Program-made: the position numbers and the translations under genes
Assembly: GCA_030147925.1 (NCBI GenBank)
Contig: JASBUK010000095.1
Span: 1 to 64,000, forward strand
Length of the DNA: 64,000 nt
Direction: 5' to 3'
From: Trueperaceae bacterium
GTDB taxonomy: Bacteria > Deinococcota > Deinococci > Deinococcales > Trueperaceae
Shown here: positions 1-64,000 of the stretch, one piece after another
How the letters are laid out: every line of letters begins with the position of its first letter
Position numbering within the stretch: position 1 is the first letter of the stretch
The notes under the pieces: generated by a model
Database searches by the model: none
The model's input: the letters and a program-made list of their open reading frames with translations, nothing else
Told to the model about the DNA's origin: nothing

Positions 1-103
1 CAAACTGCCTGCCGCAATCTTTACACCTATAGCGCTGCTTACCATTATGAATATGACCATTCTTGACAACTGCTTTACTTTCACATGCTGGACACTTTAG
101 CAT
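1..103 (-). CDS. IS1-family transposase N-terminal zinc-ribbon subunit (InsA-like), partial
   Basis: The minus-strand frame opens with ATG at 103 and runs off the window. The 34 visible residues begin MLKCPACESKAVVKNG and continue to a CKDCGRQF motif. They form a two-CxxC zinc ribbon, the typical amino end of IS1-type InsA proteins, which bind the terminal inverted repeats. In this family a second frame (InsB, DDE nuclease) normally follows by frameshift; it is not visible. The family assignment comes from the recognisable motif pair, and the precise IS subgroup is not known. Confidence 0.7.
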   Translation of the reverse strand, partial: MLKCPACESKAVVKNGHIHNGKQRYRCKDCGRQF

Positions 104-125
104 CTGAATAGTCTATAACATTACC
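1..125 (-). mobile_element. End of an IS1-family insertion sequence (partial)
   Basis: The left window edge cuts an insertion sequence. Read on the minus strand, the terminal sequence starts at about position 125 (GGTAATGTTATAG...), which resembles an IS1-type inverted-repeat end. It is followed after about 20 bases by the start of a zinc-ribbon transposase subunit. The other end, the target duplication and the catalytic subunit lie outside the window, so intactness cannot be judged. Confidence 0.65.
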
Positions 126-153
126 TCTGGAGGACTACCAAGCTCTTTAATTC

Positions 154-182
154 TTGACCTTAGGCAACTTTTGCTTTACGCT
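154..182 (+). promoter_or_regulatory. Probable promoter of the ffh operon
   Basis: TTGACC (154-159) and TACGCT (177-182) are separated by exactly 17 bases, a sigma-70-like arrangement placed 36 bases before the ffh start. A perfect 7-bp hairpin (GTCCCGC/GCGGGAC, 191-207) lies in the short leader just before the AAAGG ribosome-binding site. The hairpin may be structural only. Confidence 0.5.
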
Positions 183-217
183 TAGGGGCGGTCCCGCAAA
201 GCGGGACGAAAGGCCTC

Positions 218-1537
218 ATGTTTCAGAGCTTAGGCGATAGACTCCAATCTGTTTTTGAAAACCTGCGTGGTCGCGGCAAACTGACCGAAGTCGAGGTCAA
301 GGCCGCCCTGCGCGAGGTGCGTATTGCCCTTTTGGAGGCAGACGTTAACCTAGAGGTGGCTAAGGATTTCACCAAACGGGTGCAGGAAAAGGCCATTGGC
401 TCTGAGACGTTGATGTCTTTACAACCCGACCAGCGCGTAATTTCTATAGTGAATGAAGAGCTGGTCGAACTCTTGGGTGGCAAGGCCGCGCAACCAAAGC
501 TAAAAAACGAGGCTAACGTCTGGATGCTCATGGGTTTGCAGGGCGCGGGTAAAACCACCACTGCGGGCAAACTGGCTTATAAGTACAAGGCGCAGGGACG
601 TCGGCCACTGCTGGTAGCCGCCGACACGCAACGGCCTGCGGCGCGCGAACAGCTTCGTGTTTTGGGCAAGCAGATCAATGTTCCGGTCTTGGAAGTAGAG
701 GACAACGAGCCGCCAAGTCGCACCAAAGAGCGTTTGCAGGATTATCTCAAAAACGACTTTCGCGACCTGATCATCGTAGACACCGCCGGACGCCTGCAAA
801 TCGACGAAAGCTTGATGGACGCTCTTGCAGAGTTAAGAGACGTGCTTAACCCCAGCGAGTCTATTCTGGTAGTAGACGCCATGACCGGTCAGCAGTCTCT
901 GCCGGTGGCAAACAGCTTCGATCAGCGTATTGGCATCTCCGGCTTAATCATGACCAAGCTAGATGGTGACGCCCGTGGCGGCGCTGCCTTATCGGCTAAG
1001 CATGTGACCGGCAAGCCGATTTATTTTGCTGGGATGAGCGAAAAGATTGACGGGCTCGAGCCCTTCTATCCTGATCGCATCGCCGGGCGCATTCTGGGCA
1101 TGGGTGACGTGCTCACCTTAATCGAAAAGGCCAAGGCTATAGAAGGCGATGACGAAGAAGACATCGCCAGCTTAAAGGATTTCAGTCTGCAAGACATGCT
1201 CACGCAAATGCGCAAGATCAAGCGGATGGGTTCTTTTGGCGATATTCTCAAGATGATTCCGGGTGCTGGCAAGATGTTGCCGCCCGGAGCCGAGATTGAC
1301 GAAGGCGAAATCGCCCGCATCGAGGCGATTATTTCCAGCATGACCGAGCGCGAGCGCCGCAAACCCGCTGTCCTTAACGCCAGCCGACGCAAGCGTATAG
1401 CGGCGGGTTCCGGCACTACCGTACAAGACGTTAACCGGCTGATGAAGAATTATGAACAAATGAAAAAGCTCATGAAACAGATTGGTCGCCGTCCGCCGGG
1501 TCGGGGTCAGGGAATAGGACGCGGCTTTGGCCGTTAA
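218..1537 (+). CDS. ffh: Signal recognition particle protein Ffh
   Basis: This is the GTPase of the signal recognition particle. It binds signal sequences of nascent membrane and secreted proteins together with 4.5S RNA and delivers the ribosome to FtsY. The 439-residue protein has the full N-G-M layout: an N helical bundle to about residue 95, a P-loop [10 protein letters not shown] at 106-115, DTAGR at 188-192, TKLDGD near 245, and a methionine-rich M domain from about 325 to the basic, glycine-rich tail. The length is typical. AAAGG lies 4 bases before the ATG. It is the first gene of a run with rpsP, khpA, rimM and trmD. No SRP RNA gene was found in the window. Confidence 0.98.
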
Positions 1538-1591
1538 AGCAGATAAACTTATAAGTGAGTTGCCGCAAAAATGCGGCCCCAGGAGGATAGC

Positions 1592-1909
1592 ATGGTAAAA
1601 ATTCGTCTTACACGCATGGGTTCAAAAAGAAATCCGCACTACCGGGTTGTCGTGGTCGATGCCCGCAAAAAGCGCAGCGGTGACTACATCGAGTCATTAG
1701 GCTATTTTGATCCACGCAAAACCGTCGAAACACCCCTTAAGATAAACACCGAGCGTGCTCAGTATTGGCTCGGTCAGGGCGCCCAGCCGACTGACACCGC
1801 CATTCGCCTGCTCGAGCAAGCCGGAGTAGTTCTCGGTAGCGTCTTGCGCAAACGCGCCAAGAGCTATAAGGCCCGCCAAGGCGAAGCCGCTAAAACCGCC
1901 GAGGCTTAA
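1592..1909 (+). CDS. rpsP: 30S ribosomal protein S16
   Basis: Small-subunit ribosomal protein that binds 16S rRNA early in assembly. The chosen ATG at 1592 gives 105 residues beginning [18 protein letters not shown], the near-invariant S16 amino terminus. It is preceded by a strong AGGAGG (1581-1586) at 5 bases' spacing. An upstream in-frame ATG at 1571 would add seven residues but has no ribosome-binding site and does not match the family. The gene lies 54 bases after ffh and 8 bases before khpA, the usual order in many bacteria. Confidence 0.98.
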
Positions 1910-1917
1910 AGTTTAAG

Positions 1918-2148
1918 ATGTCGCTCGAGCTCGTCACCTATATTGTTCAAAATCTCGTCTTGGAACCCGATAAACTCCAAATCGGAGTTAAGCGTGATGG
2001 GCGCGGGACGCGCATCGAGATTAGCTGCGCCCCCGATGATGCCGGTCGGATAATTGGTCGTGGTGGTCGCGTTATCAACAGCATCCGCACCCTGGCCAGA
2101 GCCGCGACCGATGGCCGCGAACGCATCGAAGTTCATTTGCTTGACTAA
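1918..2148 (+). CDS. khpA: KH-domain RNA-binding protein KhpA
   Basis: Small single-domain RNA-binding protein of 76 residues. The KH signature is visible as a GRIIGRGGR loop near residues 43-51, followed by a helix INSIRTLARAA. KhpA proteins typically sit between rpsP and rimM, as here, and in firmicutes pair with KhpB to affect cell elongation and RNA handling. That role is family knowledge, not shown here. The gene is 8 bases after rpsP. A GCTCGAGC palindrome overlaps its first codons. Confidence 0.93.
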   Translation: MSLELVTYIVQNLVLEPDKLQIGVKRDGRGTRIEISCAPDDAGRIIGRGGRVINSIRTLARAATDGRERIEVHLLD

Positions 2149-2161
2149 TTAGACTCACCCC

Positions 2162-2680
2162 ATGAGCTATACCCCAGACGCAGGCTATGTCCTTATCGGA
2201 AAGTTGGGTAAAACCTTCCAGCTTGAAGGGGGTCTGCGTTTTTATGGCTTAAGCGAAGCGGAGATCGCCGCCATTTATGAACTAGACACGGTTTTTATCC
2301 CCGGCCTGGACAAGCTTAATATCAAGCAGGTTCGTAGCGTGGGTAGCAGTGTGGTGCTTTATCTCGCCGGAATTAACCACTTAGCAGCCGCCAAGGCCTT
2401 GGTGAACAAAGAGGTCTATGCTCGAGCCAAGGACTTACCAGAACTTAATCCGGGAAACTATTACCTCGACACTTTGCTTAAATTACCGGTCATAGGCGAG
2501 GCCGGAAATCTGGGAACCGTCACAGACGTTATCAAAGCAGGCAGCCAGGATTTGCTGGTCGTTAGCGGAGAACAAGAATACCTCTTGCCCCTGCAAGCTG
2601 ACTACATACGTATAGAAGCCGCTGCCATTTATGTAGAAAACGCGCCGGAAGACCTTTTTGAGCTGCACAAACCCGCGTGA
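2162..2680 (+). CDS. rimM: Ribosome maturation factor RimM
   Basis: 16S rRNA processing factor that binds S19 and helps mature the 30S head. The 172-residue protein has the RimM N-terminal beta-barrel ([20 protein letters not shown]) and a PRC-barrel-like C-terminal half ([21 protein letters not shown]). No Shine-Dalgarno is seen. Instead TAGACT stands 6 bases before the ATG, so a leaderless internal start is possible in addition to readthrough from khpA. Its stop overlaps the GTG start of trmD by 4 bases (GTGA), implying translational coupling. Confidence 0.95.
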
Positions 2681-3429
2681 AATACACTGTTTACAGCCTC
2701 TTTCCACAACTGCTTAAACCCTGGACCGAGGAAGCGCTATTAGGCCGCGCCGTAAGAGAGGGCCATATTTCTTTTGACCTGCGCGACTTGCGCGACCACG
2801 CCAGCGGCAAACACCGCAATGTTGACGATACTCCTTATGGCGGCGGGGCCGGTATGGTGATTCGCGTTGATATTGCCGCTAAAGCCTTAGACGAAGTTTT
2901 AGCCAGCGAGCCTCCACCAGACGAAATCATCCTGCTCTCCCCTGCCGGTGAACCGCTCAGCCAAGCTCTGGTCGAAGAACTGGCTAAAAAAAAGCACCTC
3001 TGCCTCTTGGCGGGTCGCTACGAGGGCTTTGATGCCCGAGTAGAAAGCCTGGTAACGCGCGAAATCAGCATCGGCGACTATGTGCTCATGGGCGGAGAAA
3101 TTGCCGTCCTGACCATAATCGAGGCTACCGCCAGGCTCCTGCCCGGTGTTTTGGGCGATGTTGACAGCCACCTGCAAGACTCGTTTAGCACAGGTCTGCT
3201 TGATTATCCGGAATACACTCGCCCAGCAGAATTTAGGGGCTTAGGCATCCCTGAGGTGCTTAGCAGTGGACACCACGCCAACATAGCCCACTGGCGCAGA
3301 CAGCAAGCGCTAAAGCGAACGTTTGAGCGCCGCCCAGACTTGCTCAAAAACGCTAAACTCAGCGACGAAGACCGGGCGTTTTTAGCCACATTGGACAGCC
3401 AGGCGGAAACAAAACAAAGGGAAAAGTAA
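2677..3429 (+). CDS. trmD: tRNA (guanine-N1-)-methyltransferase TrmD
   Basis: Methylates G37 next to the anticodon of tRNAs reading CNN codons, which prevents +1 frameshifting. The 250-residue protein has the SPOUT trefoil-knot elements: [15 protein letters not shown], then [15 protein letters not shown], and the C-terminal segment with [13 protein letters not shown]. It starts with GTG inside the rimM stop codon. The expected next gene, rplS, is absent; the coding run ends here in a repeat-filled gap. The last residues (from about QAETKQREK) are a poorly conserved tail. Confidence 0.97.
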
Positions 3430-3500
3430 GAAATGGTCAGTGGAAAGTAAAAAGCGGAAAGTAGAAAGTGGTTGGTAGGAGGTGGAAAGTAAGGGTTTTC
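3430..3500 (+). repeat. Bipartite purine-rich intergenic repeat
   Basis: The segment is built of GGAAAGTA / AGAAAGTGG / GGTTGGTAGG words. The same words recur, on either strand, near 10.5, 11.7, 14.9, 20.0, 50.9, 56.1, 60.5 and 62.2-62.4 kb, always between genes. It has no coding potential. Confidence 0.7.
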
Positions 3501-3587
3501 CAGTGCTGGCAAAGTCAAGAGGATAGGAATTTTTCGTACCACTTCCACGATATTCATAGCCTTTAAGCTAAGAGCCAGTAACTAATA

Positions 3588-3613
3588 AACAAGGGGTTGC
3601 AACCCCTTGTTTT
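3588..3613 (+). terminator. Rho-independent terminator of the ffh-trmD operon
   Basis: A perfect 12-bp inverted repeat, AACAAGGGGTTG (3588-3599) and CAACCCCTTGTT (3600-3611), runs into a short T tract. It lies about 160 bases after trmD and before the ABC exporter gene. A near-identical palindrome occurs at 55996-56014. Confidence 0.75.
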
Positions 3614-3624
3614 CTAAAAACGGG

Positions 3625-3656
3625 TTTTCTACCCACCACTCACTACCCACTTCTCT
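3625..3656 (-). repeat. Bipartite repeat, pyrimidine/ACC arm
   Basis: A short stretch of TACCCACCACTCACTACCCAC type. It is the complementary-strand counterpart of the GGTAGTNAGTGGT words in the other copies of the family, and stands just after the terminator. Confidence 0.55.
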
Positions 3657-3739
3657 GTTTTTAACTTCTTGTAACAGCCCCTACCGAAAGTAGCTTTAGC
3701 TACGTGGTAGCATCTCCTTTGCTCGATTGGGAGGAAACC

Positions 3740-5503
3740 GTGCGACAAACTTTTAAGGACCTTTACGCTTATGTAAAACCCTACCCCGGCAGGTTTCTAA
3801 TCGGTCTTGTGGCTCTTATTGTCTCCAGCTTTTTCGCCACATTCAGCCCCATCATCGTCGGTAATGCCATCAACGCCTTATCAGAAGGCCGCATGACTCT
3901 AAGCACCATCTGGGGATATGTGCTGGCTATTTTAGCGGTTGTGGGCTTAAGTGCTTTTGCCATGATCCTCGTCAGGCGCAGCATCCTTTACGCCAGCTGG
4001 GAAATCCAGTTTGATATCCGACGGAACATCTTCGCACACCTCACCCGACTGAGCGGCAATTATTACGACAACCATCGCGTCGGCGACATTATGACCCGTT
4101 TAACCGCAGACCTAAACGCCGTGCGCATGCTTATCGGCGTCGGCACCTTTCAGGGCATGAGCGTCTCTTTGGTAATTGCCTTTACGCTCTACCGCATGTT
4201 CAGGCTAAATCTGAGCCTGACCCTGCTGACGCTACTGATTATCCCCCTTATCACCTTGAGTTTTTTCCTGCTAATCCGCATCATCCACAGACGTTACGAA
4301 AGAGTGCAGGAAAAATTTTCCGATGTTTCGGCAATGGCTCAGGAAAACTTCAGCGGCATTCGCGTGGTCAAGGGCTTTGGCATCGAAACACGTGAAGTTG
4401 AAAACTTTAAGACCTTAAACGATGAATTTATCCGCCGCAACCTCTCTCTTACCCGAATCGAGGGCACGCTTTTCCCCTTGGTGGAGCTGCTTTTTGGCCT
4501 GACCATTTCCGTGCTCTTGCTGATCGGGGGACGTTTTGTCATTGGCATTGGCAGCGACTTAAGCATTGGCGGTTTTATCGCCTTCGTACTTTTGTTTGAG
4601 GGCATCCAGTGGCCGCTTATCGGTCTGGGCTGGATCGCCAATGTGGTGCAGCGCGGCATGACCTCCTGGGGTCGCCTAAAAGCGATTCTCAACGAAGAGC
4701 CCGATATTAAAGACACCGCTGAGACTGACATGACGCTTACAACCATCAAGGGTCATATAGAGTTTAAAAATGTCACGCTGGCCTTTGGCGACCTTATGGC
4801 GCTTGATAATGTCTCCTTTAAGGTTAAAGCCGGCGAAAGCCTGGGCATTACGGGCCGCACCGGAGCGGGCAAAACCATGGTTGTCAATCTTATCGCCCGG
4901 CTGCTCGAGCCCAGTAGCGGCAAGATTTTAATTGATGGCATAGACATTAAGCGCTATCCTTTAGAAGTGCTCAGAAAGCATATTGGGGTGGTGCCGCAAG
5001 AGCCGTTTCTCTTTTCTGATAGCATCGCTGAGAACATCGCCTACGGCGTGGAATTTGATAATGCCGAAGAGCTAAAGACCCGGGTTCGCGAAGTGGCTAA
5101 GTTAGTCCAGCTAGCCGGGGACATCGAAGACTTTGCCCAGGGCTACGAGACCATGCTGGGTGAACGCGGCGTCACGCTCTCCGGCGGGCAACGCCAACGC
5201 ACGGCTATGGCCAGGGCCATTATCCGCGACCCGGCGATACTCATACTTGACGATGCCCTTAGCGCAGTTGACACCCAGACCGAGGCTCGCATCCTCGAAG
5301 GACTAAAGGAAGTAACCGCCCAGCGGAGCAGCATCATTGTGGGCCACCGCATTTCGGCCTTTCAAAACACCGACCGCATCTTAGTTTTAGAAAATGGTCG
5401 CATTGCCGAAGAGGGCAGTCACGAAGAACTCATCGCGCTTGACGGTTGGTATGCGGATATGGATCGGCGCCAGCAGCTTGAAGCCTCACTCGAGGCCGCC
5501 TGA
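3740..5503 (+). CDS. Heterodimeric ABC exporter, subunit A (degenerate catalytic site)
   Basis: Transmembrane ABC exporter half: six helices in the first ~310 residues, then a nucleotide-binding domain. Motifs seen are Walker A GRTGAGKT, Q-loop VPQEPFLF, signature LSGGQRQR, Walker B AILILDDALSAVD and H-loop GHR. The catalytic glutamate after Walker B is replaced by aspartate (DD, not DE), the hallmark of one subunit of heterodimeric exporters such as TmrAB or TM287/288. The GTG at 3740 is chosen because a GGGAGGA site precedes it by 5 bases; an upstream GTG at 3704 lacks one. The partner gene follows at 5693. The substrate is unknown: drugs, lipids or peptides are possible. Confidence 0.93.
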   Translation: MRQTFKDLYAYVKPYPGRFLIGLVALIVSSFFATFSPIIVGNAINALSEGRMTLSTIWGYVLAILAVVGLSAFAMILVRRSILYASWEIQFDIRRNIFAHLTRLSGNYYDNHRVGDIMTRLTADLNAVRMLIGVGTFQGMSVSLVIAFTLYRMFRLNLSLTLLTLLIIPLITLSFFLLIRIIHRRYERVQEKFSDVSAMAQENFSGIRVVKGFGIETREVENFKTLNDEFIRRNLSLTRIEGTLFPLVELLFGLTISVLLLIGGRFVIGIGSDLSIGGFIAFVLLFEGIQWPLIGLGWIANVVQRGMTSWGRLKAILNEEPDIKDTAETDMTLTTIKGHIEFKNVTLAFGDLMALDNVSFKVKAGESLGITGRTGAGKTMVVNLIARLLEPSSGKILIDGIDIKRYPLEVLRKHIGVVPQEPFLFSDSIAENIAYGVEFDNAEELKTRVREVAKLVQLAGDIEDFAQGYETMLGERGVTLSGGQRQRTAMARAIIRDPAILILDDALSAVDTQTEARILEGLKEVTAQRSSIIVGHRISAFQNTDRILVLENGRIAEEGSHEELIALDGWYADMDRRQQLEASLEAA

Positions 5504-5692
5504 TGTCGGCTTTCGCTCATGCTCAAAATCAATGTGGCTTTTGCTCGAGCCTATTAGAAACGATAACTAAAAGAAAAATTGCACGACTACCTTTTAAGAC
5601 GCTAAACGAATTTTTTATAAGATGGCTAGAAATTCAAGATTATTCAACTACCAACTTTCAAACTTTGAACTTTTAACTCCCAGGAGTAAGCC

Positions 5693-7621
5693 ATGCCCGA
5701 AAAGACAAAGCAAGCCTACAGCGTTAGCGAAGCCAAACGCCAGGCCAAGGAAAACCGCCGGGTCAAGGCCAAACGCCTTAGGGCCGAAGGTGCGTTTGAC
5801 GAAGACGGTGAAGCTTTTAAAAAGGCCTTTGATGTAGACATCACCCGGCGCTTACTGGTCTACTTGCGTCCCTATGTCAAACAGGTCATTGTCGCTGTCA
5901 GCCTGCTGCTTATCTACAGCGCTATTGCGCCAGTCTTTCCTTATCTGCTCCAGCTTGCCATAGACAATTACATCGACCCGGCAACAGAGCCCTTTTTAGG
6001 CCTGAATGCCGAGGCGCGCTTTAGGGGTCTAACGCAAATTGTGCTCATTTACTTAGGCCTCAGACTGCTTAACTTTGTCTTGCGCTACGGCTATACCTAC
6101 TTGGTTGCCTGGATCGGCCAGTATCTCATTTACGACATCCGCAAAGAAATTTTTAGCAAGATTCAGCGCCTGCACTTAGGGTTTTTTGACCGCACCCCCG
6201 TTGGTCGCCTGATGACCCGCGTCACCTCGGACGTTGACGCCATCCAGCAGATGATGACCGACGGCATCATTGGCCTGGTGGCCGACATTGGCTTAATCAT
6301 CGGTTTGATTATCTATATGTTCACCATCAACTGGCAACTGGCCCTCATCACGCTAACCGTCATGCCGCTACTCTTTTTCATCATGAACTTCTTGCGCTCC
6401 CGCATACGCGATGCTTACCGTGCCGTGCGCCTGCGCTTGTCAAAATCCAATACTTATCTGCAAGAAAACCTCTCGGGCATGAAAACCGTCCAGCTCTTCA
6501 ACCGTGAACAGCGCAACGAGCAACGCTTTGACAAAATAAACTTAGACCTTTTGGATGCCTATATCGAGCAGGTTCGCTGGTTTAGCCTCTTTTTCCCGGC
6601 GGTGCAGTTTACCGGCGCCATCTCAACGGCGCTGATTTTATACTACAGCGCCACCCAGATTCTTAGCGTAACTGGTGGCAGCGTTACCGTCGGCGTGCTG
6701 ACCTCGTTTTTGTTTTACTCGGGCATGTTTTTTAGGCCCCTGCAGGACTTGAGCGAGAAATACAACATCATGCAGGCTGCTATGGCCTCCAGCGAACGTA
6801 TCTTCGGCCTTTTGGATACCCCGGAGCAAATCACCAACCCCAGCGACGCCTTTGACTTTGAGGGTGGCTTTAAGGGCGAAGTCAAGTTTGAAGATGTTTA
6901 CTTTGCCTACCAGGACGAAGACTGGGTATTAAGAGGCGTGGACTTCAGCGTGTCTCCGGGTGAGTCAGTGGCTTTTGTAGGACACACCGGCGCAGGCAAG
7001 ACCACCATCATCAGCTTAGTGAGTCGTTTTTATGATGTGCAGCGCGGCGCAGTCAAGATTGACGGCAAAGACGTCAAGGATTATGACCAGATAGAACTGC
7101 GCAGACACATCGGCATCGTCTTGCAAGACCCCTTTTTATTTAGCGGCACTATTAAGAGCAACATCACCCTCAACGATGACAGCATCTCCTTAGAGCGGGT
7201 GATCGAGGCCGCTAAGTTTGTAAATGCGCATCAGTTCATCGAGAAGTTACCCCAAGGCTATGACACAGTCGTCCGTGAGCGCGGTGCTGGTTTTTCAACC
7301 GGGCAAAAACAATTGATTGCCTTTGCCCGGGCGCTGGTGCAAAACCCGGACATCCTGCTGGTACTTGACGAGGCCACCGCCAATGTCGATACCGAAACCG
7401 AAGAGCTTATCCAGGACGCGCTTAAAAAGCTCATGCAGGGGCGTACCAGCATCATCATTGCACACCGGCTCTCCACCATTCAGGACGTGGATCGCATCAT
7501 GGTCATGCGCAAAGGCAAGCTTATTGAATCAGGCAACCACTTTGAGCTTTTAGAGCAAGACGGCTACTATCGCAAGCTCTATGAATTGCAGTATTCACCG
7601 GAGCAAAGCCAAACCGGGTAA
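5693..7621 (+). CDS. Heterodimeric ABC exporter, subunit B (degenerate signature motif)
   Basis: Partner of the preceding exporter half, 642 residues. A charged cytosolic N-terminal extension of about 50 residues precedes six membrane helices and a nucleotide-binding domain. Motifs: Walker A HTGAGKTT, Q-loop LQDPFLF, Walker B LLVLDEATANVD with the catalytic glutamate intact, and H-loop AHRLS. The signature is FSTGQ instead of LSGGQ. Together with the DD of subunit A this gives one dead and one active ATP site, as expected of an asymmetric exporter. An AGGAG site precedes the ATG. A 190-base gap separates the two genes. Confidence 0.93.
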   Translation: MPEKTKQAYSVSEAKRQAKENRRVKAKRLRAEGAFDEDGEAFKKAFDVDITRRLLVYLRPYVKQVIVAVSLLLIYSAIAPVFPYLLQLAIDNYIDPATEPFLGLNAEARFRGLTQIVLIYLGLRLLNFVLRYGYTYLVAWIGQYLIYDIRKEIFSKIQRLHLGFFDRTPVGRLMTRVTSDVDAIQQMMTDGIIGLVADIGLIIGLIIYMFTINWQLALITLTVMPLLFFIMNFLRSRIRDAYRAVRLRLSKSNTYLQENLSGMKTVQLFNREQRNEQRFDKINLDLLDAYIEQVRWFSLFFPAVQFTGAISTALILYYSATQILSVTGGSVTVGVLTSFLFYSGMFFRPLQDLSEKYNIMQAAMASSERIFGLLDTPEQITNPSDAFDFEGGFKGEVKFEDVYFAYQDEDWVLRGVDFSVSPGESVAFVGHTGAGKTTIISLVSRFYDVQRGAVKIDGKDVKDYDQIELRRHIGIVLQDPFLFSGTIKSNITLNDDSISLERVIEAAKFVNAHQFIEKLPQGYDTVVRERGAGFSTGQKQLIAFARALVQNPDILLVLDEATANVDTETEELIQDALKKLMQGRTSIIIAHRLSTIQDVDRIMVMRKGKLIESGNHFELLEQDGYYRKLYELQYSPEQSQTG

Positions 7622-7638
7622 GCAACACGCCTTCGTCT

Positions 7639-8454
7639 TTACTCGCTTTGCTTAAGCCCGGCAAAGAAGTCATCTACCGGTGGCTCAGGGAAAGCACCGC
7701 GCAGCCCTCCTAAAGTAAAGGTCTCGTGGCCAAAGAGCTCGAGCCACTCTTTTTCGCTGATATCGCCAAACGACGAATTTGGGCCCGTCTGTGAGCGGTG
7801 CGCCCGAATCGCCGACCGCTTCTGCGGCATCAAGTATTTGATATCAAAATTAGCTGCCAGCGAGGCTTCCGAAACACCATAGACTTTTGGATCAAGTTTT
7901 GCCAGTGGTGAATTATTACGCCGCGCCTGCATCTGCCGCAGCCGCTTTTCGGTCATCACCGAATAAAAAAGTCGCTGTGGTGCAGGTTGTGGCAGGTTGC
8001 CCGCCGACCAAAAGGTAGCTGTCACCACGCGATGCATTATCAGGTGATCCACATGTCCGTAAATACCGTGCGGGTCAAAAGTCAGCATAATTTGTGGCTG
8101 AATCTTTTGAATATGCGTCAGTAGCTTGAGCTCGAGCTCTCTCTCACCGGCATGCATAAGTGCCTGGCCATTATCATGTTGGGTGCGGTCCTGCCGCCCC
8201 GAATCGTGATAGCCAAGGAAAATCGGCGTTTGGATACCAAGTGCTTGACAAGCGTCTTTTAGTTCTTGCTCACGCAAGCTACCCACATCATTCACCGACC
8301 CCAAACTCGGGTCGGTAATCTTGCCGGATTCGCCACGCGTAGCACAAATTAGCTGAACATTAACACCTTCGGCTGCGTAACGCGCCAAGGTGCCGCCAGA
8401 GCCAAACACTTCATCATCAGGGTGGGCAAAGACTGCCAGTAGGGTCTTAGTCAT
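7639..8454 (-). CDS. PIG-L family N-acetylglucosaminyl deacetylase (LmbE-like)
   Basis: Zinc-dependent deacetylase of the LmbE/PIG-L family, 271 residues. The metal-binding AHPDDE motif lies near residues 11-16, with TRGESG following and a further histidine motif in GHVDHL near 135. Family members remove acetyl groups from GlcNAc-linked thiols or sugars (MshB, BshB) or act on antibiotics. A closer BshB1 match lies at 43151, so this paralogue may act on another substrate or be the bacillithiol-conjugate amidase Bca; the choice is not decidable by eye. TAAAAT lies 5 bases before the ATG, suggesting a leaderless message. The gene converges on the ABC exporter gene, 17 bases away. Confidence 0.88.
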   Translation of the reverse strand: MTKTLLAVFAHPDDEVFGSGGTLARYAAEGVNVQLICATRGESGKITDPSLGSVNDVGSLREQELKDACQALGIQTPIFLGYHDSGRQDRTQHDNGQALMHAGERELELKLLTHIQKIQPQIMLTFDPHGIYGHVDHLIMHRVVTATFWSAGNLPQPAPQRLFYSVMTEKRLRQMQARRNNSPLAKLDPKVYGVSEASLAANFDIKYLMPQKRSAIRAHRSQTGPNSSFGDISEKEWLELFGHETFTLGGLRGAFPEPPVDDFFAGLKQSE

Positions 8455-8624
8455 AGCTAATTTTATGATGAATATACTGGACTTTTCACAACTATTCGCC
8501 CATCAAGGAGCAGCGATACTCACGCAACTCACTCCTTGCTAAGGCAAGTCTCAGCGGCGAAGATTAACATCTAGATGCAGGGCAAAAAGATACACCTCCT
8601 AGAAGAGACACACGTGACCCCTCC

Positions 8625-8663
8625 GAGAAAGGCCGGAGCCCTCCCAGCCTTTCTCAATTTTTT
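8625..8663 (+). terminator. Orphan rho-independent terminator
   Basis: GAGAAAGGC (8625-8633) pairs with GCCTTTCTC (8647-8655) and is followed by AATTTTTTG. It would stop a plus-strand transcript, but no plus-strand gene lies between the divergent start of the PIG-L gene (8454) and this point. A short untranslated RNA from the 8460-8660 interval is possible. The rest of 8455-9067 holds the repeat at 8889 and no convincing gene. Confidence 0.6.
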
Positions 8664-8888
8664 GTTTTATCCCAAACTGGCATTTGACATTCTTGATAAC
8701 CTTTTCAGCAAGCGCAGCCCAAATAATAAGGGAGTTGCGTTCAACTTGCGAGCTGACATTAAGGATGACGTTAGCAAAAGCCTGAGATTTAATCATGCTT
8801 GAGAGGCTTAAGCTTTTTTACAAAATATCCACTTGGCATAACCCCTCACACCTTACGCCTCACTTTAAATAGCTATAAAGCCTCAGGT

Positions 8889-9020
8889 AAAGAGCGTTTC
8901 GGTGGTATTGACAACTGCCAATACCATTTGAGCAGCTGCTGAGATAGTCGAGGCTGATTCCGAGTAGAAAATTAGGCCGTCGGTCTACTACCAACGAGAA
9001 TGAAACGGACTGAAATTCTA
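8889..9020 (+). repeat. Structured ~130-bp dispersed repeat, copy A
   Basis: Starts AAAGAGCGTTTCGGTGG and ends near GAATGAAACGGACTGAAATT. It can form two hairpins: GGTATTG/CAATACC near 8902-8923, and GTAGA/TCTAC further on. A second full copy lies at 50560-50690 and a truncated inverted copy at 20060-20132. No coding potential is seen. Confidence 0.75.
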
Positions 9021-9067
9021 ATCTCGTTTGAGCAACCAAAAATCCCAACTGTAAACAAGGTCTTACT

Positions 9068-9571
9068 TTATCTAATAATGACGCGGTAGAAAAAGCTTTC
9101 TTCCTGATTGGGTTCTAAGGGCACTAACAAAGTCCAGCGCACCGCAGTGTAGGTTTCCGGCTCGGCAATCACCCGATTCTCCTGACCCTGATCGTCGGTC
9201 ACGGTGATAATAACCGGCGGCTCACTAAAAGTTTCGCCCCCGTCAGCAGAAAACTCTGTTAGCAAACGTTCCGAACTAGGTGTAGCCGAGCCTGCTAAAA
9301 AACTGGTTCCTTCGGGTACCGGGCCGGTCAATACCACCGTGCCGGACGGCAAAGTGGTTTCTCCCTCATTTAGTACAAACAGGCGATACTCCACAACCTG
9401 ACCGGGTCGAGCAGTACTGGCCTGAGTAAAACGTTCCTCTTTGCTACCGTCTTCTGCCGTCACCTCGCTCACCACATAGGCTTCGAGCCGATAGCTCACC
9501 GGATCAGTTTGGGCCAAAGCCAGTCCCAGAGCAAAAATAAGGATCAGTAAAATTCCTTTATTCAGTCGCAT
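9068..9571 (-). CDS. Secreted DUF11-like repeat-domain protein
   Basis: Exported protein of 167 residues with a clear signal peptide (MRLNKGILLILIFALGLALAQ, cut after ALAQ). The body resembles a single DUF11-type beta-sandwich: RPGQVVEYRLFVLNEG, then VLTGPVPEGTSFL and a YTAVRWTLLVPLEP strand before the end. Such domains occur in surface and secreted proteins of this phylum; no enzymatic role is suggested. The ATG at 9571 is preceded by GGAGGC, which favours it over the longer frame to 9676. The gene stands alone between repeats and a HAD hydrolase gene. Confidence 0.8.
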   Translation of the reverse strand: MRLNKGILLILIFALGLALAQTDPVSYRLEAYVVSEVTAEDGSKEERFTQASTARPGQVVEYRLFVLNEGETTLPSGTVVLTGPVPEGTSFLAGSATPSSERLLTEFSADGGETFSEPPVIITVTDDQGQENRVIAEPETYTAVRWTLLVPLEPNQEESFFYRVIIR

Positions 9572-9775
9572 ACTTGCCTCCAGATGTCCATTTAATTTGC
9601 AAAATAATCTCCGCAGATAATCTACTGCACCAAATGTTCTTTTATGTCTAAAGCCATTCCGCGAGCTAGTTCGCAATAATCTTACCGACCATATTGTAAA
9701 GTAGATGAGATTACGGCCAAATAATTTTAACTGCTTTTCCGCTATAGCCGTTTAATCTGTCCGGCATGAATTCAC

Positions 9776-10447
9776 TTACAAAACCTCGAAAAGATTTTTG
9801 ATTTCGGGGACGCTTTCCACCTTATCCGGTATCGGACGACCCAGACTTATCCAAATCGGCCTCATGCCCACCGCCTCGGCTCCGGCGACATCGGCTTCCA
9901 GCGAATCTCCTACGTGTACGGCGGCTTCGGGTCTCACTCCGGCCAAAGCCAGTGCGTTTTCAAAAATGGCCGCCTCGGGTTTGGCATGACCGACGTTAGC
10001 CGAGACAACTATTATGTCAAAAAGGTCGTAAACGTCTAAGGCTTTAAGAACGCGGGTAAGCCCGGCATCCCAGTTTGAGATTAGTCCGGTGCGTAATCCC
10101 TGCTGCCGCACACGTAAAATGACTTCGCGTGCGCCTTCAAACAGCGGCCAGACATCAGGGTCCGACCAGGAAGACGCCAAGGACTCGGCTAACGCTACGG
10201 CATCGCCGGAAACCTTCATGCCCGATAAGAGCATATAGTGGAACTGACGCCAATGCGCCAGTACTTCATCCCAGGTCATGGCTATGGTTTGGGCGGTTTC
10301 ATAAAAGGCAAAGGCTTTAGGTGCGGCTTCGGGTAAAAGCGACCAGTCAAGGCTCAACTGGTGTTTGGCCAAAAAGGGTGGCAAGACCTTACGCGGGTCA
10401 GTGTGAATGATGGTATTGCCAAAATCAAAGAAGACTATTTCTGTCAT
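9776..10447 (-). CDS. HAD-superfamily hydrolase (YjjG/phosphatase-like)
   Basis: Haloacid-dehalogenase-type phosphatase of 223 residues. Motif I FFDFGNTI lies at residues 6-13, so the second aspartate of DxD is replaced by glycine-asparagine; motif II is GLISNWD near 139; motif III/IV is GHAKPEAAIF followed by HVGDSLEADVAGA. The cap is of the small helical C1 type. DFGNT instead of DxDGT is seen in YjjG/2-haloalkanoic-dehalogenase-like members, so the exact substrate is open. A GGGGTGA site precedes the ATG. A bipartite repeat lies directly upstream. Confidence 0.85.
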   Translation of the reverse strand: MTEIVFFDFGNTIIHTDPRKVLPPFLAKHQLSLDWSLLPEAAPKAFAFYETAQTIAMTWDEVLAHWRQFHYMLLSGMKVSGDAVALAESLASSWSDPDVWPLFEGAREVILRVRQQGLRTGLISNWDAGLTRVLKALDVYDLFDIIVVSANVGHAKPEAAIFENALALAGVRPEAAVHVGDSLEADVAGAEAVGMRPIWISLGRPIPDKVESVPEIKNLFEVL

Positions 10448-10465
10448 GGATTCACCCCATTAGCA

Positions 10466-10575
10466 GTTTATACCGAAAAGAATACCCGTGCCTTAAAGGG
10501 GAAAGTAAAAAGAGGGAAGTAGAGGATTTCTCTACAAACCACTAACTACCGACCGCTTACCACCTACCACCAATT
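10466..10575 (+). repeat. Bipartite repeat with TTTATACCGAAAAG head
   Basis: Begins with the block TTTATACCGAAAAGAATAC (10467-10485), then the purine arm GGGGAAAGTAAAAAG, the core GTAGAGGATTTCTCTAC, and the ACC-rich arm with ACTAACTACC and ACCTACCACC. The same order appears inverted at 11685-11836, so the two copies bracket the small gene at 10657 and the CPBP protease gene. Confidence 0.75.
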
Positions 10576-10656
10576 TCCTTGAGCTGGCAAAGACAAAAAG
10601 ATACGCCAAGAACGAGGACAGAAGCTCTTGGCGCGTAGCGAGGAGGATAGAGAAAA

Positions 10657-10818
10657 CTAGTGTCGGTCTCCAAACCAGTGGCGTAGGCGCAAGCGCCGCC
10701 TTGGTTTGGCCATACTGAGCAGGCGTCGGCGCAGGGCTTCTTTGTGCATATCTTCGGCTCGGCACTGCGAAAGCATGCAATAAATATCGCTGGAACTGTG
10801 ATAACGGTCTTGTGGCAT
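10657..10818 (-). CDS. Small basic protein, 53 residues, unknown function
   Basis: A short minus-strand gene with a strong ribosome-binding site: GGGAGGG, then AAA, then ATG at 10818. The protein starts MPQDRYHSSSDIYCML and ends with an arginine-rich segment KPRRRLRLRHWFGDRH. The central L-x3-R-x2-D-x2-K-E register is also found in the 58-residue protein at 36714-36890. Unrecognised. The positive charge suggests nucleic-acid or membrane-surface binding, but that is only inference. It lies alone between inverted repeat copies. Confidence 0.6.
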   Translation of the reverse strand: MPQDRYHSSSDIYCMLSQCRAEDMHKEALRRRLLSMAKPRRRLRLRHWFGDRH

Positions 10819-11021
10819 TTTCCCTCCCGATGCTCTGTTTTAAGTCTGAACCTTTTGCCTAAAAAGCTCGAGCTCGTTACAAATACATCGCTGATTTCTT
10901 GTTCGTATATTAACACTAATATTAGGCATATTCATTGTTATATTTATCACATATAACGGCGTTTTATACTCTGCGGCTTAACTTCCAATAAATCACATAA
11001 CTTTCTGCTAGCCTTATAACT

Positions 11022-11681
11022 GTGTTTTTTGCTAAAAAGTTGCTTTCTTTGAGTCAAAAATGGCAGCCTGTAAACACTTCTTTACAGGCTATCTTACTGA
11101 CAAACAACTTAGGGAAGCAGGCGGCTCGCTATCTGATCTTTTTACCCAGTTTGCTCACCGGGCTTATTGGTGCCATCTGGCTTTTAATCAGACCACTTAA
11201 TCTTGCAGCAACAGCGGGACCCTTGACTATTTTGCTTACCGCTGTGCTGCTTGTACTGGCACTGCTGGGTGGTGCCTGGTTGCTCGAGCGCTTCTCGCCT
11301 TCATTTCGTTTTGCCAGCAAGCTACTAGAGCGTGCGCTGGAGTACTTTCCCATGTCTATACCGCTGGCGCTTAGTTTGGCTGCAGTTACAGCGGTAGCAG
11401 AGGAGCTTTTCTTTCGCGGCGCACTCTTACCGCTCATTGGCGTCTGGGGTCAGGCGCTGCTCTTTGGTCTGATGCACCCGGTCCCGCGCAAAGGCTGGGC
11501 CTATATGGTCTACAGCTTTGTCGCCGGTCTGTCCTTTGGCTATGCCACCCTTTATACCGGCAGTCTCTGGGCCGCTACGGTGGCACATTTTGCCATTAAT
11601 CTACAGGGTTTTTTAGAAGTGCGGGCTTTGCAAAAGCGCAAACGGCAAGTCATGGCCTCTAATACCGATTCCCCTAGTTAG
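11022..11681 (+). CDS. CPBP family intramembrane glutamic protease
   Basis: Membrane protease of the CAAX/Abi (CPBP) family, 219 residues with several hydrophobic helices. The catalytic set is complete: EELFFRG (E127, E128, R132), FGLMHP (H152) and HFAIN (H189, N193). Bacterial members mature peptides or give self-immunity to bacteriocins; no bacteriocin gene is visible nearby. The start is uncertain: the GTG at 11022 lacks a ribosome-binding site, and a TTG at 11040-11042 is an alternative. The gene is bracketed by inverted copies of the bipartite repeat. Confidence 0.85.
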   Translation: MFFAKKLLSLSQKWQPVNTSLQAILLTNNLGKQAARYLIFLPSLLTGLIGAIWLLIRPLNLAATAGPLTILLTAVLLVLALLGGAWLLERFSPSFRFASKLLERALEYFPMSIPLALSLAAVTAVAEELFFRGALLPLIGVWGQALLFGLMHPVPRKGWAYMVYSFVAGLSFGYATLYTGSLWAATVAHFAINLQGFLEVRALQKRKRQVMASNTDSPS

Positions 11682-11684
11682 TGG

Positions 11685-11836
11685 TTTGTGGTTAGGAGTT
11701 TGTAGTTGGTAGGAAAATCTCCACTTTTCCCTTCCTCCTTTTTACTTTTCACTTCCCACTCTGCCCGTTCCTCTTTCCACCTTTTACTTTCCACTCAACT
11801 TGTATAAGGCGAGAGTATTCTTTTCGGTATAAAGAC
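11685..11836 (-). repeat. Bipartite repeat, inverted copy with TTTATACCGAAAAG head
   Basis: On the minus strand it reads TTTATACCGAAAAGAATACT, then GCCTTATACAAGTTGAG, several GGAAAGTA/GGTGGAAAG words, the core GTGGAGATTTTCCTACC, and the ACTACAAACTCCTAACCAC arm. It is the inverted counterpart of 10466-10575 and is longer, with a duplicated purine arm. Confidence 0.75.
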
Positions 11837-11909
11837 TGATCGGGCATTGCTAAAAACGTTTGGAGCAAAATGGAGTAAACTGCTTCAAGCAAAACTCCGG
11901 GAGGTTACC

Positions 11910-13619
11910 ATGATGAGATTTACCACCGTCCTCGTTCTTTTTTTATTATTGGGCAGCCTGGCTCTGGCTCAACCGACAATCGCCTGCCCGGACGACAGTG
12001 ATACGCTGCGTAGCTACGAAATTCAGGGCAGTGAGCGCCGCTCGATCTATACCGGAGAAACCGTGAGTCTTGAGGCTGTGGTCACAGCTACCTTTCTTGC
12101 CGACGACGCCCTGGGCGGCTTTTTTGTCCAGGACCCTCTGGGTGATGGCAAAGCTGCTACCTCAGATGGCCTGTTTATTCGCCTGCCCCGCAGCGGGCCG
12201 CTAAAAGATACGGCTATCGCTGCCGGAGATATCGTGCGTGTAAGTGGCAAGGTGCTTGAGCGGGGCGAACAAACTCAGTTAGACAGACTCAGCGAACTCA
12301 GCGTCTGTGGTTATTACGGCCTAATAACTCCAACCGATGTCCAGCTTGACATGGCCTCAGCCACCGACTGGGAGCGTTATGAAGGGATGCTGATAAGGTT
12401 TCCCGAGGTTCTAACCGTCACCGAAACCTATAACCTGGGCCGCTATGGTGAAGTGAGCCTCTCGGCGGGGGGGCGTTTGTATCAGCCCAACAACGGTCAG
12501 GATGCCACAGACAATGCCGCGCGTCGGTTGCTGCTAAACGACGGCAGCACCGTCGAAAACCCCGATATTATCCCTTATCTGCAGGCGGACTTAACCCTCC
12601 GCTTAGGTGACACCGTGAGTGATCTCACGGCTGTCGTGGTCAATTACGGTCTGAATGCCTACCGGCTCGAGCCCGCTATTGCGCCTCGGTTTGAGCGTGC
12701 CAATCCACGCCTATCACAACCCAGCGACGTTGGCGGCAGTCTTAAAGTGGCAGGCTTTAACGTCTTGAATTTCTTCAGCAGCTTACAAGCAAGAGGAGCC
12801 GACAGCAGGGAGGAATTTTTACGCCAGCAAGAAAAGATAGTCAGCGCCTTAGCAGCTATTAACGCCGACGTGTTTGGCTTAATCGAAGTGGAAAACAACG
12901 GCGAAAAAGCTATCGGCCAGCTTACCAAGGCTCTAAATACGGCCGTAGGAGCAGAAAACTACACCTTTGTTCCAGACCCGGACAGCGGCACGGGCAGCGA
13001 CCAGATAAAACAGGCGCTGATTTACAAACCTGGCAAATTAGAGTTGCTTGCCGTCAGCAGCGACCCTGCCGCCATTCATGACCGCCCACCGGTGGCCGCT
13101 ACTTTTCGGCAGTTGGACAGTGGTGAGATATTCACCGTGGTGGTGGCGCATTTTAAATCAAAGGGGGGCTGTCCGCCCACCGGTGATACCGACGAGGGTC
13201 AGGGTTGCTGGAACTTAAGGCGTGGCGCGCAAGCACAAGCCCTGGCAGATTTTGTGACAAAACTACAAGAGCGCAGCGGCGACCCGGACGTACTGATAGT
13301 AGGTGACTTAAACAGCTACCGCCTGGAAAATCCCGTCAAGCTGTTAGAAAACGAAGGCTTTGTCAATCTGGACAACCGTTTGCCTTTAGACGAGCGCTAT
13401 ACCTATGTGTTCTTTGGCGAGTCCGGAACTCTGGATTATGCCTTGGCCAGCAGTGAGCTCGATCCGCAGGTGAGCGGTTTCACCATCTGGCATATCAACA
13501 GCGACGAGCCACGCGTGCTGGATTACAACACCGAGTACAACCCGGCTTATGTCTATCGCCCTTACCCGTTTAGGTCATCCGATCACGACCCGGTTATTGT
13601 TGGTCTGGATCTTGAATAA
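11910..13619 (+). CDS. Secreted extracellular nuclease (ExeM/NucH type, endonuclease/exonuclease/phosphatase)
   Basis: Exported nuclease of 569 residues. The signal peptide ends SLALAQ. The first ~250 residues form an OB-fold-like region (GDIVRVSGKVLERGEQTQL). From about 285 an EEP catalytic domain follows: VAGFNVLNFFSS, FGLIEVENNG (metal-binding Glu), VAHFKSKGG, VGDLNSY and SSDHDPVIV at the end. Cysteines in GGCPPTG and GCWNL may form a disulfide. The ATG at 11910 is chosen for its GGGAGG site and signal peptide; the frame could extend to 11847. It likely degrades external DNA for nutrient use or biofilm remodelling. Its 3' end overlaps the convergent next gene by 26 bases. Confidence 0.9.
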   Translation: MMRFTTVLVLFLLLGSLALAQPTIACPDDSDTLRSYEIQGSERRSIYTGETVSLEAVVTATFLADDALGGFFVQDPLGDGKAATSDGLFIRLPRSGPLKDTAIAAGDIVRVSGKVLERGEQTQLDRLSELSVCGYYGLITPTDVQLDMASATDWERYEGMLIRFPEVLTVTETYNLGRYGEVSLSAGGRLYQPNNGQDATDNAARRLLLNDGSTVENPDIIPYLQADLTLRLGDTVSDLTAVVVNYGLNAYRLEPAIAPRFERANPRLSQPSDVGGSLKVAGFNVLNFFSSLQARGADSREEFLRQQEKIVSALAAINADVFGLIEVENNGEKAIGQLTKALNTAVGAENYTFVPDPDSGTGSDQIKQALIYKPGKLELLAVSSDPAAIHDRPPVAATFRQLDSGEIFTVVVAHFKSKGGCPPTGDTDEGQGCWNLRRGAQAQALADFVTKLQERSGDPDVLIVGDLNSYRLENPVKLLENEGFVNLDNRLPLDERYTYVFFGESGTLDYALASSELDPQVSGFTIWHINSDEPRVLDYNTEYNPAYVYRPYPFRSSDHDPVIVGLDLE

Positions 13620-13851
13620 CCAGTGCTCCCTCGGTGCCGGAGCTCGTCCGGGAGGCGCTTAGGCGCGTCTCCAACTTGCGTTTTTTCGCCAATCGTTCTT
13701 GCTCGCGGCGTTTTAATTCGCGCTCACTGTCAATGAGCAGCAGCACATCATGATGTGTCGAGGTACCGGCAAAAATGGCTTGCTCGCAACGTGCAATAAA
13801 CTGTATGAGCTGTTGATTTGAGTATTCTTGAAGAGCGACGATTGCTGCCAT
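13594..13851 (-). CDS. Small hypothetical protein, charged helical
   Basis: 85 residues from ATG at 13851; the open frame extends to a TTG at 13893. Not recognised. The N-terminal half (MAAIVALQEYSNQQLIQF) is followed by a region rich in Lys, Arg and Glu (RELKRREQERLAKKRKLETR), predicted helical. It follows the zinc-protein gene at 13886 on the same strand within about 35 bases and so may be co-transcribed. Its end overlaps the nuclease gene tail on the opposite strand by 26 bases, which is unusual and lowers confidence in the annotated C-terminus. Confidence 0.5.
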   Translation of the reverse strand: MAAIVALQEYSNQQLIQFIARCEQAIFAGTSTHHDVLLLIDSERELKRREQERLAKKRKLETRLSASRTSSGTEGALVIQDPDQQ

Positions 13852-13885
13852 GAACGAGGCTAACAAAGGCGCTCTCACAAAAATC

Positions 13886-14269
13886 TTACACAAGGGCTAA
13901 CAGGGCTTTAATTGGTCCGTCGTCTATGCGTCGCGCATCGCAGGCCTCATGATTCTGACACAGGGAAATATAGCGAAAGCGCCGCCCCTGCGAACCGGGC
14001 ATTTCCATACGAAACATCTGCAAAAATTGTCGTGGTGCGCTGTGGCTACACAAATCACAGCACATCTGGGTGTTTGCCTGACCAGTATATTTAACTGGTA
14101 TCAGTAATAATTCTTGTTCAGTTTGGTTATTGCAAATGAGCAAATTGCCGTTATCTTGACATTTAAGCTGGAAGCTCTCCGAACCCGGAACGAGTTTGTC
14201 ATCAGTCGCCGGGAAGAATTCCAGCACGATCTCCCTGGCCGTATAGGTTTGCGCTTCTTCTTCGCTCAC
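13886..14269 (-). CDS. Zinc-finger protein resembling the EF-G-binding FBP C-terminal domain
   Basis: 127 residues starting with GTG. TATACT lies 7 bases upstream, so the message is probably leaderless. The C-terminal half carries CCDLCSHSAPRQFLQMFR and, after about 20 residues, SLCQNHEACDAR. This C-x2-C ... C-x4-to-5-C spacing with a following arginine resembles the treble-clef finger of FusB/FBP proteins, which bind elongation factor G. The helical FusB N-terminal domain is replaced by a short beta-rich segment. Assignment is by motif memory only; another four-cysteine finger family is possible. Confidence 0.5.
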   Translation of the reverse strand: MSEEEAQTYTAREIVLEFFPATDDKLVPGSESFQLKCQDNGNLLICNNQTEQELLLIPVKYTGQANTQMCCDLCSHSAPRQFLQMFRMEMPGSQGRRFRYISLCQNHEACDARRIDDGPIKALLALV

Positions 14270-14341
14270 TGGCTTTAGTATACCTGCTGCTCAGCTTAAG
14301 CAACTCCAAGTGTTAGCAATCGGTACGGCACTCTACTGAAT

Positions 14342-14815
14342 TTACAGCGAAGCGTCCAGGGCTCGAGCCAGATTGGCCATCTCAATTGCCCCTGTTGCCG
14401 CTTCAAAGCCCTTGTTACCGGCTTTGGTACCGGCCCGTTCGATGGCTTGCTCGATGGTATCGGTGGTCAGCACGCCAAAAATCACCGGGACACCCGTTTC
14501 CAAGGCAGCAGTCGCAACCCCGCTGGCCGCCATACTGCACACATAGTCATAATGGCTGGTTGCCCCACGAATCACTGCCCCTAAGGTAATCACGGCATGA
14601 TACTGGCCGCTGGCTGCCAGTTTTTTGGCGACAAGCGGAATCTCCACGGCTCCCGGCACCCAGGCCACGGCGATATCGGCCTCGTCGATACCGTGACGTT
14701 CCAGGGCGTCTTCTGCACCTTCTAATAAACGTTTGCTGATAAAATCGTTAAAGCGGCTCACGACAATGGCAATCTTGAGCCCGGCAGCGTTTAAGGATCC
14801 TTCAAAATGTCTCAT
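14342..14815 (-). CDS. ribH: 6,7-dimethyl-8-ribityllumazine synthase
   Basis: Penultimate enzyme of riboflavin synthesis; condenses the ribityl-aminopyrimidine with dihydroxybutanone phosphate in a 60-mer or pentamer capsule. The 157-residue protein has the family landmarks [36 protein letters not shown] with catalytic His, and [17 protein letters not shown]. The ATG at 14815 follows AGGGG; the open frame extends further to 14854 without support. No other rib genes are in the window, so ribH is detached from a rib operon here. No FMN riboswitch was seen upstream. Confidence 0.97.
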
Positions 14816-14929
14816 GATGCCCCTTTTATACCAAAAAGCAGCCCTGACAGGCATTGAGCTTTTGGCTCCTGCTATAACTAGCGTTGTTAGAAAGCATCCC
14901 TACAAAGCGAGAAGTAAGGGGTTGAGGTG

Positions 14930-15012
14930 TTAGTAGAAAGTAAAAAGTGGAAAGTAGAGGTTTGCCTACTAACCACAAGCTACTCACTACCTACTACTAA
15001 CCACCAACTACA
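14930..15012 (+). repeat. Bipartite purine/pyrimidine repeat
   Basis: Reads TAGAAAGTAAAAAGTGGAAA, core GTAGAGGTTTGCCTAC, then CTACTCACTACCTACTACTA. It has the same order of arms as 10466-10575 and the inverted copy near 20010. It fills the gap between ribH and the next minus-strand gene. Confidence 0.7.
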
Positions 15013-15020
15013 AACTTCTT

Positions 15021-15614
15021 TTAGGGGTTGAACACGTCCAGCACGGCATCTTCAACAACAGCCTGGATGTTGTAAAGCGGGTCGGCGTCTTCCGGGAAGC
15101 GCACGGTGAAAATATTCCAGCCTGCCGTTAAATTAAGATCCGTGCCACTGCCGGAAAGCGTAGCGTCCTTGTCCACATAAAGCAAAACAAAAAAGCCCAA
15201 GGGATCTTCCACCGTCGCCACGCCCAGATAGCCGGTGTCCGTCTCCAGGCCGTCAAAACCTTCGTTGCCGTTGTTATCGACATAGACCTTGGTTAAGGCT
15301 CGAGCATAATTGACACCTTCCGGGCTTATCCGATATTCGTTTTGCAAACCGGGCAAAGGCACTGCACCACTGCGGAAAGGCTGCAAAACATCCGCGGCCG
15401 GTTCGGCGGTAGTCACACTAAAGGTTCCGGCGACCGGCGCAGCACTAGCGAGTTCTGCGAGCGTCACCCCATCTAGGTTAACCACGTGAACACCGACGCG
15501 CATTCCCTCGGGCAAGGCTTCTTCGGATTTGATCAGGCCGCTTATGGTCGCGCTTTGCTGAGCCCAGGCGCTTATAGCAAATAGAAAGAGCAATATTGTC
15601 AACAATCGTTTCAT
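15021..15614 (-). CDS. Secreted hypothetical protein
   Basis: 197 residues from ATG at 15614 with a signal peptide (MKRLLTILLFLFAISAWAQ). The mature part looks like one or two beta-sandwich domains: TISGLIKSEEALPEGMRVGV at the start resembles a carboxypeptidase-regulatory-like fold, and LTAGWNIFTVRFPED lies near the end. Unrecognised. A GGAGG lies 10 bases upstream, a wide spacing; the ORF extends to 15650 without better support. Paralogue-like in style to the other small secreted proteins of this window at 9068 and 19296. Confidence 0.7.
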   Translation of the reverse strand: MKRLLTILLFLFAISAWAQQSATISGLIKSEEALPEGMRVGVHVVNLDGVTLAELASAAPVAGTFSVTTAEPAADVLQPFRSGAVPLPGLQNEYRISPEGVNYARALTKVYVDNNGNEGFDGLETDTGYLGVATVEDPLGFFVLLYVDKDATLSGSGTDLNLTAGWNIFTVRFPEDADPLYNIQAVVEDAVLDVFNP

Positions 15615-15757
15615 CGGAGCGTTTCCTCCATACGCCGTAAAGCTTATCACAGCATCTTGAGTACATTTTTTGCTGCTTTTAACCAGTTCTTAATTTTTAT
15701 ATGGTCAAAACAACAGACCGAGCCAGTATGACATATCCCCTTTAAGGATGATGAGGC

Positions 15758-16735
15758 CTAAGCGTAGCCGTTGGGATGAGCCTGATGCCAGGCCCAAGCC
15801 GAAGCAACGATGCTTTCTAAGGTCGTAAACTGCGGTTGCCAGCCTAACTCTCGCCGGATTAAGCCCGAATCGGCAATCAGCACCGCCGGGTCACCGGCGC
15901 GGCGCAGCAAAATTTCTGCCGGGATTACCTGCCCTGTTATCTGCCTGCAAATATCAATCACCGCCTTTACGGTAAATCCCTGGCCGTTGCCGAGGTTATA
16001 GGCTTTGGCCTCTCCCTCTTGCAAGGCTTCTAAGGCCAGGATATGCGCCTCAGCCAAATCGACTACATGAATATAGTCGCGAATACAACTGCCATCTACG
16101 GTGTCATAATCATCACCAAAAATGCCAATCGACTCGCGCTTGCCCTGGGCGACCTGTAAAACCAGGGGGATGAGATGTGTTTCGGGCTGATGATCCTCGC
16201 CAAAACGCTCGGAGGCACCGGCAGCATTAAAGTAGCGCAAGGTCACGTAGCCAAGTCCCTGAGTGAGGTTAAGCCAGTGTAGCATCCGCTCGATCAAGTG
16301 CTTGGATTCACCATAAACACTGCCCGGGTTTATGGCCGCAGCTTCGGTAATCGGCAGGGTTTCCGGCTGACCAAACAGCGCTGCTGTTGAAGAAAGGATG
16401 AACTTCTTAACGTCATGCTCAAGCAGGGTCTTTAGGAGCTTCATAGTCCCCATGCTGTTATTTTCAAAGTATTTAATAGGCTCAGTCATCGACTCGCCTA
16501 CCAGCGAAAAAGCGGCAAAGTGCAAGACGGCTTCTATTTCATAGTTTTTAAGGGCCTCGGCCACTTTGTCATGGTCGGCAATATCGGCCAAGACAAAAGC
16601 CGCTTTGGGATGCACCGCCGCGCGGTGTCCGGTCACAAGGTTGTCGAGCACCGCCACACGATGCCCGCACTCAATAAGCAGTTCAACGGCAACGCTGCCG
16701 ATATAGCCGGCGCCACCGGTTACGAGGATATTCAT
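15758..16735 (-). CDS. galE: UDP-glucose 4-epimerase
   Basis: Interconverts UDP-glucose and UDP-galactose for the Leloir pathway and envelope sugar synthesis. The 325-residue short-chain dehydrogenase starts MNILVTGGAGYIGS (NAD-binding GxxGxxG). It has LHFAAFSLVGES, the catalytic SSTAALFG and YGESKH (YxxxK), RYFNAAGA, and DYIHVVDLAEAH near 245. The ATG at 16735 is chosen: TAGACT lies 7 bases before it, giving a leaderless start, and the residues fit the family; the longer frame to 16819 adds unrelated sequence. It is divergent from ilvE. Confidence 0.97.
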   Translation of the reverse strand: MNILVTGGAGYIGSVAVELLIECGHRVAVLDNLVTGHRAAVHPKAAFVLADIADHDKVAEALKNYEIEAVLHFAAFSLVGESMTEPIKYFENNSMGTMKLLKTLLEHDVKKFILSSTAALFGQPETLPITEAAAINPGSVYGESKHLIERMLHWLNLTQGLGYVTLRYFNAAGASERFGEDHQPETHLIPLVLQVAQGKRESIGIFGDDYDTVDGSCIRDYIHVVDLAEAHILALEALQEGEAKAYNLGNGQGFTVKAVIDICRQITGQVIPAEILLRRAGDPAVLIADSGLIRRELGWQPQFTTLESIVASAWAWHQAHPNGYA

Positions 16736-16902
16736 GAGCGTTAGTCTAACCAATTTGGGCTGACAAGTTACAGTTACTCGATCAGCAATCAGGCAAAACA
16801 CCCTGGCTTTGTCCGCCAAGTCCTTGCCAGCAGCAGCCGACTTGCCTTATCGTCAGGGATAATTTCGTCGTATGATGAGCAGCAAATTTTCAGGAGGTTC
16901 TT

Positions 16903-17874
16903 ATGTCGGCATCCTCGAGCCCTTCCGCAAAAGCGGCCCCAAGCAGCACCTCTGCTCTGAATGCTGGTTATATCTGGTTTGAAGGTGAACTGGTCCCCGA
17001 GGCCGAGGCCAAAATCTCGGTGCTTACCCACGCATTGCATTATGGTACCAGCGTCTTTGAAGGAATCCGCGCCTACGAGACCGCTAAGGGCGCCGCCGTC
17101 TTTCGCCTCAATGAGCACAGCCAGCGCTTGATCGACTCGGCCAAGATTATTGGCATGCCTTCGCCGGTTTCCGTCGAGGAAATCAATCACGCCATCTTAG
17201 AAACCATTAGAAAAAACGAGCGCAAATCCTGTTATATCCGCCCGCTCCTCTGGTACGGCGCCGAGTCGCTGGGCGTCAGTCCCGCTAAAAATAAAGTTCA
17301 TTTTATGGTCGTCACCCTGCCCTGGGGCATCTATTTAGGCGAAGAGGCGGTGCGTCAGGGTGCTAAGCTGATGACCAGTTCCTGGCGACGCAGTTCCGGG
17401 GACATCATGCCCACCAAATCAAAGGCCGGCGGCAACTACGTAAACTCGGTGTTGGCCAACTCCGAAGCGCGGGACAACGGCTTTGATGAGGCGCTGCTTT
17501 TGGACAAGGAGGGTTTTGTCGCGGAAGGCTCGGGAGAAAACATCTTCTTTATGCGAGACGGTGTTTTGCATCCTATCAGCCATTCAATAAACCTACGCGG
17601 TATCACTCGTGACAGCGTCATTAAAATTGCGCAGTGGTTGGGCACTCCGGTTGAGGCCAGCATGGCCACCCGTGACGAGCTTTATACCGCCAATGAGGTC
17701 TTTATGGTGGGTACCGCCGCCGAAGTCACGCCGATAGCCTCGCTTGACCGCCGCCCCATTGGCACGGGTCGCGCCGGGGAATATTCGCTAAAAATGCGCG
17801 AGACCTATCTCAAAGTAGTCAAAGGAGAAGTGCCGGAGTTCGAGCACTGGCTCAGCTACGTAAATAGCGATTGA
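16903..17874 (+). CDS. ilvE: Branched-chain amino acid aminotransferase
   Basis: PLP-dependent class IV transaminase making or degrading Leu, Ile and Val. The 323-residue protein has YIWFEGELVPEAEAKIS, HYGTSVFEGIRAYET, SCYIRPLLWYG, SKAGGNYVNSVLA with the PLP lysine, and the EEGSGEN-type segment VAEGSGENIFF, then FMVGTAAEVTPI. An Ala/Ser-rich extension of about 18 residues at the amino end is unusual. AGGAGG precedes the ATG by 6 bases. It stands alone, followed by a leaderless gene 73 bases downstream. Confidence 0.97.
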   Translation: MSASSSPSAKAAPSSTSALNAGYIWFEGELVPEAEAKISVLTHALHYGTSVFEGIRAYETAKGAAVFRLNEHSQRLIDSAKIIGMPSPVSVEEINHAILETIRKNERKSCYIRPLLWYGAESLGVSPAKNKVHFMVVTLPWGIYLGEEAVRQGAKLMTSSWRRSSGDIMPTKSKAGGNYVNSVLANSEARDNGFDEALLLDKEGFVAEGSGENIFFMRDGVLHPISHSINLRGITRDSVIKIAQWLGTPVEASMATRDELYTANEVFMVGTAAEVTPIASLDRRPIGTGRAGEYSLKMRETYLKVVKGEVPEFEHWLSYVNSD

Positions 17875-17947
17875 GTGCAGAACGATTCCCCGGCAAAGCC
17901 TTGGCTATTCTGCCCGGTTTGGCCTCTAAGCGAGTTAGGATAGCGCC

Positions 17948-18415
17948 ATGAAACTCAAGGAATCCTATAAACCCCGCTCTATTCGTTTTTTAGAGCTCTG
18001 GGAAAACGCGGGCTGGCAGATGAAGGTCTACGGCATCACCTACGAGGGCAAGGATACCGACCCCAAGCTCATCGAGGCCAGTAAGGCCCTTGCTGCCAAG
18101 CTGTTGCCACAGCCCGCCGTCACAGCGGATTACTATGGCGTCGGCTTTATCGGCATTCATCAGGGGCGTTCCTACGACTTTGTGTTTATCGACTGGTGGA
18201 ATTATGAAACCGAGTTGTGCCAGCACAGCTTTTTGCGTCCTTCGGGTCAACCGGACGTGCTCGAGCCCTTGCAAAACTCGGAACTCTCCAGCGACGTTTG
18301 GGATTTGTATCTACTGGCCTTTGAGCGCTCCGCCTGGGTTGAAGAAGTTCTCAAGCGAGCCGATAATCCCGATACAGCAAGCTATTTGCAACGCAGGCTC
18401 AACGAAGATATCTGA
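17948..18415 (+). CDS. Conserved-looking hypothetical protein, 155 residues
   Basis: Not recognised. The protein is soluble and rich in aromatic residues (FIDWWNYETELCQHSFL, SSDVWDLYLLAFERSAWVEE), suggesting a folded alpha/beta domain. The start is supported by TAGGAT exactly 6 bases before the ATG, the leaderless pattern seen elsewhere in the window. The next gene (EamA transporter) begins 15 bases after its stop, so the two are probably one transcript. No signal peptide or membrane helix is seen. Confidence 0.7.
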   Translation: MKLKESYKPRSIRFLELWENAGWQMKVYGITYEGKDTDPKLIEASKALAAKLLPQPAVTADYYGVGFIGIHQGRSYDFVFIDWWNYETELCQHSFLRPSGQPDVLEPLQNSELSSDVWDLYLLAFERSAWVEEVLKRADNPDTASYLQRRLNEDI

Positions 18416-18430
18416 TATTTAGGGCTTGCC

Positions 18431-19291
18431 GTGACACTACTGGCACTCCGCCTGATACTCGCGGCAGCCTTTATTCATGCCAGTTGGAACTTATTGGCCA
18501 AACGCGCTGGCAGCGGCGCTGCTTTTGTATGGCTCGTAGCACTTTTATCCACTTTGTTCTATGCGCCGCTGGTGCTGTTACTCATCTTGCTGCAAAAACC
18601 CAGCATTGGCGGGCTCGAGCTTGCCTTTATGGCTGGTACGGCTCTGCTGCACGTCGGTTATTTTGTCAGCCTGCAAAGGGGCTATGCCGTGGGCGACCTC
18701 TCGCTGGTCTATCCGCTGGCACGCGGCAGTGGCCCCATGCTGGCCACCCTCTTGGCTATCTTACTGTTTAGCGAACGCCCCAGCCCGCTGGCACTCTGGG
18801 GCGCTGCACTAATCGTTATCAGCATCTTTTTTTTAACCGGGGGCTCGAGCGCACCAGCAACTCCGGCAAGCCGTCGGGCACTTGGCTACGGCCTGCTCAC
18901 CGGCAGCTTTATTGCCGCTTATACCCTCTGGGACAAATACGCGGTCAGCATACTGCTAATCCATCCCCTGCTCTACGACTGGGCCTCTAATGCCGGACGT
19001 AGCCTTTTACTAACGCCACATGCTATGCGCCACTGGGCTGGGATAAAAACCCTGTGGTTCAAACGTCGCAAAGAAGTCCTCGGCGTCGCTATCTTAAGTC
19101 CGCTGGCCTATCTGCTGGTATTAAGCGCACTGATCTTTACCCCAGTGAGCTATGTGGCTCCAGCACGCGAAATAAGCATCCTGATCGGCATACTGCTAGG
19201 CACTAGGCTACTGGCCGAGGGAAATACCAAACGCCGCTTAACTGCTGCCAGCGCTATGGTCTTGGGTGTAATTGCCCTGGCACTGGGTTAA
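18431..19291 (+). CDS. EamA-family (DMT superfamily) membrane transporter
   Basis: Ten-helix drug/metabolite transporter of 286 residues made of two EamA repeats. The first runs from FIHASWNLLAKRAG to SLVYPLARGSGPMLA, and the second from GYGLLTGSFIAAYTLWDKYA to SYVAPAREISILIG. The lysine and glycine patterns are typical of metabolite exporters. The substrate is unknown. GTG start at 18431. Probably co-transcribed with the preceding hypothetical gene. It converges on the lipoprotein gene 5 bases away. Confidence 0.88.
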   Translation: MTLLALRLILAAAFIHASWNLLAKRAGSGAAFVWLVALLSTLFYAPLVLLLILLQKPSIGGLELAFMAGTALLHVGYFVSLQRGYAVGDLSLVYPLARGSGPMLATLLAILLFSERPSPLALWGAALIVISIFFLTGGSSAPATPASRRALGYGLLTGSFIAAYTLWDKYAVSILLIHPLLYDWASNAGRSLLLTPHAMRHWAGIKTLWFKRRKEVLGVAILSPLAYLLVLSALIFTPVSYVAPAREISILIGILLGTRLLAEGNTKRRLTAASAMVLGVIALALG

Positions 19292-19295
19292 TGAC

Positions 19296-19796
19296 TCAAT
19301 TCACAATACCCTCGACTAAGGTGGCTTTTGGTAAGGTCTGTAGACCACCTAAAACATTTACGGTAACGGTTCCGACCAGCCGATAAGAGGTTGGTGTTCC
19401 GGCAATGATGGCCGCAATATCGTTAAGAAGCTCCACCCCTTGTAAAAGCGGAATACGGATATCCAACGTCAGTGGGCTCGAGCCCCACGCCGCCAAACTC
19501 AGACCCGCCGGAAAATTGCTGCTAAGAGCCCTGCGCTCGGCCACATAAAAATCAAAATCCAGACCGGCTAATTTCAAAGCAAGGGCATTGGGATTGCTCA
19601 CCACCAACGGCACTCTAAAGACCGCTTCACCCGAGCCAATCAAGGGCGGTTCAAAACTCAGCAGCACCACCCCCTCGGGCGCTACTCTAAAGGTAGGCGC
19701 CTCGATCACTTGACCCAGACCGGGCACACAAGCCGCTAACAGCACAAGCAAAACCAATAAGCTCAGGATATAAGGGATGCGTCTATTCATGCTCAC
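19296..19796 (-). CDS. Lipoprotein with LEA/WHy-like domain
   Basis: 166 residues. A lipoprotein signal with lipobox LLAAC is followed by one beta-sandwich whose pattern (FRVPLVVSNPNALALKLAGLDFDFYV, then SSPLTLDIRIP) is that of LEA14/WHy domains, linked to desiccation and stress tolerance in many bacteria. AAGGAG lies 5 bases before a GTG at 19796, so this start is preferred over the ATG two codons later. A role in desiccation resistance would suit a Deinococcota host but is inference. Confidence 0.75.
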   Translation of the reverse strand: MSMNRRIPYILSLLVLLVLLAACVPGLGQVIEAPTFRVAPEGVVLLSFEPPLIGSGEAVFRVPLVVSNPNALALKLAGLDFDFYVAERRALSSNFPAGLSLAAWGSSPLTLDIRIPLLQGVELLNDIAAIIAGTPTSYRLVGTVTVNVLGGLQTLPKATLVEGIVN

Positions 19797-20007
19797 TAAA
19801 TCTCCTTTGAAGTCTTGGCTGACTATCGGGCTCAATTGAGCCCAGCATAAGCTCGGCACTTAACTAAAGCTGTTTGAAAGACCACTAGCTAAAGTAAGCC
19901 AGCATCTTTAAACCTCTCTTTTGCAAAGTCAGTTCATCATGGCACGACAGCCGCAACTTATATCGCTTGACACCCTGTATTTAGTTTAGATGCTGTGACC
20001 TAAAAAG

Positions 20008-20132
20008 AGGTGGGTAGGAAAATCTCTACTTTCCACTTTTTACTTTCTCCTTGACATCCACTTTGAGACGGCTTTAAGTCAACACTGCTAAGATGTTATT
20101 GACATCTGCCAATAATACCGAAACGCTCTTTA
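20008..20132 (-). repeat. Compound repeat: bipartite repeat joined to truncated structured repeat (copy C)
   Basis: On the minus strand, 20132-20060 reads AAAGAGCGTTTCGGTATTATTGGC..., matching the head of the ~130-bp element (copies at 8889 and 50560). A TTATTG/CAATAA hairpin replaces GGTATTG/CAATACC. It then runs directly into GGAGAAAGTAAAAAGTGGAA and GTAGAGATTTTCCTACCCAC of the bipartite family. The rest of 19860-20227 holds no gene apart from the aldolase leader. Confidence 0.7.
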
Positions 20133-20227
20133 GGACTAATGTCTCTTGAGTAAGGCTAAAAAGACCGTTACCTTATTGACTAAAGAATATTAAATAAAGG
20201 CCCAAGCAGCCAGCTAAGGAGTTGGAG

Positions 20228-21151
20228 ATGACAGATCGAGTACGCGAAATTCTTTCTTATTATCAGGCTGAGAATATCGGAGTACGCACCAATTTAGCCC
20301 GAATGTTAAATCACGGTACCCTGGCAGGTCTCGGCAAGCTAGTCATCCTGCCGGTGGATCAGGGCTTTGAACACGGTCCGGCTCGCAGTTTTGCCGAAAA
20401 CCCCGTCGGCTATGACCCTAACTATCACTTTGAACTGGCCCTGGCCGCCGGTTGTAACGCCTATGCCGCCCCCCTGGGTTTTCTTGAGGCTGCTGCGGCA
20501 GACTACGCGGGTGAAATGCCGCTTATTCTCAAACTCAACAACCACGACTCGATGGCGCCCGATAGCAGCGACCCGATTCCCTCAGTGACCGCCTCAGTGC
20601 AAGACGCCTTGCGACTTGGTTGTGTAGGCATTGGTTACACCATCTACCCGGGATCGGCCATGTTTAAGTCTATGTATGAGGATTTAAGGGCTATCACCCA
20701 GGAGGCCAAGCGCCATGGTTTGGCCGTGGTGGTCTGGTCTTATCCACGGGGCTCGAGCCTGTCCAAACAAGGTGAAACGGCCATCGACATTGCGGCTTAT
20801 GCCGCCCAAATTGCTGCCCAGATGGGTGCAAACCTCATCAAGGTCAAGCTACCGAGCGAACACATAGAGTTAGAGGCCGCCCGCAAGGTCTACCAGGCGC
20901 AAAACATCCCCATCGACACCGTGGCCAAGCGCGTGCGCCACGTGGTGCAAAGCGCTTTCAACGGTAAACGCATCGTGATCTTCTCAGGTGGCTCCAAAAC
21001 CAGTGAAGAGGCCTTCTATGCTGATATTCGCGGTATTCAGGAAGGTGGCGGCTTTGGTTCGATTATTGGCCGCAACTCCTTCCAGCGTCCCAAAGACGAG
21101 GCCGTTAAGTTCTTAAAACGGGTGATGGCTATTTATGCCGGTAAGGCTTAG
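20228..21151 (+). CDS. fbaB: Class I fructose-bisphosphate aldolase (DhnA/FbaB type)
   Basis: Schiff-base aldolase of glycolysis/gluconeogenesis, 307 residues. Landmarks are ILPVDQGFEHGP, GCNAYAAPLGFLE, VGIGYTIYPGS, VVVWSYPRGSS, the probable Schiff-base lysine in LIKVKLPSE, and the phosphate-binding IFSGGSK plus GGFGSIIGRNSFQR at the end. Length fits the family. The ATG at 20228 has AAGGAG 6 bases upstream; the TTG two codons earlier overlaps it. It stands alone with a long repeat-bearing leader and a 286-base gap after it. Confidence 0.93.
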   Translation: MTDRVREILSYYQAENIGVRTNLARMLNHGTLAGLGKLVILPVDQGFEHGPARSFAENPVGYDPNYHFELALAAGCNAYAAPLGFLEAAAADYAGEMPLILKLNNHDSMAPDSSDPIPSVTASVQDALRLGCVGIGYTIYPGSAMFKSMYEDLRAITQEAKRHGLAVVVWSYPRGSSLSKQGETAIDIAAYAAQIAAQMGANLIKVKLPSEHIELEAARKVYQAQNIPIDTVAKRVRHVVQSAFNGKRIVIFSGGSKTSEEAFYADIRGIQEGGGFGSIIGRNSFQRPKDEAVKFLKRVMAIYAGKA

Positions 21152-21224
21152 TTTCTGAAAAAAATATCACTGCGAGCACCCGTTAGCTAAAGAAACGTTT
21201 TGGCAAATGGCGCAAAAGAGTAGG

Positions 21225-21257
21225 GTTCTAGGCTCTACCCAAGTTTCACCTTATCCA
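21225..21257 (+). repeat. 33-bp direct repeat, left copy, before khtT
   Basis: GTTCTAGGC, 9 variable bases, then GTTTCACCTTATCCA. A second copy with identical spacing lies at 23230-23262, 27 of 33 bases matching. The two copies bracket the khtT-khtU pair. Confidence 0.65.
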
Positions 21258-21437
21258 AGGCGGGAGTGAGAAGATAGGTGCAGGACTTTTTGTAGTCGTG
21301 ACTTTTTACTCTGTCAATAACCTGGAAGCTCTAGGCTAAAAGCTCAAGCCTGAGCTTCTTACCATTGCCGGCTGCTGTGAATCATCATTGGTTATCCAAG
21401 ACCAACCCCAGGCCCCACTTGGGCTTAAGATACTTGC

Positions 21438-21932
21438 ATGGAGCAGATAAAGAACGAAATTGAAGTGCGCGAAGTTACCCTACCCGGCGTTGGGGTTAAG
21501 TATGTGATGCCGCTTAGGGCCGGGGGTAATGTCGCCGTCTTGCTGCGTCCGGACGGCACGCGCCAAATCTATCACTTTCTGGAAAACGAAGACCGCCCCT
21601 GCGATCTTATAAAGTTTGATGACGACGAAAGCCAGCAGCTTGCCAATCTCTTGGGACGGCCTCTGGTCAGCGCTCCCGCCGCCTCAGAGCTCGAGCTGGC
21701 CTTAGGTGGGCTGGAAATTGAGTGGGTCACGTTGGACGAAGGCTCCAGTGTGACAGGTAAAACCCTAAAAGAAATGCAGTTTCGCACTAAAACCGGTGCT
21801 TCGATAATTGCCGTCATGCGCGATGATAAGGCTATCCCTAACCCGGGTGCCGACACGGTGCTTAATGCTGGAGACACCCTCTTGGTTATTGGCTCCAAAG
21901 AACAATGTCATCAGGTACGTGACCTCTTGTAG
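21438..21932 (+). CDS. khtT: Potassium/proton antiporter regulatory subunit KhtT-like (RCK_C domain)
   Basis: Cytosolic regulator of a K+/H+ antiporter, 164 residues. The N-terminal half (VREVTLPGVGVKYVMPLRAG) and the C-terminal TrkA-C/RCK_C domain (SVTGKTLKEMQFRTKTGASIIAVMRDD ... LNAGDTLLVIGSKEQ) match KhtT of the Bacillus KhtTU system, where the RCK_C part senses c-di-AMP or nucleotides. TAAGAT stands 6 bases before the ATG, implying a leaderless message. The transporter gene follows 67 bases later. Confidence 0.85.
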   Translation: MEQIKNEIEVREVTLPGVGVKYVMPLRAGGNVAVLLRPDGTRQIYHFLENEDRPCDLIKFDDDESQQLANLLGRPLVSAPAASELELALGGLEIEWVTLDEGSSVTGKTLKEMQFRTKTGASIIAVMRDDKAIPNPGADTVLNAGDTLLVIGSKEQCHQVRDLL

Positions 21933-21999
21933 CAAAAGCATTTATTAGTCACAAAAGTTTGCCACCCTGGTTAACAGATACTCAGGGCAAAGGAGGCAG

Positions 22000-23214
22000 A
22001 TGTCACCCCTGTTAGAACTCGGCGCCATTGCCCTCGGCCTTTATTTAGCGGGTTGGCTGGCGCAAAAGTTGGGGCTTTCCAGCATTATTGGTTACATGCT
22101 GTTGGGCTTGCTGCTAGGTCCCTACGGCTTTTATACCCTTTATGAAGCCACAGCCATCACCGGCATGTTGGGCGAACTCGGCATCCTCATGCTGCTTTTT
22201 TACATGGGGCTCGAGTTCTCGCCACAGCGTTTTTTAGAGGGTGGCCGCGCCACAACTCGGGCCGGACTGCTGGACTTGCTCAACTTTCCGGCGGGTTTTC
22301 TCATCGGGATGCTGTTGGGTTTTGGCTGGCTGGCATCGCTCTTTTTAGGCGGCATAGTCTATATTTCCAGCTCTGGAGTCATCACCAAGCTCTTAATTGA
22401 GCGCAATCTGATTGCCTACCCAGAAGCAGAGCGCAGTCTCGGCGTCCTGGTCTTTGAAGACCTGGCCATGGTCTTTGTTTTGGGTGGTCTGGGTCTTATC
22501 ACCAGCGGCGGCGGCCTGTTAGATTTTGCCGGGGTAGCACTATTTTTTGTCCTTTATTTGCTTCTTATGCGCTATGGCCGGGCGCAGCTCGAGCGCCTGC
22601 TCTCGCGTGAGGGCGAAGCCCTGGTGCTCTTGGCCTTAGCGCTGGTCATCCTCTTTTCTGTAGGCGCTAAAAGCCTGGGCTTTCCCGAGGCCGTGGCCGC
22701 CTTTTTGCTCGGCATGATGGTAGCCGAAAGCCACTTCAAAGAGCGCATTATTGAGACCCTGACTCCTTGGCGGGATGTAGCGGCAGCAGTATTTTTTCTC
22801 GACTTTGGCCTTCATGTAGACGTCTTGGGAGCTTTGGGGCAAATCCCGGCGGCGCTGCTACTTATCGCCGTTACGATTGTTGTTAATCTAGCTACCGGCT
22901 TTTGGGCTGGCCGCCTCACCGGTTTAAGCCCGCGCAGTAGTGTCGGGCATGGTCTTATGCTGATTCCGCGCGGCGAGTTTTCTTTGGTAATTGTCGGCCT
23001 GGCGACAACCGTCAGCAGCATTCCACAAAACATCCGCGACAACTTAGCCGGTATGACCTCCCTTTATGTCATTGCGCTGGTCATTTTGGGCAGCGTGATT
23101 TTCAGGTATTACGACGCCATCACTCAGGTCTTGTCCGCACCCTTTATCAGCCGTGAAGCCCAGGAAGCGGAGCGGCAAAGACAGCAAGAGCTTGAAGCAA
23201 TGACCCTTGATTGA
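22000..23214 (+). CDS. khtU: CPA2-family cation/proton antiporter (KhtU/KefB-like)
   Basis: Membrane antiporter of 404 residues with about 12 helices. Family landmarks are LGLSSIIGYMLLGLLLGPYG, GELGILMLLFYMGLEFSP, YISSSGVI, VFEDLAMVFVLGGLG and LIPRGEFSLVI near the end. Paired with the RCK_C protein it should expel K+ (or Na+) in exchange for protons. There is no KefB-type NAD-binding domain fused at the C-terminus, consistent with a separate KhtT. AAAGGAGG precedes the ATG by 5 bases. The pair lies between 33-bp direct repeats. Confidence 0.88.
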   Translation: MSPLLELGAIALGLYLAGWLAQKLGLSSIIGYMLLGLLLGPYGFYTLYEATAITGMLGELGILMLLFYMGLEFSPQRFLEGGRATTRAGLLDLLNFPAGFLIGMLLGFGWLASLFLGGIVYISSSGVITKLLIERNLIAYPEAERSLGVLVFEDLAMVFVLGGLGLITSGGGLLDFAGVALFFVLYLLLMRYGRAQLERLLSREGEALVLLALALVILFSVGAKSLGFPEAVAAFLLGMMVAESHFKERIIETLTPWRDVAAAVFFLDFGLHVDVLGALGQIPAALLLIAVTIVVNLATGFWAGRLTGLSPRSSVGHGLMLIPRGEFSLVIVGLATTVSSIPQNIRDNLAGMTSLYVIALVILGSVIFRYYDAITQVLSAPFISREAQEAERQRQQELEAMTLD

Positions 23215-23229
23215 GTGTAAGTGAGTGGC

Positions 23230-23262
23230 GTTCTAGGCACTGTTGACGTTTCACCTTATCCA
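23230..23262 (+). repeat. 33-bp direct repeat, right copy, after khtU
   Basis: GTTCTAGGC, 9 variable bases, then GTTTCACCTTATCCA; partner of 21225-21257. It starts 16 bases after the khtU stop. Confidence 0.65.
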
Positions 23263-23338
23263 CGTACTGGAAGAAAGTAGTGAAGGCTTAGACGCAAAGC
23301 GTGAGGGCTGGGTGCTTGCGATGACTCAGGAAAACGCT

Positions 23339-26300
23339 TTAAGCACAACCGGCCTTGGTATATACGGTAAGTTGTCTGATAACCCCGTCGCGGCGGAAAA
23401 CATGTTGACTGAACTCCTCGTTCATAGAGCTACCCATCCCCTCCTGTGAGTCCCCGTCAGCTAGCTGGATAACGATTTTTTCCTGCTCTGCGGCGCGGTA
23501 AACTACGGGTAGTTGACAAAAGGTAAAGGCCAGCGAATCTTTGGGCAAATCAAGCTTTTGTTTTTTGCCGGCCACATCGATATAGCTAAAGACGCCAGGC
23601 TGCTGCTTAAACTCTCGCTCTCTAAGCAAAAGCGGCTTAAAGGAAAGCCGACCTTGTTCCACCCATGCTCCCATTTCACCTAAACGCGTGAGAATTTCCT
23701 CCTTGACCTGGCCGGTCATGCCAGGCTGTTTAGCTCCCTGGCCCGCCGGTGTGTGCGAATAGGGGTCGGTAGGAAAAGCCCCATAGACATCTGGGGTTTT
23801 GTTAAAACCGAGTCCCTGGCGAATGTCATAGTAGGTTTCTGTCAATGCCGATAAGGTAGTCGGTGTCACACCCGCGTCACTAGCCCGCCAGTAGGTTTCC
23901 TGCACGGCCAGCAGCAACTTAGAGACCATATGCCAGTAAATACTGCCCAGACCCTCGTAGGCAAAAAAAGTTCCGGAACGGCCTGTAAAGGACTGGTGAT
24001 CAAACACCTCATCGAACAATTGCAGCACCACATCTGCCTCTGCCTCGACCAGTTTGACCAACTGAGCATCTTGGGGCAGTTGCAGTAGAGCCCGTTTGAC
24101 ATCCTTAGCATTGCGAAATTCGCCGTTAAAGTGATAGGCACCAGACACATCACGGCTGATAACGCTCCGGTCATTGCGCTTAAGCAATGCTAGCAGCAGC
24201 GCTGAGTTCTGCACTTTTGCAGACGGTATGGTGTTTTTTTGTAAAAAGCCCGCTAAGTCCCTATCCGGGTAGAGCATATAGCTGTGCTGGTCGGCTCGAT
24301 ACATAGGGCTATTACGCAAGCTTTTGAGCAGTGTCAAAGACTCATCTGCTGATAAGATACCAGCTGACAAGATCGCCACTTGCCCCTCAAGCATCGCAAA
24401 AAGATGGCTGACCGAAGCTTTTTTGCCGTCTAACTGCAAAATATTGTAGGCGTGGTAAAGCCCGTCCTCGCGTTGATTGGCGCTAAGTGTATGTTCGACA
24501 TAGTGCAAGGCAATATCTAACAAAGCCAGCAGCGCATCTTTGTTTAGTTCTGCCAACTCACCCGAAAGCCCCTTTTCGTAACAATGCCAGCGGTAATTGC
24601 TGGCGGCAATTCCCAGTGCATCCATGACAGCACGGCGCTGCTCATCGCCAAACGTGGTCTGCAAGGCCGCTTGATGCTCGAGCAGAGTCGCATGAACCTT
24701 GTCAAAGAGGGTTTTTAGCTCCCAAGTTATTGGCACGCTACCGCTGGTTTTAGCAAACAAATCCCGGCAAAAAGCTATAAAACGTCGCAAATAACAAACA
24801 GTCACCACAGAAAGACCCTTGCCGACCAAGGCATTGTTGGCATCATTCCATTCCGGGCGCTGGGTGTTCATCCAAATACCACCTTCGGGCACGAAATTAA
24901 CCAGCTTGGCCAGCAGCAGACTGAGCAGTTTTTCCGTTAGGTTAACGTGTAAGACCTTAGCGCTAGCGTCAGGTAGCAATTTGGCATCCGTGCCCAGCAA
25001 AGCAACTTTGGCGGTGATTTGTTTATCCAGTTCCGCATCAAAATCTATGGTGTTGTAGCAGTCTTTTAACAGCGAGGTATAGGGTTTGATTCTGTAGGGC
25101 ACGTTGGCATAGCTAAATATCCTGCGCGCTAACAGAGACTGTAATTTGCCGGGATGAAAGCGTGCGGAAACTTCTAAAAGCTTTTGCAGGTAGATTATCT
25201 GATGGTCGCTCCAGTAACCGATATTGGCCCAGGGATTATCCGGTTCTGGGACTTCCCACTCAATCCCCGCCCGGGTCACACGGTAAGGATTGTAGCCGTC
25301 GGCGGTTGTGGCATTAAGAAACTTGCAAATCATAGTTTCAACAAATTCGGGATAGCTGTAGGCCAGTGCCTCCCAGTTTTGAAAGATGTCGCGCCAATTG
25401 CCCTGATAATCCAGTCGTTGACTACCATCGGGATTTTTTAAGTTGATCGAAAAACGGTTCCAGGGGCGGCTGGGGTCACCGTGTCGGCGGCTAAAGCTGA
25501 GTGGCAGGTATTCATAACAGAGCCGCTCGATATCGGCTACGGCAGTTTCTGCCGCTCTAGTCAGCAAATCGGCGACATTCACTTGCGTCGACAATTCTGC
25601 AAAGAAGCTGGCCACAAGCTCGAGCACTCCCGGATTGCGCACACGCACAAAGTCCAGCAGGTCGGCCTTGTCGATGGTGTAGTTGTCAGCAAAATTGCCA
25701 CCGCGCATAACATTAAAGAGCACGTTGGCAAAATGATGGGCGGCATCGAGCCGGTCAGCTGAATTTTGCAGGCCATCGCTGCTGGCAACAATATCAAGCA
25801 GATTATCCCTCCCCTGCTTGATATCGCTTAATAAGCTTTGCTTTAGTATTGATTTATCCGTCTTCAATTCTCTTAGCAAGGCTGCAATGTCACTGCTGCC
25901 CTGGTTTACCTCGGCTACGAGACTCCACTCCTTTTCCTCACCTGGGGCCAGAGCAAAGTCAGCATTGAGCAGATAAGCACCGCGTTTGCCGCGAATATCG
26001 CTTTCCGGTCGAATGGCGAGACCCTGTCTAAACGCCTCTAACTGCTCCGAGGAAAGCAAATAACAGACCCTCTTAAGACCAATTTGCCAGACGGTAGTCG
26101 CCTTGAGCGATTCGCTGGGTTCGGCCAAGTCGGTCAGAGTGGCGCTGAGCGCAAAAATACCCAGGCCCGTTTGCGGCTCGAGCTCATTGCGTTTATAGGC
26201 ATTGAGCAGATTGCTCATGTTGTTTTGTAAAGTGGTTGTCACTCCGTAGGGTAAAAGGTTCTGCAAACCATCGACAAGACTAACCGGACAACTCTCAACA

Positions 26301-26812
26301 TCATCGTTTTTGAGCCAGGCGGTTCTGACTAAGCCATAGCGGTCACTGCTGCGCCAGGCATAACGAAAGCGTAGTTTAAGATCGTGGTTAATCTCTTCAA
26401 AGACCAGGGTGTCGCCACTGATGTTTTTATACAGATTGCGCTTAAGCCGGTACAAACCACCGTAGCTTGCCGAAAACGGTTCCCATAAGTAACGGCACTC
26501 TTGTCTATCTATCAACAGCACCGTTTTACTGCCGGTGTTCTCACTGTTTTCCGAGAGCTTATCTTCTGTGTAGTAAGGAAATAAAGCCGCCTCGGCATTC
26601 ACCCGGCCAGCACTGAGACCGCCCGTGCTCGAAATAAACAGCCAGTGATCCGTGCTACTGACGATGCTCATAAAAAAGGGCGGCATCCGGTCATAATTCT
26701 CGATGCGGTAGAAGGTCTCACCAAGCATCTCGACATAATTACCCTCAACACTCTTATCCTCATGATGAACAGGACAAGCACCGATATAGACACTCTGATG
26801 TTTTTGACTCAT
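23339..26812 (-). CDS. Very large phosphorylase-like protein of the beta-glucan locus (candidate GH149/GH161/GH94-type)
   Basis: 1157 residues, no signal peptide, so cytosolic. The N-terminal third looks like a beta-sandwich (FFMSIVSSTDHWLFISSTGG near residues 45-65). The rest is helical with aromatic acidic motifs: NWRDIFQNWEALAYSYPEF, NPWANIGYWSDHQIIYL, RSGTFFAYEGLGSIYWHM and QPGMTGQVKEEILTR. The last two recall the C-terminal regions of inverting beta-glucan phosphorylases. Size and neighbours (GH16 laminarinase-like, GH1, sugar importer) suggest a beta-1,3-oligoglucan phosphorylase, by inference only. ATG at 26812 chosen; an upstream TTG at 26830 lacks support. No Shine-Dalgarno is seen. 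Confidence 0.6.
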   Translation of the reverse strand: MSQKHQSVYIGACPVHHEDKSVEGNYVEMLGETFYRIENYDRMPPFFMSIVSSTDHWLFISSTGGLSAGRVNAEAALFPYYTEDKLSENSENTGSKTVLLIDRQECRYLWEPFSASYGGLYRLKRNLYKNISGDTLVFEEINHDLKLRFRYAWRSSDRYGLVRTAWLKNDDVESCPVSLVDGLQNLLPYGVTTTLQNNMSNLLNAYKRNELEPQTGLGIFALSATLTDLAEPSESLKATTVWQIGLKRVCYLLSSEQLEAFRQGLAIRPESDIRGKRGAYLLNADFALAPGEEKEWSLVAEVNQGSSDIAALLRELKTDKSILKQSLLSDIKQGRDNLLDIVASSDGLQNSADRLDAAHHFANVLFNVMRGGNFADNYTIDKADLLDFVRVRNPGVLELVASFFAELSTQVNVADLLTRAAETAVADIERLCYEYLPLSFSRRHGDPSRPWNRFSINLKNPDGSQRLDYQGNWRDIFQNWEALAYSYPEFVETMICKFLNATTADGYNPYRVTRAGIEWEVPEPDNPWANIGYWSDHQIIYLQKLLEVSARFHPGKLQSLLARRIFSYANVPYRIKPYTSLLKDCYNTIDFDAELDKQITAKVALLGTDAKLLPDASAKVLHVNLTEKLLSLLLAKLVNFVPEGGIWMNTQRPEWNDANNALVGKGLSVVTVCYLRRFIAFCRDLFAKTSGSVPITWELKTLFDKVHATLLEHQAALQTTFGDEQRRAVMDALGIAASNYRWHCYEKGLSGELAELNKDALLALLDIALHYVEHTLSANQREDGLYHAYNILQLDGKKASVSHLFAMLEGQVAILSAGILSADESLTLLKSLRNSPMYRADQHSYMLYPDRDLAGFLQKNTIPSAKVQNSALLLALLKRNDRSVISRDVSGAYHFNGEFRNAKDVKRALLQLPQDAQLVKLVEAEADVVLQLFDEVFDHQSFTGRSGTFFAYEGLGSIYWHMVSKLLLAVQETYWRASDAGVTPTTLSALTETYYDIRQGLGFNKTPDVYGAFPTDPYSHTPAGQGAKQPGMTGQVKEEILTRLGEMGAWVEQGRLSFKPLLLREREFKQQPGVFSYIDVAGKKQKLDLPKDSLAFTFCQLPVVYRAAEQEKIVIQLADGDSQEGMGSSMNEEFSQHVFRRDGVIRQLTVYTKAGCA

Positions 26813-26984
26813 AACATAATCACCAACCAACGTGAGGGCCTAGGCCCTCACGCCAAAATTTCTTGATATTTAAGAACCATCCAAAGCTTTTACCTGAATG
26901 TTCACTACGTTTTTAACAAAGTTCGACCAAGTCAGTAAATTGCATTTCCGCGCCGTACCAAAGCAGCATAGTCTCGGCAACCAA

Positions 26985-29900
26985 CTAAGGCTCGAGCCCT
27001 AGTTGGTCAATATAAAGATTGCCGCTTAACTCGCTGGAAAGTTTAAATCCATAACCCCATACCTCATCAAGCCCCAGACCGTCATTAGGCGCACCAGCAG
27101 GCTGCTTGGCACTGCGGCTGAAATCACTAAAGGGTAGGCTTATCTTTTGCCAGCCACTAAAGTTATCACTAAAGCTAGCCTCAAAACGCTCGGCGCTGTC
27201 CGGCCCCTGATAAACCCGAACGTAATCAATGACCAGCTCCTGTGGGAAAACGGTATCCGCAGCAACCGGGCCACCAAAATTACCGCCAACAGCCACATTG
27301 AGAAGCAGGAAAACTGGATCGTTAAAGACCCACTCGTTGGGGGCTACATCGCCTGGGGTGGCGCTGTGATAAAGGATGCCATCCACGTACCAGTTGATCG
27401 AGTCGGGCTCCCATTCTATAGCGAAGGTGTGAAAGTCCTCAAAAGCCGGCTTAGCGAAGTTATAGGTATTGCCAAAGCTTTGCCCACCGGAGTAGCCGGG
27501 GCCGTGAATGGTACCAAAAATTTCATTGGGCAAACGACCGACAAATTCCATTATGTCAATCTCGCCTGTCTGCGGCCAGCCAACTTCGTCAATGTCTGTT
27601 CCTAAGCTCCAGAACGCGGGCCACAGACCTGCACCCTGTGGGAGCTTGATGCGGGCTTCAATGCGACCATAGGCAAACTCCGCCTTGCGCCAGGAGATAA
27701 GACGCGCCGAGCTGTAGTCGCAAGGCCCGTAATAACATTGCAGCGAACCATCGGCTTCTTTAGCGCTTATAAGCAGATTGCCTGAACCATCCATAGCGGC
27801 ATTCTCAGTACTATCACTGTAGTACTGCAGTTCACTGTTGCCCCAACCGGGTATGCCGTTAGCAGCGCCGTCGCCAATTTCGTAGCTCCAGTTAGCGGGG
27901 TTGGGCGGCGTGCCGACTGGCTCATTGAACTCGTCGCTCCAGACCAGGCTCCAGCCTGACGGGCCAGGGTCGGGAGCGCGGTTATCTTTTAATTGCACGG
28001 TAATATCAAGGCCGCTATTCGTGCCGTAAAACCAAAATGACAACCCGTCGGCTTCGGCCCAGTTCTGACCGATGGCAAAGTCACGGCCAAAACTAAGCAC
28101 GCTACTGGCTACAAAAGTCTCTCCGGCAAAAGTCGCACCCGTTAACGAGGTCTCTGTGCTGTTGCAGTCGTAACCTGTTTCGTTTACCCGGAAGTGAAAA
28201 AGCAGATCGGTGTCCCCATCATTATCCACATCTTCTTCATGACGTTTTGGCTGGTTGTTTTGCTTATTCACATGCGTTTCGGCGGCAACCCCAAAACGAA
28301 CGCTGCTGTGATCAACGGTGGTGGCATCAAAATTATCCGTGGTCAGGATAGCCACCGGAACAACAGCATTACCCCGGTTGCAAAGATTGCCGTCAATGCG
28401 GATAGCCACGTTGTTATCGGCGCTTACTTGCAAGATATTCTCGTAAGCACCCTGAGCAGGGACAGCTAAGGGATCACCAGGGGCAACCTCTAAGGGCTCG
28501 AGCAGCACATTGCCACTGCCGTCCCACAGGTAAGCGCCTCTTTCAAAATCATCAATCAGTTTAGTGTCCAAGGGGTCATCATCAAGGATAGTCAGCGTCG
28601 CCTGAGTCACAAAACCCAGCGTGACACCCAGCGGATCGACAAGGCGCAAAATGGCGCGGCTATCACCATCGTGTTTATTATCTTCAAAGCTGTCTATGCT
28701 AAAAGTCTGCTCGGAAGGCCCACCCTGGTTAAAGCTGAGCGTGCCCTGGGCAGGGCTATAATCACGGTCCGGGATAGCCGTACCTGGCTCCGTGAGGTAA
28801 GAAACGCCGACTTGTTGCGGGTCGTTGGCGTCTGCACCCAAGGGCCGGTTAAGCTTAACGCTAATGGTAGCGCTGCCGCCTTCACTGACATCGTAATTAT
28901 TGGCCGAAAAGGTCACGGCCAGTTCCGGCGCCGTAGCCTCGCCAAAAAGACCCACATTATCAAGGTAGTTGCTAAAGGCCAGCCCACTGTCAAAAACACC
29001 AAAGGCCCAGCCGTAAACCTCGTTTAGATTAAAGCCGTCATTGGGCGCACCGTTGCCAATTTCCTTGCGGTTAAAATCAGCAAAGGGAATTTCAAAGAAA
29101 CGCCAGCCAGCAAAATCATCGATGATATCCACCGAGAAACGCTCGGCGGTATCTCCGCTGGAACCAGGGGCAAGGTTATCGAGGATGTCAATAAACATTG
29201 TGCTGCCGGTATTATTGCCATAGAGCCAGAAACCAATGCCTGCAAAACTGCTCCAGTCTTGCGGTGTCCAACTGTTGAGCGCTTGATTCTCGAAAAGGTG
29301 AACCAGACCGGCAAAGCCAAAGTTGTTGTTTACATTGGTATCGACTTGTAAAACATTATTGTCGCTCCCAGCCCCAAGGGGTTGCTCCGGTGGTGTGCTG
29401 GTGGTGCTTATGGCCACGGTGCTGTTGGGGTCGTTAAAAGTCACGAAGCCAATGGCATTGCCACTGCTGTCACTACCACTGAATAGACCAGATTCAAAAT
29501 CATCAATCAGGGGAAGCTCGAGCGCTAGCTCGTCTATGTGCAGCGTGCCTACATTACCGTCAAGAACAACGGCCCAACCATAGATTTCAGTTAGGGTAAG
29601 ACCATCGTTGGGTGCGCCCCCAGGCTGAAAATCGATGGCTCGAGTAAAGTCTGTAAAAGGAATAACCAGCTGCTGCCAACCTACAAAGTCATCGATAAAA
29701 ACCACATCGAAACGCTCGGATGTGTCAACAGCAGGGTCAGAGCGATTATCAAAAATTTCAAACTGGTAGGCGTTAGCACTGTTGGTGCCGTAAAACCAAA
29801 AGCTGACGCCAGCGGCATCGCTCCAGTCCTGCGGGCTGGTAGTAGCGTTAAAGTCCTGACCAAAACCAGCAAAACCGCTGCCAACATTAAAATTGCTTTC

Positions 29901-30191
29901 CAAGACGGTATTATCACCAAGCTGGCCGGGTCGCGCCAGGGCATCGTTGTCTGCAACGATGAGCGTATCCGCCGCAACGGAAGCCCCTGCGCCGCTGAAG
30001 ACAAACCAACCTCCCGGAAGACCGGATTCAAAATCTACCAGTATGGTAGTTGTGAGGGCTTGTTGCTTAATTTGGGCCTGACTTCTTTCATTTTGGTCAA
30101 AGTTATTGAGACTTTGCCCCTGCTGGCAAGCACTCAAAACCCCAAGCATAATTGCGCTCACCACAACATATTTAGCAAATCGACTTATCAT
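26985..30191 (-). CDS. Multidomain GH16 beta-glucanase lipoprotein with nested carbohydrate-binding domains
   Basis: Cell-attached glycoside hydrolase of 1068 residues; lipobox LSAC near 22. Order: two carbohydrate-binding domains of similar sequence (about 50-225 and 228-417, each with FWFYG/FWLYG and WQQLVIPFTDF-type strands), a Calx-beta domain (425-538), then a third copy of the binding domain split in three. It starts at 544, is interrupted at ~595-690 by a CNRGNAVVPVAILTTDNFDA domain, resumes to ~740, is interrupted by the GH16 catalytic domain (748-995), and finishes at 998-1068. The GH16 site is EIDIME with E877, D879 and E882. Probable substrate is laminarin or a mixed-linkage beta-glucan. 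GAGGT lies 5 bases before the ATG. Confidence 0.9.
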   Translation of the reverse strand: MISRFAKYVVVSAIMLGVLSACQQGQSLNNFDQNERSQAQIKQQALTTTILVDFESGLPGGWFVFSGAGASVAADTLIVADNDALARPGQLGDNTVLESNFNVGSGFAGFGQDFNATTSPQDWSDAAGVSFWFYGTNSANAYQFEIFDNRSDPAVDTSERFDVVFIDDFVGWQQLVIPFTDFTRAIDFQPGGAPNDGLTLTEIYGWAVVLDGNVGTLHIDELALELPLIDDFESGLFSGSDSSGNAIGFVTFNDPNSTVAISTTSTPPEQPLGAGSDNNVLQVDTNVNNNFGFAGLVHLFENQALNSWTPQDWSSFAGIGFWLYGNNTGSTMFIDILDNLAPGSSGDTAERFSVDIIDDFAGWRFFEIPFADFNRKEIGNGAPNDGFNLNEVYGWAFGVFDSGLAFSNYLDNVGLFGEATAPELAVTFSANNYDVSEGGSATISVKLNRPLGADANDPQQVGVSYLTEPGTAIPDRDYSPAQGTLSFNQGGPSEQTFSIDSFEDNKHDGDSRAILRLVDPLGVTLGFVTQATLTILDDDPLDTKLIDDFERGAYLWDGSGNVLLEPLEVAPGDPLAVPAQGAYENILQVSADNNVAIRIDGNLCNRGNAVVPVAILTTDNFDATTVDHSSVRFGVAAETHVNKQNNQPKRHEEDVDNDGDTDLLFHFRVNETGYDCNSTETSLTGATFAGETFVASSVLSFGRDFAIGQNWAEADGLSFWFYGTNSGLDITVQLKDNRAPDPGPSGWSLVWSDEFNEPVGTPPNPANWSYEIGDGAANGIPGWGNSELQYYSDSTENAAMDGSGNLLISAKEADGSLQCYYGPCDYSSARLISWRKAEFAYGRIEARIKLPQGAGLWPAFWSLGTDIDEVGWPQTGEIDIMEFVGRLPNEIFGTIHGPGYSGGQSFGNTYNFAKPAFEDFHTFAIEWEPDSINWYVDGILYHSATPGDVAPNEWVFNDPVFLLLNVAVGGNFGGPVAADTVFPQELVIDYVRVYQGPDSAERFEASFSDNFSGWQKISLPFSDFSRSAKQPAGAPNDGLGLDEVWGYGFKLSSELSGNLYIDQLGLEP

Positions 30192-30224
30192 TATCAACCT
30201 CAATCAATTCCAGCAGTTAAAAAC

Positions 30225-31580
30225 TCAGGGCAAAACAGCTCGTTCTTGTTGTCGAAGGATAAAATCGCTATACCAGCGAGCACTGTCTTTTAGGACGCGT
30301 TTTTGCGTTTCATAATCGACATAGACCAGACCAAAACGCTTGGCGTAACCGTGCCCCCACTCAAAATTGTCCATTAAGCTCCAGGCAAAGTAACCGCGCA
30401 CATCCACACCTTGCGCTATAGCCTCGTTAACAGCTTCTAGATGCGATTCAAGATAGTGCAGGCGGGCGCTGTCATGAACCCGATCATTCTCCAAAACATC
30501 TGCAAAGGCAGAGCCGTTTTCAGTAATAAAAATCGGCAGTGATCTAAAATCTTTATGCAGTCTTAGTAGCAAGTCGGTCAGTCCTTGCGGGTAGACCTCC
30601 CAGCCCATTTCGGTGTATTCGGCGTCTGGCACGGTTACAGCGCGAACCCTAGGCCAGTCACCACTTTCTTTATCTGCAACTAGCGAGCGGGTGTAGTAAT
30701 TTACCCCCAGGAAATCCATGGGGGCCGCTATGGTCTGCAAATCACCATCCTGTAAGCTTGGTACGCTTTCGCCATAACCTGCCCAGGCATCTTCAGGATA
30801 GCTGCCTTTAAAAAGGGGGTCTAAATACCAGCGATTGAAAAAACCATCTAAACGCCGGGCAGCCGCTATGTCCTGGGCGCTGTCACTCGCTGGCTGGGCC
30901 GGATACAAATTCAGCACGATGCCATGCCGGGCTTTTGGAGCATTCCTGCGCATGACACTAAGAGCGCTGCCGTGCGCCAGCAAGAGATGATGTGCAGCTT
31001 GTAAGGACTTGGCTGTATCGGCAATGCCCGGAGCATGATGTCCGGTGCCATAGCCAAGATGTGCTGAACACCACGGTTCGTTAAGGGTTGCATAGGCTAA
31101 AACGCGATCCCCGAGTTTAGTCGTCACAACATCGGCATAATCAACAAAGGCCGCAACGATATCGCGGTTCAGCCAGCCACCTTTATCTTCCAGGGTCTGG
31201 GGTAAATCCCAGTGATAGAGTGTACAAAACGGCTTGATGCCGCGCCCCAAGAGGCCATCGACCAGACGGTCATAAAAATCAAGACCCTTTTTGTTCACAG
31301 GCCCGGTGCCATTTGGCATAATGCGTGGCCAGGCAGTAGAAAAGCGATAGGCATTCACCCCAAGTTTCTGCATGAGGTCTAAGTCCGCCTCCCAGCGGTG
31401 GTAGTGGTCACAGGCAATCGCCCCGCTCTCGCCATTATGAACCTTGCCGAGTGTAGCGCTGAAAGTATCCCAGATGGATGGTCCCCGCTCATCTTCATTG
31501 ACAGCGCCCTCGATCTGATAACTTGAAGTGGCGACACCCCAGAGGAAGTCCTGAGGAAAGCTTGCTTTTTTTGATGACAT
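30225..31580 (-). CDS. GH1 beta-glucosidase
   Basis: Retaining beta-glucosidase of family GH1, 451 residues, no signal peptide. It would split imported beta-glucosides. It opens FPQDFLWGVATSSYQIEGA, has acid/base glutamate E168 in TLNEPW and nucleophile E354 in FITENGS, with NYYTRS and WSLMDNFEW completing the active site. It lies between the importer and the GH16 gene on the same strand, consistent with one beta-glucan operon. The gene name bglA is common for this type but is not assigned here. Confidence 0.95.
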   Translation of the reverse strand: MSSKKASFPQDFLWGVATSSYQIEGAVNEDERGPSIWDTFSATLGKVHNGESGAIACDHYHRWEADLDLMQKLGVNAYRFSTAWPRIMPNGTGPVNKKGLDFYDRLVDGLLGRGIKPFCTLYHWDLPQTLEDKGGWLNRDIVAAFVDYADVVTTKLGDRVLAYATLNEPWCSAHLGYGTGHHAPGIADTAKSLQAAHHLLLAHGSALSVMRRNAPKARHGIVLNLYPAQPASDSAQDIAAARRLDGFFNRWYLDPLFKGSYPEDAWAGYGESVPSLQDGDLQTIAAPMDFLGVNYYTRSLVADKESGDWPRVRAVTVPDAEYTEMGWEVYPQGLTDLLLRLHKDFRSLPIFITENGSAFADVLENDRVHDSARLHYLESHLEAVNEAIAQGVDVRGYFAWSLMDNFEWGHGYAKRFGLVYVDYETQKRVLKDSARWYSDFILRQQERAVLP

Positions 31581-31692
31581 GTTTATTTAGCTCCTATGAC
31601 GTTAACTGGACTCTTGGCCTTAACGAGCCTCTTAAAGCATTTCCGATATGAGGCAAAAAACGTTACTCGCTGCCAGACAGTTGCAACTGATA

Positions 31693-32769
31693 TTATTTTT
31701 CCCCGGTAACCACGATGCCCTGCATAAAGAAACGCTGCGCAAAGAAGAAGATCAGCAGCGGAATAATCATGGTCAGGATGGACGCCGCCTGAATGAGTTG
31801 TGGTTCAGAACTGTACAAGCCGTTAAACCTAAACAGACCCACGGCAATTGGGTTTAGTTCCGCGCTGCCCGCTAAGTAGATGAGCGGCCCAAAGAAATCG
31901 TTCCAGGCGAAGAAAAAGTGGAAAAGCGATACGGCGATAAGGGCTGGCACCGCTTGGGGCAAAATCACCGAGATGAAAGTGCGAATTGGTCCGGCCCCAT
32001 CAATGCGCGCGGCTTCCTCCATTGACGTAGGAATGGTCATGAAGTACTGCCGCAGCAAAAATACGTTGTAAGCGTTGGAAAAAAACTGTGGCACGATTAG
32101 AGGCAGCCAGGTCCCCACCCAACCAATCCGGTAGAAGAAAGCGTACATAGGCACCAGCGTGACCTGCGGTGGCAGGATAATGGTGGAAATCAAAATGATA
32201 AAGAGAACGCTCTTAAAAGGAAATCTGAAGCGCGAAAAGCCGTAAGCAACAATGGCTGCCGAACTGGTTGCCGCAATAGTGGTGACGATGGCATATAGGA
32301 GTGTAAAACCCAGCAAACGCCAAAAGTTGATGAAGTTAAACGCCCTGGGATAATTACTCCACTGAAAGGCCAGCTGGTAAGAAGGTTTAAGTGTGCGCCA
32401 GCGCCCTTGCCACTCGATTAAACCCGCCTCGGGGTTTTGGGGATCGACAAACTGGCTCGAGCTCCGACCCTTTTGCACCAACGCCCACTCTTTTTCTCCT
32501 TCAGCCGTAGGTATCTTATAGACATCGTATTCCTCGCCCTCATAGAAGTAAGTTTGCGCTTCAGAGGGCAAGATGGGCGCATTGACATCCGAGACTTGAG
32601 CCTTGCTTTTAAGCGAGGTCAGGACACTGTACCCCAGGGGCAAAAGGTAGAGCAGTAAAATCACCAAAGTCAGCGAGGTAATAGCGGCACGCATCACCAG
32701 CGTACGGCTCTGCTTGTTAAGACTGCGGTCTTTCTGGCGGGTAGTTTGGGTGGTGCTGATCGTAGCCAT
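31693..32769 (-). CDS. Sugar ABC transporter permease (MalG-like) with a periplasmic insert
   Basis: Inner-membrane permease of a carbohydrate ABC importer, 358 residues, six helices. The coupling motif EEAARIDGAGPIRTF lies in the last third. Between helix 1 and helix 2, residues ~58-125 form an insert rich in charged and aromatic residues (TYFYEGEEYDVYKIP, EWQGRWRTLKPSYQLAF), larger than in MalG. The ATG at 32769 overlaps the stop of the upstream permease (TAATG), so translation is coupled; the longer frame to 32799 is not needed. No ATPase gene is present in the locus, so a shared MsmK/MalK-type ATPase is expected elsewhere. Confidence 0.93.
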   Translation of the reverse strand: MATISTTQTTRQKDRSLNKQSRTLVMRAAITSLTLVILLLYLLPLGYSVLTSLKSKAQVSDVNAPILPSEAQTYFYEGEEYDVYKIPTAEGEKEWALVQKGRSSSQFVDPQNPEAGLIEWQGRWRTLKPSYQLAFQWSNYPRAFNFINFWRLLGFTLLYAIVTTIAATSSAAIVAYGFSRFRFPFKSVLFIILISTIILPPQVTLVPMYAFFYRIGWVGTWLPLIVPQFFSNAYNVFLLRQYFMTIPTSMEEAARIDGAGPIRTFISVILPQAVPALIAVSLFHFFFAWNDFFGPLIYLAGSAELNPIAVGLFRFNGLYSSEPQLIQAASILTMIIPLLIFFFAQRFFMQGIVVTGEK

Positions 32770-33752
32770 TAGCGTGTCTCCGCCGCGTAGTAAACCCAAT
32801 AGCGCGCGGTGCCAAAGAGCAAAACGGTAATGCCTAAGGCAATTATGAACATAAACCAGGCGATGGTTGAACCGTAACCCATGTTAAGAAAGCCAAAGGA
32901 TTGCTTAAAGAAATGGATCATGTAGTAATAAGTCTGCCCTTGGGGATAGCCGCTACCACCGTTTAGGACATAGGGAGTAATGAAATACTGCATCAGCCCA
33001 ATAACGCCTAAAACCAGGTTGTAAAAAATGACCGGCGTAATCATGGGTAAGGTGATGTTTACTGTTTTAGTCCAAAAGTTAGCGCCATCGATATCGGCGG
33101 CTTCATACAAGGCCGTGGGAATCCCCTGAAGGCTGGCCAAGTTGTATAAGATGGCGTTGCCAATGGCCCACAAACCGATAAAGGTGTAAGCGATGTAGAC
33201 TAAGAAGGGGTCGTCAAACCAGCGAATCCCGTTAGGCCCCGCCGCGTCAAAGCCCGTTATAAATTCAATGAGTTGGTTCAGCCAGCCTGTGGTCGGGTCT
33301 AAAAAACCGCTCCAAATCAGCACCCCGGCGACGGCTGGAACCATGACCGGTGCGTAAAACAGCGTTCGGAACAAGCTTGTGCCGATAAGGTGCTTTGAGT
33401 TAAGCAAAATCGCCAGAAAGATGGCCGAGATCATACCGACGGGCAGCGAAATAAGGGCGAACTTAAAGGTGACCCCCAAAGATTGCCACACTAAAGGATC
33501 ATCAAACAACAGGCGACGCCAATTTTCCAGTCCTACAAAACGGGCCTCTTCTGGGGCGGTAAGCTGAAAGTCAAAGAGAGAAAAAACCAGCGAGGCAATC
33601 ATCGGCACGAAGTAAAACAGCAAGAAGCCAACCACCCACAAACTGATAAAAGCGTAGCCCCAGCGCGCCTCACGCCTGGCCATAGTGCCAAGCTTGCCGC
33701 GCCGCCTACGTTCACCCCCTGCGCGTTGAACCTCATCCAGAAACATTGCCAT
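32769..33752 (-). CDS. Sugar ABC transporter permease (MalF-like)
   Basis: First permease of the importer, 327 residues with six helices, starting after a basic cytosolic segment (GGERRRRGKLGTMARRE). The coupling loop is YEAADIDGANFWTKTVNI. It follows the binding-protein gene by about 150 bases and overlaps the MalG-like gene by one base. GGAG precedes the ATG by 7 bases. The substrate is probably a beta-gluco-oligosaccharide, from the linked GH16 and GH1 enzymes. Confidence 0.93.
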   Translation of the reverse strand: MAMFLDEVQRAGGERRRRGKLGTMARREARWGYAFISLWVVGFLLFYFVPMIASLVFSLFDFQLTAPEEARFVGLENWRRLLFDDPLVWQSLGVTFKFALISLPVGMISAIFLAILLNSKHLIGTSLFRTLFYAPVMVPAVAGVLIWSGFLDPTTGWLNQLIEFITGFDAAGPNGIRWFDDPFLVYIAYTFIGLWAIGNAILYNLASLQGIPTALYEAADIDGANFWTKTVNITLPMITPVIFYNLVLGVIGLMQYFITPYVLNGGSGYPQGQTYYYMIHFFKQSFGFLNMGYGSTIAWFMFIIALGITVLLFGTARYWVYYAAETR

Positions 33753-33902
33753 AAACTTGCTCCAATCGTGCGGGATACCATCCCACGGTACTGCCGTGAG
33801 GCTTTTAACCTTGCGGCGCTTTTACTTCTATAACTTCGGGCCAAACAAGGTCGCAGCATATGGGGTCCAAGCTATATGCCTGAACCCCAGTTGTAGTTTT
33901 GC

Positions 33903-35255
33903 TTAGTTTCTGGCTTTAGCTAAGTCAAAAATGCGCTGGAGGTCGCTTATAAGTAGCTCGAGCTCAGCATCAAGGTCAAGATCGGGCTCGTTTTCAAGGC
34001 GTTGTGTAAAGGCGTTGTAGCGATCTTCTGCTTCGCGAAAACCCGGCAAACCTTCTTCGTGGTTGGGATTATCGGGGTAGCTCAGGCTATCGACAACCAC
34101 CTGCCAGTTAAGATCCTGTCCAGGGAATTTTTCCTCGGCAAATTTCGCCAAGAACTCCTCTTGCAAACTCAGACGAGCAGGCATGCCACCATAAATGTTG
34201 GCAAGTCGACCGGCCACTTCCGGGCTGAGCAGATAAGTCAAAGCCGTGAAAGCCGCCTCAGGATTACTGCTGGCTTTGGGAATACCAAAGGTGTCGGCGT
34301 TCAAGTTTGCAGTTATCTTCCCATTGTAAGAGGGTAATGCGGCCATATCCCAGGCGGCGCTTAGAGATGTCATGCAGCAGCCCAGGTACCAGAGCTGGGT
34401 CTGCGCCATTGCCAAGTTACCGGAGTCAAACCAGTTACCTTCGCCAAGCAGCGCACTGTTTCCGTAGGGGCCGTTGGGGTAGAAATAGTCTTCCCACATG
34501 GCGTCTTGATACCACTCGATGGCTGTACGCCAGTTATCGGGAATAACGGCGTTGCCTTCATCATCCACAAAGTTACCGGCGCCAAACAGGGTGAGGCGAC
34601 CGCGAATGTCTCGCCACATAGTGCCAAAGCCCCACTGCACGATGTTATTGGGGTCAAACTCCGCCATGGTAGCATCATTGCCGTTGGTGTCAACGGTGAG
34701 AATCTTGGCGACTTCGCTCATGGTTGCGATGTCCCAGATCTTCTCTACACCACTCTCATCAATATATGGTGCGCCGTATTCTGCCGGCGGATAGGCTAAA
34801 CCCGCTTCGTCAAAAAGATCCTTGTTATAAGAGAGGAACGAAGGGAACACGGCAAAGGGAATCCCTAATTGGCCTTCATCTCCAAGTCGATAAAACTCAA
34901 CCAGAGCTGGATCAAAATCACTCAGGTCATAGTTGTTAGCCTCTATCAGAGGTTGCAAATCAAGCCACACACCCGGAAAGGCCGAACGACCCCGAATCCC
35001 CATCGGGCCTACGATATCCGGAGCATTTCCCGCGGCAATTTGGGTGGCTAAAACATCATAAGCCTGGGTGTTATCGACAATTTCCAGCACGAGCTTTACT
35101 TCATTTTGAGAGGCGTTGAATTCTTCGACGACAGCTTCCTGTGCAGCAATAGTGGGTTCGTCGGTGCCCGCCCCAAGACCGACGTACCAACGCACTTCGG
35201 TCTGAGCTAAGGCAATCCCTAACAGGAGCGTTAAGAGCACAAAAAATTTCTTCAT
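33903..35255 (-). CDS. Extracellular sugar-binding protein of the ABC importer
   Basis: Solute-binding protein of 450 residues. The signal peptide (MKKFFVLLTLLLGIALAQ) ends ALAQ with no lipobox, so it would be periplasmic in a diderm. It belongs to the cluster 1 / MalE-like type: EEFNASQNEVKLVLEIVD, IAAGNAPDIVGPMGIRG and the later KITANLNADTFGIPKAS. Many Trp residues in the middle would suit sugar stacking. AAAGGA stands 6 bases before the ATG. A CG-centred palindrome lies just upstream at 35281. Confidence 0.93.
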   Translation of the reverse strand: MKKFFVLLTLLLGIALAQTEVRWYVGLGAGTDEPTIAAQEAVVEEFNASQNEVKLVLEIVDNTQAYDVLATQIAAGNAPDIVGPMGIRGRSAFPGVWLDLQPLIEANNYDLSDFDPALVEFYRLGDEGQLGIPFAVFPSFLSYNKDLFDEAGLAYPPAEYGAPYIDESGVEKIWDIATMSEVAKILTVDTNGNDATMAEFDPNNIVQWGFGTMWRDIRGRLTLFGAGNFVDDEGNAVIPDNWRTAIEWYQDAMWEDYFYPNGPYGNSALLGEGNWFDSGNLAMAQTQLWYLGCCMTSLSAAWDMAALPSYNGKITANLNADTFGIPKASSNPEAAFTALTYLLSPEVAGRLANIYGGMPARLSLQEEFLAKFAEEKFPGQDLNWQVVVDSLSYPDNPNHEEGLPGFREAEDRYNAFTQRLENEPDLDLDAELELLISDLQRIFDLAKARN

Positions 35256-35280
35256 TTACTTTCCTTTCCGCTCCGGCACT

Positions 35281-35299
35281 CCAAAAAACGTTTTTATGG
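35281..35299. promoter_or_regulatory. Candidate LacI-family operator before the importer genes
   Basis: CCAAAAAACGTTTTTATGG is an imperfect palindrome centred on ACGT, 26 bases before the binding-protein start. CG-centred A/T-armed palindromes are typical LacI/GalR operators, and a LacI-family gene lies immediately upstream. Confidence 0.5.
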
Positions 35300-35376
35300 C
35301 AAATTTTGCAATAAAGTAGATATTTGGGGTGGGAGCTTTGATGCCGTGGTCAGAACAGCTGCGCCAACAGCTGCTC

Positions 35377-36375
35377 CTAGCGAATACTAGTAACGGATTT
35401 TCTGACGATTAGCTCAGGCTCAAACTTGCGTCTCACCCCCATTTCTTTACCATCCAGAGCGGCTAAAGCAAGCTTTGCCGCAGCCTGACCCATCTCAAAG
35501 AGTGGCTGACGAATGGTTGTAAGCGCAGGATAGAGATAACGAGCCAAGAGCACGTCGTCGAAACCCACCAACGAGATATCTTCCGGCACTCTTAAGCCTG
35601 CTTCGCGCAGGGTTTGCAGTACTCCTACGGCCATCTGATCGTTGGCGACAAATATTGCACTAAAGTCAAGTTTGCGCTCGAGCAGACGCTTGGTGGCAAT
35701 TTGTCCTCCCGCTTCCATAAAATCGGCCTCGACAACAAAATCTTCTTCATAGTTCAGACCGGCTTCTTCCAGCGCCCTGCGGTAGCCAACCAATCTTTCA
35801 CGGCTATCGTGAATCGACAGTGGCCCGGTAATATGGGCAATGCGCCGGTGCCCTTTTTCAAGCAAATGCCGCGTTGCCAGCCTCCCCCCCGTTTCGTTAT
35901 CGAGGTAAACACAGCTCTTAGCGAGTTCGGCAATATAGCGGCCAATCACCAAAATAGGAATGTCGCCTTTAGCCCAATTTAGTAAGTCGGCATCCGGTAG
36001 TTCTTCCGAATGGATAATCAGGGCATCGGTACGGCGCTGTTTTAAGAATTCAACCGCCCTGCGCTCAGTTTCGGCCTTGGCATGACCGCTGGCAACGATC
36101 AGGTGCATACCGGCCTCTTCTATCACCTCTTCAACACCTTTTAACAAAGTGCCAAAATAGGGGCTGGACAAATCATTGACAGTTACGCCAACACCCCCGG
36201 AGCGGTTGGTTACCAAACCCCGGGCAAAGGCATTGGGCTGATAATCCAGCTTTTGCACGGCATTCAGGACGCGTCTTTTGGTCTCATCGGCAACCGGCAC
36301 CGTGTCATTCAACACGCGTGAAACCGTGGAAATGGATACGCCGGCTAAGCGGGATACCTCTTTGATCGTAGACAT
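35377..36375 (-). CDS. LacI-family transcriptional regulator of the beta-glucan locus
   Basis: Sugar-responsive repressor, 332 residues. The helix-turn-helix with hinge starts STIKEVSRLAGVSISTVSRVLN; the hinge and PBP-like effector domain follow (SSPYFGTLLKGVEEVIEEAG, AIFVANDQMAVGVLQTLREAG, ISLVGFDDVLLARYLYP). It is encoded directly upstream of the binding-protein gene on the same strand, and probably controls it and itself. Two palindromes lie upstream: TATGAAAACCTTTTCATA (36385-36402) and TGTAAACGCTTTCA (36550-36563). Confidence 0.93.
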   Translation of the reverse strand: MSTIKEVSRLAGVSISTVSRVLNDTVPVADETKRRVLNAVQKLDYQPNAFARGLVTNRSGGVGVTVNDLSSPYFGTLLKGVEEVIEEAGMHLIVASGHAKAETERRAVEFLKQRRTDALIIHSEELPDADLLNWAKGDIPILVIGRYIAELAKSCVYLDNETGGRLATRHLLEKGHRRIAHITGPLSIHDSRERLVGYRRALEEAGLNYEEDFVVEADFMEAGGQIATKRLLERKLDFSAIFVANDQMAVGVLQTLREAGLRVPEDISLVGFDDVLLARYLYPALTTIRQPLFEMGQAAAKLALAALDGKEMGVRRKFEPELIVRKSVTSIR

Positions 36376-36384
36376 TAGATCACC

Positions 36385-36402
36385 TATGAAAACCTTTTCA
36401 TA
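36385..36402. promoter_or_regulatory. Candidate LacI operator, autoregulatory
   Basis: TATGAAAA-CC-TTTTCATA is a palindrome with perfect 8-base arms, ending 10 bases before the lacI-type ATG on the minus strand. This is a natural site for autorepression. Confidence 0.55.
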
Positions 36403-36549
36403 AAAAGTCTATGACAATCTGATAGCATTTGTCAAGAGTCAAATCGATGGATTTGGTGATAAATTAGTTTATCGCGTCACAGGCATGGTTTATTTGGGCG
36501 ATATTGTATTTTGGCAATATTATCAACTTAAATTTTGCGACCAAGTTTA

Positions 36550-36563
36550 TGTAAACGCTTTCA
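36550..36563. promoter_or_regulatory. Candidate second LacI-family operator
   Basis: TGTAAACGCTTTCA matches the general TGNAANCGNTTNCA operator of the LacI/GalR family. It lies about 165 bases upstream of the regulator gene and about 30 bases before a terminator-like hairpin. Which gene it controls is unclear. Confidence 0.45.
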
Positions 36564-36594
36564 TAATTAAGCTATTGCACAGACCAAATAAATC

Positions 36595-36637
36595 ACCGGC
36601 CTCACCGAGAATTGTCTTCTCAGCTAAGCCGGTTTTT
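36595..36637 (+). terminator. Terminator-like hairpin, plus strand
   Basis: ACCGGC (36595-36600) pairs with GCCGGT (36628-36633), enclosing a smaller GAGAA/TTCTC stem, followed by TTTTGGTTTTC. There is no plus-strand gene before it. It may act on the opposite strand as the end of the small gene at 36714, though the T tract favours the plus strand. Confidence 0.45.
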
Positions 36638-36713
36638 GGTTTTCTTGTGTGATCTTCGGCAATAAAGTGATTGAGAATTTGCTCCAAATCAGCGCCGCCG
36701 CTTGCCATCTTTA

Positions 36714-36890
36714 TCAGGCTCGAGCCCTGGGCTTACGGTTTACTGCTTGCAAGTCGGGCTCGAGCTTTTTAAACAACCACAGCGCCAGACGGGTCTTCCA
36801 ATGCCTGCCGCCCCGCTTGGCTTTAGTCTCCCGACGCAAATCGGCTAGGCGTTCATAAGCCAGTCTTTCCATTAAGTAGGGATGATGCAC
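36714..36890 (-). CDS. Small basic protein, 58 residues, unknown function
   Basis: A GTG at 36890 has GAGGAG 6 bases upstream; an ATG at 36908 lies before that site and is less likely. The protein VHHPYLMERLAYERLADL continues with RRETKAKRGGRH and a Trp/Lys-rich tail. Its L-x3-R-x2-D-x2-R-E register matches the 53-residue protein at 10657. Such short basic proteins are common in several phyla without known function. The gene contains two GCTCGAGC palindromes. Confidence 0.55.
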   Translation of the reverse strand: MHHPYLMERLAYERLADLRRETKAKRGGRHWKTRLALWLFKKLEPDLQAVNRKPRARA

Positions 36891-36935
36891 TATCTTCTCC
36901 TCAAGCATCGAAACAAGGCGAAAACTTTGGGAAAT

Positions 36936-36968
36936 AAAAAACCCCGGCGTGTCTACTTCGCGCCGGGG
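36936..36968 (-). terminator. Rho-independent terminator of the small 36989-37123 gene
   Basis: On the minus strand CCCCGGCG (arm 36961-36968) pairs with CGCCGGGG (arm 36942-36949) across an 11-base loop, and is followed by six T residues. It lies 20 bases after the stop codon of the small gene. Confidence 0.8.
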
Positions 36969-36988
36969 GCCAAAACATTGAGGAGAGC

Positions 36989-37123
36989 TTAGGCTTTTAC
37001 CGTCTTCTCCTGATACCGATCGGCCCCAGCGGGCGCAGAGGTGATAGGCTTGATAAGCACAATACGTCCCTGACGCAAAGCGTTCAGCGGGTACGAAATG
37101 CGTTGCCTTAGGTTGTTAATCAC
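36989..37123 (-). CDS. Small protein of 44 residues or small RNA, own promoter and terminator
   Basis: GTG-started frame with an AGGTG site 4 bases upstream. The product starts MINNLRQRISYPLNALRQG and ends RYQEKTVKA. It is unrecognised, basic in its first half and not hydrophobic. A near-consensus promoter (37162-37190) and a strong terminator (36936-36968) define a ~210-base transcript of its own, so the unit is clearly expressed even if the reading frame is not the product. It could instead be a noncoding RNA. Confidence 0.5.
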   Translation of the reverse strand: MINNLRQRISYPLNALRQGRIVLIKPITSAPAGADRYQEKTVKA

Positions 37124-37161
37124 CGTGCACCTGCCTTTCTGCCCAAGGATGAGCTAGCTAG

Positions 37162-37190
37162 ATTCTAACAAAAAATATGCAATTATGCAA
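37162..37190 (-). promoter_or_regulatory. Strong sigma-70-like promoter of the small gene
   Basis: On the minus strand TTGCAT (37190-37185) and TAGAAT (37167-37162) are separated by exactly 17 bases. The start site would be near 37155, giving a ~32-base leader before the GTG. Confidence 0.75.
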
Positions 37191-37244
37191 TAGTAAATTC
37201 AGTGGCTAGTAAGCGCGACCATCCCACCTCGCAGCTAATAAGGT

Positions 37245-37925
37245 TTAATCACTTTTTTCAGCAGTTTTAGCACGCCTTAAAGACTTGTGTTCCCTAAAAT
37301 AACGATAGTCTTCTATGGCCTCGTCTATCTCGGCGGGTATAACTCCACCCGCAAAGATATTGCGGAACTCCTCAGGAGAGGTTACTTGACTTAAGCTTAG
37401 ATTCATTGATAAATCTTTAACTTCTTGTCCAGTAGTCGTGGGAATATCCTGGCGCTCAAGAATCATGTTTCTGATCCGGGCGGCCTGGTTTCGTTCTACG
37501 TGCTGGTTAAACTCCTGGGTGGCTTCGTCTATCTTATTTTCTGCCACACCCAGCTCCCGAAGCCGCAAAACTATCTCATCTCTGCGCTGCACGTCTTCGT
37601 ATATTTTATTGTTACCCTCAAAACGCCCTTGCAAAGCAATACTGTCAAGGTTCTGTCGAGCCAGTACCGCCCCTAACTCACGCGTCTTCTCAATGGCGTC
37701 ATTGGCTTCGCTGACGACCTGTTTCATACGCGCCTCAAAGCCAGCACCACGAAAGCTCTCGATCTTATCGATATTCAAAAAGGCCATGACAATGGCCCCG
37801 AGCAAGGTTGTTAGGCCCATCTCGGTAGGCTTGCCCTGAAAAGCCAGGATGGTGGCGACGGCAAGAATATAGCTTGCTATTAAGATAAACGCCCAAAAGT
37901 TTCTTCTTTCACTGCTTTTGTCCAC
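37245..37925 (-). CDS. Membrane-anchored coiled-coil protein, unknown function
   Basis: 226 residues. Two hydrophobic helices near the amino end (NFWAFILIASYILAVATILAF and LTTLLGAIVMAFLNI) are followed by a long charged helical region that probably forms coiled coil (FEARMKQVVSEANDAIEKTRELG, RDEIVLRLRELGVAENKIDE). Not recognised. The GTG start at 37925 follows GAGGAGC. It lies 124 bases after the proS-linked gene at 38050 and may belong to the same transcript. Confidence 0.65.
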   Translation of the reverse strand: MDKSSERRNFWAFILIASYILAVATILAFQGKPTEMGLTTLLGAIVMAFLNIDKIESFRGAGFEARMKQVVSEANDAIEKTRELGAVLARQNLDSIALQGRFEGNNKIYEDVQRRDEIVLRLRELGVAENKIDEATQEFNQHVERNQAARIRNMILERQDIPTTTGQEVKDLSMNLSLSQVTSPEEFRNIFAGGVIPAEIDEAIEDYRYFREHKSLRRAKTAEKSD

Positions 37926-38049
37926 TGGCTGCTCCTCGCTAAGGTCTTAGGCCTTCGCCCTTATTATCTCCAAAACCTTTAGCTTGTGTTGACACTTTAG
38001 GCAGAACCCATTTGCTAACGCCAGCAGAACAGAAACCCTAAGGCTGATC

Positions 38050-38388
38050 TTAATCGAGATCATAGCGGGCAAAACTCAGCAGCTTTGCCCGGCGTTCTTC
38101 TGAGTGGATAGTTTGGTCCTGAAGTTTTTCGGTGACAACCAGCGTGAGGGTATGCAGCAAGCGCTGGACATCGTGGTTGATAAGCTCGATATCCGTATCC
38201 GGCAGGCGTTCGGAGAGCTGCATGAGAAAATCGGAAACCCCTTTTTTATCTCCTCGAACCGTAACAAAGCTAAGGTCCGACTCCCTTTTGCCCTCAGCGA
38301 ACTCAATATTGACATCCAACCGTTCGGCGGCCTTCCGAGCTGCCTTGCGCACCAGCGTAGCCTGGTCAAAGTCCACGTCTTCGCTCAC
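38050..38388 (-). CDS. Hypothetical protein coupled to proS
   Basis: 112 residues, GTG start with AGGAGG 5 bases upstream; that ribosome-binding site overlaps the proS stop codon region, so it is translated from the proS mRNA. Acidic, soluble, no recognised domain. The segment FVTVRGDKKGVSDFLMQLSERL suggests a small alpha/beta fold and the C-terminal half a helical hairpin. Function unknown. Its tight link to a tRNA synthetase gene hints at a role in translation, which is inference. Confidence 0.65.
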   Translation of the reverse strand: MSEDVDFDQATLVRKAARKAAERLDVNIEFAEGKRESDLSFVTVRGDKKGVSDFLMQLSERLPDTDIELINHDVQRLLHTLTLVVTEKLQDQTIHSEERRAKLLSFARYDLD

Positions 38389-38397
38389 TCTACCCTC

Positions 38398-39936
<1,539 letters not shown>

Positions 39937-39971
39937 TCAGCTCGTAATTCATTTATACAGTAATGATCTGC

Positions 39972-39977
39972 TATAAT
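39972..39977 (+). promoter_or_regulatory. -10 box of the metG leader transcript
   Basis: A consensus TATAAT lies 8 bases before the ATG of the leader peptide, so transcription would start at about 39984-39986 and yield a leaderless message. The -35 region (around 39949) is weak. Confidence 0.6.
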
Positions 39978-39985
39978 CCGGGGCA

Positions 39986-40027
39986 ATGATCTGGCGAATG
40001 ATGCAAGTAGGCCCTGTTCCCGGATAG
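39986..40027 (+). CDS. Candidate metG leader peptide with tandem methionine codons
   Basis: Thirteen residues, MIWRMMQVGPVPG, ending at TAG 40025-40027. Three of the thirteen are Met, two in tandem (39998-40003). The stop lies inside the first hairpin of the leader. The layout follows that of amino-acid operon leader peptides: starvation for Met-tRNA would stall the ribosome on the ATG pair. There is no Shine-Dalgarno; the TATAAT 8 bases upstream implies leaderless translation. A 13-codon frame can arise by chance, so the call rests on its fit with the hairpins. Confidence 0.6.
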   Translation: MIWRMMQVGPVPG

Positions 40028-40050
40028 GTAATTACCTAATCGCTACAGGG
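40012..40050 (+). promoter_or_regulatory. Antiterminator hairpin of the metG leader
   Basis: CCCTGT (40012-40017) pairs with ACAGGG (40045-40050) around an inner perfect stem TAGGT/ACCTA (40025-40029 with 40034-40038). The 3' arm shares four bases (AGGG, 40047-40050) with the 5' arm of the following terminator, so only one of the two can form. Confidence 0.65.
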
Positions 40051-40077
40051 CGCTGCGTCACGGCGCCCTCTTTTTTT
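40047..40077 (+). terminator. Intrinsic terminator (attenuator) before metG
   Basis: AGGGCGC (40047-40053) pairs with GCGCCCT (40063-40069), followed by CTTTTTTT. It stands 19 bases before the metG start, so metG is expressed only by readthrough. Confidence 0.8.
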
Positions 40078-40095
40078 GCTTTTTGGAGGACATCG

Positions 40096-42036
40096 ATGGA
40101 CACCAAGACAAACCCCAACTCGGCAGACAAAGCCTCTACGGTAAACACATATTATGCGACCACACCAATCTTTTATGTGAATGCCGAGCCGCATATCGGT
40201 CACGCCTACACCACCACCTTAGTAGACGTGGTGACGCGTTTTCACCGCCTTAAAGGCGACGATACCTTTTTCTTGACGGGCACGGACGAGCACGGCGAGC
40301 GCATCTATCAGGTGGCGATGTCGAAGGGACAAACGCCTCAAGAATACACAGATGAAATCGCAGGCAAATTCCGCGCCATCTGGGATAGCTTGGACATCCG
40401 CTACGACGAATTCATCCGCACGACCGAGGCGCGGCATAAAGAGGTCGTGCGCCATATTCTGCAGCGGGTGTACGACCGAGGCGACATCATCTTCGGCGAG
40501 TACGGTGGGCTCTACTGCACGGGCTGCGAGCGCTACTATACGGAGAAAGAGCTCGTGGGCGGACGCTGTCCGCAGCACGACATCAAGCTCGAGTACCGAA
40601 GCGAAGAGAACTACTTCTTCCGCATGGAGAAGTACCGCACCTGGCTCCGCGAGACTATTGAGGACAACCCTGACTTCATCCGCCCTGAGCGCTACCGCAA
40701 CGAAGTCTTGGCTATGTTGCGCGAACCAATTGGCGACCTCTCGATCAGCCGCCCCAGAGAGCGAGTACCTTGGGGCATTCCTCTACCCTGGGACGATAAG
40801 CATGTTACCTATGTCTGGTTCGACGCGCTGATTAACTACTACTCCGCGTTGGAGAGTCGAGGCTTAACCGAGCGCTACTGGCCGCATGTAAACCACTTCA
40901 TCGGTAAAGACATCGTCAAGCCGCACGGCGTCTTCTGGCCCACTATGCTCAAGGCCGCCGGGCTGCCTATCTACCAGCATTTGAATGTCCATGGTTACTG
41001 GCTTACCGACAGCGGCAAGATGAGCAAATCAAAAGGCAATGTCATCAAACCGCTCGAGCTCAAAGACAAATACGGTAATGACGCCTTTAGGTACTACCTG
41101 CTAAGAGACATGAGCTTTGGCTTAGACGCCAACTTTAGCGAGGTGGGTTTGGCCGAGCGCAACAACAGCGACCTGGCTAATGACCTGGGTAACCTGCTAA
41201 ACCGCACGCTGGGCATGCTGGGTAAATACCGCCAGGGCATAGTGCCGGCAGCGGCTGAGCTGACAAGCACCGACCTTGAACTGAAAGCAGCGTTCAATAC
41301 GTTACCCCAAGAGATTGTGCGGCTTTTTGACAATCTGCAATTTGACCGGGCGATTGAGAAAGTTTTAGAAGCCGTCCGCAAAGCCAATAAATACATTGCC
41401 GACACCCAACCCTGGGTACTGGCCAAGGACGAGCAGCAAGCCAGCAGGCTTAACACGGTGCTTTATAACTGCATAGAGGCTTTGCGCTGCGCTTCGATTA
41501 TGCTCGAGCCCATCATCCCGCAAAAAGCGCAGGAATTGCGTCTTCAACTTGGTTTAGGTAACAGAAACTACACCCTGGCCGACGCTGCGCAGTGGGGGCT
41601 GACACCGGCTGAGACCCAAACCCAGAGCGGTGAGCCGCTCTTCCCCCGGGTGGATTTAGCGGCGTTGCAACAGGCCATAGAAGTCGGTGAAGAAGCGCTA
41701 AAACACAAAGCAGAAGTAAGCATTGACGACTTCGCCAAACTGGAGTTTCGCGTGGCCGAAGTCACTAAGGCCCAGACACACCCCAAAGCCGACAAACTCC
41801 TGGTTCTTACGGTCAAAGTCGGCCCCGAAAAGCGCACCATCGTCTCGGGCATCAAGCAGTGGTACCAGCCCGAGGAAATGGTGGGTAAGAAGCTGGTGAT
41901 TGTCGCCAACCTGAAACCCGTGAAACTGCGCGGCATCCTCTCCGAGGGTATGATTTTGGCCGCCGAGGATAAAGACGGCAACTTAAGCGTAACCACCCTG
42001 GACCGGGATTTGGCCAGCGGCAGCGAAGTTCGTTAG
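40096..42036 (+). CDS. metG: Methionyl-tRNA synthetase with C-terminal tRNA-binding domain
   Basis: Charges tRNA-Met. The 646-residue class I synthetase has HIGH at 33-36, a zinc knuckle (CTGC, then CPQH), KMSKS at 308-312, the helical anticodon domain (FDRAIEKVLEAVRKANKYI), and a C-terminal EMAP/Trbp111-like tRNA-binding domain (SIDDFAKLEFRVAEV to GSEVR) that also makes the dimer. GGAGG precedes the ATG by 7 bases. An attenuator-like leader lies upstream and a bidirectional terminator downstream. Between about 40370 and 40960 all Phe codons are TTC, unlike the rest of the gene, hinting at a recombined segment. Confidence 0.97.
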   Translation: MDTKTNPNSADKASTVNTYYATTPIFYVNAEPHIGHAYTTTLVDVVTRFHRLKGDDTFFLTGTDEHGERIYQVAMSKGQTPQEYTDEIAGKFRAIWDSLDIRYDEFIRTTEARHKEVVRHILQRVYDRGDIIFGEYGGLYCTGCERYYTEKELVGGRCPQHDIKLEYRSEENYFFRMEKYRTWLRETIEDNPDFIRPERYRNEVLAMLREPIGDLSISRPRERVPWGIPLPWDDKHVTYVWFDALINYYSALESRGLTERYWPHVNHFIGKDIVKPHGVFWPTMLKAAGLPIYQHLNVHGYWLTDSGKMSKSKGNVIKPLELKDKYGNDAFRYYLLRDMSFGLDANFSEVGLAERNNSDLANDLGNLLNRTLGMLGKYRQGIVPAAAELTSTDLELKAAFNTLPQEIVRLFDNLQFDRAIEKVLEAVRKANKYIADTQPWVLAKDEQQASRLNTVLYNCIEALRCASIMLEPIIPQKAQELRLQLGLGNRNYTLADAAQWGLTPAETQTQSGEPLFPRVDLAALQQAIEVGEEALKHKAEVSIDDFAKLEFRVAEVTKAQTHPKADKLLVLTVKVGPEKRTIVSGIKQWYQPEEMVGKKLVIVANLKPVKLRGILSEGMILAAEDKDGNLSVTTLDRDLASGSEVR

Positions 42037-42045
42037 GTCTAAAAA

Positions 42046-42066
42046 ACCCCCGATCTTCTCGGGGGT
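42046..42066. terminator. Bidirectional terminator between metG and tRNA-Asn
   Basis: ACCCCCGA (42046-42053) pairs with TCGGGGGT (42059-42066) across a 5-base loop, with A residues on the left and T residues on the right. It can end both the plus-strand metG transcript and the minus-strand tRNA transcript. Confidence 0.85.
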
Positions 42067-42072
42067 TTTAAT

Positions 42073-42147
42073 TGGCTCCGCGACTTGGATTCGAACCAAG
42101 GACCGATCGGTTAACAGCCGATTGCTCTACCGCTGAGCTATCGCGGA
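42073..42147 (-). tRNA. tRNA-Asn (anticodon GTT)
   Basis: On the minus strand the sequence TCCGCGATAGCTCAGCGGTA... ends TCGCGGAGCCA. The acceptor stem TCCGCGA/TCGCGGA is perfect. The D arm is AGCTCAGCGGTAGAGC, the anticodon loop CTGTTAA with GTT, and the T loop GGTTCGAACC. The CCA end is encoded. It is 75 bases and a single gene, with no neighbours of its kind. Confidence 0.97.
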
Positions 42148-42534
42148 ATAAACGCCTCTCAATGAGGCGAAAGCTAGTCTAACAAAGCTGCTTGAGTTTG
42201 ACAAGTCTTATTCAGCGCCAATTTATACCAAATCAATCTAAAGGTGTCGTAGTTTGAATCATCTAAGGATACGCTCTCGCGGGCGGTTTTAATGTCACCT
42301 TGGTATTACTCCAGCCACCAGCCTATGTCACTTTATCTTAAAAAGGTTTTAGGACAACACCATAAAGCTTCCGGTAAAGCAGATACCGGGATGTACAATC
42401 TAAACTGTGAAGACTAGTTTTGTAAGTAGTGTTCTGCATTTGAGAATCTATTTGCTCTGGGTGCGCGGGGGCTCGAGCCATTCTAAAGAGCCAGGTGCAA
42501 CTTTCGCGCTTTTCGCGCTGAGGAGAAACATATT
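42148..42534. other. Intergenic stretch before plsY
   Basis: It holds the tRNA-Asn promoter side on the minus strand and the plsY leader. One GCTCGAGC site lies at about 42471. No protein-coding frame or clear promoter was identified with confidence; TGTACAATCTAAACT near 42392 is a possible weak promoter region. Confidence 0.4.
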
Positions 42535-43131
42535 GTGACGACATTCGTTCTCATCCTCTCTTTTATCCTCGGCTATCTGCTGGGCAGCGTGCCCACCGGC
42601 CTGTTGGTAGCCAAGGCGCGAGGGGTAGATATTCAAAAAGCTGGCTCGGGCAATATCGGGGCTACCAACGTACTGCGCTCGGTGGGTCTGATACCGGCCT
42701 TGGTAGTAGTGATTGCCGACCCGGTAAAAGGCATGTTAGCCGTACTTATTCCTACAATGCTAAACGTCAGCCCCTGGGGTATTGCCTTAGCAGGTTTGGC
42801 CGCAGTACTGGGCAATAACTTCAACATTTTTCTAGGGTTTAAAGGCGGTAAGGGCATCGCCACCAGCCTGGGTGTTTTTTTGCTTATCTCACCACTGGTG
42901 ACCGTAGCCGCCGCTGCAATTGGCATCTTTACTATCGCCATAGGCCGCTATGTTTCACTGGGTTCACTCGTGGGGCTTTTTAGCACACCGCTGCTGCTGT
43001 TAATGGGCAGTTATAGCCCAGCAGCACTCTTTTTAGCTATCGCCCTGGCAGCTTTGGCCATCATACGTCACCGCAGCAACATCATTCGTTTGGCTCAGGG
43101 CGATGAAAGGCGCCTGGGCATGAAGTCGTAA
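42535..43131 (+). CDS. plsY: Acyl-phosphate:glycerol-3-phosphate acyltransferase
   Basis: First acyl transfer of phospholipid synthesis, from acyl-phosphate to glycerol-3-phosphate at the inner membrane. The 198-residue protein has the three PlsY motifs: GSVPTGLLVAKARGVDIQKAGSGNIGATN, LGFKGGKGIATSLGV and IRHRSNIIRL. It has about five helices. The GTG start at 42535 has AGGAG 9 bases upstream. bshB1 follows 19 bases later in the same direction, so the two are probably co-transcribed. Confidence 0.96.
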   Translation: MTTFVLILSFILGYLLGSVPTGLLVAKARGVDIQKAGSGNIGATNVLRSVGLIPALVVVIADPVKGMLAVLIPTMLNVSPWGIALAGLAAVLGNNFNIFLGFKGGKGIATSLGVFLLISPLVTVAAAAIGIFTIAIGRYVSLGSLVGLFSTPLLLLMGSYSPAALFLAIALAALAIIRHRSNIIRLAQGDERRLGMKS

Positions 43132-43150
43132 GCCAAGGAGGCAAATGCAA

Positions 43151-43825
43151 ATGCTTGATTTTCTGGTTATCAGCCCTCATCCAGACGATGCCGAACTGGG
43201 TATGGGCGGCAGCCTTGCCAGGGCCAAGGCCGAAGGGCGCAGCACCGGCATCATAGACTTAACTCGTGGCGAGGCCGCCACTAAGGGCACGCCGGAAATA
43301 CGTGAGCAAGAGGCGAAAGCCGCTTCACAAATCCTGGGATTGGATCTGCGCTTAAACCTAGGCTGGCCCGATTCAAGGATAATGGACAGCGAAGACCGGC
43401 GTTTGCAGCTCGCCCATCACCTGCGCGAACTTAAACCCCGGGTCATCGTCGCGCCACATTTTAATGACCGGCATCCCGATCATGTGGCCGCAGCGCACAT
43501 CATTCCGGCAGCGCTGCATTTAGCTGGTCTTAAGAACAGTCCTCTAAGCGGTACGCCTTTTAAGCCCGAAAACTTCTTTTACTATATGGGTAACGGCCCC
43601 TTTGAAGCTTCTTTGGTAATCGACACCAGCGACTATATCGATATCTGGGAAGCGGCCATACGCTGCTATGACAGCCAGTTTACCGGCGAGGCCGCTTCGG
43701 AAACGGTCACCCCGGACATTTATCTGCGCCGCCGGGGACGCGCGGCTTACTGGGGCACCTTTATTGGTGCCAAATACGGCGAACCCCTGTGGTCGCCAAG
43801 GCCGGTGGCCTATACGCCCTTTTAG
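43151..43825 (+). CDS. bshB1: Bacillithiol biosynthesis deacetylase BshB1
   Basis: Removes the acetyl group of GlcNAc-malate in bacillithiol synthesis. The 224-residue PIG-L protein has ISPHPDDAELGMGG (zinc motif), DLTRGEAATKGTPEIR, APHFNDRHPDH and CYDSQFTG near the C-terminus, as in BshB1. The ATG at 43151 is 9 bases after AAGGAGG; a second ATG at 43145 is only 3 bases after it. Other bsh genes are not in the window. It indicates that this organism uses bacillithiol as low-molecular-weight thiol. Confidence 0.92.
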   Translation: MLDFLVISPHPDDAELGMGGSLARAKAEGRSTGIIDLTRGEAATKGTPEIREQEAKAASQILGLDLRLNLGWPDSRIMDSEDRRLQLAHHLRELKPRVIVAPHFNDRHPDHVAAAHIIPAALHLAGLKNSPLSGTPFKPENFFYYMGNGPFEASLVIDTSDYIDIWEAAIRCYDSQFTGEAASETVTPDIYLRRRGRAAYWGTFIGAKYGEPLWSPRPVAYTPF

Positions 43826-43852
43826 CGCTTCTTAGCCCTGTATCGTAAGCGG

Positions 43853-46012
43853 CTAAACCGCCTGGACCTCTCGCTTGGCCGCCTGCTCCGCCTGGATCGC
43901 GGTTAAGGCAATGGTAAAGACGATATCTTCGACCAAAGCACCTCGGGATAAGTCGTTGACTGGTTTGCGCAAGCCTTGCAGCATAGGGCCGACGCTGATA
44001 ACGTCCGCGCTGCGCTGTACGGCTTTGTAGGTAGTGTTACCGGTGTTTAGGTCGGGGAAGATAAAGACCGTGGCGCGACCCGCCACTTTGCTGTCAGGCG
44101 CCTTGCTGCGGGCCACGTCTTTGATGGCGGCAGCGTCATATTGCAACGGCCCATCAATCAGCAAATCAGGGCGGCGTTGCTGGGCGATACGGGTAGCTTT
44201 TATGACTTTCTCGACATCGCTGCCGCTCCCCGAGCTACCGGTGCTATAGCTGAGCATGGCCACGCGCGGCGGAATGCCAAAGGCTGCAGCCGAGTCCGCG
44301 CTTTGCAGAGCAATATCCGCCAGTTCTTCCGCCGTTGGGTCGGGGTTGACGGCACAATCGCCATAAACCAGCACCTGCTCGGGCAGCAGCATGAAAAAGA
44401 TTGATGAGACGATGTTGATGCCCGGTGCCGTCTTGATAAGCTGCAAGGCCGGACGGATAGTATTGGCCGTAGTATGCACCGCCCCCGAAACCAGGCCGTC
44501 AACATCCCCCTGTTGCAGCATCATAGTGCCCAGAACCACGTTGTCTTGCAGCGCTTCTTCGGCGGCGGGAGGGATAAGGCCTTTGTGCTTACGCAGTTCG
44601 ACCATGGGATCAATGTATTTGGCCAGCACATCCGCCGGATTGATTATCTCAATACCCGGGGGAATTTCCACGCCATTTTGCGCCGCGACCTTATGAATAC
44701 GCTTGGGCTCACCGAGCAGCACGCAACGGGCAATACCGCGCTCTTGGCAAATAGCCGCGGCTTTGATGGTGCGGGGTTCGTCACCCTCAGGCAAAACAAT
44801 GCGTTTATTGGCCCGATGTGCCCGCTCCACTAAATAGTAACGAAATGCCGGAGGGCTTAAGCGCGGCTCGGCGGTGCGGCTGCGCAGCTTATCCGCCCAG
44901 GTAATATCAATATGCGCGGCAACAGCCCGCACCACCATTTCAATACGCTCCTTGTCGTCAAGGGGAACTTCTAGGTTGGTGCGTGGCACGTTCAACACCG
45001 ATTGCAGGCTGCTATAAGGTACCGACAGTACCGGCAGACCTGTCTCCAGACCCTGACGGCACAGTTCCAGGACATTAGGATTTGGCTTTAGGTCGCCGGT
45101 GAGCAACAAAGCGGCAATATGCGTACCGCTTAGCGCCGCCATCGAAGCAGCCAAAAGCACATCGTTGCGGTCACCAGGAGCAATCACCAAAGCGCCGGGG
45201 CGGAGTTTGTCGCTTAAAGTTTCTAAAGAGCTTGCTGCTAAAGCCACGTGGGTAATGCGGCGGTCCAAATGCCCCTCAAATAATATCTTGGCTCTTGTAG
45301 AACGCTGGATATCCAGCACGCGGGGCTCGAGCAAATCCCGCTGCCAAGGAATCGAACCTAGCAGTTTGAATTTGCCGTTTTTAAACAGCGGAGCTTCCGA
45401 CCACTGCTGCACTTCCTGCTGCCTGCTTTCACTAGAGCTTTCTAGGGTAAAGTCCAGACGGATACGCCCGGCCTGGTCAACAGGAGCACCCACCTGATTG
45501 AGAATCACCCCCAGAATGCGCTCATGGGTAATCCCGCCAAAATCCTGAGCGGTCAGCTCGAGCACATCAGCAAGCTGCTCGGGCGTATTCTTACCGGCTG
45601 TCGCCACAAAGATGATATTGGCGTCTAAGCTCTTGGCAATATCGGCATTGATGCGCGCGGCATAGGGAATTTCGCGGGTGGCCACCAAACCTTCCACGAT
45701 GACGATGTCAACACCCTCTGCCGCCTGCTGATAACGGGCTATAACTTCTTCTAAGAGCTGATCTTCCCGGCCTTGCCCAAAAAGTTCCTCGGCGTGGGTC
45801 AGGGCAATGGGCACAGGCGGAGTTAAGCTGGAAATCATTTCCACCAAACGCGTCGAACGCTCCGGCCCTTTATCCGAGCGGTGCATTTGAGCGATGGGCT
45901 TGCAAAAGCCCACCGGGATGCCGCGTCTATCAAGCGCCCTCACCAAACCCACGGCCACTGATGTCAAGCCTACACCCTGTCCGGTCGGGACTACCAAAAT
46001 TGCCTGCGCCAA
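43853..46012 (-). CDS. pta: Phosphate acetyltransferase, long form
   Basis: Interconverts acetyl-CoA and acetyl-phosphate. The 719-residue enzyme is of the long type. The N-terminal third is P-loop-like (ILVVPTGQGVGLTSVAVGLVRALD), then a DRTGG domain (about 225-340, with RITHVALAASSLETLSDKL), then the catalytic PTA domain (RAHRANKRIVLPEGDEPRTI to GPMLQGLRKPVNDLSRGA). The start is TTG with GGAGGA 8 bases upstream. No ackA gene is adjacent, so acetate kinase must be elsewhere. Confidence 0.96.
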   Translation of the reverse strand: MAQAILVVPTGQGVGLTSVAVGLVRALDRRGIPVGFCKPIAQMHRSDKGPERSTRLVEMISSLTPPVPIALTHAEELFGQGREDQLLEEVIARYQQAAEGVDIVIVEGLVATREIPYAARINADIAKSLDANIIFVATAGKNTPEQLADVLELTAQDFGGITHERILGVILNQVGAPVDQAGRIRLDFTLESSSESRQQEVQQWSEAPLFKNGKFKLLGSIPWQRDLLEPRVLDIQRSTRAKILFEGHLDRRITHVALAASSLETLSDKLRPGALVIAPGDRNDVLLAASMAALSGTHIAALLLTGDLKPNPNVLELCRQGLETGLPVLSVPYSSLQSVLNVPRTNLEVPLDDKERIEMVVRAVAAHIDITWADKLRSRTAEPRLSPPAFRYYLVERAHRANKRIVLPEGDEPRTIKAAAICQERGIARCVLLGEPKRIHKVAAQNGVEIPPGIEIINPADVLAKYIDPMVELRKHKGLIPPAAEEALQDNVVLGTMMLQQGDVDGLVSGAVHTTANTIRPALQLIKTAPGINIVSSIFFMLLPEQVLVYGDCAVNPDPTAEELADIALQSADSAAAFGIPPRVAMLSYSTGSSGSGSDVEKVIKATRIAQQRRPDLLIDGPLQYDAAAIKDVARSKAPDSKVAGRATVFIFPDLNTGNTTYKAVQRSADVISVGPMLQGLRKPVNDLSRGALVEDIVFTIALTAIQAEQAAKREVQAV

Positions 46013-46325
46013 GATTTGCTCCTCCTTAACACTTAAAAGCTGGCTTTAAAAGATCACGTTATTTGAGGGGCTTTCACCCTTGCCTAAAAGACATAGATTC
46101 AGCCAATTTATACATATCTAGCGTAGTACAAACATTCACACCCTATAAGCTGAATCTGCTTAATTCTCTAATTTTGAAAACTCCCATTTGCTTCTTTTCA
46201 TTACACTCGCATTAAAAATGCCTCAACCCCTGCAGCTTTTTAACAGAATCAGCATCACCTCACCACAACATTTCATCATAGCGAAGCCGCCAAAGGACAA
46301 ATGCCCTAGCGACGTTGGCAAAAAC
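46013..46325. other. Intergenic stretch between pta and ppk2
   Basis: Contains the pta leader. A 9-bp inverted repeat AGATTCAGC (46095-46103) / GCTGAATCT (46149-46157) encloses an A/T-rich 45-base segment that may hold the pta promoter. No gene is seen. Confidence 0.4.
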
Positions 46326-47180
46326 TCAATCGGGAATGCTGATTTGCGATAAATCTAAGTCCACGCTGGGATAGCTTAAGTCCATAGCCTCTAAAGCTCC
46401 TACAATCACTTTGGCTACGACCACATCCCGGTACCACTTTTTATTGGCCGGGATGACATACCAGGGGACGTCAGGGCTCGAGCAAAGCTGCAATACATCT
46501 TCGTAGGCTTCAATGTAGTCATCCCAGCGTTGACGCTCTTTTAGATCCGCTAGGTTAAATTTCCAGTTCTTATTGGGATTTTTCAAACGGGCTTCCAAGC
46601 GCTCTTTTTGCTCGTCCCTGCTGATACTCAAGTGAATCTTAAGCACCTTAGTCCCGCTACTGTCAAGCAGTGATTCAAAAGCGTTTATCTGCTCAAAACG
46701 TGCCTGCCACACCGGCTCGGGAACCAGTTTGTGCACGCGCGCCACCAAGACATCCTCGTAGTGCGAACGGTTAAAAATACCAATCATGCCTTTACGCGGC
46801 GCAGCCTTATGAATACGCCATAAAAAATCGTGGGCAAGCTCTTCTTCAGTGGGTTTCTTGAAGCTGCTCACCAGCACGCCCTGCGGATTTACACCGGACA
46901 TCACCCGGCGAATAGTGCCATCCTTACCACCGGCATCCAACGCCTGAAAAACAACCAGCAGAGCACGGCTCCCGTCGGCGTAAAGGAGGTTTTGCAAGCG
47001 AGTCATGCGCCTGATAAGCCCGCGCAACTCCGCTCTAGCAGCCTTGCGTCCAGAATCTCCCGAAGGATAATCCCCGGTATCGGCAGCATCAAAATTGCGA
47101 AGATTAAAGTAAGTACCGGGCGCAACGCGATAGGCCTCGGTATTGATGCTACGCTTTTTGTTCTTATTGTTCTTGCTCAT
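46326..47180 (-). CDS. ppk2: Polyphosphate kinase 2 family enzyme
   Basis: Polyphosphate:nucleotide phosphotransferase, 284 residues, which uses polyphosphate to phosphorylate AMP/ADP-type nucleotides. Motifs: Walker A FQALDAGGKDGTIRRVMSG, the lid RSHYEDVLVARVH, and Walker B KIHLSISRDEQKERLEAR. A short Lys/Asn-rich head precedes the domain, as in many PPK2 proteins. ATG at 47180 chosen with GAGGG 7 bases upstream. Subclass (I, II or III) cannot be settled by eye. Confidence 0.92.
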   Translation of the reverse strand: MSKNNKNKKRSINTEAYRVAPGTYFNLRNFDAADTGDYPSGDSGRKAARAELRGLIRRMTRLQNLLYADGSRALLVVFQALDAGGKDGTIRRVMSGVNPQGVLVSSFKKPTEEELAHDFLWRIHKAAPRKGMIGIFNRSHYEDVLVARVHKLVPEPVWQARFEQINAFESLLDSSGTKVLKIHLSISRDEQKERLEARLKNPNKNWKFNLADLKERQRWDDYIEAYEDVLQLCSSPDVPWYVIPANKKWYRDVVVAKVIVGALEAMDLSYPSVDLDLSQISIPD

Positions 47181-47205
47181 CACCAAGCCCTCAATTTAAG
47201 CCCGA

Positions 47206-47481
47206 CTATTCAAAATCGCCAGCTAAGCCTTGAGCTAAGCTGCCGCGCAACTTTTCTATTTCGGTGAGTTGCCCGGTTAATTCGTGGTCTATATAGACAT
47301 GCAGGCCACTCTGATCGGGGTGAGGATCAATTTCATCGTCTCGCTCGACACGTAAGATGTCACCCTGGGTAGCCGCTTCCGGCAACCAGTGCCGGGGCAA
47401 ATAAAAGCTGCGGCCATCTTCATGCTTAAGCACAACCCGGTCATCCGCTTCAAAACCGACGATGGTGTAGCGATCACTCAT
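47206..47481 (-). CDS. DUF3006-type small protein
   Basis: 91 residues starting MSDRYTIVGFEADDRVVLK. The pattern of a short beta-rich domain (VLKHEDGRSFYLPRHWLPEAA, then GDILRVERD) is like DUF3006, a small barrel of unknown function. TAAGCT stands 7 bases before the ATG, so the message is likely leaderless. The gene ends 25 bases before ppk2 and may be read together with it. Confidence 0.6.
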   Translation of the reverse strand: MSDRYTIVGFEADDRVVLKHEDGRSFYLPRHWLPEAATQGDILRVERDDEIDPHPDQSGLHVYIDHELTGQLTEIEKLRGSLAQGLAGDFE

Positions 47482-47557
47482 AGCCCAGAGCTTAGCAGAT
47501 AATGGGCAATGACAGGCAAACTGCAACTCGGCCCGGCAATGATTTTCAAAAAAACAC

Positions 47558-48061
47558 TTACGGTTTTTGCGTGGTAATAACTACACGTATCGTATCCCCC
47601 ACGCTTATATCTCCATCTGTAACAATGCGCGCGGTGATCCCGCCGTGACCACGCATAGCGTTGTAACCGCCCTCGCCAAGATTTTCTTCCATCCGTGAGC
47701 AAGGCTGACACAAACCCGTACCTTCAAATAAGACCTGGCCAATATAAAACCGGCGGTCTTTCAGAGCTAAAAGGTTAATGCCGGAAACCAGCAAATTGCG
47801 CCTGAGCCACTGAGGTTTCACTTCCTGATGACCGCTTAACGAAGCGATGGCCGCTAAGTGTTCGAACTGAATCAAAGTGACCTGACGTTTACTGTTGGGG
47901 TCAAAGGACTTGCGCAAGCTACGATGATCACCCTGCAAACCAAGCCCGGCAATGGCTTGGGTAGTTTCCACGCTCTGCACCTCGGCGCGCGGGGCGCTTC
48001 TTAAACCAATCCAGTCAAGTTTACCTATCTGCGGCAAGTGGTCTAAGAGTTCTGTAATCAT
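47558..48061 (-). CDS. MOSC-domain protein
   Basis: 167 residues with a MOSC (molybdenum-cofactor sulfurase C-terminal) domain: GLGLQGDHR, QVTLIQFEHLAAIA, WLRRNLLVSGINLLAL, and the conserved cysteine in GLCQPCSRMEE, then GHGGITARIVTDG. MOSC proteins such as YiiM handle sulfur or molybdenum-cofactor chemistry, e.g. N-hydroxylated base reduction. TAAACT lies 5 bases before the ATG (leaderless). No molybdenum genes are adjacent. Confidence 0.88.
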   Translation of the reverse strand: MITELLDHLPQIGKLDWIGLRSAPRAEVQSVETTQAIAGLGLQGDHRSLRKSFDPNSKRQVTLIQFEHLAAIASLSGHQEVKPQWLRRNLLVSGINLLALKDRRFYIGQVLFEGTGLCQPCSRMEENLGEGGYNAMRGHGGITARIVTDGDISVGDTIRVVITTQKP

Positions 48062-48399
48062 GGGTCAGTTTACTCTAAGCGTCAAAAGCGAAAGGTGTCC
48101 CAAATTGTGCATATTGAAACCACCAATTAACGTTGCGGACTTCATAAACCGCAATACGCAATTTTTGGCACACCGCTTAAAGTCAATGAAGTGAAGACCG
48201 TCTAGGTTGTATCCCTTTCCATTAAGGATAAATTCAAAAGCAAAAAGCTCTCATATTCTAGTAGCAAATGACGGCTACACTTAGTTTGGCCCTACTTCTG
48301 TTGTGAGGACTGTCAAAAGATCTGTGCTGCGGGTTCGGAAGCTTTCGTAGCCGATGAGGGAGATCGTGATCCGCACATCATGGATGGGAGGGGAATTAG
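48062..48399. other. Intergenic stretch between MOSC gene and cfa
   Basis: It carries the MOSC promoter on the minus strand and the cfa leader on the plus strand (GGGAGGGG site at 48388). A minus-strand open frame of about 60 codons (NGKGYNLDGLHFIDFK...) without a start codon is present, but it resembles no family known to the annotator and is not called. Confidence 0.4.
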
Positions 48400-49713
48400 A
48401 TGAGTAGTGAAACCGTCACAACCGATGCTAACCGTATCAAAGAAGTAACTCTGAGCCTGCTCCAGCGGGTCTTGCCTGAAAAACGCCCCTTCGCAGTAAG
48501 GCTTTGGGACGGCACCTTGCTGCCCGCCACGCTGCCGTCCATCACCGGCGAACCGGCGACGACACTGGTGCTCAGGGACGAAACAACCCTGGGAGTGATG
48601 CTGCAACTGCCACTCGACCTCAACATGGGCGAAGCCTATCTGCGTGGCGAGGTCGAGATAGAAGGCAACATCGAGACTGTGTTCGGCCTGCTCGAGCAGG
48701 CCTCGCTGCGCCTTTCGCCACTTGACTGGATCGGGCTCGCCAAAGAGGCGATGACGTTGCGACGCCGGCGTGACTCGTCCCCTAGCGCCCTGGCTGCCAA
48801 GATGAGCGGGCGTAAGCACTCCCGCGACCGTGACCGTCAAGCGATAACGCATCACTACGACCTCTCCAACCGCTTCTATAAACTCTGGCTGGATGAGCGG
48901 ATGGTCTACTCCTGTGGCTACTTTCCTGACGGGAACGAGACCTTGGACGAGGCGCAGGCGGCCAAACTCGATCTCATCTGCCGCAAGTTGCAACTTAAGC
49001 CCGGCGAACGGCTCCTAGACATCGGCTGCGGCTGGGGCGGTCTGGTCAGCTACGCCGCCGAGCACTACGGGGTAAGCGCGCTGGGCGTGACCCTGTCCGA
49101 ACGGCAGCTTGACCTGGCTCGAGCGCGCGTGCAGTCGGCGGGTCTGGCAGACCGGGTCGAGCTGGCGCTGCAAGACTACCGCGACCTGTCGGGAACGTTC
49201 GACAAGATCGTCAGCGTCGGTATGGCCGAGCACGTGGGGGGCGTGAACTTGGCTGTCTATTTCCAAACAGCCTGGAACCATCTAAAACCAGACGGTCTCA
49301 TGCTCAACCACGCCATTTCACAAGGACCAATTCGTTCCATGTCGGATAAGCGCATAATGTCCGGTGAATTTATGCGTCGCTACGTTTTCCCCGACGGCGA
49401 AATCATACCCGTCTGGCAGAGCCTGAAAGAGGCTGAAGCGGTGGGTTTTGAACTGCGTGACGTGGAGGATTGGCGCGAGCATTACGCCAAGACCCTGCGC
49501 TGCTGGGTACAGAACCTCGAGACCTATTGGGACGACGCCGTGGCCGAGGTGGGGCTCGAGCGGGCCCGTTTGTGGCGGCTTTACTTGAGTGCTTGCGCCC
49601 ACCAGTTCGCCTACGCTCGTCTCGCCGTGCATCAGGCGCTGCTCGCCAAACCTGGGCCGAACGGCCATGTCACCTTGCCCGCTTCCCGCGCCGGCCTCTA
49701 CCACCGGGTTTAG
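48400..49713 (+). CDS. cfa: Cyclopropane-fatty-acyl-phospholipid synthase
   Basis: S-adenosylmethionine-dependent enzyme that adds a methylene bridge to unsaturated membrane lipid chains. The 437-residue protein has an N-terminal lipid-binding region (MGEAYLRGEVEIEGNIE), then ITHHYDLSNRFYKLWLDERMVYSCGYF, the SAM motif LLDIGCGWGGLVSYAAEHYG, and VSVGMAEHVGGVNL. GGGAGGGG precedes the ATG by 6 bases. Base use is richer in G+C and TTC/CTC codons than the neighbours, except for about 49260-49440, so transfer or recombination is possible. Confidence 0.96.
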   Translation: MSSETVTTDANRIKEVTLSLLQRVLPEKRPFAVRLWDGTLLPATLPSITGEPATTLVLRDETTLGVMLQLPLDLNMGEAYLRGEVEIEGNIETVFGLLEQASLRLSPLDWIGLAKEAMTLRRRRDSSPSALAAKMSGRKHSRDRDRQAITHHYDLSNRFYKLWLDERMVYSCGYFPDGNETLDEAQAAKLDLICRKLQLKPGERLLDIGCGWGGLVSYAAEHYGVSALGVTLSERQLDLARARVQSAGLADRVELALQDYRDLSGTFDKIVSVGMAEHVGGVNLAVYFQTAWNHLKPDGLMLNHAISQGPIRSMSDKRIMSGEFMRRYVFPDGEIIPVWQSLKEAEAVGFELRDVEDWREHYAKTLRCWVQNLETYWDDAVAEVGLERARLWRLYLSACAHQFAYARLAVHQALLAKPGPNGHVTLPASRAGLYHRV

Positions 49714-49961
49714 CTCGGGGGATTGAGGGTGCACTCGCTATCAAAAGATGTGCCCCAAGCTGCTCGGCTGCCATTTCGGTGGCTACTGAAGGCAGGTCCC
49801 ACATTGCTATGTTGCGACAAGTGGATACAAGGCGTTTCTAAAATCATCCTGGCTTCGCTTAAGTCCCAGTTTGTAAGCCTGCAAAAAGTATTGCTGAGAG
49901 CCTCTGTTAAGATAAAGTCATGTCCCTTACGGACAGTTGTTTTTGAAAGGGGAGATGACCA

Positions 49962-50558
49962 ATGGCCTTTGAACTAGCTGATTTACCTTATGCATTTGAT
50001 GCGCTCGAGCCGCATATTGATGCCCGCACCATGGAAATCCATCACGACAAGCACCATGCCGGCTATACCGCCAAACTAAATGCTGCTGTAGCAGGCACCG
50101 ACTTGGCTGCTATGAGCATCGAGGCAATCCTAGCGCTTGGCTTAGACAAACTGTCCACCGCCGTGCGCAACAACGGTGGCGGCTATGCCAATCACAACCT
50201 CTTTTGGGAAGTGATGAGCCCCAGCGGTGGCGGTGAACCCAGCGGCGAACTAGCTGCGGCCATAAACAGTGCCTTTGGCAGCTTTGCCAACTTCAAGGAT
50301 GAGTTTTCCAACACGGCGGCAACCCGCTTTGGTTCAGGCTGGGCCTGGTTGGTAGTGAGTGGCAACCAGCTTGAAGTGTATAGCACCCCTAACCAGGACA
50401 GCCCGCTGATGGAAGGAAAAACGCCCATCTTAGGTCTGGATGTCTGGGAACATGCCTACTACCTCAACTACCAAAACCGCCGCCCAGATTACATCAGCGC
50501 TTTTTGGAACGTCATCAACTGGAACAAAGTCGCAGAGAATTACGCGGCGGCCAAATAA
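49962..50558 (+). CDS. sodA: Superoxide dismutase [Mn/Fe]
   Basis: Dismutes superoxide. The 198-residue protein has the family landmarks [29 protein letters not shown] (metal His), [29 protein letters not shown] and the final metal ligands in [19 protein letters not shown]. Gly-Gly before Tyr and the local pattern fit the Mn form. A GGGGAGATG site precedes the ATG. A TAAGAT box near 49907 may be its promoter. The structured repeat (copy B) and a terminator follow. Confidence 0.96.
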
Positions 50559-50559
50559 A

Positions 50560-50690
50560 TAAAGAGCGTTCCGTTGGTGTTTATAGTTGTCAGTACCATC
50601 TAAGCAATGCCGACACAGTTGAGACTGAATCGCAAGTAGAAAATTAGGCAGTCAGTCTACTATCAAAGAGAATGAAACCGACTATAATTA
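50560..50690 (+). repeat. Structured ~130-bp dispersed repeat, copy B
   Basis: Starts AAAGAGCGTTCCGTTGGTG and ends GAATGAAACCGACTATAATT. It aligns end to end with 8889-9020, keeping the GTAGA...TCTAC hairpin and the segment GTAGAAAATTAGGC. It lies directly after the sodA stop, upstream of the terminator, so it is in the sodA mRNA tail. Confidence 0.75.
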
Positions 50691-50712
50691 ACTAAGTTTT
50701 TAGCGGCACTTT

Positions 50713-50738
50713 AGCGCAGGCTTATCCTGCGCTTTTTT
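50713..50738 (+). terminator. Rho-independent terminator of sodA
   Basis: AGCGCAGG (50713-50720) pairs with CCTGCGCT (50726-50733) across a 5-base loop and is followed by six T residues. The region 50740-51042 holds a short ACC-rich repeat fragment (50868-50900) and the comEA promoter. Confidence 0.9.
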
Positions 50739-51042
50739 GTGCCCAGGTCATCAGTGGGCACAATTATTTTCTTATGCCAAATACGATTAATTCCCTCGCC
50801 TTAAAAGGAAAATGTGGAGTGAGCTTGGCTCCCCACTCCAGTCCTTGATCCTCCTTTTATAGAAAAAGAGGAATTCCTACTAACTACAAACCACCCACTT
50901 CGCTCTGACGCAACAGTCGTTACGGTATTTCTCTTGCTGACCGGACTTTCTTGTCTGTTGGGCCTCCTGTAAGACGTCCCGAAAATGGTTGCTAAAATGG
51001 GCGACACTCTCGTTTAAACAAAATCAGTATTAAACTGGCTTC

Positions 51043-51540
51043 ATGAGTCAACGCGAAGCGCTCTTAACCTGGGGACTCATAATTCTTAGCGGTACGCTGG
51101 TCTTAGTCAACCTGCTGCCCCGTGTAAGCGTGCAGCGCAGTTCTGTAGAACGCATCCAACCCAATATCACAGTCTCGATATCAGGGGCTATAAAATCACC
51201 GGGTGTCTATGAATTGGCTTGGGGCGCTAAGCTCAACGACCTGGTCGAACTGGCCGGCGGCCTCTCCCCTGCCGCTGAACTGACACTTGTCAATCTGGCT
51301 GACCCTCTTGACATGGGTGAGACCGTCGTCATTCCTTATCGGCGTACCGGCGGCGGCGATGACCGCATCAGCCTAAACAGCGCCACAGTTAGTGAACTTG
51401 ACAGCTTACCGGGAATCGGCCCGGCGCTGGCCCGACGAATTATGGCGAGGCGTCCTTATTCCAATATTGAGGATTTGCAAAAAGTTTCCGGCATAGGCCC
51501 AGCCAGCTTAGAAAAGCTGCGGCCTTTAGTAAGGCCATGA
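51043..51540 (+). CDS. comEA: Competence protein ComEA (SLBB and helix-hairpin-helix)
   Basis: DNA receptor of the natural transformation machine, 165 residues. One N-terminal membrane helix (LTWGLIILSGTLVLVNLLP) anchors it. A SLBB domain follows (VSISGAIKSPGVYELAWGAKLNDLVELAGG), then a helix-hairpin-helix pair (ISLNSATVSELDSLPGIGPALARRI ... LQKVSGIGPASLEKL) that binds double-stranded DNA. TAAACT lies 6 bases before the ATG (leaderless). Its stop overlaps the ATG of comEC by 4 bases. Confidence 0.93.
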   Translation: MSQREALLTWGLIILSGTLVLVNLLPRVSVQRSSVERIQPNITVSISGAIKSPGVYELAWGAKLNDLVELAGGLSPAAELTLVNLADPLDMGETVVIPYRRTGGGDDRISLNSATVSELDSLPGIGPALARRIMARRPYSNIEDLQKVSGIGPASLEKLRPLVRP

Positions 51541-53744
51541 AATCTAATAGCCAAGCGCTTCCGACCCCTGGTTTTATCCCCTGGTCGATTCCAGCGGCAA
51601 TATTTTTCGGCCTGGGTATTGTCATGGCCGTATTGGGTCTGCCCTGGTGGCTCAGTTTGCTGAGCCTGGGGGTCTTGCCTTTTGCCTGGCGGCCTAAAGG
51701 ACTCAACTGGCTGCTGCTCACAGCGCTGCTGTTACCACTGGGTTTCGCCCGTTACCAGCTGTGGGAAGGTCGTCCCAACCCCATAACTCCGCTGCTGGGT
51801 CAAACGCGCACCGTTTCGGGTTTCAGCGACGGGCGCTACTTGCGCTTAGATGAGCCCAAGGGCGTACGCGTAGCAATCTCCCCGCGCGCGGCTGTGCCCC
51901 CAGGCCGGGTGAGCCTAAGCGGCAGTTTTGCCCAAGCAAACGGCAAACGCAACCCCGGCGGCTTTGACTATCAGGACTACTTAACAAAACGCGGCGTAGC
52001 GGGGCAGTTTCTGGTTGACGAAGTGTTGAGCAGCGACACGACGAAACCCAGCTTAAAAGAACGGCTGCGCTTAGGGGCCATAGCTGGCCTTAGCGAACGT
52101 TCTGCGGCCCTAATGCAAGCCATGACTCTGGGCATCAGAGATGACTTAGGTGACTTGCGAGAGATATTTGCCGCTTCCGGCTTAGCGCATATCCTGGCTT
52201 TATCGGGGCTTCATGTCGGTATTTTGATGGCCGTACTGGGCGTGGCGCTGCGTTTTCTGGGGCTGCTGCGCTATCCCATAATGATCTTGCTTCTATTTGG
52301 CTTTGTACTTTTGGTGGGAGCCAGCCCCAGCGTGCTGCGGGCCGCGGCCATGGTTGCCGCCGCGCTGCTATCGCTGTGGTTGGGCAGCGGACGCATCGAG
52401 CCCTGGCCCGCGCTGGCATTGGCCGCGTTAATCACTCTGAGCTGGAATCCTTCGTTTTTACTAGACCTCTCGTTCCAGCTTTCCTATCTGGCGGTGGGTG
52501 GTATTTTGCTCTTTACTCCGCCCTTAATGAAACGTTTTTTTGCCAACAGTCATCAAAAACTCAAGTGGTGGCACTGGCGCACGCTGCTTATCGGCAGCAT
52601 GGTGGTAAGCGCCTCGGCGCAGGCACTTAGTCTGCCGCTAGTGGCCAGCACTTTTGGCAATGTGCCACTTTTAAGTCCCGTTGTCAATATCGTGGCTATT
52701 CCGCTGGCCAGCTTGTTGGTGCCGCTGGGTTTCTTGGCGGCCCTTTTGGGTTTGGTATCGACTGCGTTGGCTGGACTGGTCAATCTTTTTACGGGATTTT
52801 TTGCCAATATGCTGCTGGGCTTAGCCCAACTGGGCTCGAGCTGGCCGAGTTTGCCCTGGGGTGAAATTTCTGTTTATGGCTATGCTTTTTATGCCATTGC
52901 CATGCTGGCGCTGGCTTTGTCTGCCTGGGGCTATCTGCGGCTCTGGCGTAGCCTGCTGATAGTAAACGTTACGCTGCTCAGCTCTATGCTAACAGTGGCA
53001 GAAAATCAGCCACCGGAGATTGTTTTTTTAGATGTGGGTCAGGGCGACAGCACCCTTATTCGTTTACCTGGTCGCATTGAAATTTTAATTGATGGCGGCG
53101 GTAGCCCCTTTTCGGATTTTGATGTGGGGGCACAAACGGTAGTACCCGCCCTAAGGGCGCTAGGTGTGGACGAGCTCGAGCTGGTCATAGCCAGTCATCC
53201 TGATACCGATCACGTCGAGGGTCTAATCAGCGTGCTTAAACTCATGCCGGTAAGACGGCTTGTTGTTGGCGTTCCCAAACCCGGCGACAGCGTATTTGAC
53301 AAGCTAATGGCTGCCGCCGAAAGAAACCGGGTACCGGTGGAAGCAGTTCTGCGTGGTGAAAGTTTAAAGCTGGGCAATGCCCGCTTGGATATTCTCAACC
53401 CACCCCGCGAAGCCTATGCCGATGACAACGACAATTCCGTTGCCTTTGTGCTTAATATAGATGAAGTTCCCAAGGCTCTATTGCTGGGAGATATCTCGAC
53501 AGAGGTAGAAGCCGAGCTGGCCTTTCCCGATGTTGACGTGCTCTTAGCCGGACATCATGGCTCGCGCTTTTCGACTTCGGAAGCGCTGCTAAGAGCCGCT
53601 CAGCCCGAACAGGTGGTTTTGTCCTATGGCCTCAACAACTACGGCCACCCCAACCCGGACGTAGTAGCACGCATAAAAAGCAGCGGGGCAAGCTTGCGCG
53701 AGACTTACCGTGAAGGGGCAGTGCGTATTTCGCTGGCTCGCTAA
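51537..53744 (+). CDS. comEC: DNA internalization protein ComEC/Rec2
   Basis: Inner-membrane channel that brings single-stranded DNA into the cell during transformation. The 735-residue protein has an N-terminal OB-like DUF4131 region, the Competence domain with many helices ([21 protein letters not shown] near 215), and a C-terminal metallo-beta-lactamase-like domain ([36 protein letters not shown]). Full length. Translationally coupled to comEA. With the repeated GCTCGAGC motif it raises the question of sequence-specific uptake. Confidence 0.95.
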
Positions 53745-53869
53745 AACCAAAGCTGACAAGGCTTTTGGGGATTGGGGAGAGAGGGTTGAGTTTTGCTTAT
53801 CAATCCCTCGTTATTTTTTATAGTCATGATTTAGACGATAAAACTCTCTAGTGTGTTAAATTATTAACA

Positions 53870-54619
53870 ATGCTGACACCCGTGCGCATCCTTTCGGACA
53901 ATGGTCCGATGCGCGTTGAACTGGCGCGCTGGCAAAACCAACTGGTAGTGGTCAAACGACTCCGGTCAGGTTCGCCACTGTTAGAGCAGCGCCTTGAGCG
54001 CGAAGCCGCCGTGGTTAAAAAGCTCAAACACGAGAACATCATTCCCTTATTGGCAACCGAGGGAGAAAGCCTTATTTATGCTTATTGCGCCGGAGTATCT
54101 TTAGCAGATGCACTCTCAGGAGGTGCGCTTAGGCTCGAGCGGGCCGTCAGGATTGTCAGCGATGTATTAAGGGCACTGGATTATGCTCACAACTTAGGGG
54201 TAATTCATTTCGATGTCAAACCGGCTAATATCATCATCAAAGGAGAGCAAGCCCTGCTGACCGATTTTGGTTTTGCCAAAGATTTAGGGCTCACCGCCAT
54301 CACCACACCCGGCATGTTTTTGGGCACACCGAATTATATGGCCCCAGAACAGTTTCAGGGTAAACGCGATGATCCGCGCAGCGACCTCTACTCGGCTGCC
54401 GCCGTACTTTATCACATGCTGACAGGCGCACCACCTTATGGCAACCAGGTCTTGCGTTTTTTAGCCGGTGATACGCGTCTAAAGCTCGATCCCCTGCCTG
54501 CTAGCGCCACTCCGCTTGTCGGGGTGATAAGCACCGCCCTATCACGCTCACCAGAGGCGCGTTTCGATTCTGCCGCCGACATGCTCTCGGCGCTTAAGCA
54601 CGCTTATGATCTCGCATGA
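53870..54619 (+). CDS. Minimal Hanks-type Ser/Thr protein kinase
   Basis: 249 residues: a bare kinase domain without membrane helix or PASTA repeats. Lys29 in VVVKR, Glu in the next helix, the catalytic loop HFDVKPAN (113-120, with HFD in place of HRD), DFG at 132-134, and GTPNYMAPEQ for substrate binding are all present. The glycine-rich loop is poorly formed (SDNGPMRVE), so activity should be tested. It sits between comEC and holA, overlapping the latter by 4 bases (ATGA). TAAATT stands 7 bases before the ATG. Confidence 0.9.
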   Translation: MLTPVRILSDNGPMRVELARWQNQLVVVKRLRSGSPLLEQRLEREAAVVKKLKHENIIPLLATEGESLIYAYCAGVSLADALSGGALRLERAVRIVSDVLRALDYAHNLGVIHFDVKPANIIIKGEQALLTDFGFAKDLGLTAITTPGMFLGTPNYMAPEQFQGKRDDPRSDLYSAAAVLYHMLTGAPPYGNQVLRFLAGDTRLKLDPLPASATPLVGVISTALSRSPEARFDSAADMLSALKHAYDLA

Positions 54620-55557
54620 TCTTAGCCTTTAGCGGCGATCCGTTTTTAGCCACCCGGGCGGCTCGCCGGGCTTTACAAAGCCGGGGCTTTCGCAACGGCG
54701 AATTCACCGAACTAGCTGAAGGCTTAAATGCCGAACAAGTCGCCCAGTTAGCCACCCAGACCGGTTTGTTCGGCCAGGTAGCCCTGCTGCTGGATTTTGA
54801 TGCTGCTTTTAAGGGTCAGGCAGGTGTAAAACCCCGCAACGATACCATCAAGACCCTAGAATCCGTTCCCCCGGAAAGTCTGATAGTCATCATCGACCTG
54901 TCAGCCACCGCGTCAAGACAAAAAACCTATAAGCAGCTAGGGGAACACAACCACCTGCCCACCCCACGTTTCAATGCCCTGAGTAACTGGATACGCCAAG
55001 AGTTGACCGACGCAGGTCTGCGCTTTGAAAAAGACGTGCCGGAAACACTCGCCGACTTATTTGGTGAAGACTTACCCGGCATTGCCGCTGAAATTCAAAA
55101 GCTGGCTGTATTAGACGAAATGCTCTCCAACGAACGCGTGAGGATTATTGCCAACCGACCAGCCGCCCGTGACGCCTTTAATCTGATTGAAGCTACCGCC
55201 AAAGCTAACGCCAAAGAAGCGCTGCTGATCTGCCAAAGCCTGCTAGCCCAGGGCGAAGCTCCGGCTCGTATCCTGGGTGCGCTTAGCTGGCAGTACAACT
55301 TAGTGGCTCGCTGCGTAGGGCTTAAAGAGGGGCGGGCCAAAGTAGATGCCGGTTTGATAGCGCAAACCCTTAAGATCAAACCGTTTGTGGCCCAAAAAGC
55401 CCTTGGCTTGGCCAAAGACCTTGACGAAAAAGGCTTAAAACTTGTGCTAAACGCCATTCTCGAAGCTGATGTAGCCATGAAAACGGGTAAGGACGAAGTC
55501 TGGGCGCTGGAGTCACTGGCGCTTAAACTGGCCTCGCTTTTTCAAAAAACCCCCTAA
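54616..55557 (+). CDS. holA: DNA polymerase III delta subunit
   Basis: Clamp-loader subunit that opens the beta clamp, 313 residues. The AAA+-like fold lacks Walker motifs, as usual for delta: MILAFSGDPFLATRAARRAL at the start, FDAAFKGQAG region, then the C-terminal helical collar (AFNLIEATAKANAKEALLICQSLLAQGEAPARILGALSWQ). The overlap with the kinase gene implies coupling. comEC-holA adjacency is common; the kinase between them is not. It converges on the VOC gene with a 4-base overlap. Confidence 0.9.
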   Translation: MILAFSGDPFLATRAARRALQSRGFRNGEFTELAEGLNAEQVAQLATQTGLFGQVALLLDFDAAFKGQAGVKPRNDTIKTLESVPPESLIVIIDLSATASRQKTYKQLGEHNHLPTPRFNALSNWIRQELTDAGLRFEKDVPETLADLFGEDLPGIAAEIQKLAVLDEMLSNERVRIIANRPAARDAFNLIEATAKANAKEALLICQSLLAQGEAPARILGALSWQYNLVARCVGLKEGRAKVDAGLIAQTLKIKPFVAQKALGLAKDLDEKGLKLVLNAILEADVAMKTGKDEVWALESLALKLASLFQKTP

Positions 55558-55973
55558 ATTATCGCCCCGTCATAACAAACCCACTCGATGGTATTGCCCT
55601 CCGGATCGTCAAGGTAGAGACTGCGCCAGTGTACCCAGGCATGCTCGGCAGTTCGCACTTGCATACCAAGCTGCTCTAAGCGGCGTATTTCGGGTTCGTA
55701 TTCGGCTGAGTCAATGGCAAAGGCAATATGATCAACGGTGGTTTTTTCCGGGTTTAAGCCTTTGTAGTTGGGGTCCTTTGAACGATCAAACAAGGCCAAA
55801 ATTTGGGTGTGTCCGGCGTATCCTTCGGCAATCTCAAAAAATACGCTGTCGGGAAATCGCTTTAACAGCTCCAGTCCAACTACTTCCTGATAAAACTCCT
55901 GCATTACCGATAAGTTGTTTACACGCAAGGCAATTTCGCCCAGGGTCTTAATGGCTCGTTTCTGTTTAGTCAT
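55554..55973 (-). CDS. VOC-family (glyoxalase-like) protein
   Basis: 139 residues; one vicinal-oxygen-chelate domain of two beta-alpha-beta-beta-beta units: EIALRVNNLSVMQEFYQEVVG, VDHIAFAIDSAEYEPEIRRLEQLG, and the last strand LYLDDPEGNTIEWVCY with the metal-type Glu. The reaction is unknown; dioxygenase, glyoxalase and resistance proteins share this fold. GGAGGG lies 5 bases before the ATG at 55973. The leader contains the palindrome at 55996-56014. Confidence 0.85.
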   Translation of the reverse strand: MTKQKRAIKTLGEIALRVNNLSVMQEFYQEVVGLELLKRFPDSVFFEIAEGYAGHTQILALFDRSKDPNYKGLNPEKTTVDHIAFAIDSAEYEPEIRRLEQLGMQVRTAEHAWVHWRSLYLDDPEGNTIEWVCYDGAII

Positions 55974-55995
55974 AAATCCCTCCAATTGTGATAGC

Positions 55996-56018
55996 AAGGG
56001 GTTGCCAACCCCTTTTTG
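55996..56018. terminator. Palindrome AAGGGGTTG/CAACCCCTT with T tract
   Basis: AAGGGGTTG (55996-56004) pairs with CAACCCCTT (56006-56014), followed by TTTG on the plus strand. It nearly repeats the operon terminator at 3588-3611. It could end the holA transcript or sit as a hairpin in the VOC gene leader. Confidence 0.5.
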
Positions 56019-56091
56019 TCGTGGGGTTTGTAGGACACTCAAACGGAATCAGTCTCAATCAAATCATAGAGCCTGGGATTTGGTGGTGTAC

Positions 56092-56142
56092 CACAAGTAG
56101 TGGGTAGTTTGTGGGGAGTGGAAAGTTTTTTCCACTCCCCAC
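56092..56142. repeat. Bipartite repeat fragment with 14-bp inverted arms
   Basis: AGTAGTGGGTAGTTTG is followed by GTGGGGAGTGGAAA (56111-56124), then a perfect inverted copy TTTCCACTCCCCAC (56129-56142). It uses the same words as the dispersed bipartite family. The hairpin stands before the toxin-antitoxin pair and may act as a terminator or insulator. Confidence 0.6.
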
Positions 56143-56191
56143 ACAATTTTGGACAACCGTGGGGATTTGGAGTTTACAAAATCTAAGTAAT

Positions 56192-56220
56192 ATTCCACCA
56201 TAATGCTATAATTCCACCAT
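56192..56220 (+). promoter_or_regulatory. VapBC promoter with direct-repeat operator
   Basis: TATAAT (56207-56212) lies exactly 6 bases before the vapB ATG, so the mRNA should be leaderless. The 10-mer ATTCCACCAT occurs twice, at 56192-56201 and 56211-56220, flanking the -10 box 19 bases apart. This would be a fitting operator for antitoxin autorepression. Confidence 0.65.
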
Positions 56221-56488
56221 GCCCCTAAATATCAAAAACCCAGAGGTTGAAAAGCTGATCAACGAAGTGGTTGCGATAACCGGTGAAAGCAAAACAGAAG
56301 CGGTTAAAAAGGCCTTACTGGATCGCAAAGCCAAATTAAGCCTACGAGTCACTGAACCCAGAGAAGAACGCCTCTTAAGATTCCTAAAAGAAGAAGTCTG
56401 GCCACAAGTGCCAGAGCATTTATTGGGCAAGGGTATCTCTCAGGATGAGCAAGACGAGATTTTAGGATTTGGGCCTGAGGGGATATGA
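56219..56488 (+). CDS. vapB: VapB-type antitoxin
   Basis: 89 residues. The N-terminal DNA-binding part (IKNPEVEKLINEVVAITGESKTEAVKKALLDR) matches the Rv0623/PSK-type antitoxin fold, which combines a ribbon-helix-helix with the toxin-binding tail. The C-terminal half is acidic and would wrap the PIN toxin. Its stop overlaps the vapC start by 4 bases, so translation is coupled. Base use is more A/T-rich than the neighbours, in line with horizontal arrival. Confidence 0.88.
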   Translation: MPLNIKNPEVEKLINEVVAITGESKTEAVKKALLDRKAKLSLRVTEPREERLLRFLKEEVWPQVPEHLLGKGISQDEQDEILGFGPEGI

Positions 56489-56874
56489 TTCTAGACACCT
56501 CTGCAGTTCTGGCGATTCTATTTAAAGAAGCAGAAGCGAAACCTTTAGCAAGAATAGTGGCTGAGTCAAGTTCGGTAGCTATTGCTGGGCCAACCTTGGT
56601 AGAAACAGGCATTGTACTTGGTTCTCAACTAGACTTTAGAATTACCTTGTTACATCGTTTTTTGCAGGAAGCCCAGGTAAGCATTGTGCCGTTTGGCGAA
56701 CCGCATTGGCAGATGGCCGTCTCCGCTTATGAGCGCTATGGCAAAGGTCGGCACCCGGCTGGTCTCAATTTTGGAGATTGTTTTTCCTATGCTGCGGCCA
56801 AGCTCTTCAAGCAGGCTTTGCTCTGTAAAGGACATGATTTTAGTCAAACGGATTTAGTGTTGGTGGAGTATTAG
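56485..56874 (+). CDS. vapC: VapC-type PIN-domain ribonuclease toxin
   Basis: 129 residues. PIN-domain nuclease that cleaves RNA, in known cases tRNA or rRNA. The acidic metal site is complete: D4 (ILDTSA), E40 (TLVETG), D98 (LNFGDCFSYA) and a last Asp in DFSQTD. Overlaps vapB. Forms a type II toxin-antitoxin pair with its promoter and operator just upstream. Confidence 0.92.
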   Translation: MILDTSAVLAILFKEAEAKPLARIVAESSSVAIAGPTLVETGIVLGSQLDFRITLLHRFLQEAQVSIVPFGEPHWQMAVSAYERYGKGRHPAGLNFGDCFSYAAAKLFKQALLCKGHDFSQTDLVLVEY

Positions 56875-56948
56875 GGGTTTACTGGTGTCCGGTCTGCAGC
56901 CAATTGGTTACAGAAAACTACAACACCGCAAAGCTAAAGTCATGAGTT

Positions 56949-57884
56949 ATGCTCCTTAGCGTGAGTACCGCGCTTATAGACCGTTTTTTTAACCGCGACG
57001 AGCGGGCACTGGCCAGGGCCATCAGTTTAGTTGAAAGCGGGCTTAGGCAAGGCCAGCAGTTATTACAGACAATGCGTCCTCACGGGGGCAAAGCAGTAAT
57101 CATCGGCATCACCGGCTCGCCAGGAAGCGGCAAAAGCACGCTGACAGACAGGCTTATTGCCGTGGCCAGAGAGCGGGACAAGAGGGTAGCCGTTATTGCA
57201 GTCGATCCGACCAGTCCTTATAGTGGCGGAGCGATTTTGGGCGACCGCATACGCATGATGCGCTGGCACCAGGATGAGAATGTCTACATCCGTTCGATGG
57301 CGACCCGGGGACACTTAGGTGGTTTGGCTGCGGCTACCTTGCAGGTAGTGGCGTTGCTTGACGCCTATGGTTTTGATCTGATCTTTATTGAAACGGTGGG
57401 TGTCGGCCAATCGGAAGTGGATATCGTAGAAGTGGCCGACAGCACCGTGCTGGTGCTAACTCCGGGGCAGGGTGACGGCGTGCAGGCTTTTAAGGCCGGT
57501 ATCATGGAAATTGCCGATATTTTTGCCATCAACAAGTTTGACTTACCAGGTGGGCCCAGGCTCAAACGAGAGATTCAGGCGGTGCTCGAGCTAAATCAGT
57601 GGACCCCCGGCAGTTGGCAGCCGCCTATTAGCGAAACAATCGCCTCACAAGGGCAGGGCATTAGTGAACTCTACGAGCATATAGAAGCACATTATCGTCA
57701 CCTGCAAAGCTCCGGTAAGCTTAGGCAAGTAAAACAGCAAAGGGCGCGTTTTGAAATTGCTGCGCTCATCACTGAAGAAGTCCGGCGCAAGGTTCACGCT
57801 CGCGAGCAAGGCTTTATCGAGGCCGTGCTTCACGGTCAGATGAGCTTAGAAGAGGCGGTTAAGGAGCTACTTAGGGAAAGCTAG
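56949..57884 (+). CDS. meaB: MeaB/ArgK-type G3E GTPase
   Basis: GTPase chaperone that protects and reloads adenosylcobalamin-dependent mutases such as methylmalonyl-CoA mutase. The 311-residue protein has P-loop GSPGSGKST at 56-64, VIAVDPTSPYSGGAILGDRIRM, IRSMATRGHLGG, FIETVGVGQSEVDI and NKFD for guanine recognition. No mutase gene is visible in the window, so the partner lies elsewhere. The start is uncertain: no Shine-Dalgarno, ATG at 56949. Confidence 0.93.
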   Translation: MLLSVSTALIDRFFNRDERALARAISLVESGLRQGQQLLQTMRPHGGKAVIIGITGSPGSGKSTLTDRLIAVARERDKRVAVIAVDPTSPYSGGAILGDRIRMMRWHQDENVYIRSMATRGHLGGLAAATLQVVALLDAYGFDLIFIETVGVGQSEVDIVEVADSTVLVLTPGQGDGVQAFKAGIMEIADIFAINKFDLPGGPRLKREIQAVLELNQWTPGSWQPPISETIASQGQGISELYEHIEAHYRHLQSSGKLRQVKQQRARFEIAALITEEVRRKVHAREQGFIEAVLHGQMSLEEAVKELLRES

Positions 57885-57972
57885 TACCCATCTGTCTCGT
57901 AATGCGAATGGCTATTTCAAGCAAAGACCCGGGGCAGCTTTTTTGAACACGTTAAACAACAGGGTAAACTAG

Positions 57973-58464
<492 letters not shown>

Positions 58465-58561
58465 CTCGCAGATAGCGCCGTAGTCGATCTTACGGCAAGA
58501 AAGACAAATTCGCTCTATACTCTGCCTCGTGTATGGCGCAAGCCTGCTTGAAAGGAAAAGC

Positions 58562-59548
58562 ATGTCTTTTTTAGTTCGCGGCCTGGCGGCTGGCGGTGGC
58601 ATTCGCATAGTCGCAGCCGATACCACCAAACTTGTTGAAGAAGCTCGAGCACGCCACGAAGCCAGCCCTACGGCGGCGGCGGCTCTGGGCAGGGCGCTCA
58701 GCGGAGCACTTTTGCTCTCACACGTGCTCTTAAAGAACCCGCAGGATCGCGTTACTCTGCGTCTGCGCGGTAGTGGCCCGCTTGGCGGCGTTATCGCCGA
58801 GGCCGGTTTAGATGGTGCGGTGCGCGGTTATGTCACTAACCCTGATATTGATCTGCCCCCTAAAGATGACGGCAAACTCGATGTGGGTGGGGCTCTGGGT
58901 CGCAATGGTGACATTCAGGTTATCCGCTCTCACGCACCTTATGGCGAGCCCTATAGCAGCAGCGTCGATCTCGCCTCTGGTGAAATCGCCGAGGATATTG
59001 CCATGTTTTTGGCGCAATCCGAACAGATCAACTCGGCAGTGCTCTTAGGGGTCTATCTAGAGGCTGGCAAAGTCGTTCAATCCGGCGGGATTATCTTACA
59101 GGCCTTACCCGGCGCTGACGATGCCGCCCTGACCCTGCTAGAAGCCAATATTCGCGCCTTTGGTCAGCTTACTGATGCTATGCGCCAAGGTTCGCTGCTT
59201 GAAATTCTTGAGCAACTGTGCTGGGGGCTCGAGCTCAAATTATTAACCAAAGACGCCCTGCCGCTAAAATTTGATTGCCGTTGCAGTGATGAAAAAGCGC
59301 TTGACGCCCTGGCCTATTTCAGCCCGGCGGAACGCGAGCAGATGATCAGCGAAGACGGTGGCGCCGAGGCCGTCTGTCACTGGTGTGGTGAGAAACGCTG
59401 GATGGCCCCGGAGGCCATTCGCAGCATCTCCAGCGATGAAACCCGTTGCCCCGACTGTGGCACCCTCTGGCACCGCGAGGGCCAAGCGACCATGATTCGC
59501 GAGCAGGAAACCTGCTCCTGTGGCCGCCCGGTAATGCTCCCGGTTTAG
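58562..59548 (+). CDS. hslO: Redox-regulated chaperone Hsp33 with an extra C-terminal cysteine module
   Basis: Holdase chaperone switched on by oxidation. The 328-residue protein starts MSFLVRGLAAGGGIRIVAAD with GAAAG-type AGGAAAAG upstream. The classical zinc site CRC (239-241) and CHWC (272-275) is present. Beyond it about 50 residues add a second pair, CPDC (296-299) and CSC (318-320), ending CGRPVMLPV; most Hsp33 proteins stop near 290. This may be a second metal or disulfide switch. The open frame upstream to 58529 is not supported. Confidence 0.95.
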   Translation: MSFLVRGLAAGGGIRIVAADTTKLVEEARARHEASPTAAAALGRALSGALLLSHVLLKNPQDRVTLRLRGSGPLGGVIAEAGLDGAVRGYVTNPDIDLPPKDDGKLDVGGALGRNGDIQVIRSHAPYGEPYSSSVDLASGEIAEDIAMFLAQSEQINSAVLLGVYLEAGKVVQSGGIILQALPGADDAALTLLEANIRAFGQLTDAMRQGSLLEILEQLCWGLELKLLTKDALPLKFDCRCSDEKALDALAYFSPAEREQMISEDGGAEAVCHWCGEKRWMAPEAIRSISSDETRCPDCGTLWHREGQATMIREQETCSCGRPVMLPV

Positions 59549-59586
59549 CTAAACAAAAACAGCTTTACTGCTTTTGGCGTAAGCCT

Positions 59587-59614
59587 GCACCGCCGTTTTA
59601 ATAAGCGGCGGTGC
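59587..59614. terminator. Perfect 9-bp hairpin between hslO and the EamA gene
   Basis: GCACCGCCG (59587-59595) pairs with CGGCGGTGC (59606-59614), followed by TATTGTTTGT. It may end the hslO transcript, although the following T run is broken; TATTGT right after it is also the likely -10 box of the next gene. Confidence 0.55.
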
Positions 59615-59627
59615 TATTGTTTGTCCT

Positions 59628-60506
59628 GTGAGCCTCAGCGTCTTTTTTGCCATGTTTATCCTGGCCATCTTGTGGGGCTCGGCCTTTCCGGGTATAAAAA
59701 TCGGTCTGGAGGGTTTATCGGCAGGACATCTCACGCTGGCGCGTTTTCTGGTGGCTTCGCTGAGTTTTATCCCCTATTTGCTAATTAACAAAAGAAGACT
59801 ATGGCCTAAGCGGCAAGACATTCCCTTCTTTTTGCTGCTCGGCCTACTGGGCATCAGCATCTATCACACGGCTCTGAATTTTGGCGAGCTCTATGTCACG
59901 GCAGGGGCGGCCAGTTTAATTATCGCCACCGCCCCGGCCCTAACCGCTATCGTCGCCTATTTTTTGATTGGTGACCGTCTGCCGCTGCTGGGTTGGCTGG
60001 GGATTATTGTTTCTTTTGCCGGAGTGATCTTAATTGTGCTCGGCGAAGATGCTAATCTGGGTTTTAACCCTTATGCACTGCTCATTTTGCTATCTGCTCT
60101 GGTGACAGCCTTTTTCGCCGTGCTGCAAACTCGTCTGTTTGGACGTTACCAGGCCGTCGAAGTCTCGGCTTTTGCTACCTGGGCTGGAACCCTGCCCTTG
60201 CTAATCTTCTGGCCTGGTTTTTTAACGGATATTTCCAGCGCCGGTCTTAAACCGCTTTTAGCGGCAATTTATATCGGCGTCTTTCCCGCCGCCATCGCCT
60301 ATGCACTTTTCGCTTATTCCCTGTCAAAAGCGCCGGTGACGCTGGTAACAGCTTATCTCTACAGTGTTCCCGTATTCAGCCTGATTTTTTCCTGGCTGCT
60401 TATTGGCGAAGTGCCGACCCGGCTTACCTTAGTCGGAGGCGCTATCGCCGTTTTGGGCATTATTTTAGTCAACCAGTCCAAACGTCGGCCAACCGTTAAA
60501 ATTTAG
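59628..60506 (+). CDS. EamA-family (DMT superfamily) membrane transporter
   Basis: Ten-helix metabolite transporter of 292 residues with two EamA repeats: LAILWGSAFPGIKIGLEG to ALNFGELYVTAGAASLI, and ALVTAFFAVLQTRLFGR to YALFAYSLSKAPVTLV. Exporters of amino acids or purines are typical members. GTG start at 59628 with TATTGT 7 bases upstream, suggesting a leaderless message. Only distantly similar to the other EamA gene at 18431. Confidence 0.9.
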   Translation: MSLSVFFAMFILAILWGSAFPGIKIGLEGLSAGHLTLARFLVASLSFIPYLLINKRRLWPKRQDIPFFLLLGLLGISIYHTALNFGELYVTAGAASLIIATAPALTAIVAYFLIGDRLPLLGWLGIIVSFAGVILIVLGEDANLGFNPYALLILLSALVTAFFAVLQTRLFGRYQAVEVSAFATWAGTLPLLIFWPGFLTDISSAGLKPLLAAIYIGVFPAAIAYALFAYSLSKAPVTLVTAYLYSVPVFSLIFSWLLIGEVPTRLTLVGGAIAVLGIILVNQSKRRPTVKI

Positions 60507-60507
60507 G

Positions 60508-60590
60508 CAAGATAACCCTCAACTTTCCCCACTTATCTTTCCACTCACTACTTTCTACTTCTTACCAACTCGTGTAAGGCGGCTAACAAA
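60508..60590 (-). repeat. Bipartite repeat, inverted
   Basis: On the minus strand it reads GCCTTACACGAGTTGG, then AAGTAGAAAGTAGTGAGTGG and GGGGAAAGTTGAGGG. The GCCTTAYACRAGTTG block is shared with the copy at 11685-11836. Confidence 0.65.
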
Positions 60591-60615
60591 TCTTATGCAG
60601 CTTTGTTAGCTCCGA

Positions 60616-60663
60616 TTGACAATAGAATAAAGTGGTCATATAGTTATTTTTAGCTATGTCTAA
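60616..60663 (+). promoter_or_regulatory. mntH promoter with DtxR/MntR-like palindrome
   Basis: TTGACA (60616-60621) and TATAGT (60639-60644) are 17 bases apart, close to consensus. TTAGCTATGTCTAA (60650-60663), of the form TTAG-N6-CTAA, sits at the expected start point. DtxR/MntR repressors bind TTAGG-type dyads of this shape, and the next gene is a manganese importer. The palindrome is short and could be chance. Confidence 0.6.
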
Positions 60664-60786
60664 CTTTGAATTTCTGAAATCCTTATTTATTAACAAAAAG
60701 CTTAGTTACAATACCGTGATAAATCTGCAAGACCTCGGTTTTAACCGTGTTTTTAAGCCCGTTGACAAAATCCCAGCTCCGACACT

Positions 60787-62151
60787 GTGTACAAGAACTA
60801 TCAGCAAATGAGACCTTCTCCTAAGCAAAATGATGGTGCAAATCCGGCTGATGACCAAACGCAGGCCAGCTCGAGCATGGATAAGCAGGCCCTACGTGGC
60901 GCTCAGGAAGTGCTCGAGCGCAAAAAAAGCCCTCGGCGGGGCTGGCATCATCTCACACCCTTTTTAGGCCCAGCTTTTATTGCGGCAGTAGCCTATGTTG
61001 ACCCCGGCAACTTTGCTACCAATATCGAAAGCGGCGCCACTTTTGGCTATCAACTGTTGTGGGTGGTGCTCTGGGCCAATCTCATGGCCATGTTGGTACA
61101 GGCACTCTCGGCCAAATTAGGCATTGCCACCGGCAAAAACCTACCCGAGGTCATCCGCGACCGCTATCCAAAGCCGCTGGTCTGGTTTTACTGGGTTCAG
61201 GCCGAACTGATCGCTATGGCCACCGACCTGGCCGAGTTCTTAGGAGCGGCACTGGGTTTTCAACTGCTCTTTGGTATCCCACTTTTCTGGGGCGGCATCT
61301 TAACCGGCATTGCCACCTTTGCCATCCTGGGCTTACAGCGCTATGGCTTTAGACCCTTAGAAGCCGTTATTGCCGTGTTAGTCGCCGTAATTGCCGGCGC
61401 TTATGTCATCGAGATTTTCTTGAGCAAACCCGGAGGGCTCGAGCTGGTTCGTGGACTGGCCATTCCCAGTTTTCAGGGTCCGCAAAGCGTTTACTTAGCT
61501 GCTGGCATCTTAGGTGCAACGGTTATGCCCCATGTGATTTATCTGCACTCAGCACTCACCCAAAACCGTATTGTGCCCCGCACTGCAGAGCAACGCCGCC
61601 GCCTCTATCGCTTTAATCTAATAGACGTTTTTATTGCCATGGGTATTGCCGGTTTTGTCAACATGGCCATGCTGGCTATGGCTGCAGCTACCTTTAATGC
61701 CACTGGCAACCAAGACATTGCCGATATCACTACCGCCTACCGTACACTCACACCTCTTTTAGGAGGTCTTGCCAGTGCGGCTTTTGCCATTTCCCTATTG
61801 GCTTCGGGGCTTTCTTCTTCAACAGTTGGCACCATGGCCGGGCAAGTGATTATGCAAGGCTTTGTCCGTTTTTCCATTCCATTGTGGGTGCGCCGCGGTA
61901 TCACCATGCTGCCTTCACTAGTCATTATTCTGCTAGGTCTAGACCCCACCGCCGTCCTGGTGCTTTCACAAGTGATCTTAAGCTTTGGTATTCCCTTTGC
62001 CCTGATTCCGCTGCTGCAATTTACCCGCAAGCGCGAAATCGTCGGCGAACTAGCCAATAGCAAGCTAACCAGCGTTGTCGGCGGCATTATCGCCGCCGTG
62101 ATCATTGTGCTCAATGCCTTTTTGCTGCTGCAATTATTTCAGAGTTTTTAA
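60787..62151 (+). CDS. mntH: Nramp-family divalent metal (Mn2+/Fe2+) importer
   Basis: Proton-coupled Mn2+/Fe2+ importer of 454 residues with about 11 helices. The first helix has the metal-binding [10 protein letters not shown] and the sixth helix [15 protein letters not shown] charged N-terminal tail of about 60 residues is longer than usual. Start uncertain: GTG at 60787, ATG at 60808 or ATG near 60877 are possible, none with a ribosome-binding site. High manganese content is a known trait of radiation-resistant Deinococcus, and sodA lies 10 kb upstream. A palindrome at the promoter suggests metal repression. Confidence 0.94.
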
Positions 62152-62159
62152 GATAGAAA

Positions 62160-62372
62160 GTTAGAGAGCGTTTCGGTGGTAGTGAGTGGTTGGTGGTTAG
62201 TAGTTGGTAGTAAGTGGTGGGTGGAAAAACATTTCTAGAAAGCCCCTCACCGAGTTCATTTTAGACGTTTGCAGCTAACTGACAAATTCCCGTTGCCTGA
62301 ATGCCACTTCTGGAAAACCCCTGGCTTCTACCTCCTACCAACCACTTTCCACTTACTTTTTACTTTCCACCT
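62160..62372. repeat. Compound repeat region before nosZ
   Basis: 62162-62180 matches the head of the ~130-bp element (AGAGCGTTTCGGTGGTAGT). It runs directly into GTGAGTGGTTGGTGGTTAGT words of the bipartite family; a second, pyrimidine-rich block follows at 62325-62370 (CTACCTCCTACCAACCAC, then TTTCCACTTACTTTTTAC). The stretch between them has no gene. Confidence 0.65.
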
Positions 62373-62438
62373 GTTAAATCCTAGCAGTAAAAATTGCCGG
62401 GACATTTAGCCCTGGAATCTTGTCTTTAACCTCATTAA

Positions 62439-62444
62439 TATAAT
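62439..62444 (+). promoter_or_regulatory. Possible -10 box of nosZ
   Basis: A consensus TATAAT about 90 bases before the nosZ start; no good -35 at 17 bases was found, which would suit activator control. A GACA-N16-TGTC dyad lies at 62401-62424, centred near -40. No FNR-type TTGAT-N4-ATCAA site was seen. Confidence 0.4.
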
Positions 62445-62532
62445 TCGGACGTAAATATCCAAGTATGCTTGCCCCCCGGCACTCAGGCATAACTGCGTGG
62501 CAGTAACACGCAAGAAAAGAAGGTGATAGCAA

Positions 62533-64000
62533 GTGAAAGTCGTTCGAAGCATTATTCTAGGCTTAGCCAGCATATTGCTGTTAAGCACCGGTCTTGCTCA
62601 GGCCCAGATACTTACTGATGAAGCTGCTGCTGTTGCCAGCGAACGCGGGCTTAGCGAGAGTGACATTCTGGCCGCCTTAAAAACCTATATGCCCTCGGGC
62701 GAGCTCGACGATTACGTCATGTTCAGCTCGGGTGGTCAGTCGGGTCAGGTTTTGGTCATCGGGCTTCCCTCAATGCGTTTGTTAAAAGTCATTGGCGTCT
62801 TCAGCCCGGAATCCTGGCAGGGTTGGGGCTACGGCACGGATGCCCAAGAAATTCTGGCCAGCGGCAGTGATAATGGCGTGGAATTAACCTGGGGCGACAC
62901 CCACCACCCAGCACTCAGCGAAACCGCCGGTGATTACGATGGGCAATACTTATTTATCAACGACAAGGCCAACGCTCGCGTTGGTGTGATTGACCTGCGC
63001 GACTTTGAAACCAAGCAAATCGTCAAAAATCCCGTTGCCAACAACGACCACGGTGGTGCCTATGTCACGCCTGACACAGAGTGGGTCATCGAAGGCGCTC
63101 AGTACTCCGTTCCTACCAGCGGAACCTATGCTTCTATTGATGAATACAACGAAGAGTATCAGGGCATGGTGACCTTCTGGAAGTTCAACCGTGAACAGGG
63201 TCGTATCGACTATGACGCTTCCTTTGCCATGGAATTACCTCCTTACTGGCAAGACATAGCCGACGCAGGCAAGCTTGTTAGCGACGGCTGGGTCTTTTTG
63301 AACTCCATCAACAGCGAACGTTACACGGGCGGCTTCGAGGAAGGTAAGTCTCCGTTTGAAGTCGGCGCCTCGCAAAACGAGTTTGACTACCTCCATATCA
63401 TCAACTTAGACAAGGCCAGCGAACTGGTCGCTGCAGGCAGAGCCGAAACAGTCAACGGCTTTAAGGTCTTACCGCTTGAAACCTCGGCGGCAGAAGGCGT
63501 GCTCTTCTTCGCTCCTGAACCCAAGAGCCCTCACGGTGTCGATGTCACTCCTGATGGCAAATTCATCGTAGTTGCGGGCAAACTCTCGCCGACGGTCACC
63601 GCTTACAGCTTTCAGAAGATTCAGGATGCCATCGCCAAAGGCACAAGCGAGCAAGACCCCTATGGCATCCCCATCCTGGCTTTTGAAGACGTAGTAGAAG
63701 CGCAGGTTGAAATCGGTCTAGGACCTCTGCACACGCAATTCGACAACCAGGGCTATGGCTATACCAGCCTCTTTCTTGAAAGCGCCGTTGCCCGCTGGTC
63801 TTTAGACGGCTCCTCGGGCGAAGAACCCTGGACGGTTGTCACTAAAACACCGGTCAACTACAACGTAGGTCACATCACTGCTGCCGAGGGCGACACCGTC
63901 AGCCCTGATGGCAACTATCTGGTATCGCTAAACAAGTGGTCGGTAGATCGCTTTGTCAATGTCGGGCCACTCCTGCCCCAAGACTTGCAACTCCTTGATA
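62533..64000 (+). CDS. nosZ: Nitrous-oxide reductase NosZ, clade II (partial, runs off the window)
   Basis: Terminal reductase of denitrification that turns N2O into N2. The 489 visible residues start with GTG at 62533 and a plain Sec-type signal (VRSIILGLASILLLSTGLAQAQ) with no twin arginine; together with LKTYMPSGELDDYVMFSSGG this marks the clade II (atypical) enzyme. Copper-site histidines are visible in GDTHHPALS, NNDHGGAYV, PKSPHGVDV, GLGPLHTQFD and NVGHI. The cupredoxin (CuA) domain is beyond the edge. AAGGTG precedes the start by 8 bases. Any further nos genes lie outside the window. Confidence 0.93.
   Translation, partial: MKVVRSIILGLASILLLSTGLAQAQILTDEAAAVASERGLSESDILAALKTYMPSGELDDYVMFSSGGQSGQVLVIGLPSMRLLKVIGVFSPESWQGWGYGTDAQEILASGSDNGVELTWGDTHHPALSETAGDYDGQYLFINDKANARVGVIDLRDFETKQIVKNPVANNDHGGAYVTPDTEWVIEGAQYSVPTSGTYASIDEYNEEYQGMVTFWKFNREQGRIDYDASFAMELPPYWQDIADAGKLVSDGWVFLNSINSERYTGGFEEGKSPFEVGASQNEFDYLHIINLDKASELVAAGRAETVNGFKVLPLETSAAEGVLFFAPEPKSPHGVDVTPDGKFIVVAGKLSPTVTAYSFQKIQDAIAKGTSEQDPYGIPILAFEDVVEAQVEIGLGPLHTQFDNQGYGYTSLFLESAVARWSLDGSSGEEPWTVVTKTPVNYNVGHITAAEGDTVSPDGNYLVSLNKWSVDRFVNVGPLLPQDLQLLD

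Follow-up and report, generated by a model that had tools for sequence, protein, structure and literature searches.

What HIP1, a highly iterated palindrome (HIP), is for has been a puzzle since 1995, one reason being that nearly all examples have come from cyanobacteria. Genomes of the HIP class carry a single grossly over-represented octameric palindrome, at hundreds to ~2,700 copies per Mb, the deviants of which are biased to positions 1 and 8 and the inner hexamer of which is not over-represented outside the octamer; the genome also holds a methylase specific for the inner palindrome (Elhai 2015, PMC4390886). HIP1 proper is GCGATCGC and is found in cyanobacteria together with GATC and CGATCG methylases (Elhai 2015, PMC4390886; Robinson 1995). 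Genome-wide iteration at about one copy per kb is also known from the uptake sequences of Neisseria and Pasteurellaceae, which are non-palindromic, have a longer consensus and occur in excess outside coding DNA (PMC1939737).

The window analyzed here, a stretch of 64,000 nucleotides, comes from a Trueperaceae (Deinococcota) MAG of 2.98 Mb, rated 100% complete and labelled G000. The first-pass annotation of the window reported about 50 copies of an octameric palindrome, GCTCGAGC, where about one is expected. The count is accurate: there are exactly 50 copies between positions 1054 and 61444, against a mean of 1.37 and a maximum of 4 in shuffled sequences. The sites, with no strand assigned, are as follows.

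1054–1061: GCTCGAGC site, exact match
1810–1817: GCTCGAGC site, exact match
1923–1930: GCTCGAGC site, exact match
2420–2427: GCTCGAGC site, exact match
4903–4910: GCTCGAGC site, exact match
5543–5550: GCTCGAGC site, exact match
7737–7744: GCTCGAGC site, exact match
8130–8137: GCTCGAGC site, exact match
10866–10873: GCTCGAGC site, exact match
11282–11289: GCTCGAGC site, exact match
12665–12672: GCTCGAGC site, exact match
14361–14368: GCTCGAGC site, exact match
15298–15305: GCTCGAGC site, exact match
18259–18266: GCTCGAGC site, exact match
18613–18620: GCTCGAGC site, exact match
18843–18850: GCTCGAGC site, exact match
19476–19483: GCTCGAGC site, exact match
20751–20758: GCTCGAGC site, exact match
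21689–21696: GCTCGAGC site, exact match
22587–22594: GCTCGAGC site, exact match
24676–24683: GCTCGAGC site, exact match
25618–25625: GCTCGAGC site, exact match
26176–26183: GCTCGAGC site, exact match
26990–26997: GCTCGAGC site, exact match
28496–28503: GCTCGAGC site, exact match
29516–29523: GCTCGAGC site, exact match
32455–32462: GCTCGAGC site, exact match
33956–33963: GCTCGAGC site, exact match
35676–35683: GCTCGAGC site, exact match
36718–36725: GCTCGAGC site, exact match
36758–36765: GCTCGAGC site, exact match
41052–41059: GCTCGAGC site, exact match
41502–41509: GCTCGAGC site, exact match
42471–42478: GCTCGAGC site, exact match
45325–45332: GCTCGAGC site, exact match
45556–45563: GCTCGAGC site, exact match
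46476–46483: GCTCGAGC site, exact match
48690–48697: GCTCGAGC site, exact match
49117–49124: GCTCGAGC site, exact match
49554–49561: GCTCGAGC site, exact match
50003–50010: GCTCGAGC site, exact match
52834–52841: GCTCGAGC site, exact match
53174–53181: GCTCGAGC site, exact match
54133–54140: GCTCGAGC site, exact match
57584–57591: GCTCGAGC site, exact match
58643–58650: GCTCGAGC site, exact match
59227–59234: GCTCGAGC site, exact match
60869–60876: GCTCGAGC site, exact match
60912–60919: GCTCGAGC site, exact match
61437–61444: GCTCGAGC site, exact match

The whole genome contains 2,625 copies in 2,982,247 bases. This corresponds to 880 per Mb, a density within the range of the HIP class, and lies far above the genome-wide expectation of ~17 per Mb. 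Octamer statistics were obtained on a 355 kb sample, and ORFs were inspected in a sampled 39% of the genome. In the 355 kb sample, GCTCGAGC occurs 304 times, compared with 19.9 expected from a third-order Markov model that includes the excess itself, and with 8.0 once the sites are masked. It is the sole strongly over-represented 8-mer there, with no other palindromic octamer close; the remaining 255 palindromic 8-mers sum to 1,091 versus 1,390 expected, i.e. fall under expectation, and the inner hexamer of HIP1, CGATCG, is depleted (14 versus 50 expected). Related 8-mers do not share the excess either, as the one-base variants of GCTCGAGC total 318 versus 351 expected. The iteration of GCTCGAGC in both window and genome is thus confirmed as a real observation.

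The unit consists of the inner CTCGAG flanked preferentially by G and C. Deviants differing by a single base are in excess at the outer positions 1 and 8 (98 versus 55 expected) and in deficit at the inner positions 2–7 (220 versus 297 expected). CTCGAG lies outside the octamer in 67 of 371 cases, against ~90 expected from base composition, so that there is no hexamer excess without the octamer. Positions flanking the octamer carry only 0.065 and 0.081 bits, indicating a sharp 8 bp boundary. Transposon-like repeats were rejected as a source, since the copies have just 8 bp in common.

Within the window, 45 sites are in ORFs (5, 8 and 32 by frame) and 5 are outside, in line with the earlier statement that the motif occurs in all frames and in intergenic DNA. 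The most frequent frame encodes Leu-Glu, as would suit an excess created by codon bias, amino-acid content or base composition. That explanation is refuted here: synonymous-codon shuffles give 2.7, 3.5 and 6.4 copies in the three frames, where 60, 34 and 171 are seen (observed/expected 22.5, 9.9 and 26.8), the mirror word CGAGCTCG is near expectation, and the 255 other palindromic octamers show no excess. The excess acts at the level of DNA and not through the encoded protein or the choice of codons, and the annotation was right that protein sequence does not account for it.

Iteration of the same CTCGAG core extends throughout the order, but the outer bases differ, the flanks being lineage-specific. 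The iterated form is GCTCGAGC in low-GC Trueperaceae and CCTCGAGG in Thermus-like genomes; in the latter, TCGA is avoided (0.19) except within CCTCGAGG, which accounts for 64 of 116 TCGA occurrences. Genomes of the f5 and f2-g24 lineages carry CTCGAG with any flank at 5–8 per kb and in up to 28,000 copies. In f5, 69% of Leu-Glu pairs are coded CTCGAG versus 8% expected, which is near saturation. In most pairs of orthologous dnaE genes, the sharing of sites exceeds the background level set by other hexamers. Our searches of the open literature found no report of the GCTCGAGC motif, and nothing relevant on GCTCGAGC, CCTCGAGG or CTCGAG in Thermus or Meiothermus.

These distributions also bear on the earlier suggestion that GCTCGAGC is a DNA-uptake signal for natural transformation. 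It is consistent with comEC in the window and with a density resembling that of uptake sequences. However, GCTCGAGC is a palindrome that stops abruptly at 8 bp, with next to no consensus beyond it; 87% of its sites fall within ORFs, which cover 81% of the sample, leaving no intergenic enrichment; and both the switching flanks and the core density in relatives (5–8 per kb, with 6 per kb where any flank is accepted) misfit receptor specificity. We consider an uptake function very improbable. The presence of comEC in the window is in itself ordinary.

Sites in G000 have a mean spacing of 1,043 bp and are more even than chance (CV 0.857 versus 0.978 in the null, z −4.1); for 81 control hexamers, z ranges from −0.9 to +4.8. 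In the window, the largest gap between sites is of a size that chance would produce (P 0.87) and counts in 4-kb bins are unusually even, so the uneven density noted at first pass is unsupported. The evenness reaches significance in G000 and is less marked in its relatives, and regular spacing was absent from the Meiothermus, Thermus and f5 samples. Where present, even spacing favours a distance-dependent process. This argues against the sites being functionless by-products of mutation or biased repair that converts near-matches to CTCGAG or GCTCGAGC, an epiphenomenon reading that has been put forward for HIPs (Elhai 2015, PMC4390886): a position-blind process would not give the under-dispersion seen in G000, and words one base away from the motif, its potential precursors, show just a slight overall deficit (318 versus 351). 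Such a by-product would nevertheless fit the independence of the excess from reading frame, the near saturation of Leu-Glu pairs in f5 and the variation of flanks by lineage, and we regard it as unlikely. The even ~1 kb spacing and the sharp 8-bp limits would also suit the footprint of a chromosome-organizing, segregation or recombination protein. Yet the motif, being a palindrome, lacks polarity of the Chi or KOPS type, the switch of outer bases between genera and the acceptance of any flank at 6 per kb in f5 are odd for one conserved protein, and no candidate protein was found, making a binding site of this kind improbable.

G000 has one N6_Mtase/Eco57I gene, encoding a gamma-class m6A methylase of 558 aa, and this gene is an orphan.

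G000 contig C57, 4474–6147, minus strand: orphan gamma-class m6A methylase (L040-type), N6_Mtase/Eco57I match

Pfam searches of G000 found neither PF00145 (m5C) nor PF01555 (beta-class amino-methylase), and no XhoI endonuclease (PF04555) that could serve as partner; among the ORFs of the sampled 39%, none belonged to the PF02086 class. The lack of PF00145 and PF01555 matches disagrees with the model of G-meC-directed repair, in which an m5C methylase modifies the first C. M.BseCI is specific for ATCGAT. The model of the G000 methylase (pLDDT 88.7) most closely resembles CamA, M.BseCI and M.TaqI, gamma-class m6A enzymes with which it has a predicted fold in common at ~16% sequence identity, and of which TaqI and BseCI have TCGA-centred targets. 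In Trueperaceae, the methylase orthologue is statistically associated with the motif excess (P 4e-5 by genome, 0.011 by genus). A contig labelled Myxococcota (JAJRTE010000216.1) with an orphan orthologue has 45 CTCGAG versus 5.1 expected and 0 GAGCTC. Of the methylase/repair bias proposed at first pass, the methylase part is supported by association; the target of the methylase and the repair step are both inferred.

Relatives without the G000-type methylase have orphan XhoI-type methylases in its place, including all three such Meiothermus-like genomes sampled (G035, G058 and G066). The XhoI-type family is tied to CTCGAG because one of its members, in G012, has a broken XhoI endonuclease gene ~110 bp away. 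One Thermus-like genome, G031, carries an M.TaqI orthologue. G008 has a strong motif but yielded no member of either methylase family, and a search of f5 and f2-g24 for PF00145, PF02384 and PF07669 found no single family in all. Non-orphan methylase homologues elsewhere show no CTCGAG excess and probably belong to restriction-modification pairs. In other phyla, ORFs that overlap homologous methylase genes at their 3′ end gave no Pfam hits and mostly none in PADLOC, and therefore do not reveal methylase specificity; CTCGAG avoidance around the homologues, used as a specificity test, was inconsistent.

The HIP-like nature of GCTCGAGC, proposed at first pass as a HIP1 analogue, is well shown. Like HIP1 and the alternative cyanobacterial HIPs, it is a GC-rich octameric palindrome over-represented in all frames at ~1 per kb (~0.9 in G000), with deviants biased to the outermost bases, an excess of the inner hexamer only within the octamer, and an orphan methylase statistically associated with it. 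Unlike HIP1, it has the core CTCGAG instead of CGATCG, occurs in another phylum and lacks an m5C methylase gene in its genome; moreover, the Deinococcota core is order-wide, with switching flanks and relatives at 5–8 per kb. The hexamer is shared with XhoI/PaeR7I restriction-modification, and several relatives carry orphan methylases of the XhoI type, but G000 has no XhoI endonuclease, shows site excess rather than avoidance, and its methylase is only a remote relative.

We slightly favour the view that GCTCGAGC is the HIP of this Trueperaceae genome, a HIP1 counterpart on another core, maintained by CTCGAG methylation and distance-limited repair or selection. The orphan gamma-class enzyme would methylate CTCGAG, probably at A, and the methylated sites may mark strand or position for use by mismatch repair, or by another process with a range of ~1 kb. 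New sites would therefore be favoured where the nearest site is distant, and existing sites would be preserved. In relatives, including some Meiothermus, orphan XhoI-type methylases may fill this role, and in Thermus-like genomes M.TaqI (TCGA) may do so; interchangeable methylases of these types would explain the common TCGA-centred core with differing flanks. The CTCGAG density in f5 and f2-g24 is far above a ~1-kb set point and is in tension with it. A broader proposal is more tentative: a Deinococcota-wide HIP system, independent of cyanobacteria, in which orphan L040-, XhoI- and TaqI-type m6A methylases would mark TCGA/CTCGAG about every kb, selection or distance-limited repair would keep the spacing even, and extreme lineages would have had most Leu-Glu codon pairs rewritten.

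The Deinococcota motif represents a second, independent case of HIP-type repeats, in an unrelated phylum. With G000 encoding m6A methylation only, it speaks against HIP models that need G-meC. A second phylum with another core, other methylases and natural variation in flanks and density opens the role of HIPs to comparative and experimental tests, for which Thermus and Meiothermus are probably tractable.

The palindromic octamer GCTCGAGC, with inner hexamer CTCGAG, occurs exactly 50 times in the window, versus a mean of 1.37 and a maximum of 4 in dinucleotide shuffles, in agreement with the roughly 50 copies claimed in the first-pass annotation. The genome-wide count is likewise far from expectation. 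G000, the whole genome, is rated 100% complete and spans 2,982,247 bases over 151 contigs; it contains 2,625 copies, or 880 per Mb. A 355-kb sample of it contains 304, where a third-order Markov model predicts 19.9 and a second-order one, in which the sites are masked, predicts 8.0. GCTCGAGC is the sole strongly over-represented 8-mer in this sample, where the remaining 255 palindromic octamers together number 1,091 versus 1,390 expected; its mirror word, CGAGCTCG, occurs about as often as expected. Another palindrome, GCTTAAGC, is also over-represented in G000, though far less so (39 versus 16 in the window and loci) and mainly in one frame (24 versus 3).

The excess of GCTCGAGC is at the DNA level, not the protein level. 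Sites had been noted in every reading frame, with protein sequence offering no explanation, and this holds: in 254 ORFs of the 355-kb sample the three frames contain 60, 34 and 171 sites, versus 2.7, 3.5 and 6.4 after within-gene shuffling of synonymous codons. ORFs make up 81% of the sampled sequence and contain 87% of the sites. The unit has sharp ends, with 0.065 and 0.081 bits at the adjoining outer positions and at most 0.03 at others. Deviants differing by one base are over-represented when the change is at position 1 or 8 (98 versus 55) and under-represented when it is at positions 2–7 (220 versus 297), and CTCGAG outside the octamer (67 of 371 in the same sample) is not in excess over the ~90 expected from base composition. 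The cyanobacterial highly iterated palindrome (HIP) HIP1 and its inner CGATCG have the same anatomy (Elhai, PMC4390886). The single excess octamer, the outer-base deviants and the confinement of the CTCGAG excess to the octamer bear out the suggested HIP1 analogy, and membership of GCTCGAGC in the HIP class is well shown.

By contrast, the claimed unevenness of density did not stand, since the largest gap in the window, 4,294 bp, is of a size that chance would produce (P 0.87), with 2 to 4 sites per 4 kb. Over 1.17 Mb of G000, which holds 1,020 sites at a mean spacing of 1,043 bp, their distribution is more regular than random placement gives (spacing CV 0.857 versus 0.978 +- 0.03, z -4.1); spacings of 0.8–1.6 kb are in excess (282 versus 238), and those <100 bp and >3.2 kb are too few. 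Of 81 comparably abundant hexamers used as controls, not one matches this regularity (z -0.9 to +4.8). Even spacing of CTCGAG is present, more weakly, in other Trueperaceae (z -2.8) and was not found in other groups, for which the samples were smaller. A process saturating over ~1 kb predicts such spacing, whereas position-blind mutation does not.

The window also encodes an ExeM/NucH-type extracellular nuclease (11847–13619) and, at 51043–53744, comEC preceded by a small ORF that the first-pass annotation calls comEA; these are possible DNA-scavenging and uptake genes. Positions 23339–31580, with a GH149 1,3-beta-glucan phosphorylase and a GH1 beta-glucosidase beside likely sugar-transport genes, make up a putative glucan-use locus.

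The CTCGAG core is iterated throughout the order, with lineage-specific outer bases. Low-GC Trueperaceae use GCTCGAGC, which in G008 (36% GC) reaches 590 per Mb versus 3 predicted from composition. Meiothermus-like (g25) and Thermus-like (g20) genomes are labelled from named matches, GC and an M.TaqI orthologue (E 2.5e-168 in Thermus-like G031). The former have several flanks, at 2–3 per kb; the latter carry 1,200–2,200 CCTCGAGG and only 2–19 GCTCGAGC. Outside CTCGAG, TCGA is avoided about five-fold in Thermus-like genomes (0.19 of expectation), so that 64 of 116 sampled TCGA lie within CCTCGAGG, apparently a Thermus HIP not described before. Two groups of relatives, f5 and f2-g24, have 14,690–28,178 CTCGAG per genome (5–8 per kb) versus 2–25 GAGCTC, its mirror; CTCGAG encodes 69% of their Leu-Glu pairs (8% expected), and Leu-Glu exceeds Glu-Leu ~2.2 to 1 (486 versus 219 and 116 versus 48 in f5 and f2-g24 ORFs), as though CTCGAG, a DNA word, had altered the proteins themselves. 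A preference for Leu-Glu over Glu-Leu is seen in Thermus-like genomes too, without a CTCGAG codon excess. The f5 genomes (G028, G032, G036, G040) avoid nearly all other palindromic hexamers, with CTCGAG ~54-fold in excess, GAGCTC at 4–15 copies in >4 Mb, and almost no GCGCGC, CCGCGG or GGCGCC in the f5 sample. Among dnaE orthologues, sites common to species exceed the other-hexamer background in most pairs (e.g. 9/10 versus 49%; 16/31 versus 14%), which may partly reflect re-creation at the same Leu-Glu codons.

Profile searches of G000 found no m5C-methylase domain PF00145, no PF01555, and only one N6_Mtase/Eco57I-family gene:

C57 (a G000 contig):4474-6147, N6_Mtase/Eco57I methylase gene, 558 aa, with NPPF motif and M.Eco57I C-terminal domain

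No endonuclease-like gene lies beside it, XhoI endonuclease is absent from the genome, and no further DNA-methylase-like ORFs were seen in the sampled 1.17 Mb. The nearest named records encoding this methylase are from Truepera, Trueperaceae and Meiothermus, which assigns the window to a MAG of the Trueperaceae (Deinococcota). Its AlphaFold model (pLDDT 88.7, pTM 0.86) is nearest to CamA, M.BseCI and M.TaqI, of which M.BseCI recognizes ATCGAT and M.TaqI TCGA. In the 355-kb sample CGGCCG is 12-fold depleted (15 versus 183 expected), and GGATCC, GGGCCC and CGATCG ~4-fold each. As CGGCCG contains no A, the m6A methylase of G000 is not the cause of its depletion; no matching methylase was seen in G000.

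Across 38 Trueperaceae genomes (G010, with a partial XhoI-type gene, excluded), the motif-to-mirror ratio is 1.3 to 51 with an orthologue of this methylase (n=9) and mostly 0.6 to 1.9 without (n=29; P 4e-5 across genomes, 0.011 across genera), G008 being the clear exception. Where the orthologue is lacking among the sampled Meiothermus-like genomes, in G035, G058 and G066, a second methylase family is present instead, also found in G088 and G010; its members are 40–67% alike and its C-terminal half matches M.BseCI. This family is tied to CTCGAG by its member in G012, which has a broken gene for XhoI endonuclease ~110 bp downstream, and the absence of XhoI endonuclease from the other five genomes marks their copies as orphans, without a partner endonuclease. 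The G012 pair (L045, L180, L181), XhoI-type with methylase intact, is an apparent step towards an orphan. A contig labelled Myxococcota, which may be misbinned, has a 42%-identical orphan orthologue and 45 CTCGAG versus 5.1 expected, with no GAGCTC. CTCGAG is not in excess where a methylase homologue precedes a small ORF that overlaps it, an arrangement that is probably a restriction-modification pair. Such ORFs (217–336 aa; L095, L096, L101, L102, L104, L105, L113, L116, L130, L173) occur in many phyla and on plasmids, have no Pfam matches and are probably uncharacterised endonuclease families. On the methylase tree the orphan genes of Deinococcota group together (3 label changes versus 14 shuffled) and may have one origin. 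The methylase link to the motif is correlational, with a plausible structure.

Most likely, an interchangeable orphan methylase would methylate CTCGAG (or TCGA) at adenine, and the methylated site would serve as a mark for a process reaching ~1 kb. Mismatch repair would be the natural candidate, a step that we infer. Elhai proposed mismatch repair with G-meC for HIPs (PMC4390886). Because m5C methylase genes are absent from G000, that form is ruled out there; an m6A form could fit. A 1-kb set point does not explain the very high CTCGAG densities of f5 and f2-g24. In the open literature searched, we found no report of iteration of GCTCGAGC, CCTCGAGG or CTCGAG in Deinococcota, and CTCGAG is absent from the text of Elhai 2015 (PMC4390886). 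The Deinococcota motif behaves like HIP1 but differs in core, phylum and methylase chemistry, and represents a new variety of HIP.

Follow-up and report, generated by a model that had tools for sequence, protein, structure and literature searches.

The insertion of a catalytic domain into a CBM is already known from BoPDA, a polysaccharide deacetylase of Bacteroides ovatus in which a CE4 domain is inserted in a CBM beta-sandwich (PMC11713874, PDB 9D44), the sole case found in the literature searched. The reverse nesting, with the CBM placed inside the catalytic domain and still binding, is described in PMC7848910 for the Xyn10C/Pm25-type GH10 xylanases, where CBM4s are inserted in the catalytic barrel, and, as cited there, for SusG, where CBM58 lies in a GH13 domain. 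In the fungal arabinofuranosidase MgGH51, a CBM4-like beta-sandwich without a binding cleft is inserted (PMC7604909).

We describe here a protein encoded in a 64,000-nucleotide stretch of DNA from a Trueperaceae bacterium (the whole of which we refer to as the window), in which a GH16 domain is nested inside a CBM11. The protein resembles BoPDA in being a predicted lipoprotein with its catalytic domain in a CBM sandwich, the two flanking pieces of which make up one sandwich; this arrangement, sandwich pieces on either side of a complete catalytic domain, was recovered from profile continuity, from 53 proteins and from an AF2 prediction. It differs in that the BoPDA CE4 sits after the first few strands of a chitin-binding-domain-like sandwich, occurs only in Bacteroides and belongs to capsule synthesis, whereas the GH16 lies deep in a CBM11, is found in three phyla, belongs to a glucan-degrading locus and shares its CBM with a second insert. 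Like the GH10 xylanases and SusG, the window protein is a discontinuous CAZyme with CBM/catalytic nesting and a putative surface enzyme of a glycan-utilisation system, but its nesting is the opposite, the catalytic domain lying within a CBM without the known ligand residues. With MgGH51 it shares a CBM-like sandwich that takes part in a domain insertion and apparently has no binding site, although in the fungal GH51 the sandwich is the insert and not the host. No report of a GH16 nested in a CBM11 was found in the literature searched, subscription papers being outside that search.

Domain order and gene neighbourhood

The protein is encoded on the minus strand of the window by a 1068-residue open-reading frame (30191-26988) with no internal stop, starting with an ATG at 30191 that has a GAGG six bases upstream. 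Its N-terminal signal peptide carries the lipobox LSAC, which by the established lipobox rule makes it a probable lipoprotein. Two intact CBM11 copies are followed by a Calx-beta domain and then by a third CBM11 with two interruptions, the first a ~95-residue segment of no named family and the second an entire GH16 domain (Table 1). In a Pfam search of the whole protein, CBM_11 was matched in four stretches (E 8e-49), together with GH16 (3.5e-26) and Calx-beta (2e-8). The preliminary description had taken copies 1 and 2 to be unbroken, which holds, and had placed GH16 at residues 748-995, in close agreement with the boundaries found here (about 747-996).

Table 1 Features of the nested protein and of the neighbouring genes in the window.
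Feature	Residues	Window position	Strand	Evidence
Signal peptide and lipobox LSAC	1-23	30123..30191	-	Direct sequence reading
CBM11 copy 1, intact	~53-228	29508..30035	-	Pfam PF03425 E 1.9e-24, copy alone
CBM11 copy 2, intact, 'RKEIGNGAPNDG' subtype	~230-418	28938..29504	-	Pfam PF03425 E 5.4e-11; family HMM 217 bits
Calx-beta	~425-540	28572..28919	-	Pfam PF03160 E 1.9e-8; 34.8 bits, cut-off 27
CBM11 copy 3, piece 1	~543-601	28389..28565	-	Family HMM 23-60
Insert 1, ~95-residue 'PVAILTT...DVDNDGDTDLLFHF'	~602-696	28104..28388	-	No Pfam family at threshold
CBM11 copy 3, piece 2	~697-746	27954..28103	-	Family HMM 79-113; Pfam profile 74-103
Insert 2, GH16 laminarinase-type catalytic domain (predicted)	~747-996	27204..27953	-	Pfam PF00722 E 3.5e-26
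GH16 catalytic motif E-I-D-I-M-E	877-882	27546..27563	-	E877, D879, E882 invariant in alignment
CBM11 copy 3, piece 3	~997-1068	26988..27203	-	Pfam PF03425 E 6.9e-13, profile 111-178; family HMM 116-186
Downstream neighbour, GH149 1,3-beta-D-glucan phosphorylase		23339..26830	-	NCBIfam NF058639 1663.6 bits, cut-off 1150 (equivalog); PDB 6hq6
Upstream neighbour, GH1 beta-glucosidase		30225..31580	-	TIGR03356 664 bits, cut-off 478.5
Upstream, two ABC sugar permeases, solute-binding protein, LacI regulator		31693..36375	-	Pfam PF00528, PF01547, PF00356/PF13377

The GH16 motif GEIDIMEF follows the pattern E-x-D-x-(x)-E, and its E877, D879 and E882 are invariant in an alignment of 44 rows. We take these three residues to have the catalytic roles established for GH16. 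The domain matches the Thermotoga maritima laminarinase 3azx with a phmmer E of 1e-75, and its model aligns with 2hyk at a Foldseek TM of 0.95 of the target, both the family profile and the jelly-roll fold being recovered. The laminarinases of T. maritima (3azx), Nocardiopsis (2hyk) and T. petrophila (4dfs) have the same fold and catalytic motif and about 50% identity over the whole domain, but their catalytic domains are free or in tandem, whereas the window GH16 is inserted in a CBM. As these are its closest solved structures, we predict the GH16 to be of the laminarinase type.

Together with its neighbours, the gene lies in what appears as a compact beta-1,3-glucan utilisation locus (23339-36375) of GH149, nested GH16, GH1, ABC transporter and LacI genes. 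Seven further loci from Trueperaceae and Chloroflexota (L033, L036, L038, L046, L047, L049 and L050) also have a GH149 close to the nested gene. The flanking GH149 and GH1 indicate the use of a laminarin-type glucan, and the protein is best read as a putative surface endo-beta-1,3(1,4)-glucanase belonging to a locus for the use of such a glucan.

Relatives of the nested protein show further arrangements. A 2702 aa open frame from Anaerolineales bacterium HSG25 (L062:2103-10208) contains by Pfam eight CBM11 matches, two Calx-beta domains, the nested GH16 and a C-terminal GH3, bringing two predicted glucan-degrading activities together in one chain. By eye, the nested laminarinase of four Trueperaceae members (L036, L037, L041 and L042) stands behind an apparent N-terminal GH3 beta-glucosidase domain. 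At the C-terminus of the 1210-aa frame from Microbacterium (L055) there is an LPXTG-like tail (LASTGG and a hydrophobic stretch), and this homologue may therefore be anchored to the cell wall and not be a lipoprotein.

A CBM11 domain split around GH16

The family HMM used for copy 3 consisted of intact CBM11 copies from other proteins, with the window sequences left out. With both inserts removed, copy 3 gave one continuous CBM11 match of 141 bits over HMM 23-186, the three pieces scored singly reaching 13, 40 and 81 bits; in a 1000-sequence setting the joined domain had an E of 1.9e-42, and Pfam PF03425 also matched it as one stretch (67.6 bits, cut-off 27). On the HMM the breaks fall at 60|79 and 113|116, with almost no profile position absent at the GH16 site, and the continuity of the joined match across these breaks therefore fixes the GH16 insertion site to within a few residues. 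The joined-domain score and the same break in 53 distinct proteins show that the nesting is not due to chance, and as judged from the profiles the nesting of CBM11 around GH16 is real.

Two other accounts of the split were weighed against this evidence. The C-terminal ~72 residues score 81 bits against the family HMM without the remainder of the copy and are well predicted on their own, as they might be if they were a small domain in their own right and did not complete the fold begun by the earlier CBM11 pieces; we regard this as very improbable, since they cover only profile 116-186 of one known domain, the complement of which sits directly upstream of GH16 in a continuous joined match. Because the genome containing the window is a draft assembly in 151 contigs, an assembly or gene-model artefact fusing separate genes was also considered, but the same domain order recurs in 53 proteins, including one in a single-contig genome (G084, CP070651.1) and one in the named isolate Microbacterium sp. 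Marseille-Q6648 (L055), which leaves this account with practically no likelihood, and it was rejected on the strength of the same nesting in independent genomes.

Residues 540-1068 (529 residues) were modelled by AF2 from the 44-row alignment with a mean pLDDT of 90.6 and a pTM of 0.81, superseding a poor model made with 7 relatives only (pLDDT 63.5). Both values support a predicted closure of the three pieces into one sandwich with GH16 looped out, so that sequence, a confident model and the recurrence of the nesting in 53 proteins all uphold the nested architecture proposed in the preliminary description. GH16 accounts for about 251 of the modelled residues (47%), CBM11 for 183 and insert 1 for 95. 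As GH16 and CBM11 together form 82% of the chain, the pTM would imply a fixed position of one relative to the other, such a value being hard to reach for a 529-residue chain unless both domains are placed together. Only about 8-9 residues at one junction and 3-5 at the other join GH16 to CBM11, and these short junctions and the pTM lend indirect support to the rigid hold on GH16 that had been suggested. Foldseek searches with both AF2 models returned only GH16-type targets among the best 50 matches listed.

CAZyme annotation assumes beads on a string, whereas about 250 catalytic residues lie here inside a CBM, so that automated domain calls give a truncated CBM and can mislead construct design; a construct that cuts out the CBM11 at the annotated limits would disrupt a single fold. 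One chain has both intact and nested members of a single CBM family, which can serve as internal controls, and this putative natural two-point mounting of a glycoside hydrolase makes the effect of rigid attachment on polysaccharide activity directly testable.

Ligand residues of the nested CBM11

The CBM11 family is matched by profile (E 5e-11) to the CBM11 of C. thermocellum endoglucanase H (CtCBM11, PDB 1v0a), which thus belongs to the same CBM family as copy 3; CtCBM11 is contiguous and has Arg126, Asp128 and Tyr129, whereas copy 3 of the window is split. The loop that receives GH16 aligns with the CtCBM11 loop bearing Asp99, and an FxRxxDYQP segment aligns with the other three residues. 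We take Asp99 to be part of the ligand cleft of CtCBM11 and Arg126, Asp128 and Tyr129 to line its beta-glucan cleft.

A motif scan revealed a sharp difference at this segment between intact and nested copies. Where the QP motif was present in intact copies, the aromatic residue before it was kept in 48 of 48, the Asp in 47 of 48 and the Arg-Arg/Lys pair in 46 of 48. The clear 'QP' comparison took in 32 of the 53 nested copies, the remainder being unparsed by the scan or divergent, and in these 32 the aromatic residue was never found (0/32), the Asp (D-x-QP) was found in three and the R-[RK] pair in none, while the loop was one residue shorter than in intact copies in every case. Copy 3 of the window reads FSRSAKQP here and departs from the ligand-residue pattern. 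Loss of the motif from simply being the last copy was rejected as an explanation, as un-nested CBM11-CBM11-CBM11-GH16 proteins (L063-L075) keep it in all three copies, the last included; the loss therefore tracks nesting and not place in the chain.

By descent copy 3 is thus a CBM11, but it probably does not bind glucan in the known way, and the nested CBM11 has the look of a frame more than of a glucan-binding module. Some other binding site in it may be compatible with the loss of the known ligand residues. The preliminary description had GH16 held against the binding face of this domain: the insertion loop does occupy the Asp99 position, but the ligand-aligned residues are lost almost without exception in the nested copies scanned, and a functional beta-glucan site of the known type is improbable on this face. 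The nested CBM11 is further degenerate in three members from the Anaerolineae sample (L095, L097 and L101), in which even the ERF motif after the junction is gone. Another short, divergent member (L044, G073:C50) has a Calx-beta-like region and a nested CBM11 with no intact CBM11 copy, and its C-terminal piece has diverged too far to be matched by the family HMM.

As a whole, we consider it probable that the protein is a secreted, lipid-anchored endo-beta-1,3(1,4)-glucanase with GH16 inserted in a loop of its last CBM11 beta-sandwich and with this nested CBM11 as a frame. Because short links tie each end of GH16 to the same domain, the nested CBM11 would act as a two-point mounting frame, keeping the catalytic cleft in a set orientation towards the Calx-beta spacer and towards the intact CBM11s, and the latter would do the binding of the glucan polymer. 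Released oligosaccharides would then enter through the ABC transporter, to be broken down by phosphorolysis (GH149) and by the GH1 beta-glucosidase. The position of the insertion in the Asp99 loop, a D-[ST]-[AS]-E-R-F motif conserved beside it in most nested copies and the fixed GH16-CBM11 pose suggested by the predicted model's pTM would also suit a nested CBM11 that still binds glucan, its cleft aligned with the GH16 groove and one chain spanning both; we find this rather unlikely given the near-complete loss of the ligand residues from nested copies and the shortened loop in all 32.

Spread of the nesting and the second insertion site

A search for the same nesting elsewhere, proposed in the preliminary description, identified by a stringent rule 53 distinct nested proteins among 118 distinct GH16 domains, distributed over three phyla (Trueperaceae, Chloroflexota and Actinomycetota). 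GH16 occupies the same CBM11 position in them (~113|114), the C-terminal piece starting at HMM ~107-120, mostly 113-116. When named genomes were scanned with an alignment of the junction, covering the border from GH16 to CBM11, the nesting was detected in Chloroflexota, Acidimicrobiia, Cellulomonas, Microbacterium sp. Marseille-Q6648 and Trueperaceae. Whole-genome searches found it in about 15 genomes of the window's family, in about 24 out of a sample of 346 genomes belonging to the class of the genome with L047, in 6 of 247 from the class of that with L048 and in 2 of 396 from the order of that with L061, and phylum-level searches added a few more cases. Nearly all strong matches were of two kinds: nested ones that spanned the full length (query ~4-370) and plain ones that covered GH16 only (query ~50-300). 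Restriction of the nesting to the window's genome was rejected, as other genomes of the family, class, order and phylum carry it.

The ~95-residue segment that had been reported to split copy 3 near its first strand is real (about residues 602-696), but its position was misjudged, as four predicted strands come before it and it interrupts the CBM11 roughly one third along its length (profile 60|79). No Pfam family was matched at threshold by this segment (PVAILTTDNFDATTVDHSSVRFG...DVDNDGDTDLLFHF). A segment of this PVAIL type occurs at the same place in L003/L032, L048, L053, L084, L085, L114, L115 and L116, an unrelated, apparently helical segment of ~130-160 residues is found there in L050, L086 and L117, and the site is empty in most other members. 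The site appears as an exchangeable domain socket, holding a PVAIL/DxDxDG-type or a helical segment by member. On the GH16 tree the three helical cases sit among PVAIL-type relatives, and this interleaving of the two types suggests repeated exchange.

That a second loop of the same CBM11 takes two unrelated inserts points to a permissive scaffold, and in a published GH10|CBM4 enzyme the inserted CBMs could be excised without loss of catalysis (PMC7848910). Both observations would fit a neutral recombination accident with no effect on catalysis, kept because the GH16 termini are close and the loop is tolerant. We judge such an accident unlikely, as the position of GH16 is constant in 53 proteins from three phyla and the loss of ligand residues tracks nesting, which together suggest a specialised role. 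A broader reading, which we put forward tentatively and hold to be somewhat less than probable, is that a cross-phylum laminarinase clade turned a CBM11 into a non-binding mounting frame, the domain losing its ligand residues after or with the uptake of GH16 and its other loop serving as an exchangeable domain socket. If true, CBMs would be convertible from ligand binders into a structural chassis for the enzyme itself.

The nested and plain types are separated by a single change on the GH16 tree, a value as low as which was reached in 0 of 500 shuffles (SH-aLRT 71), and the nested CBM11 copies also cluster on a tree (2 changes vs 44 for shuffles). These patterns, which have weak support, are compatible with a single origin followed by transfer between phyla. 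The window GH16 groups with Acidimicrobiia and Anaerolineae sequences and not with the main Trueperaceae clade, and the genome G084 contains one copy of each GH16 type (L003/L032 and L033), which together suggest horizontal transfer.
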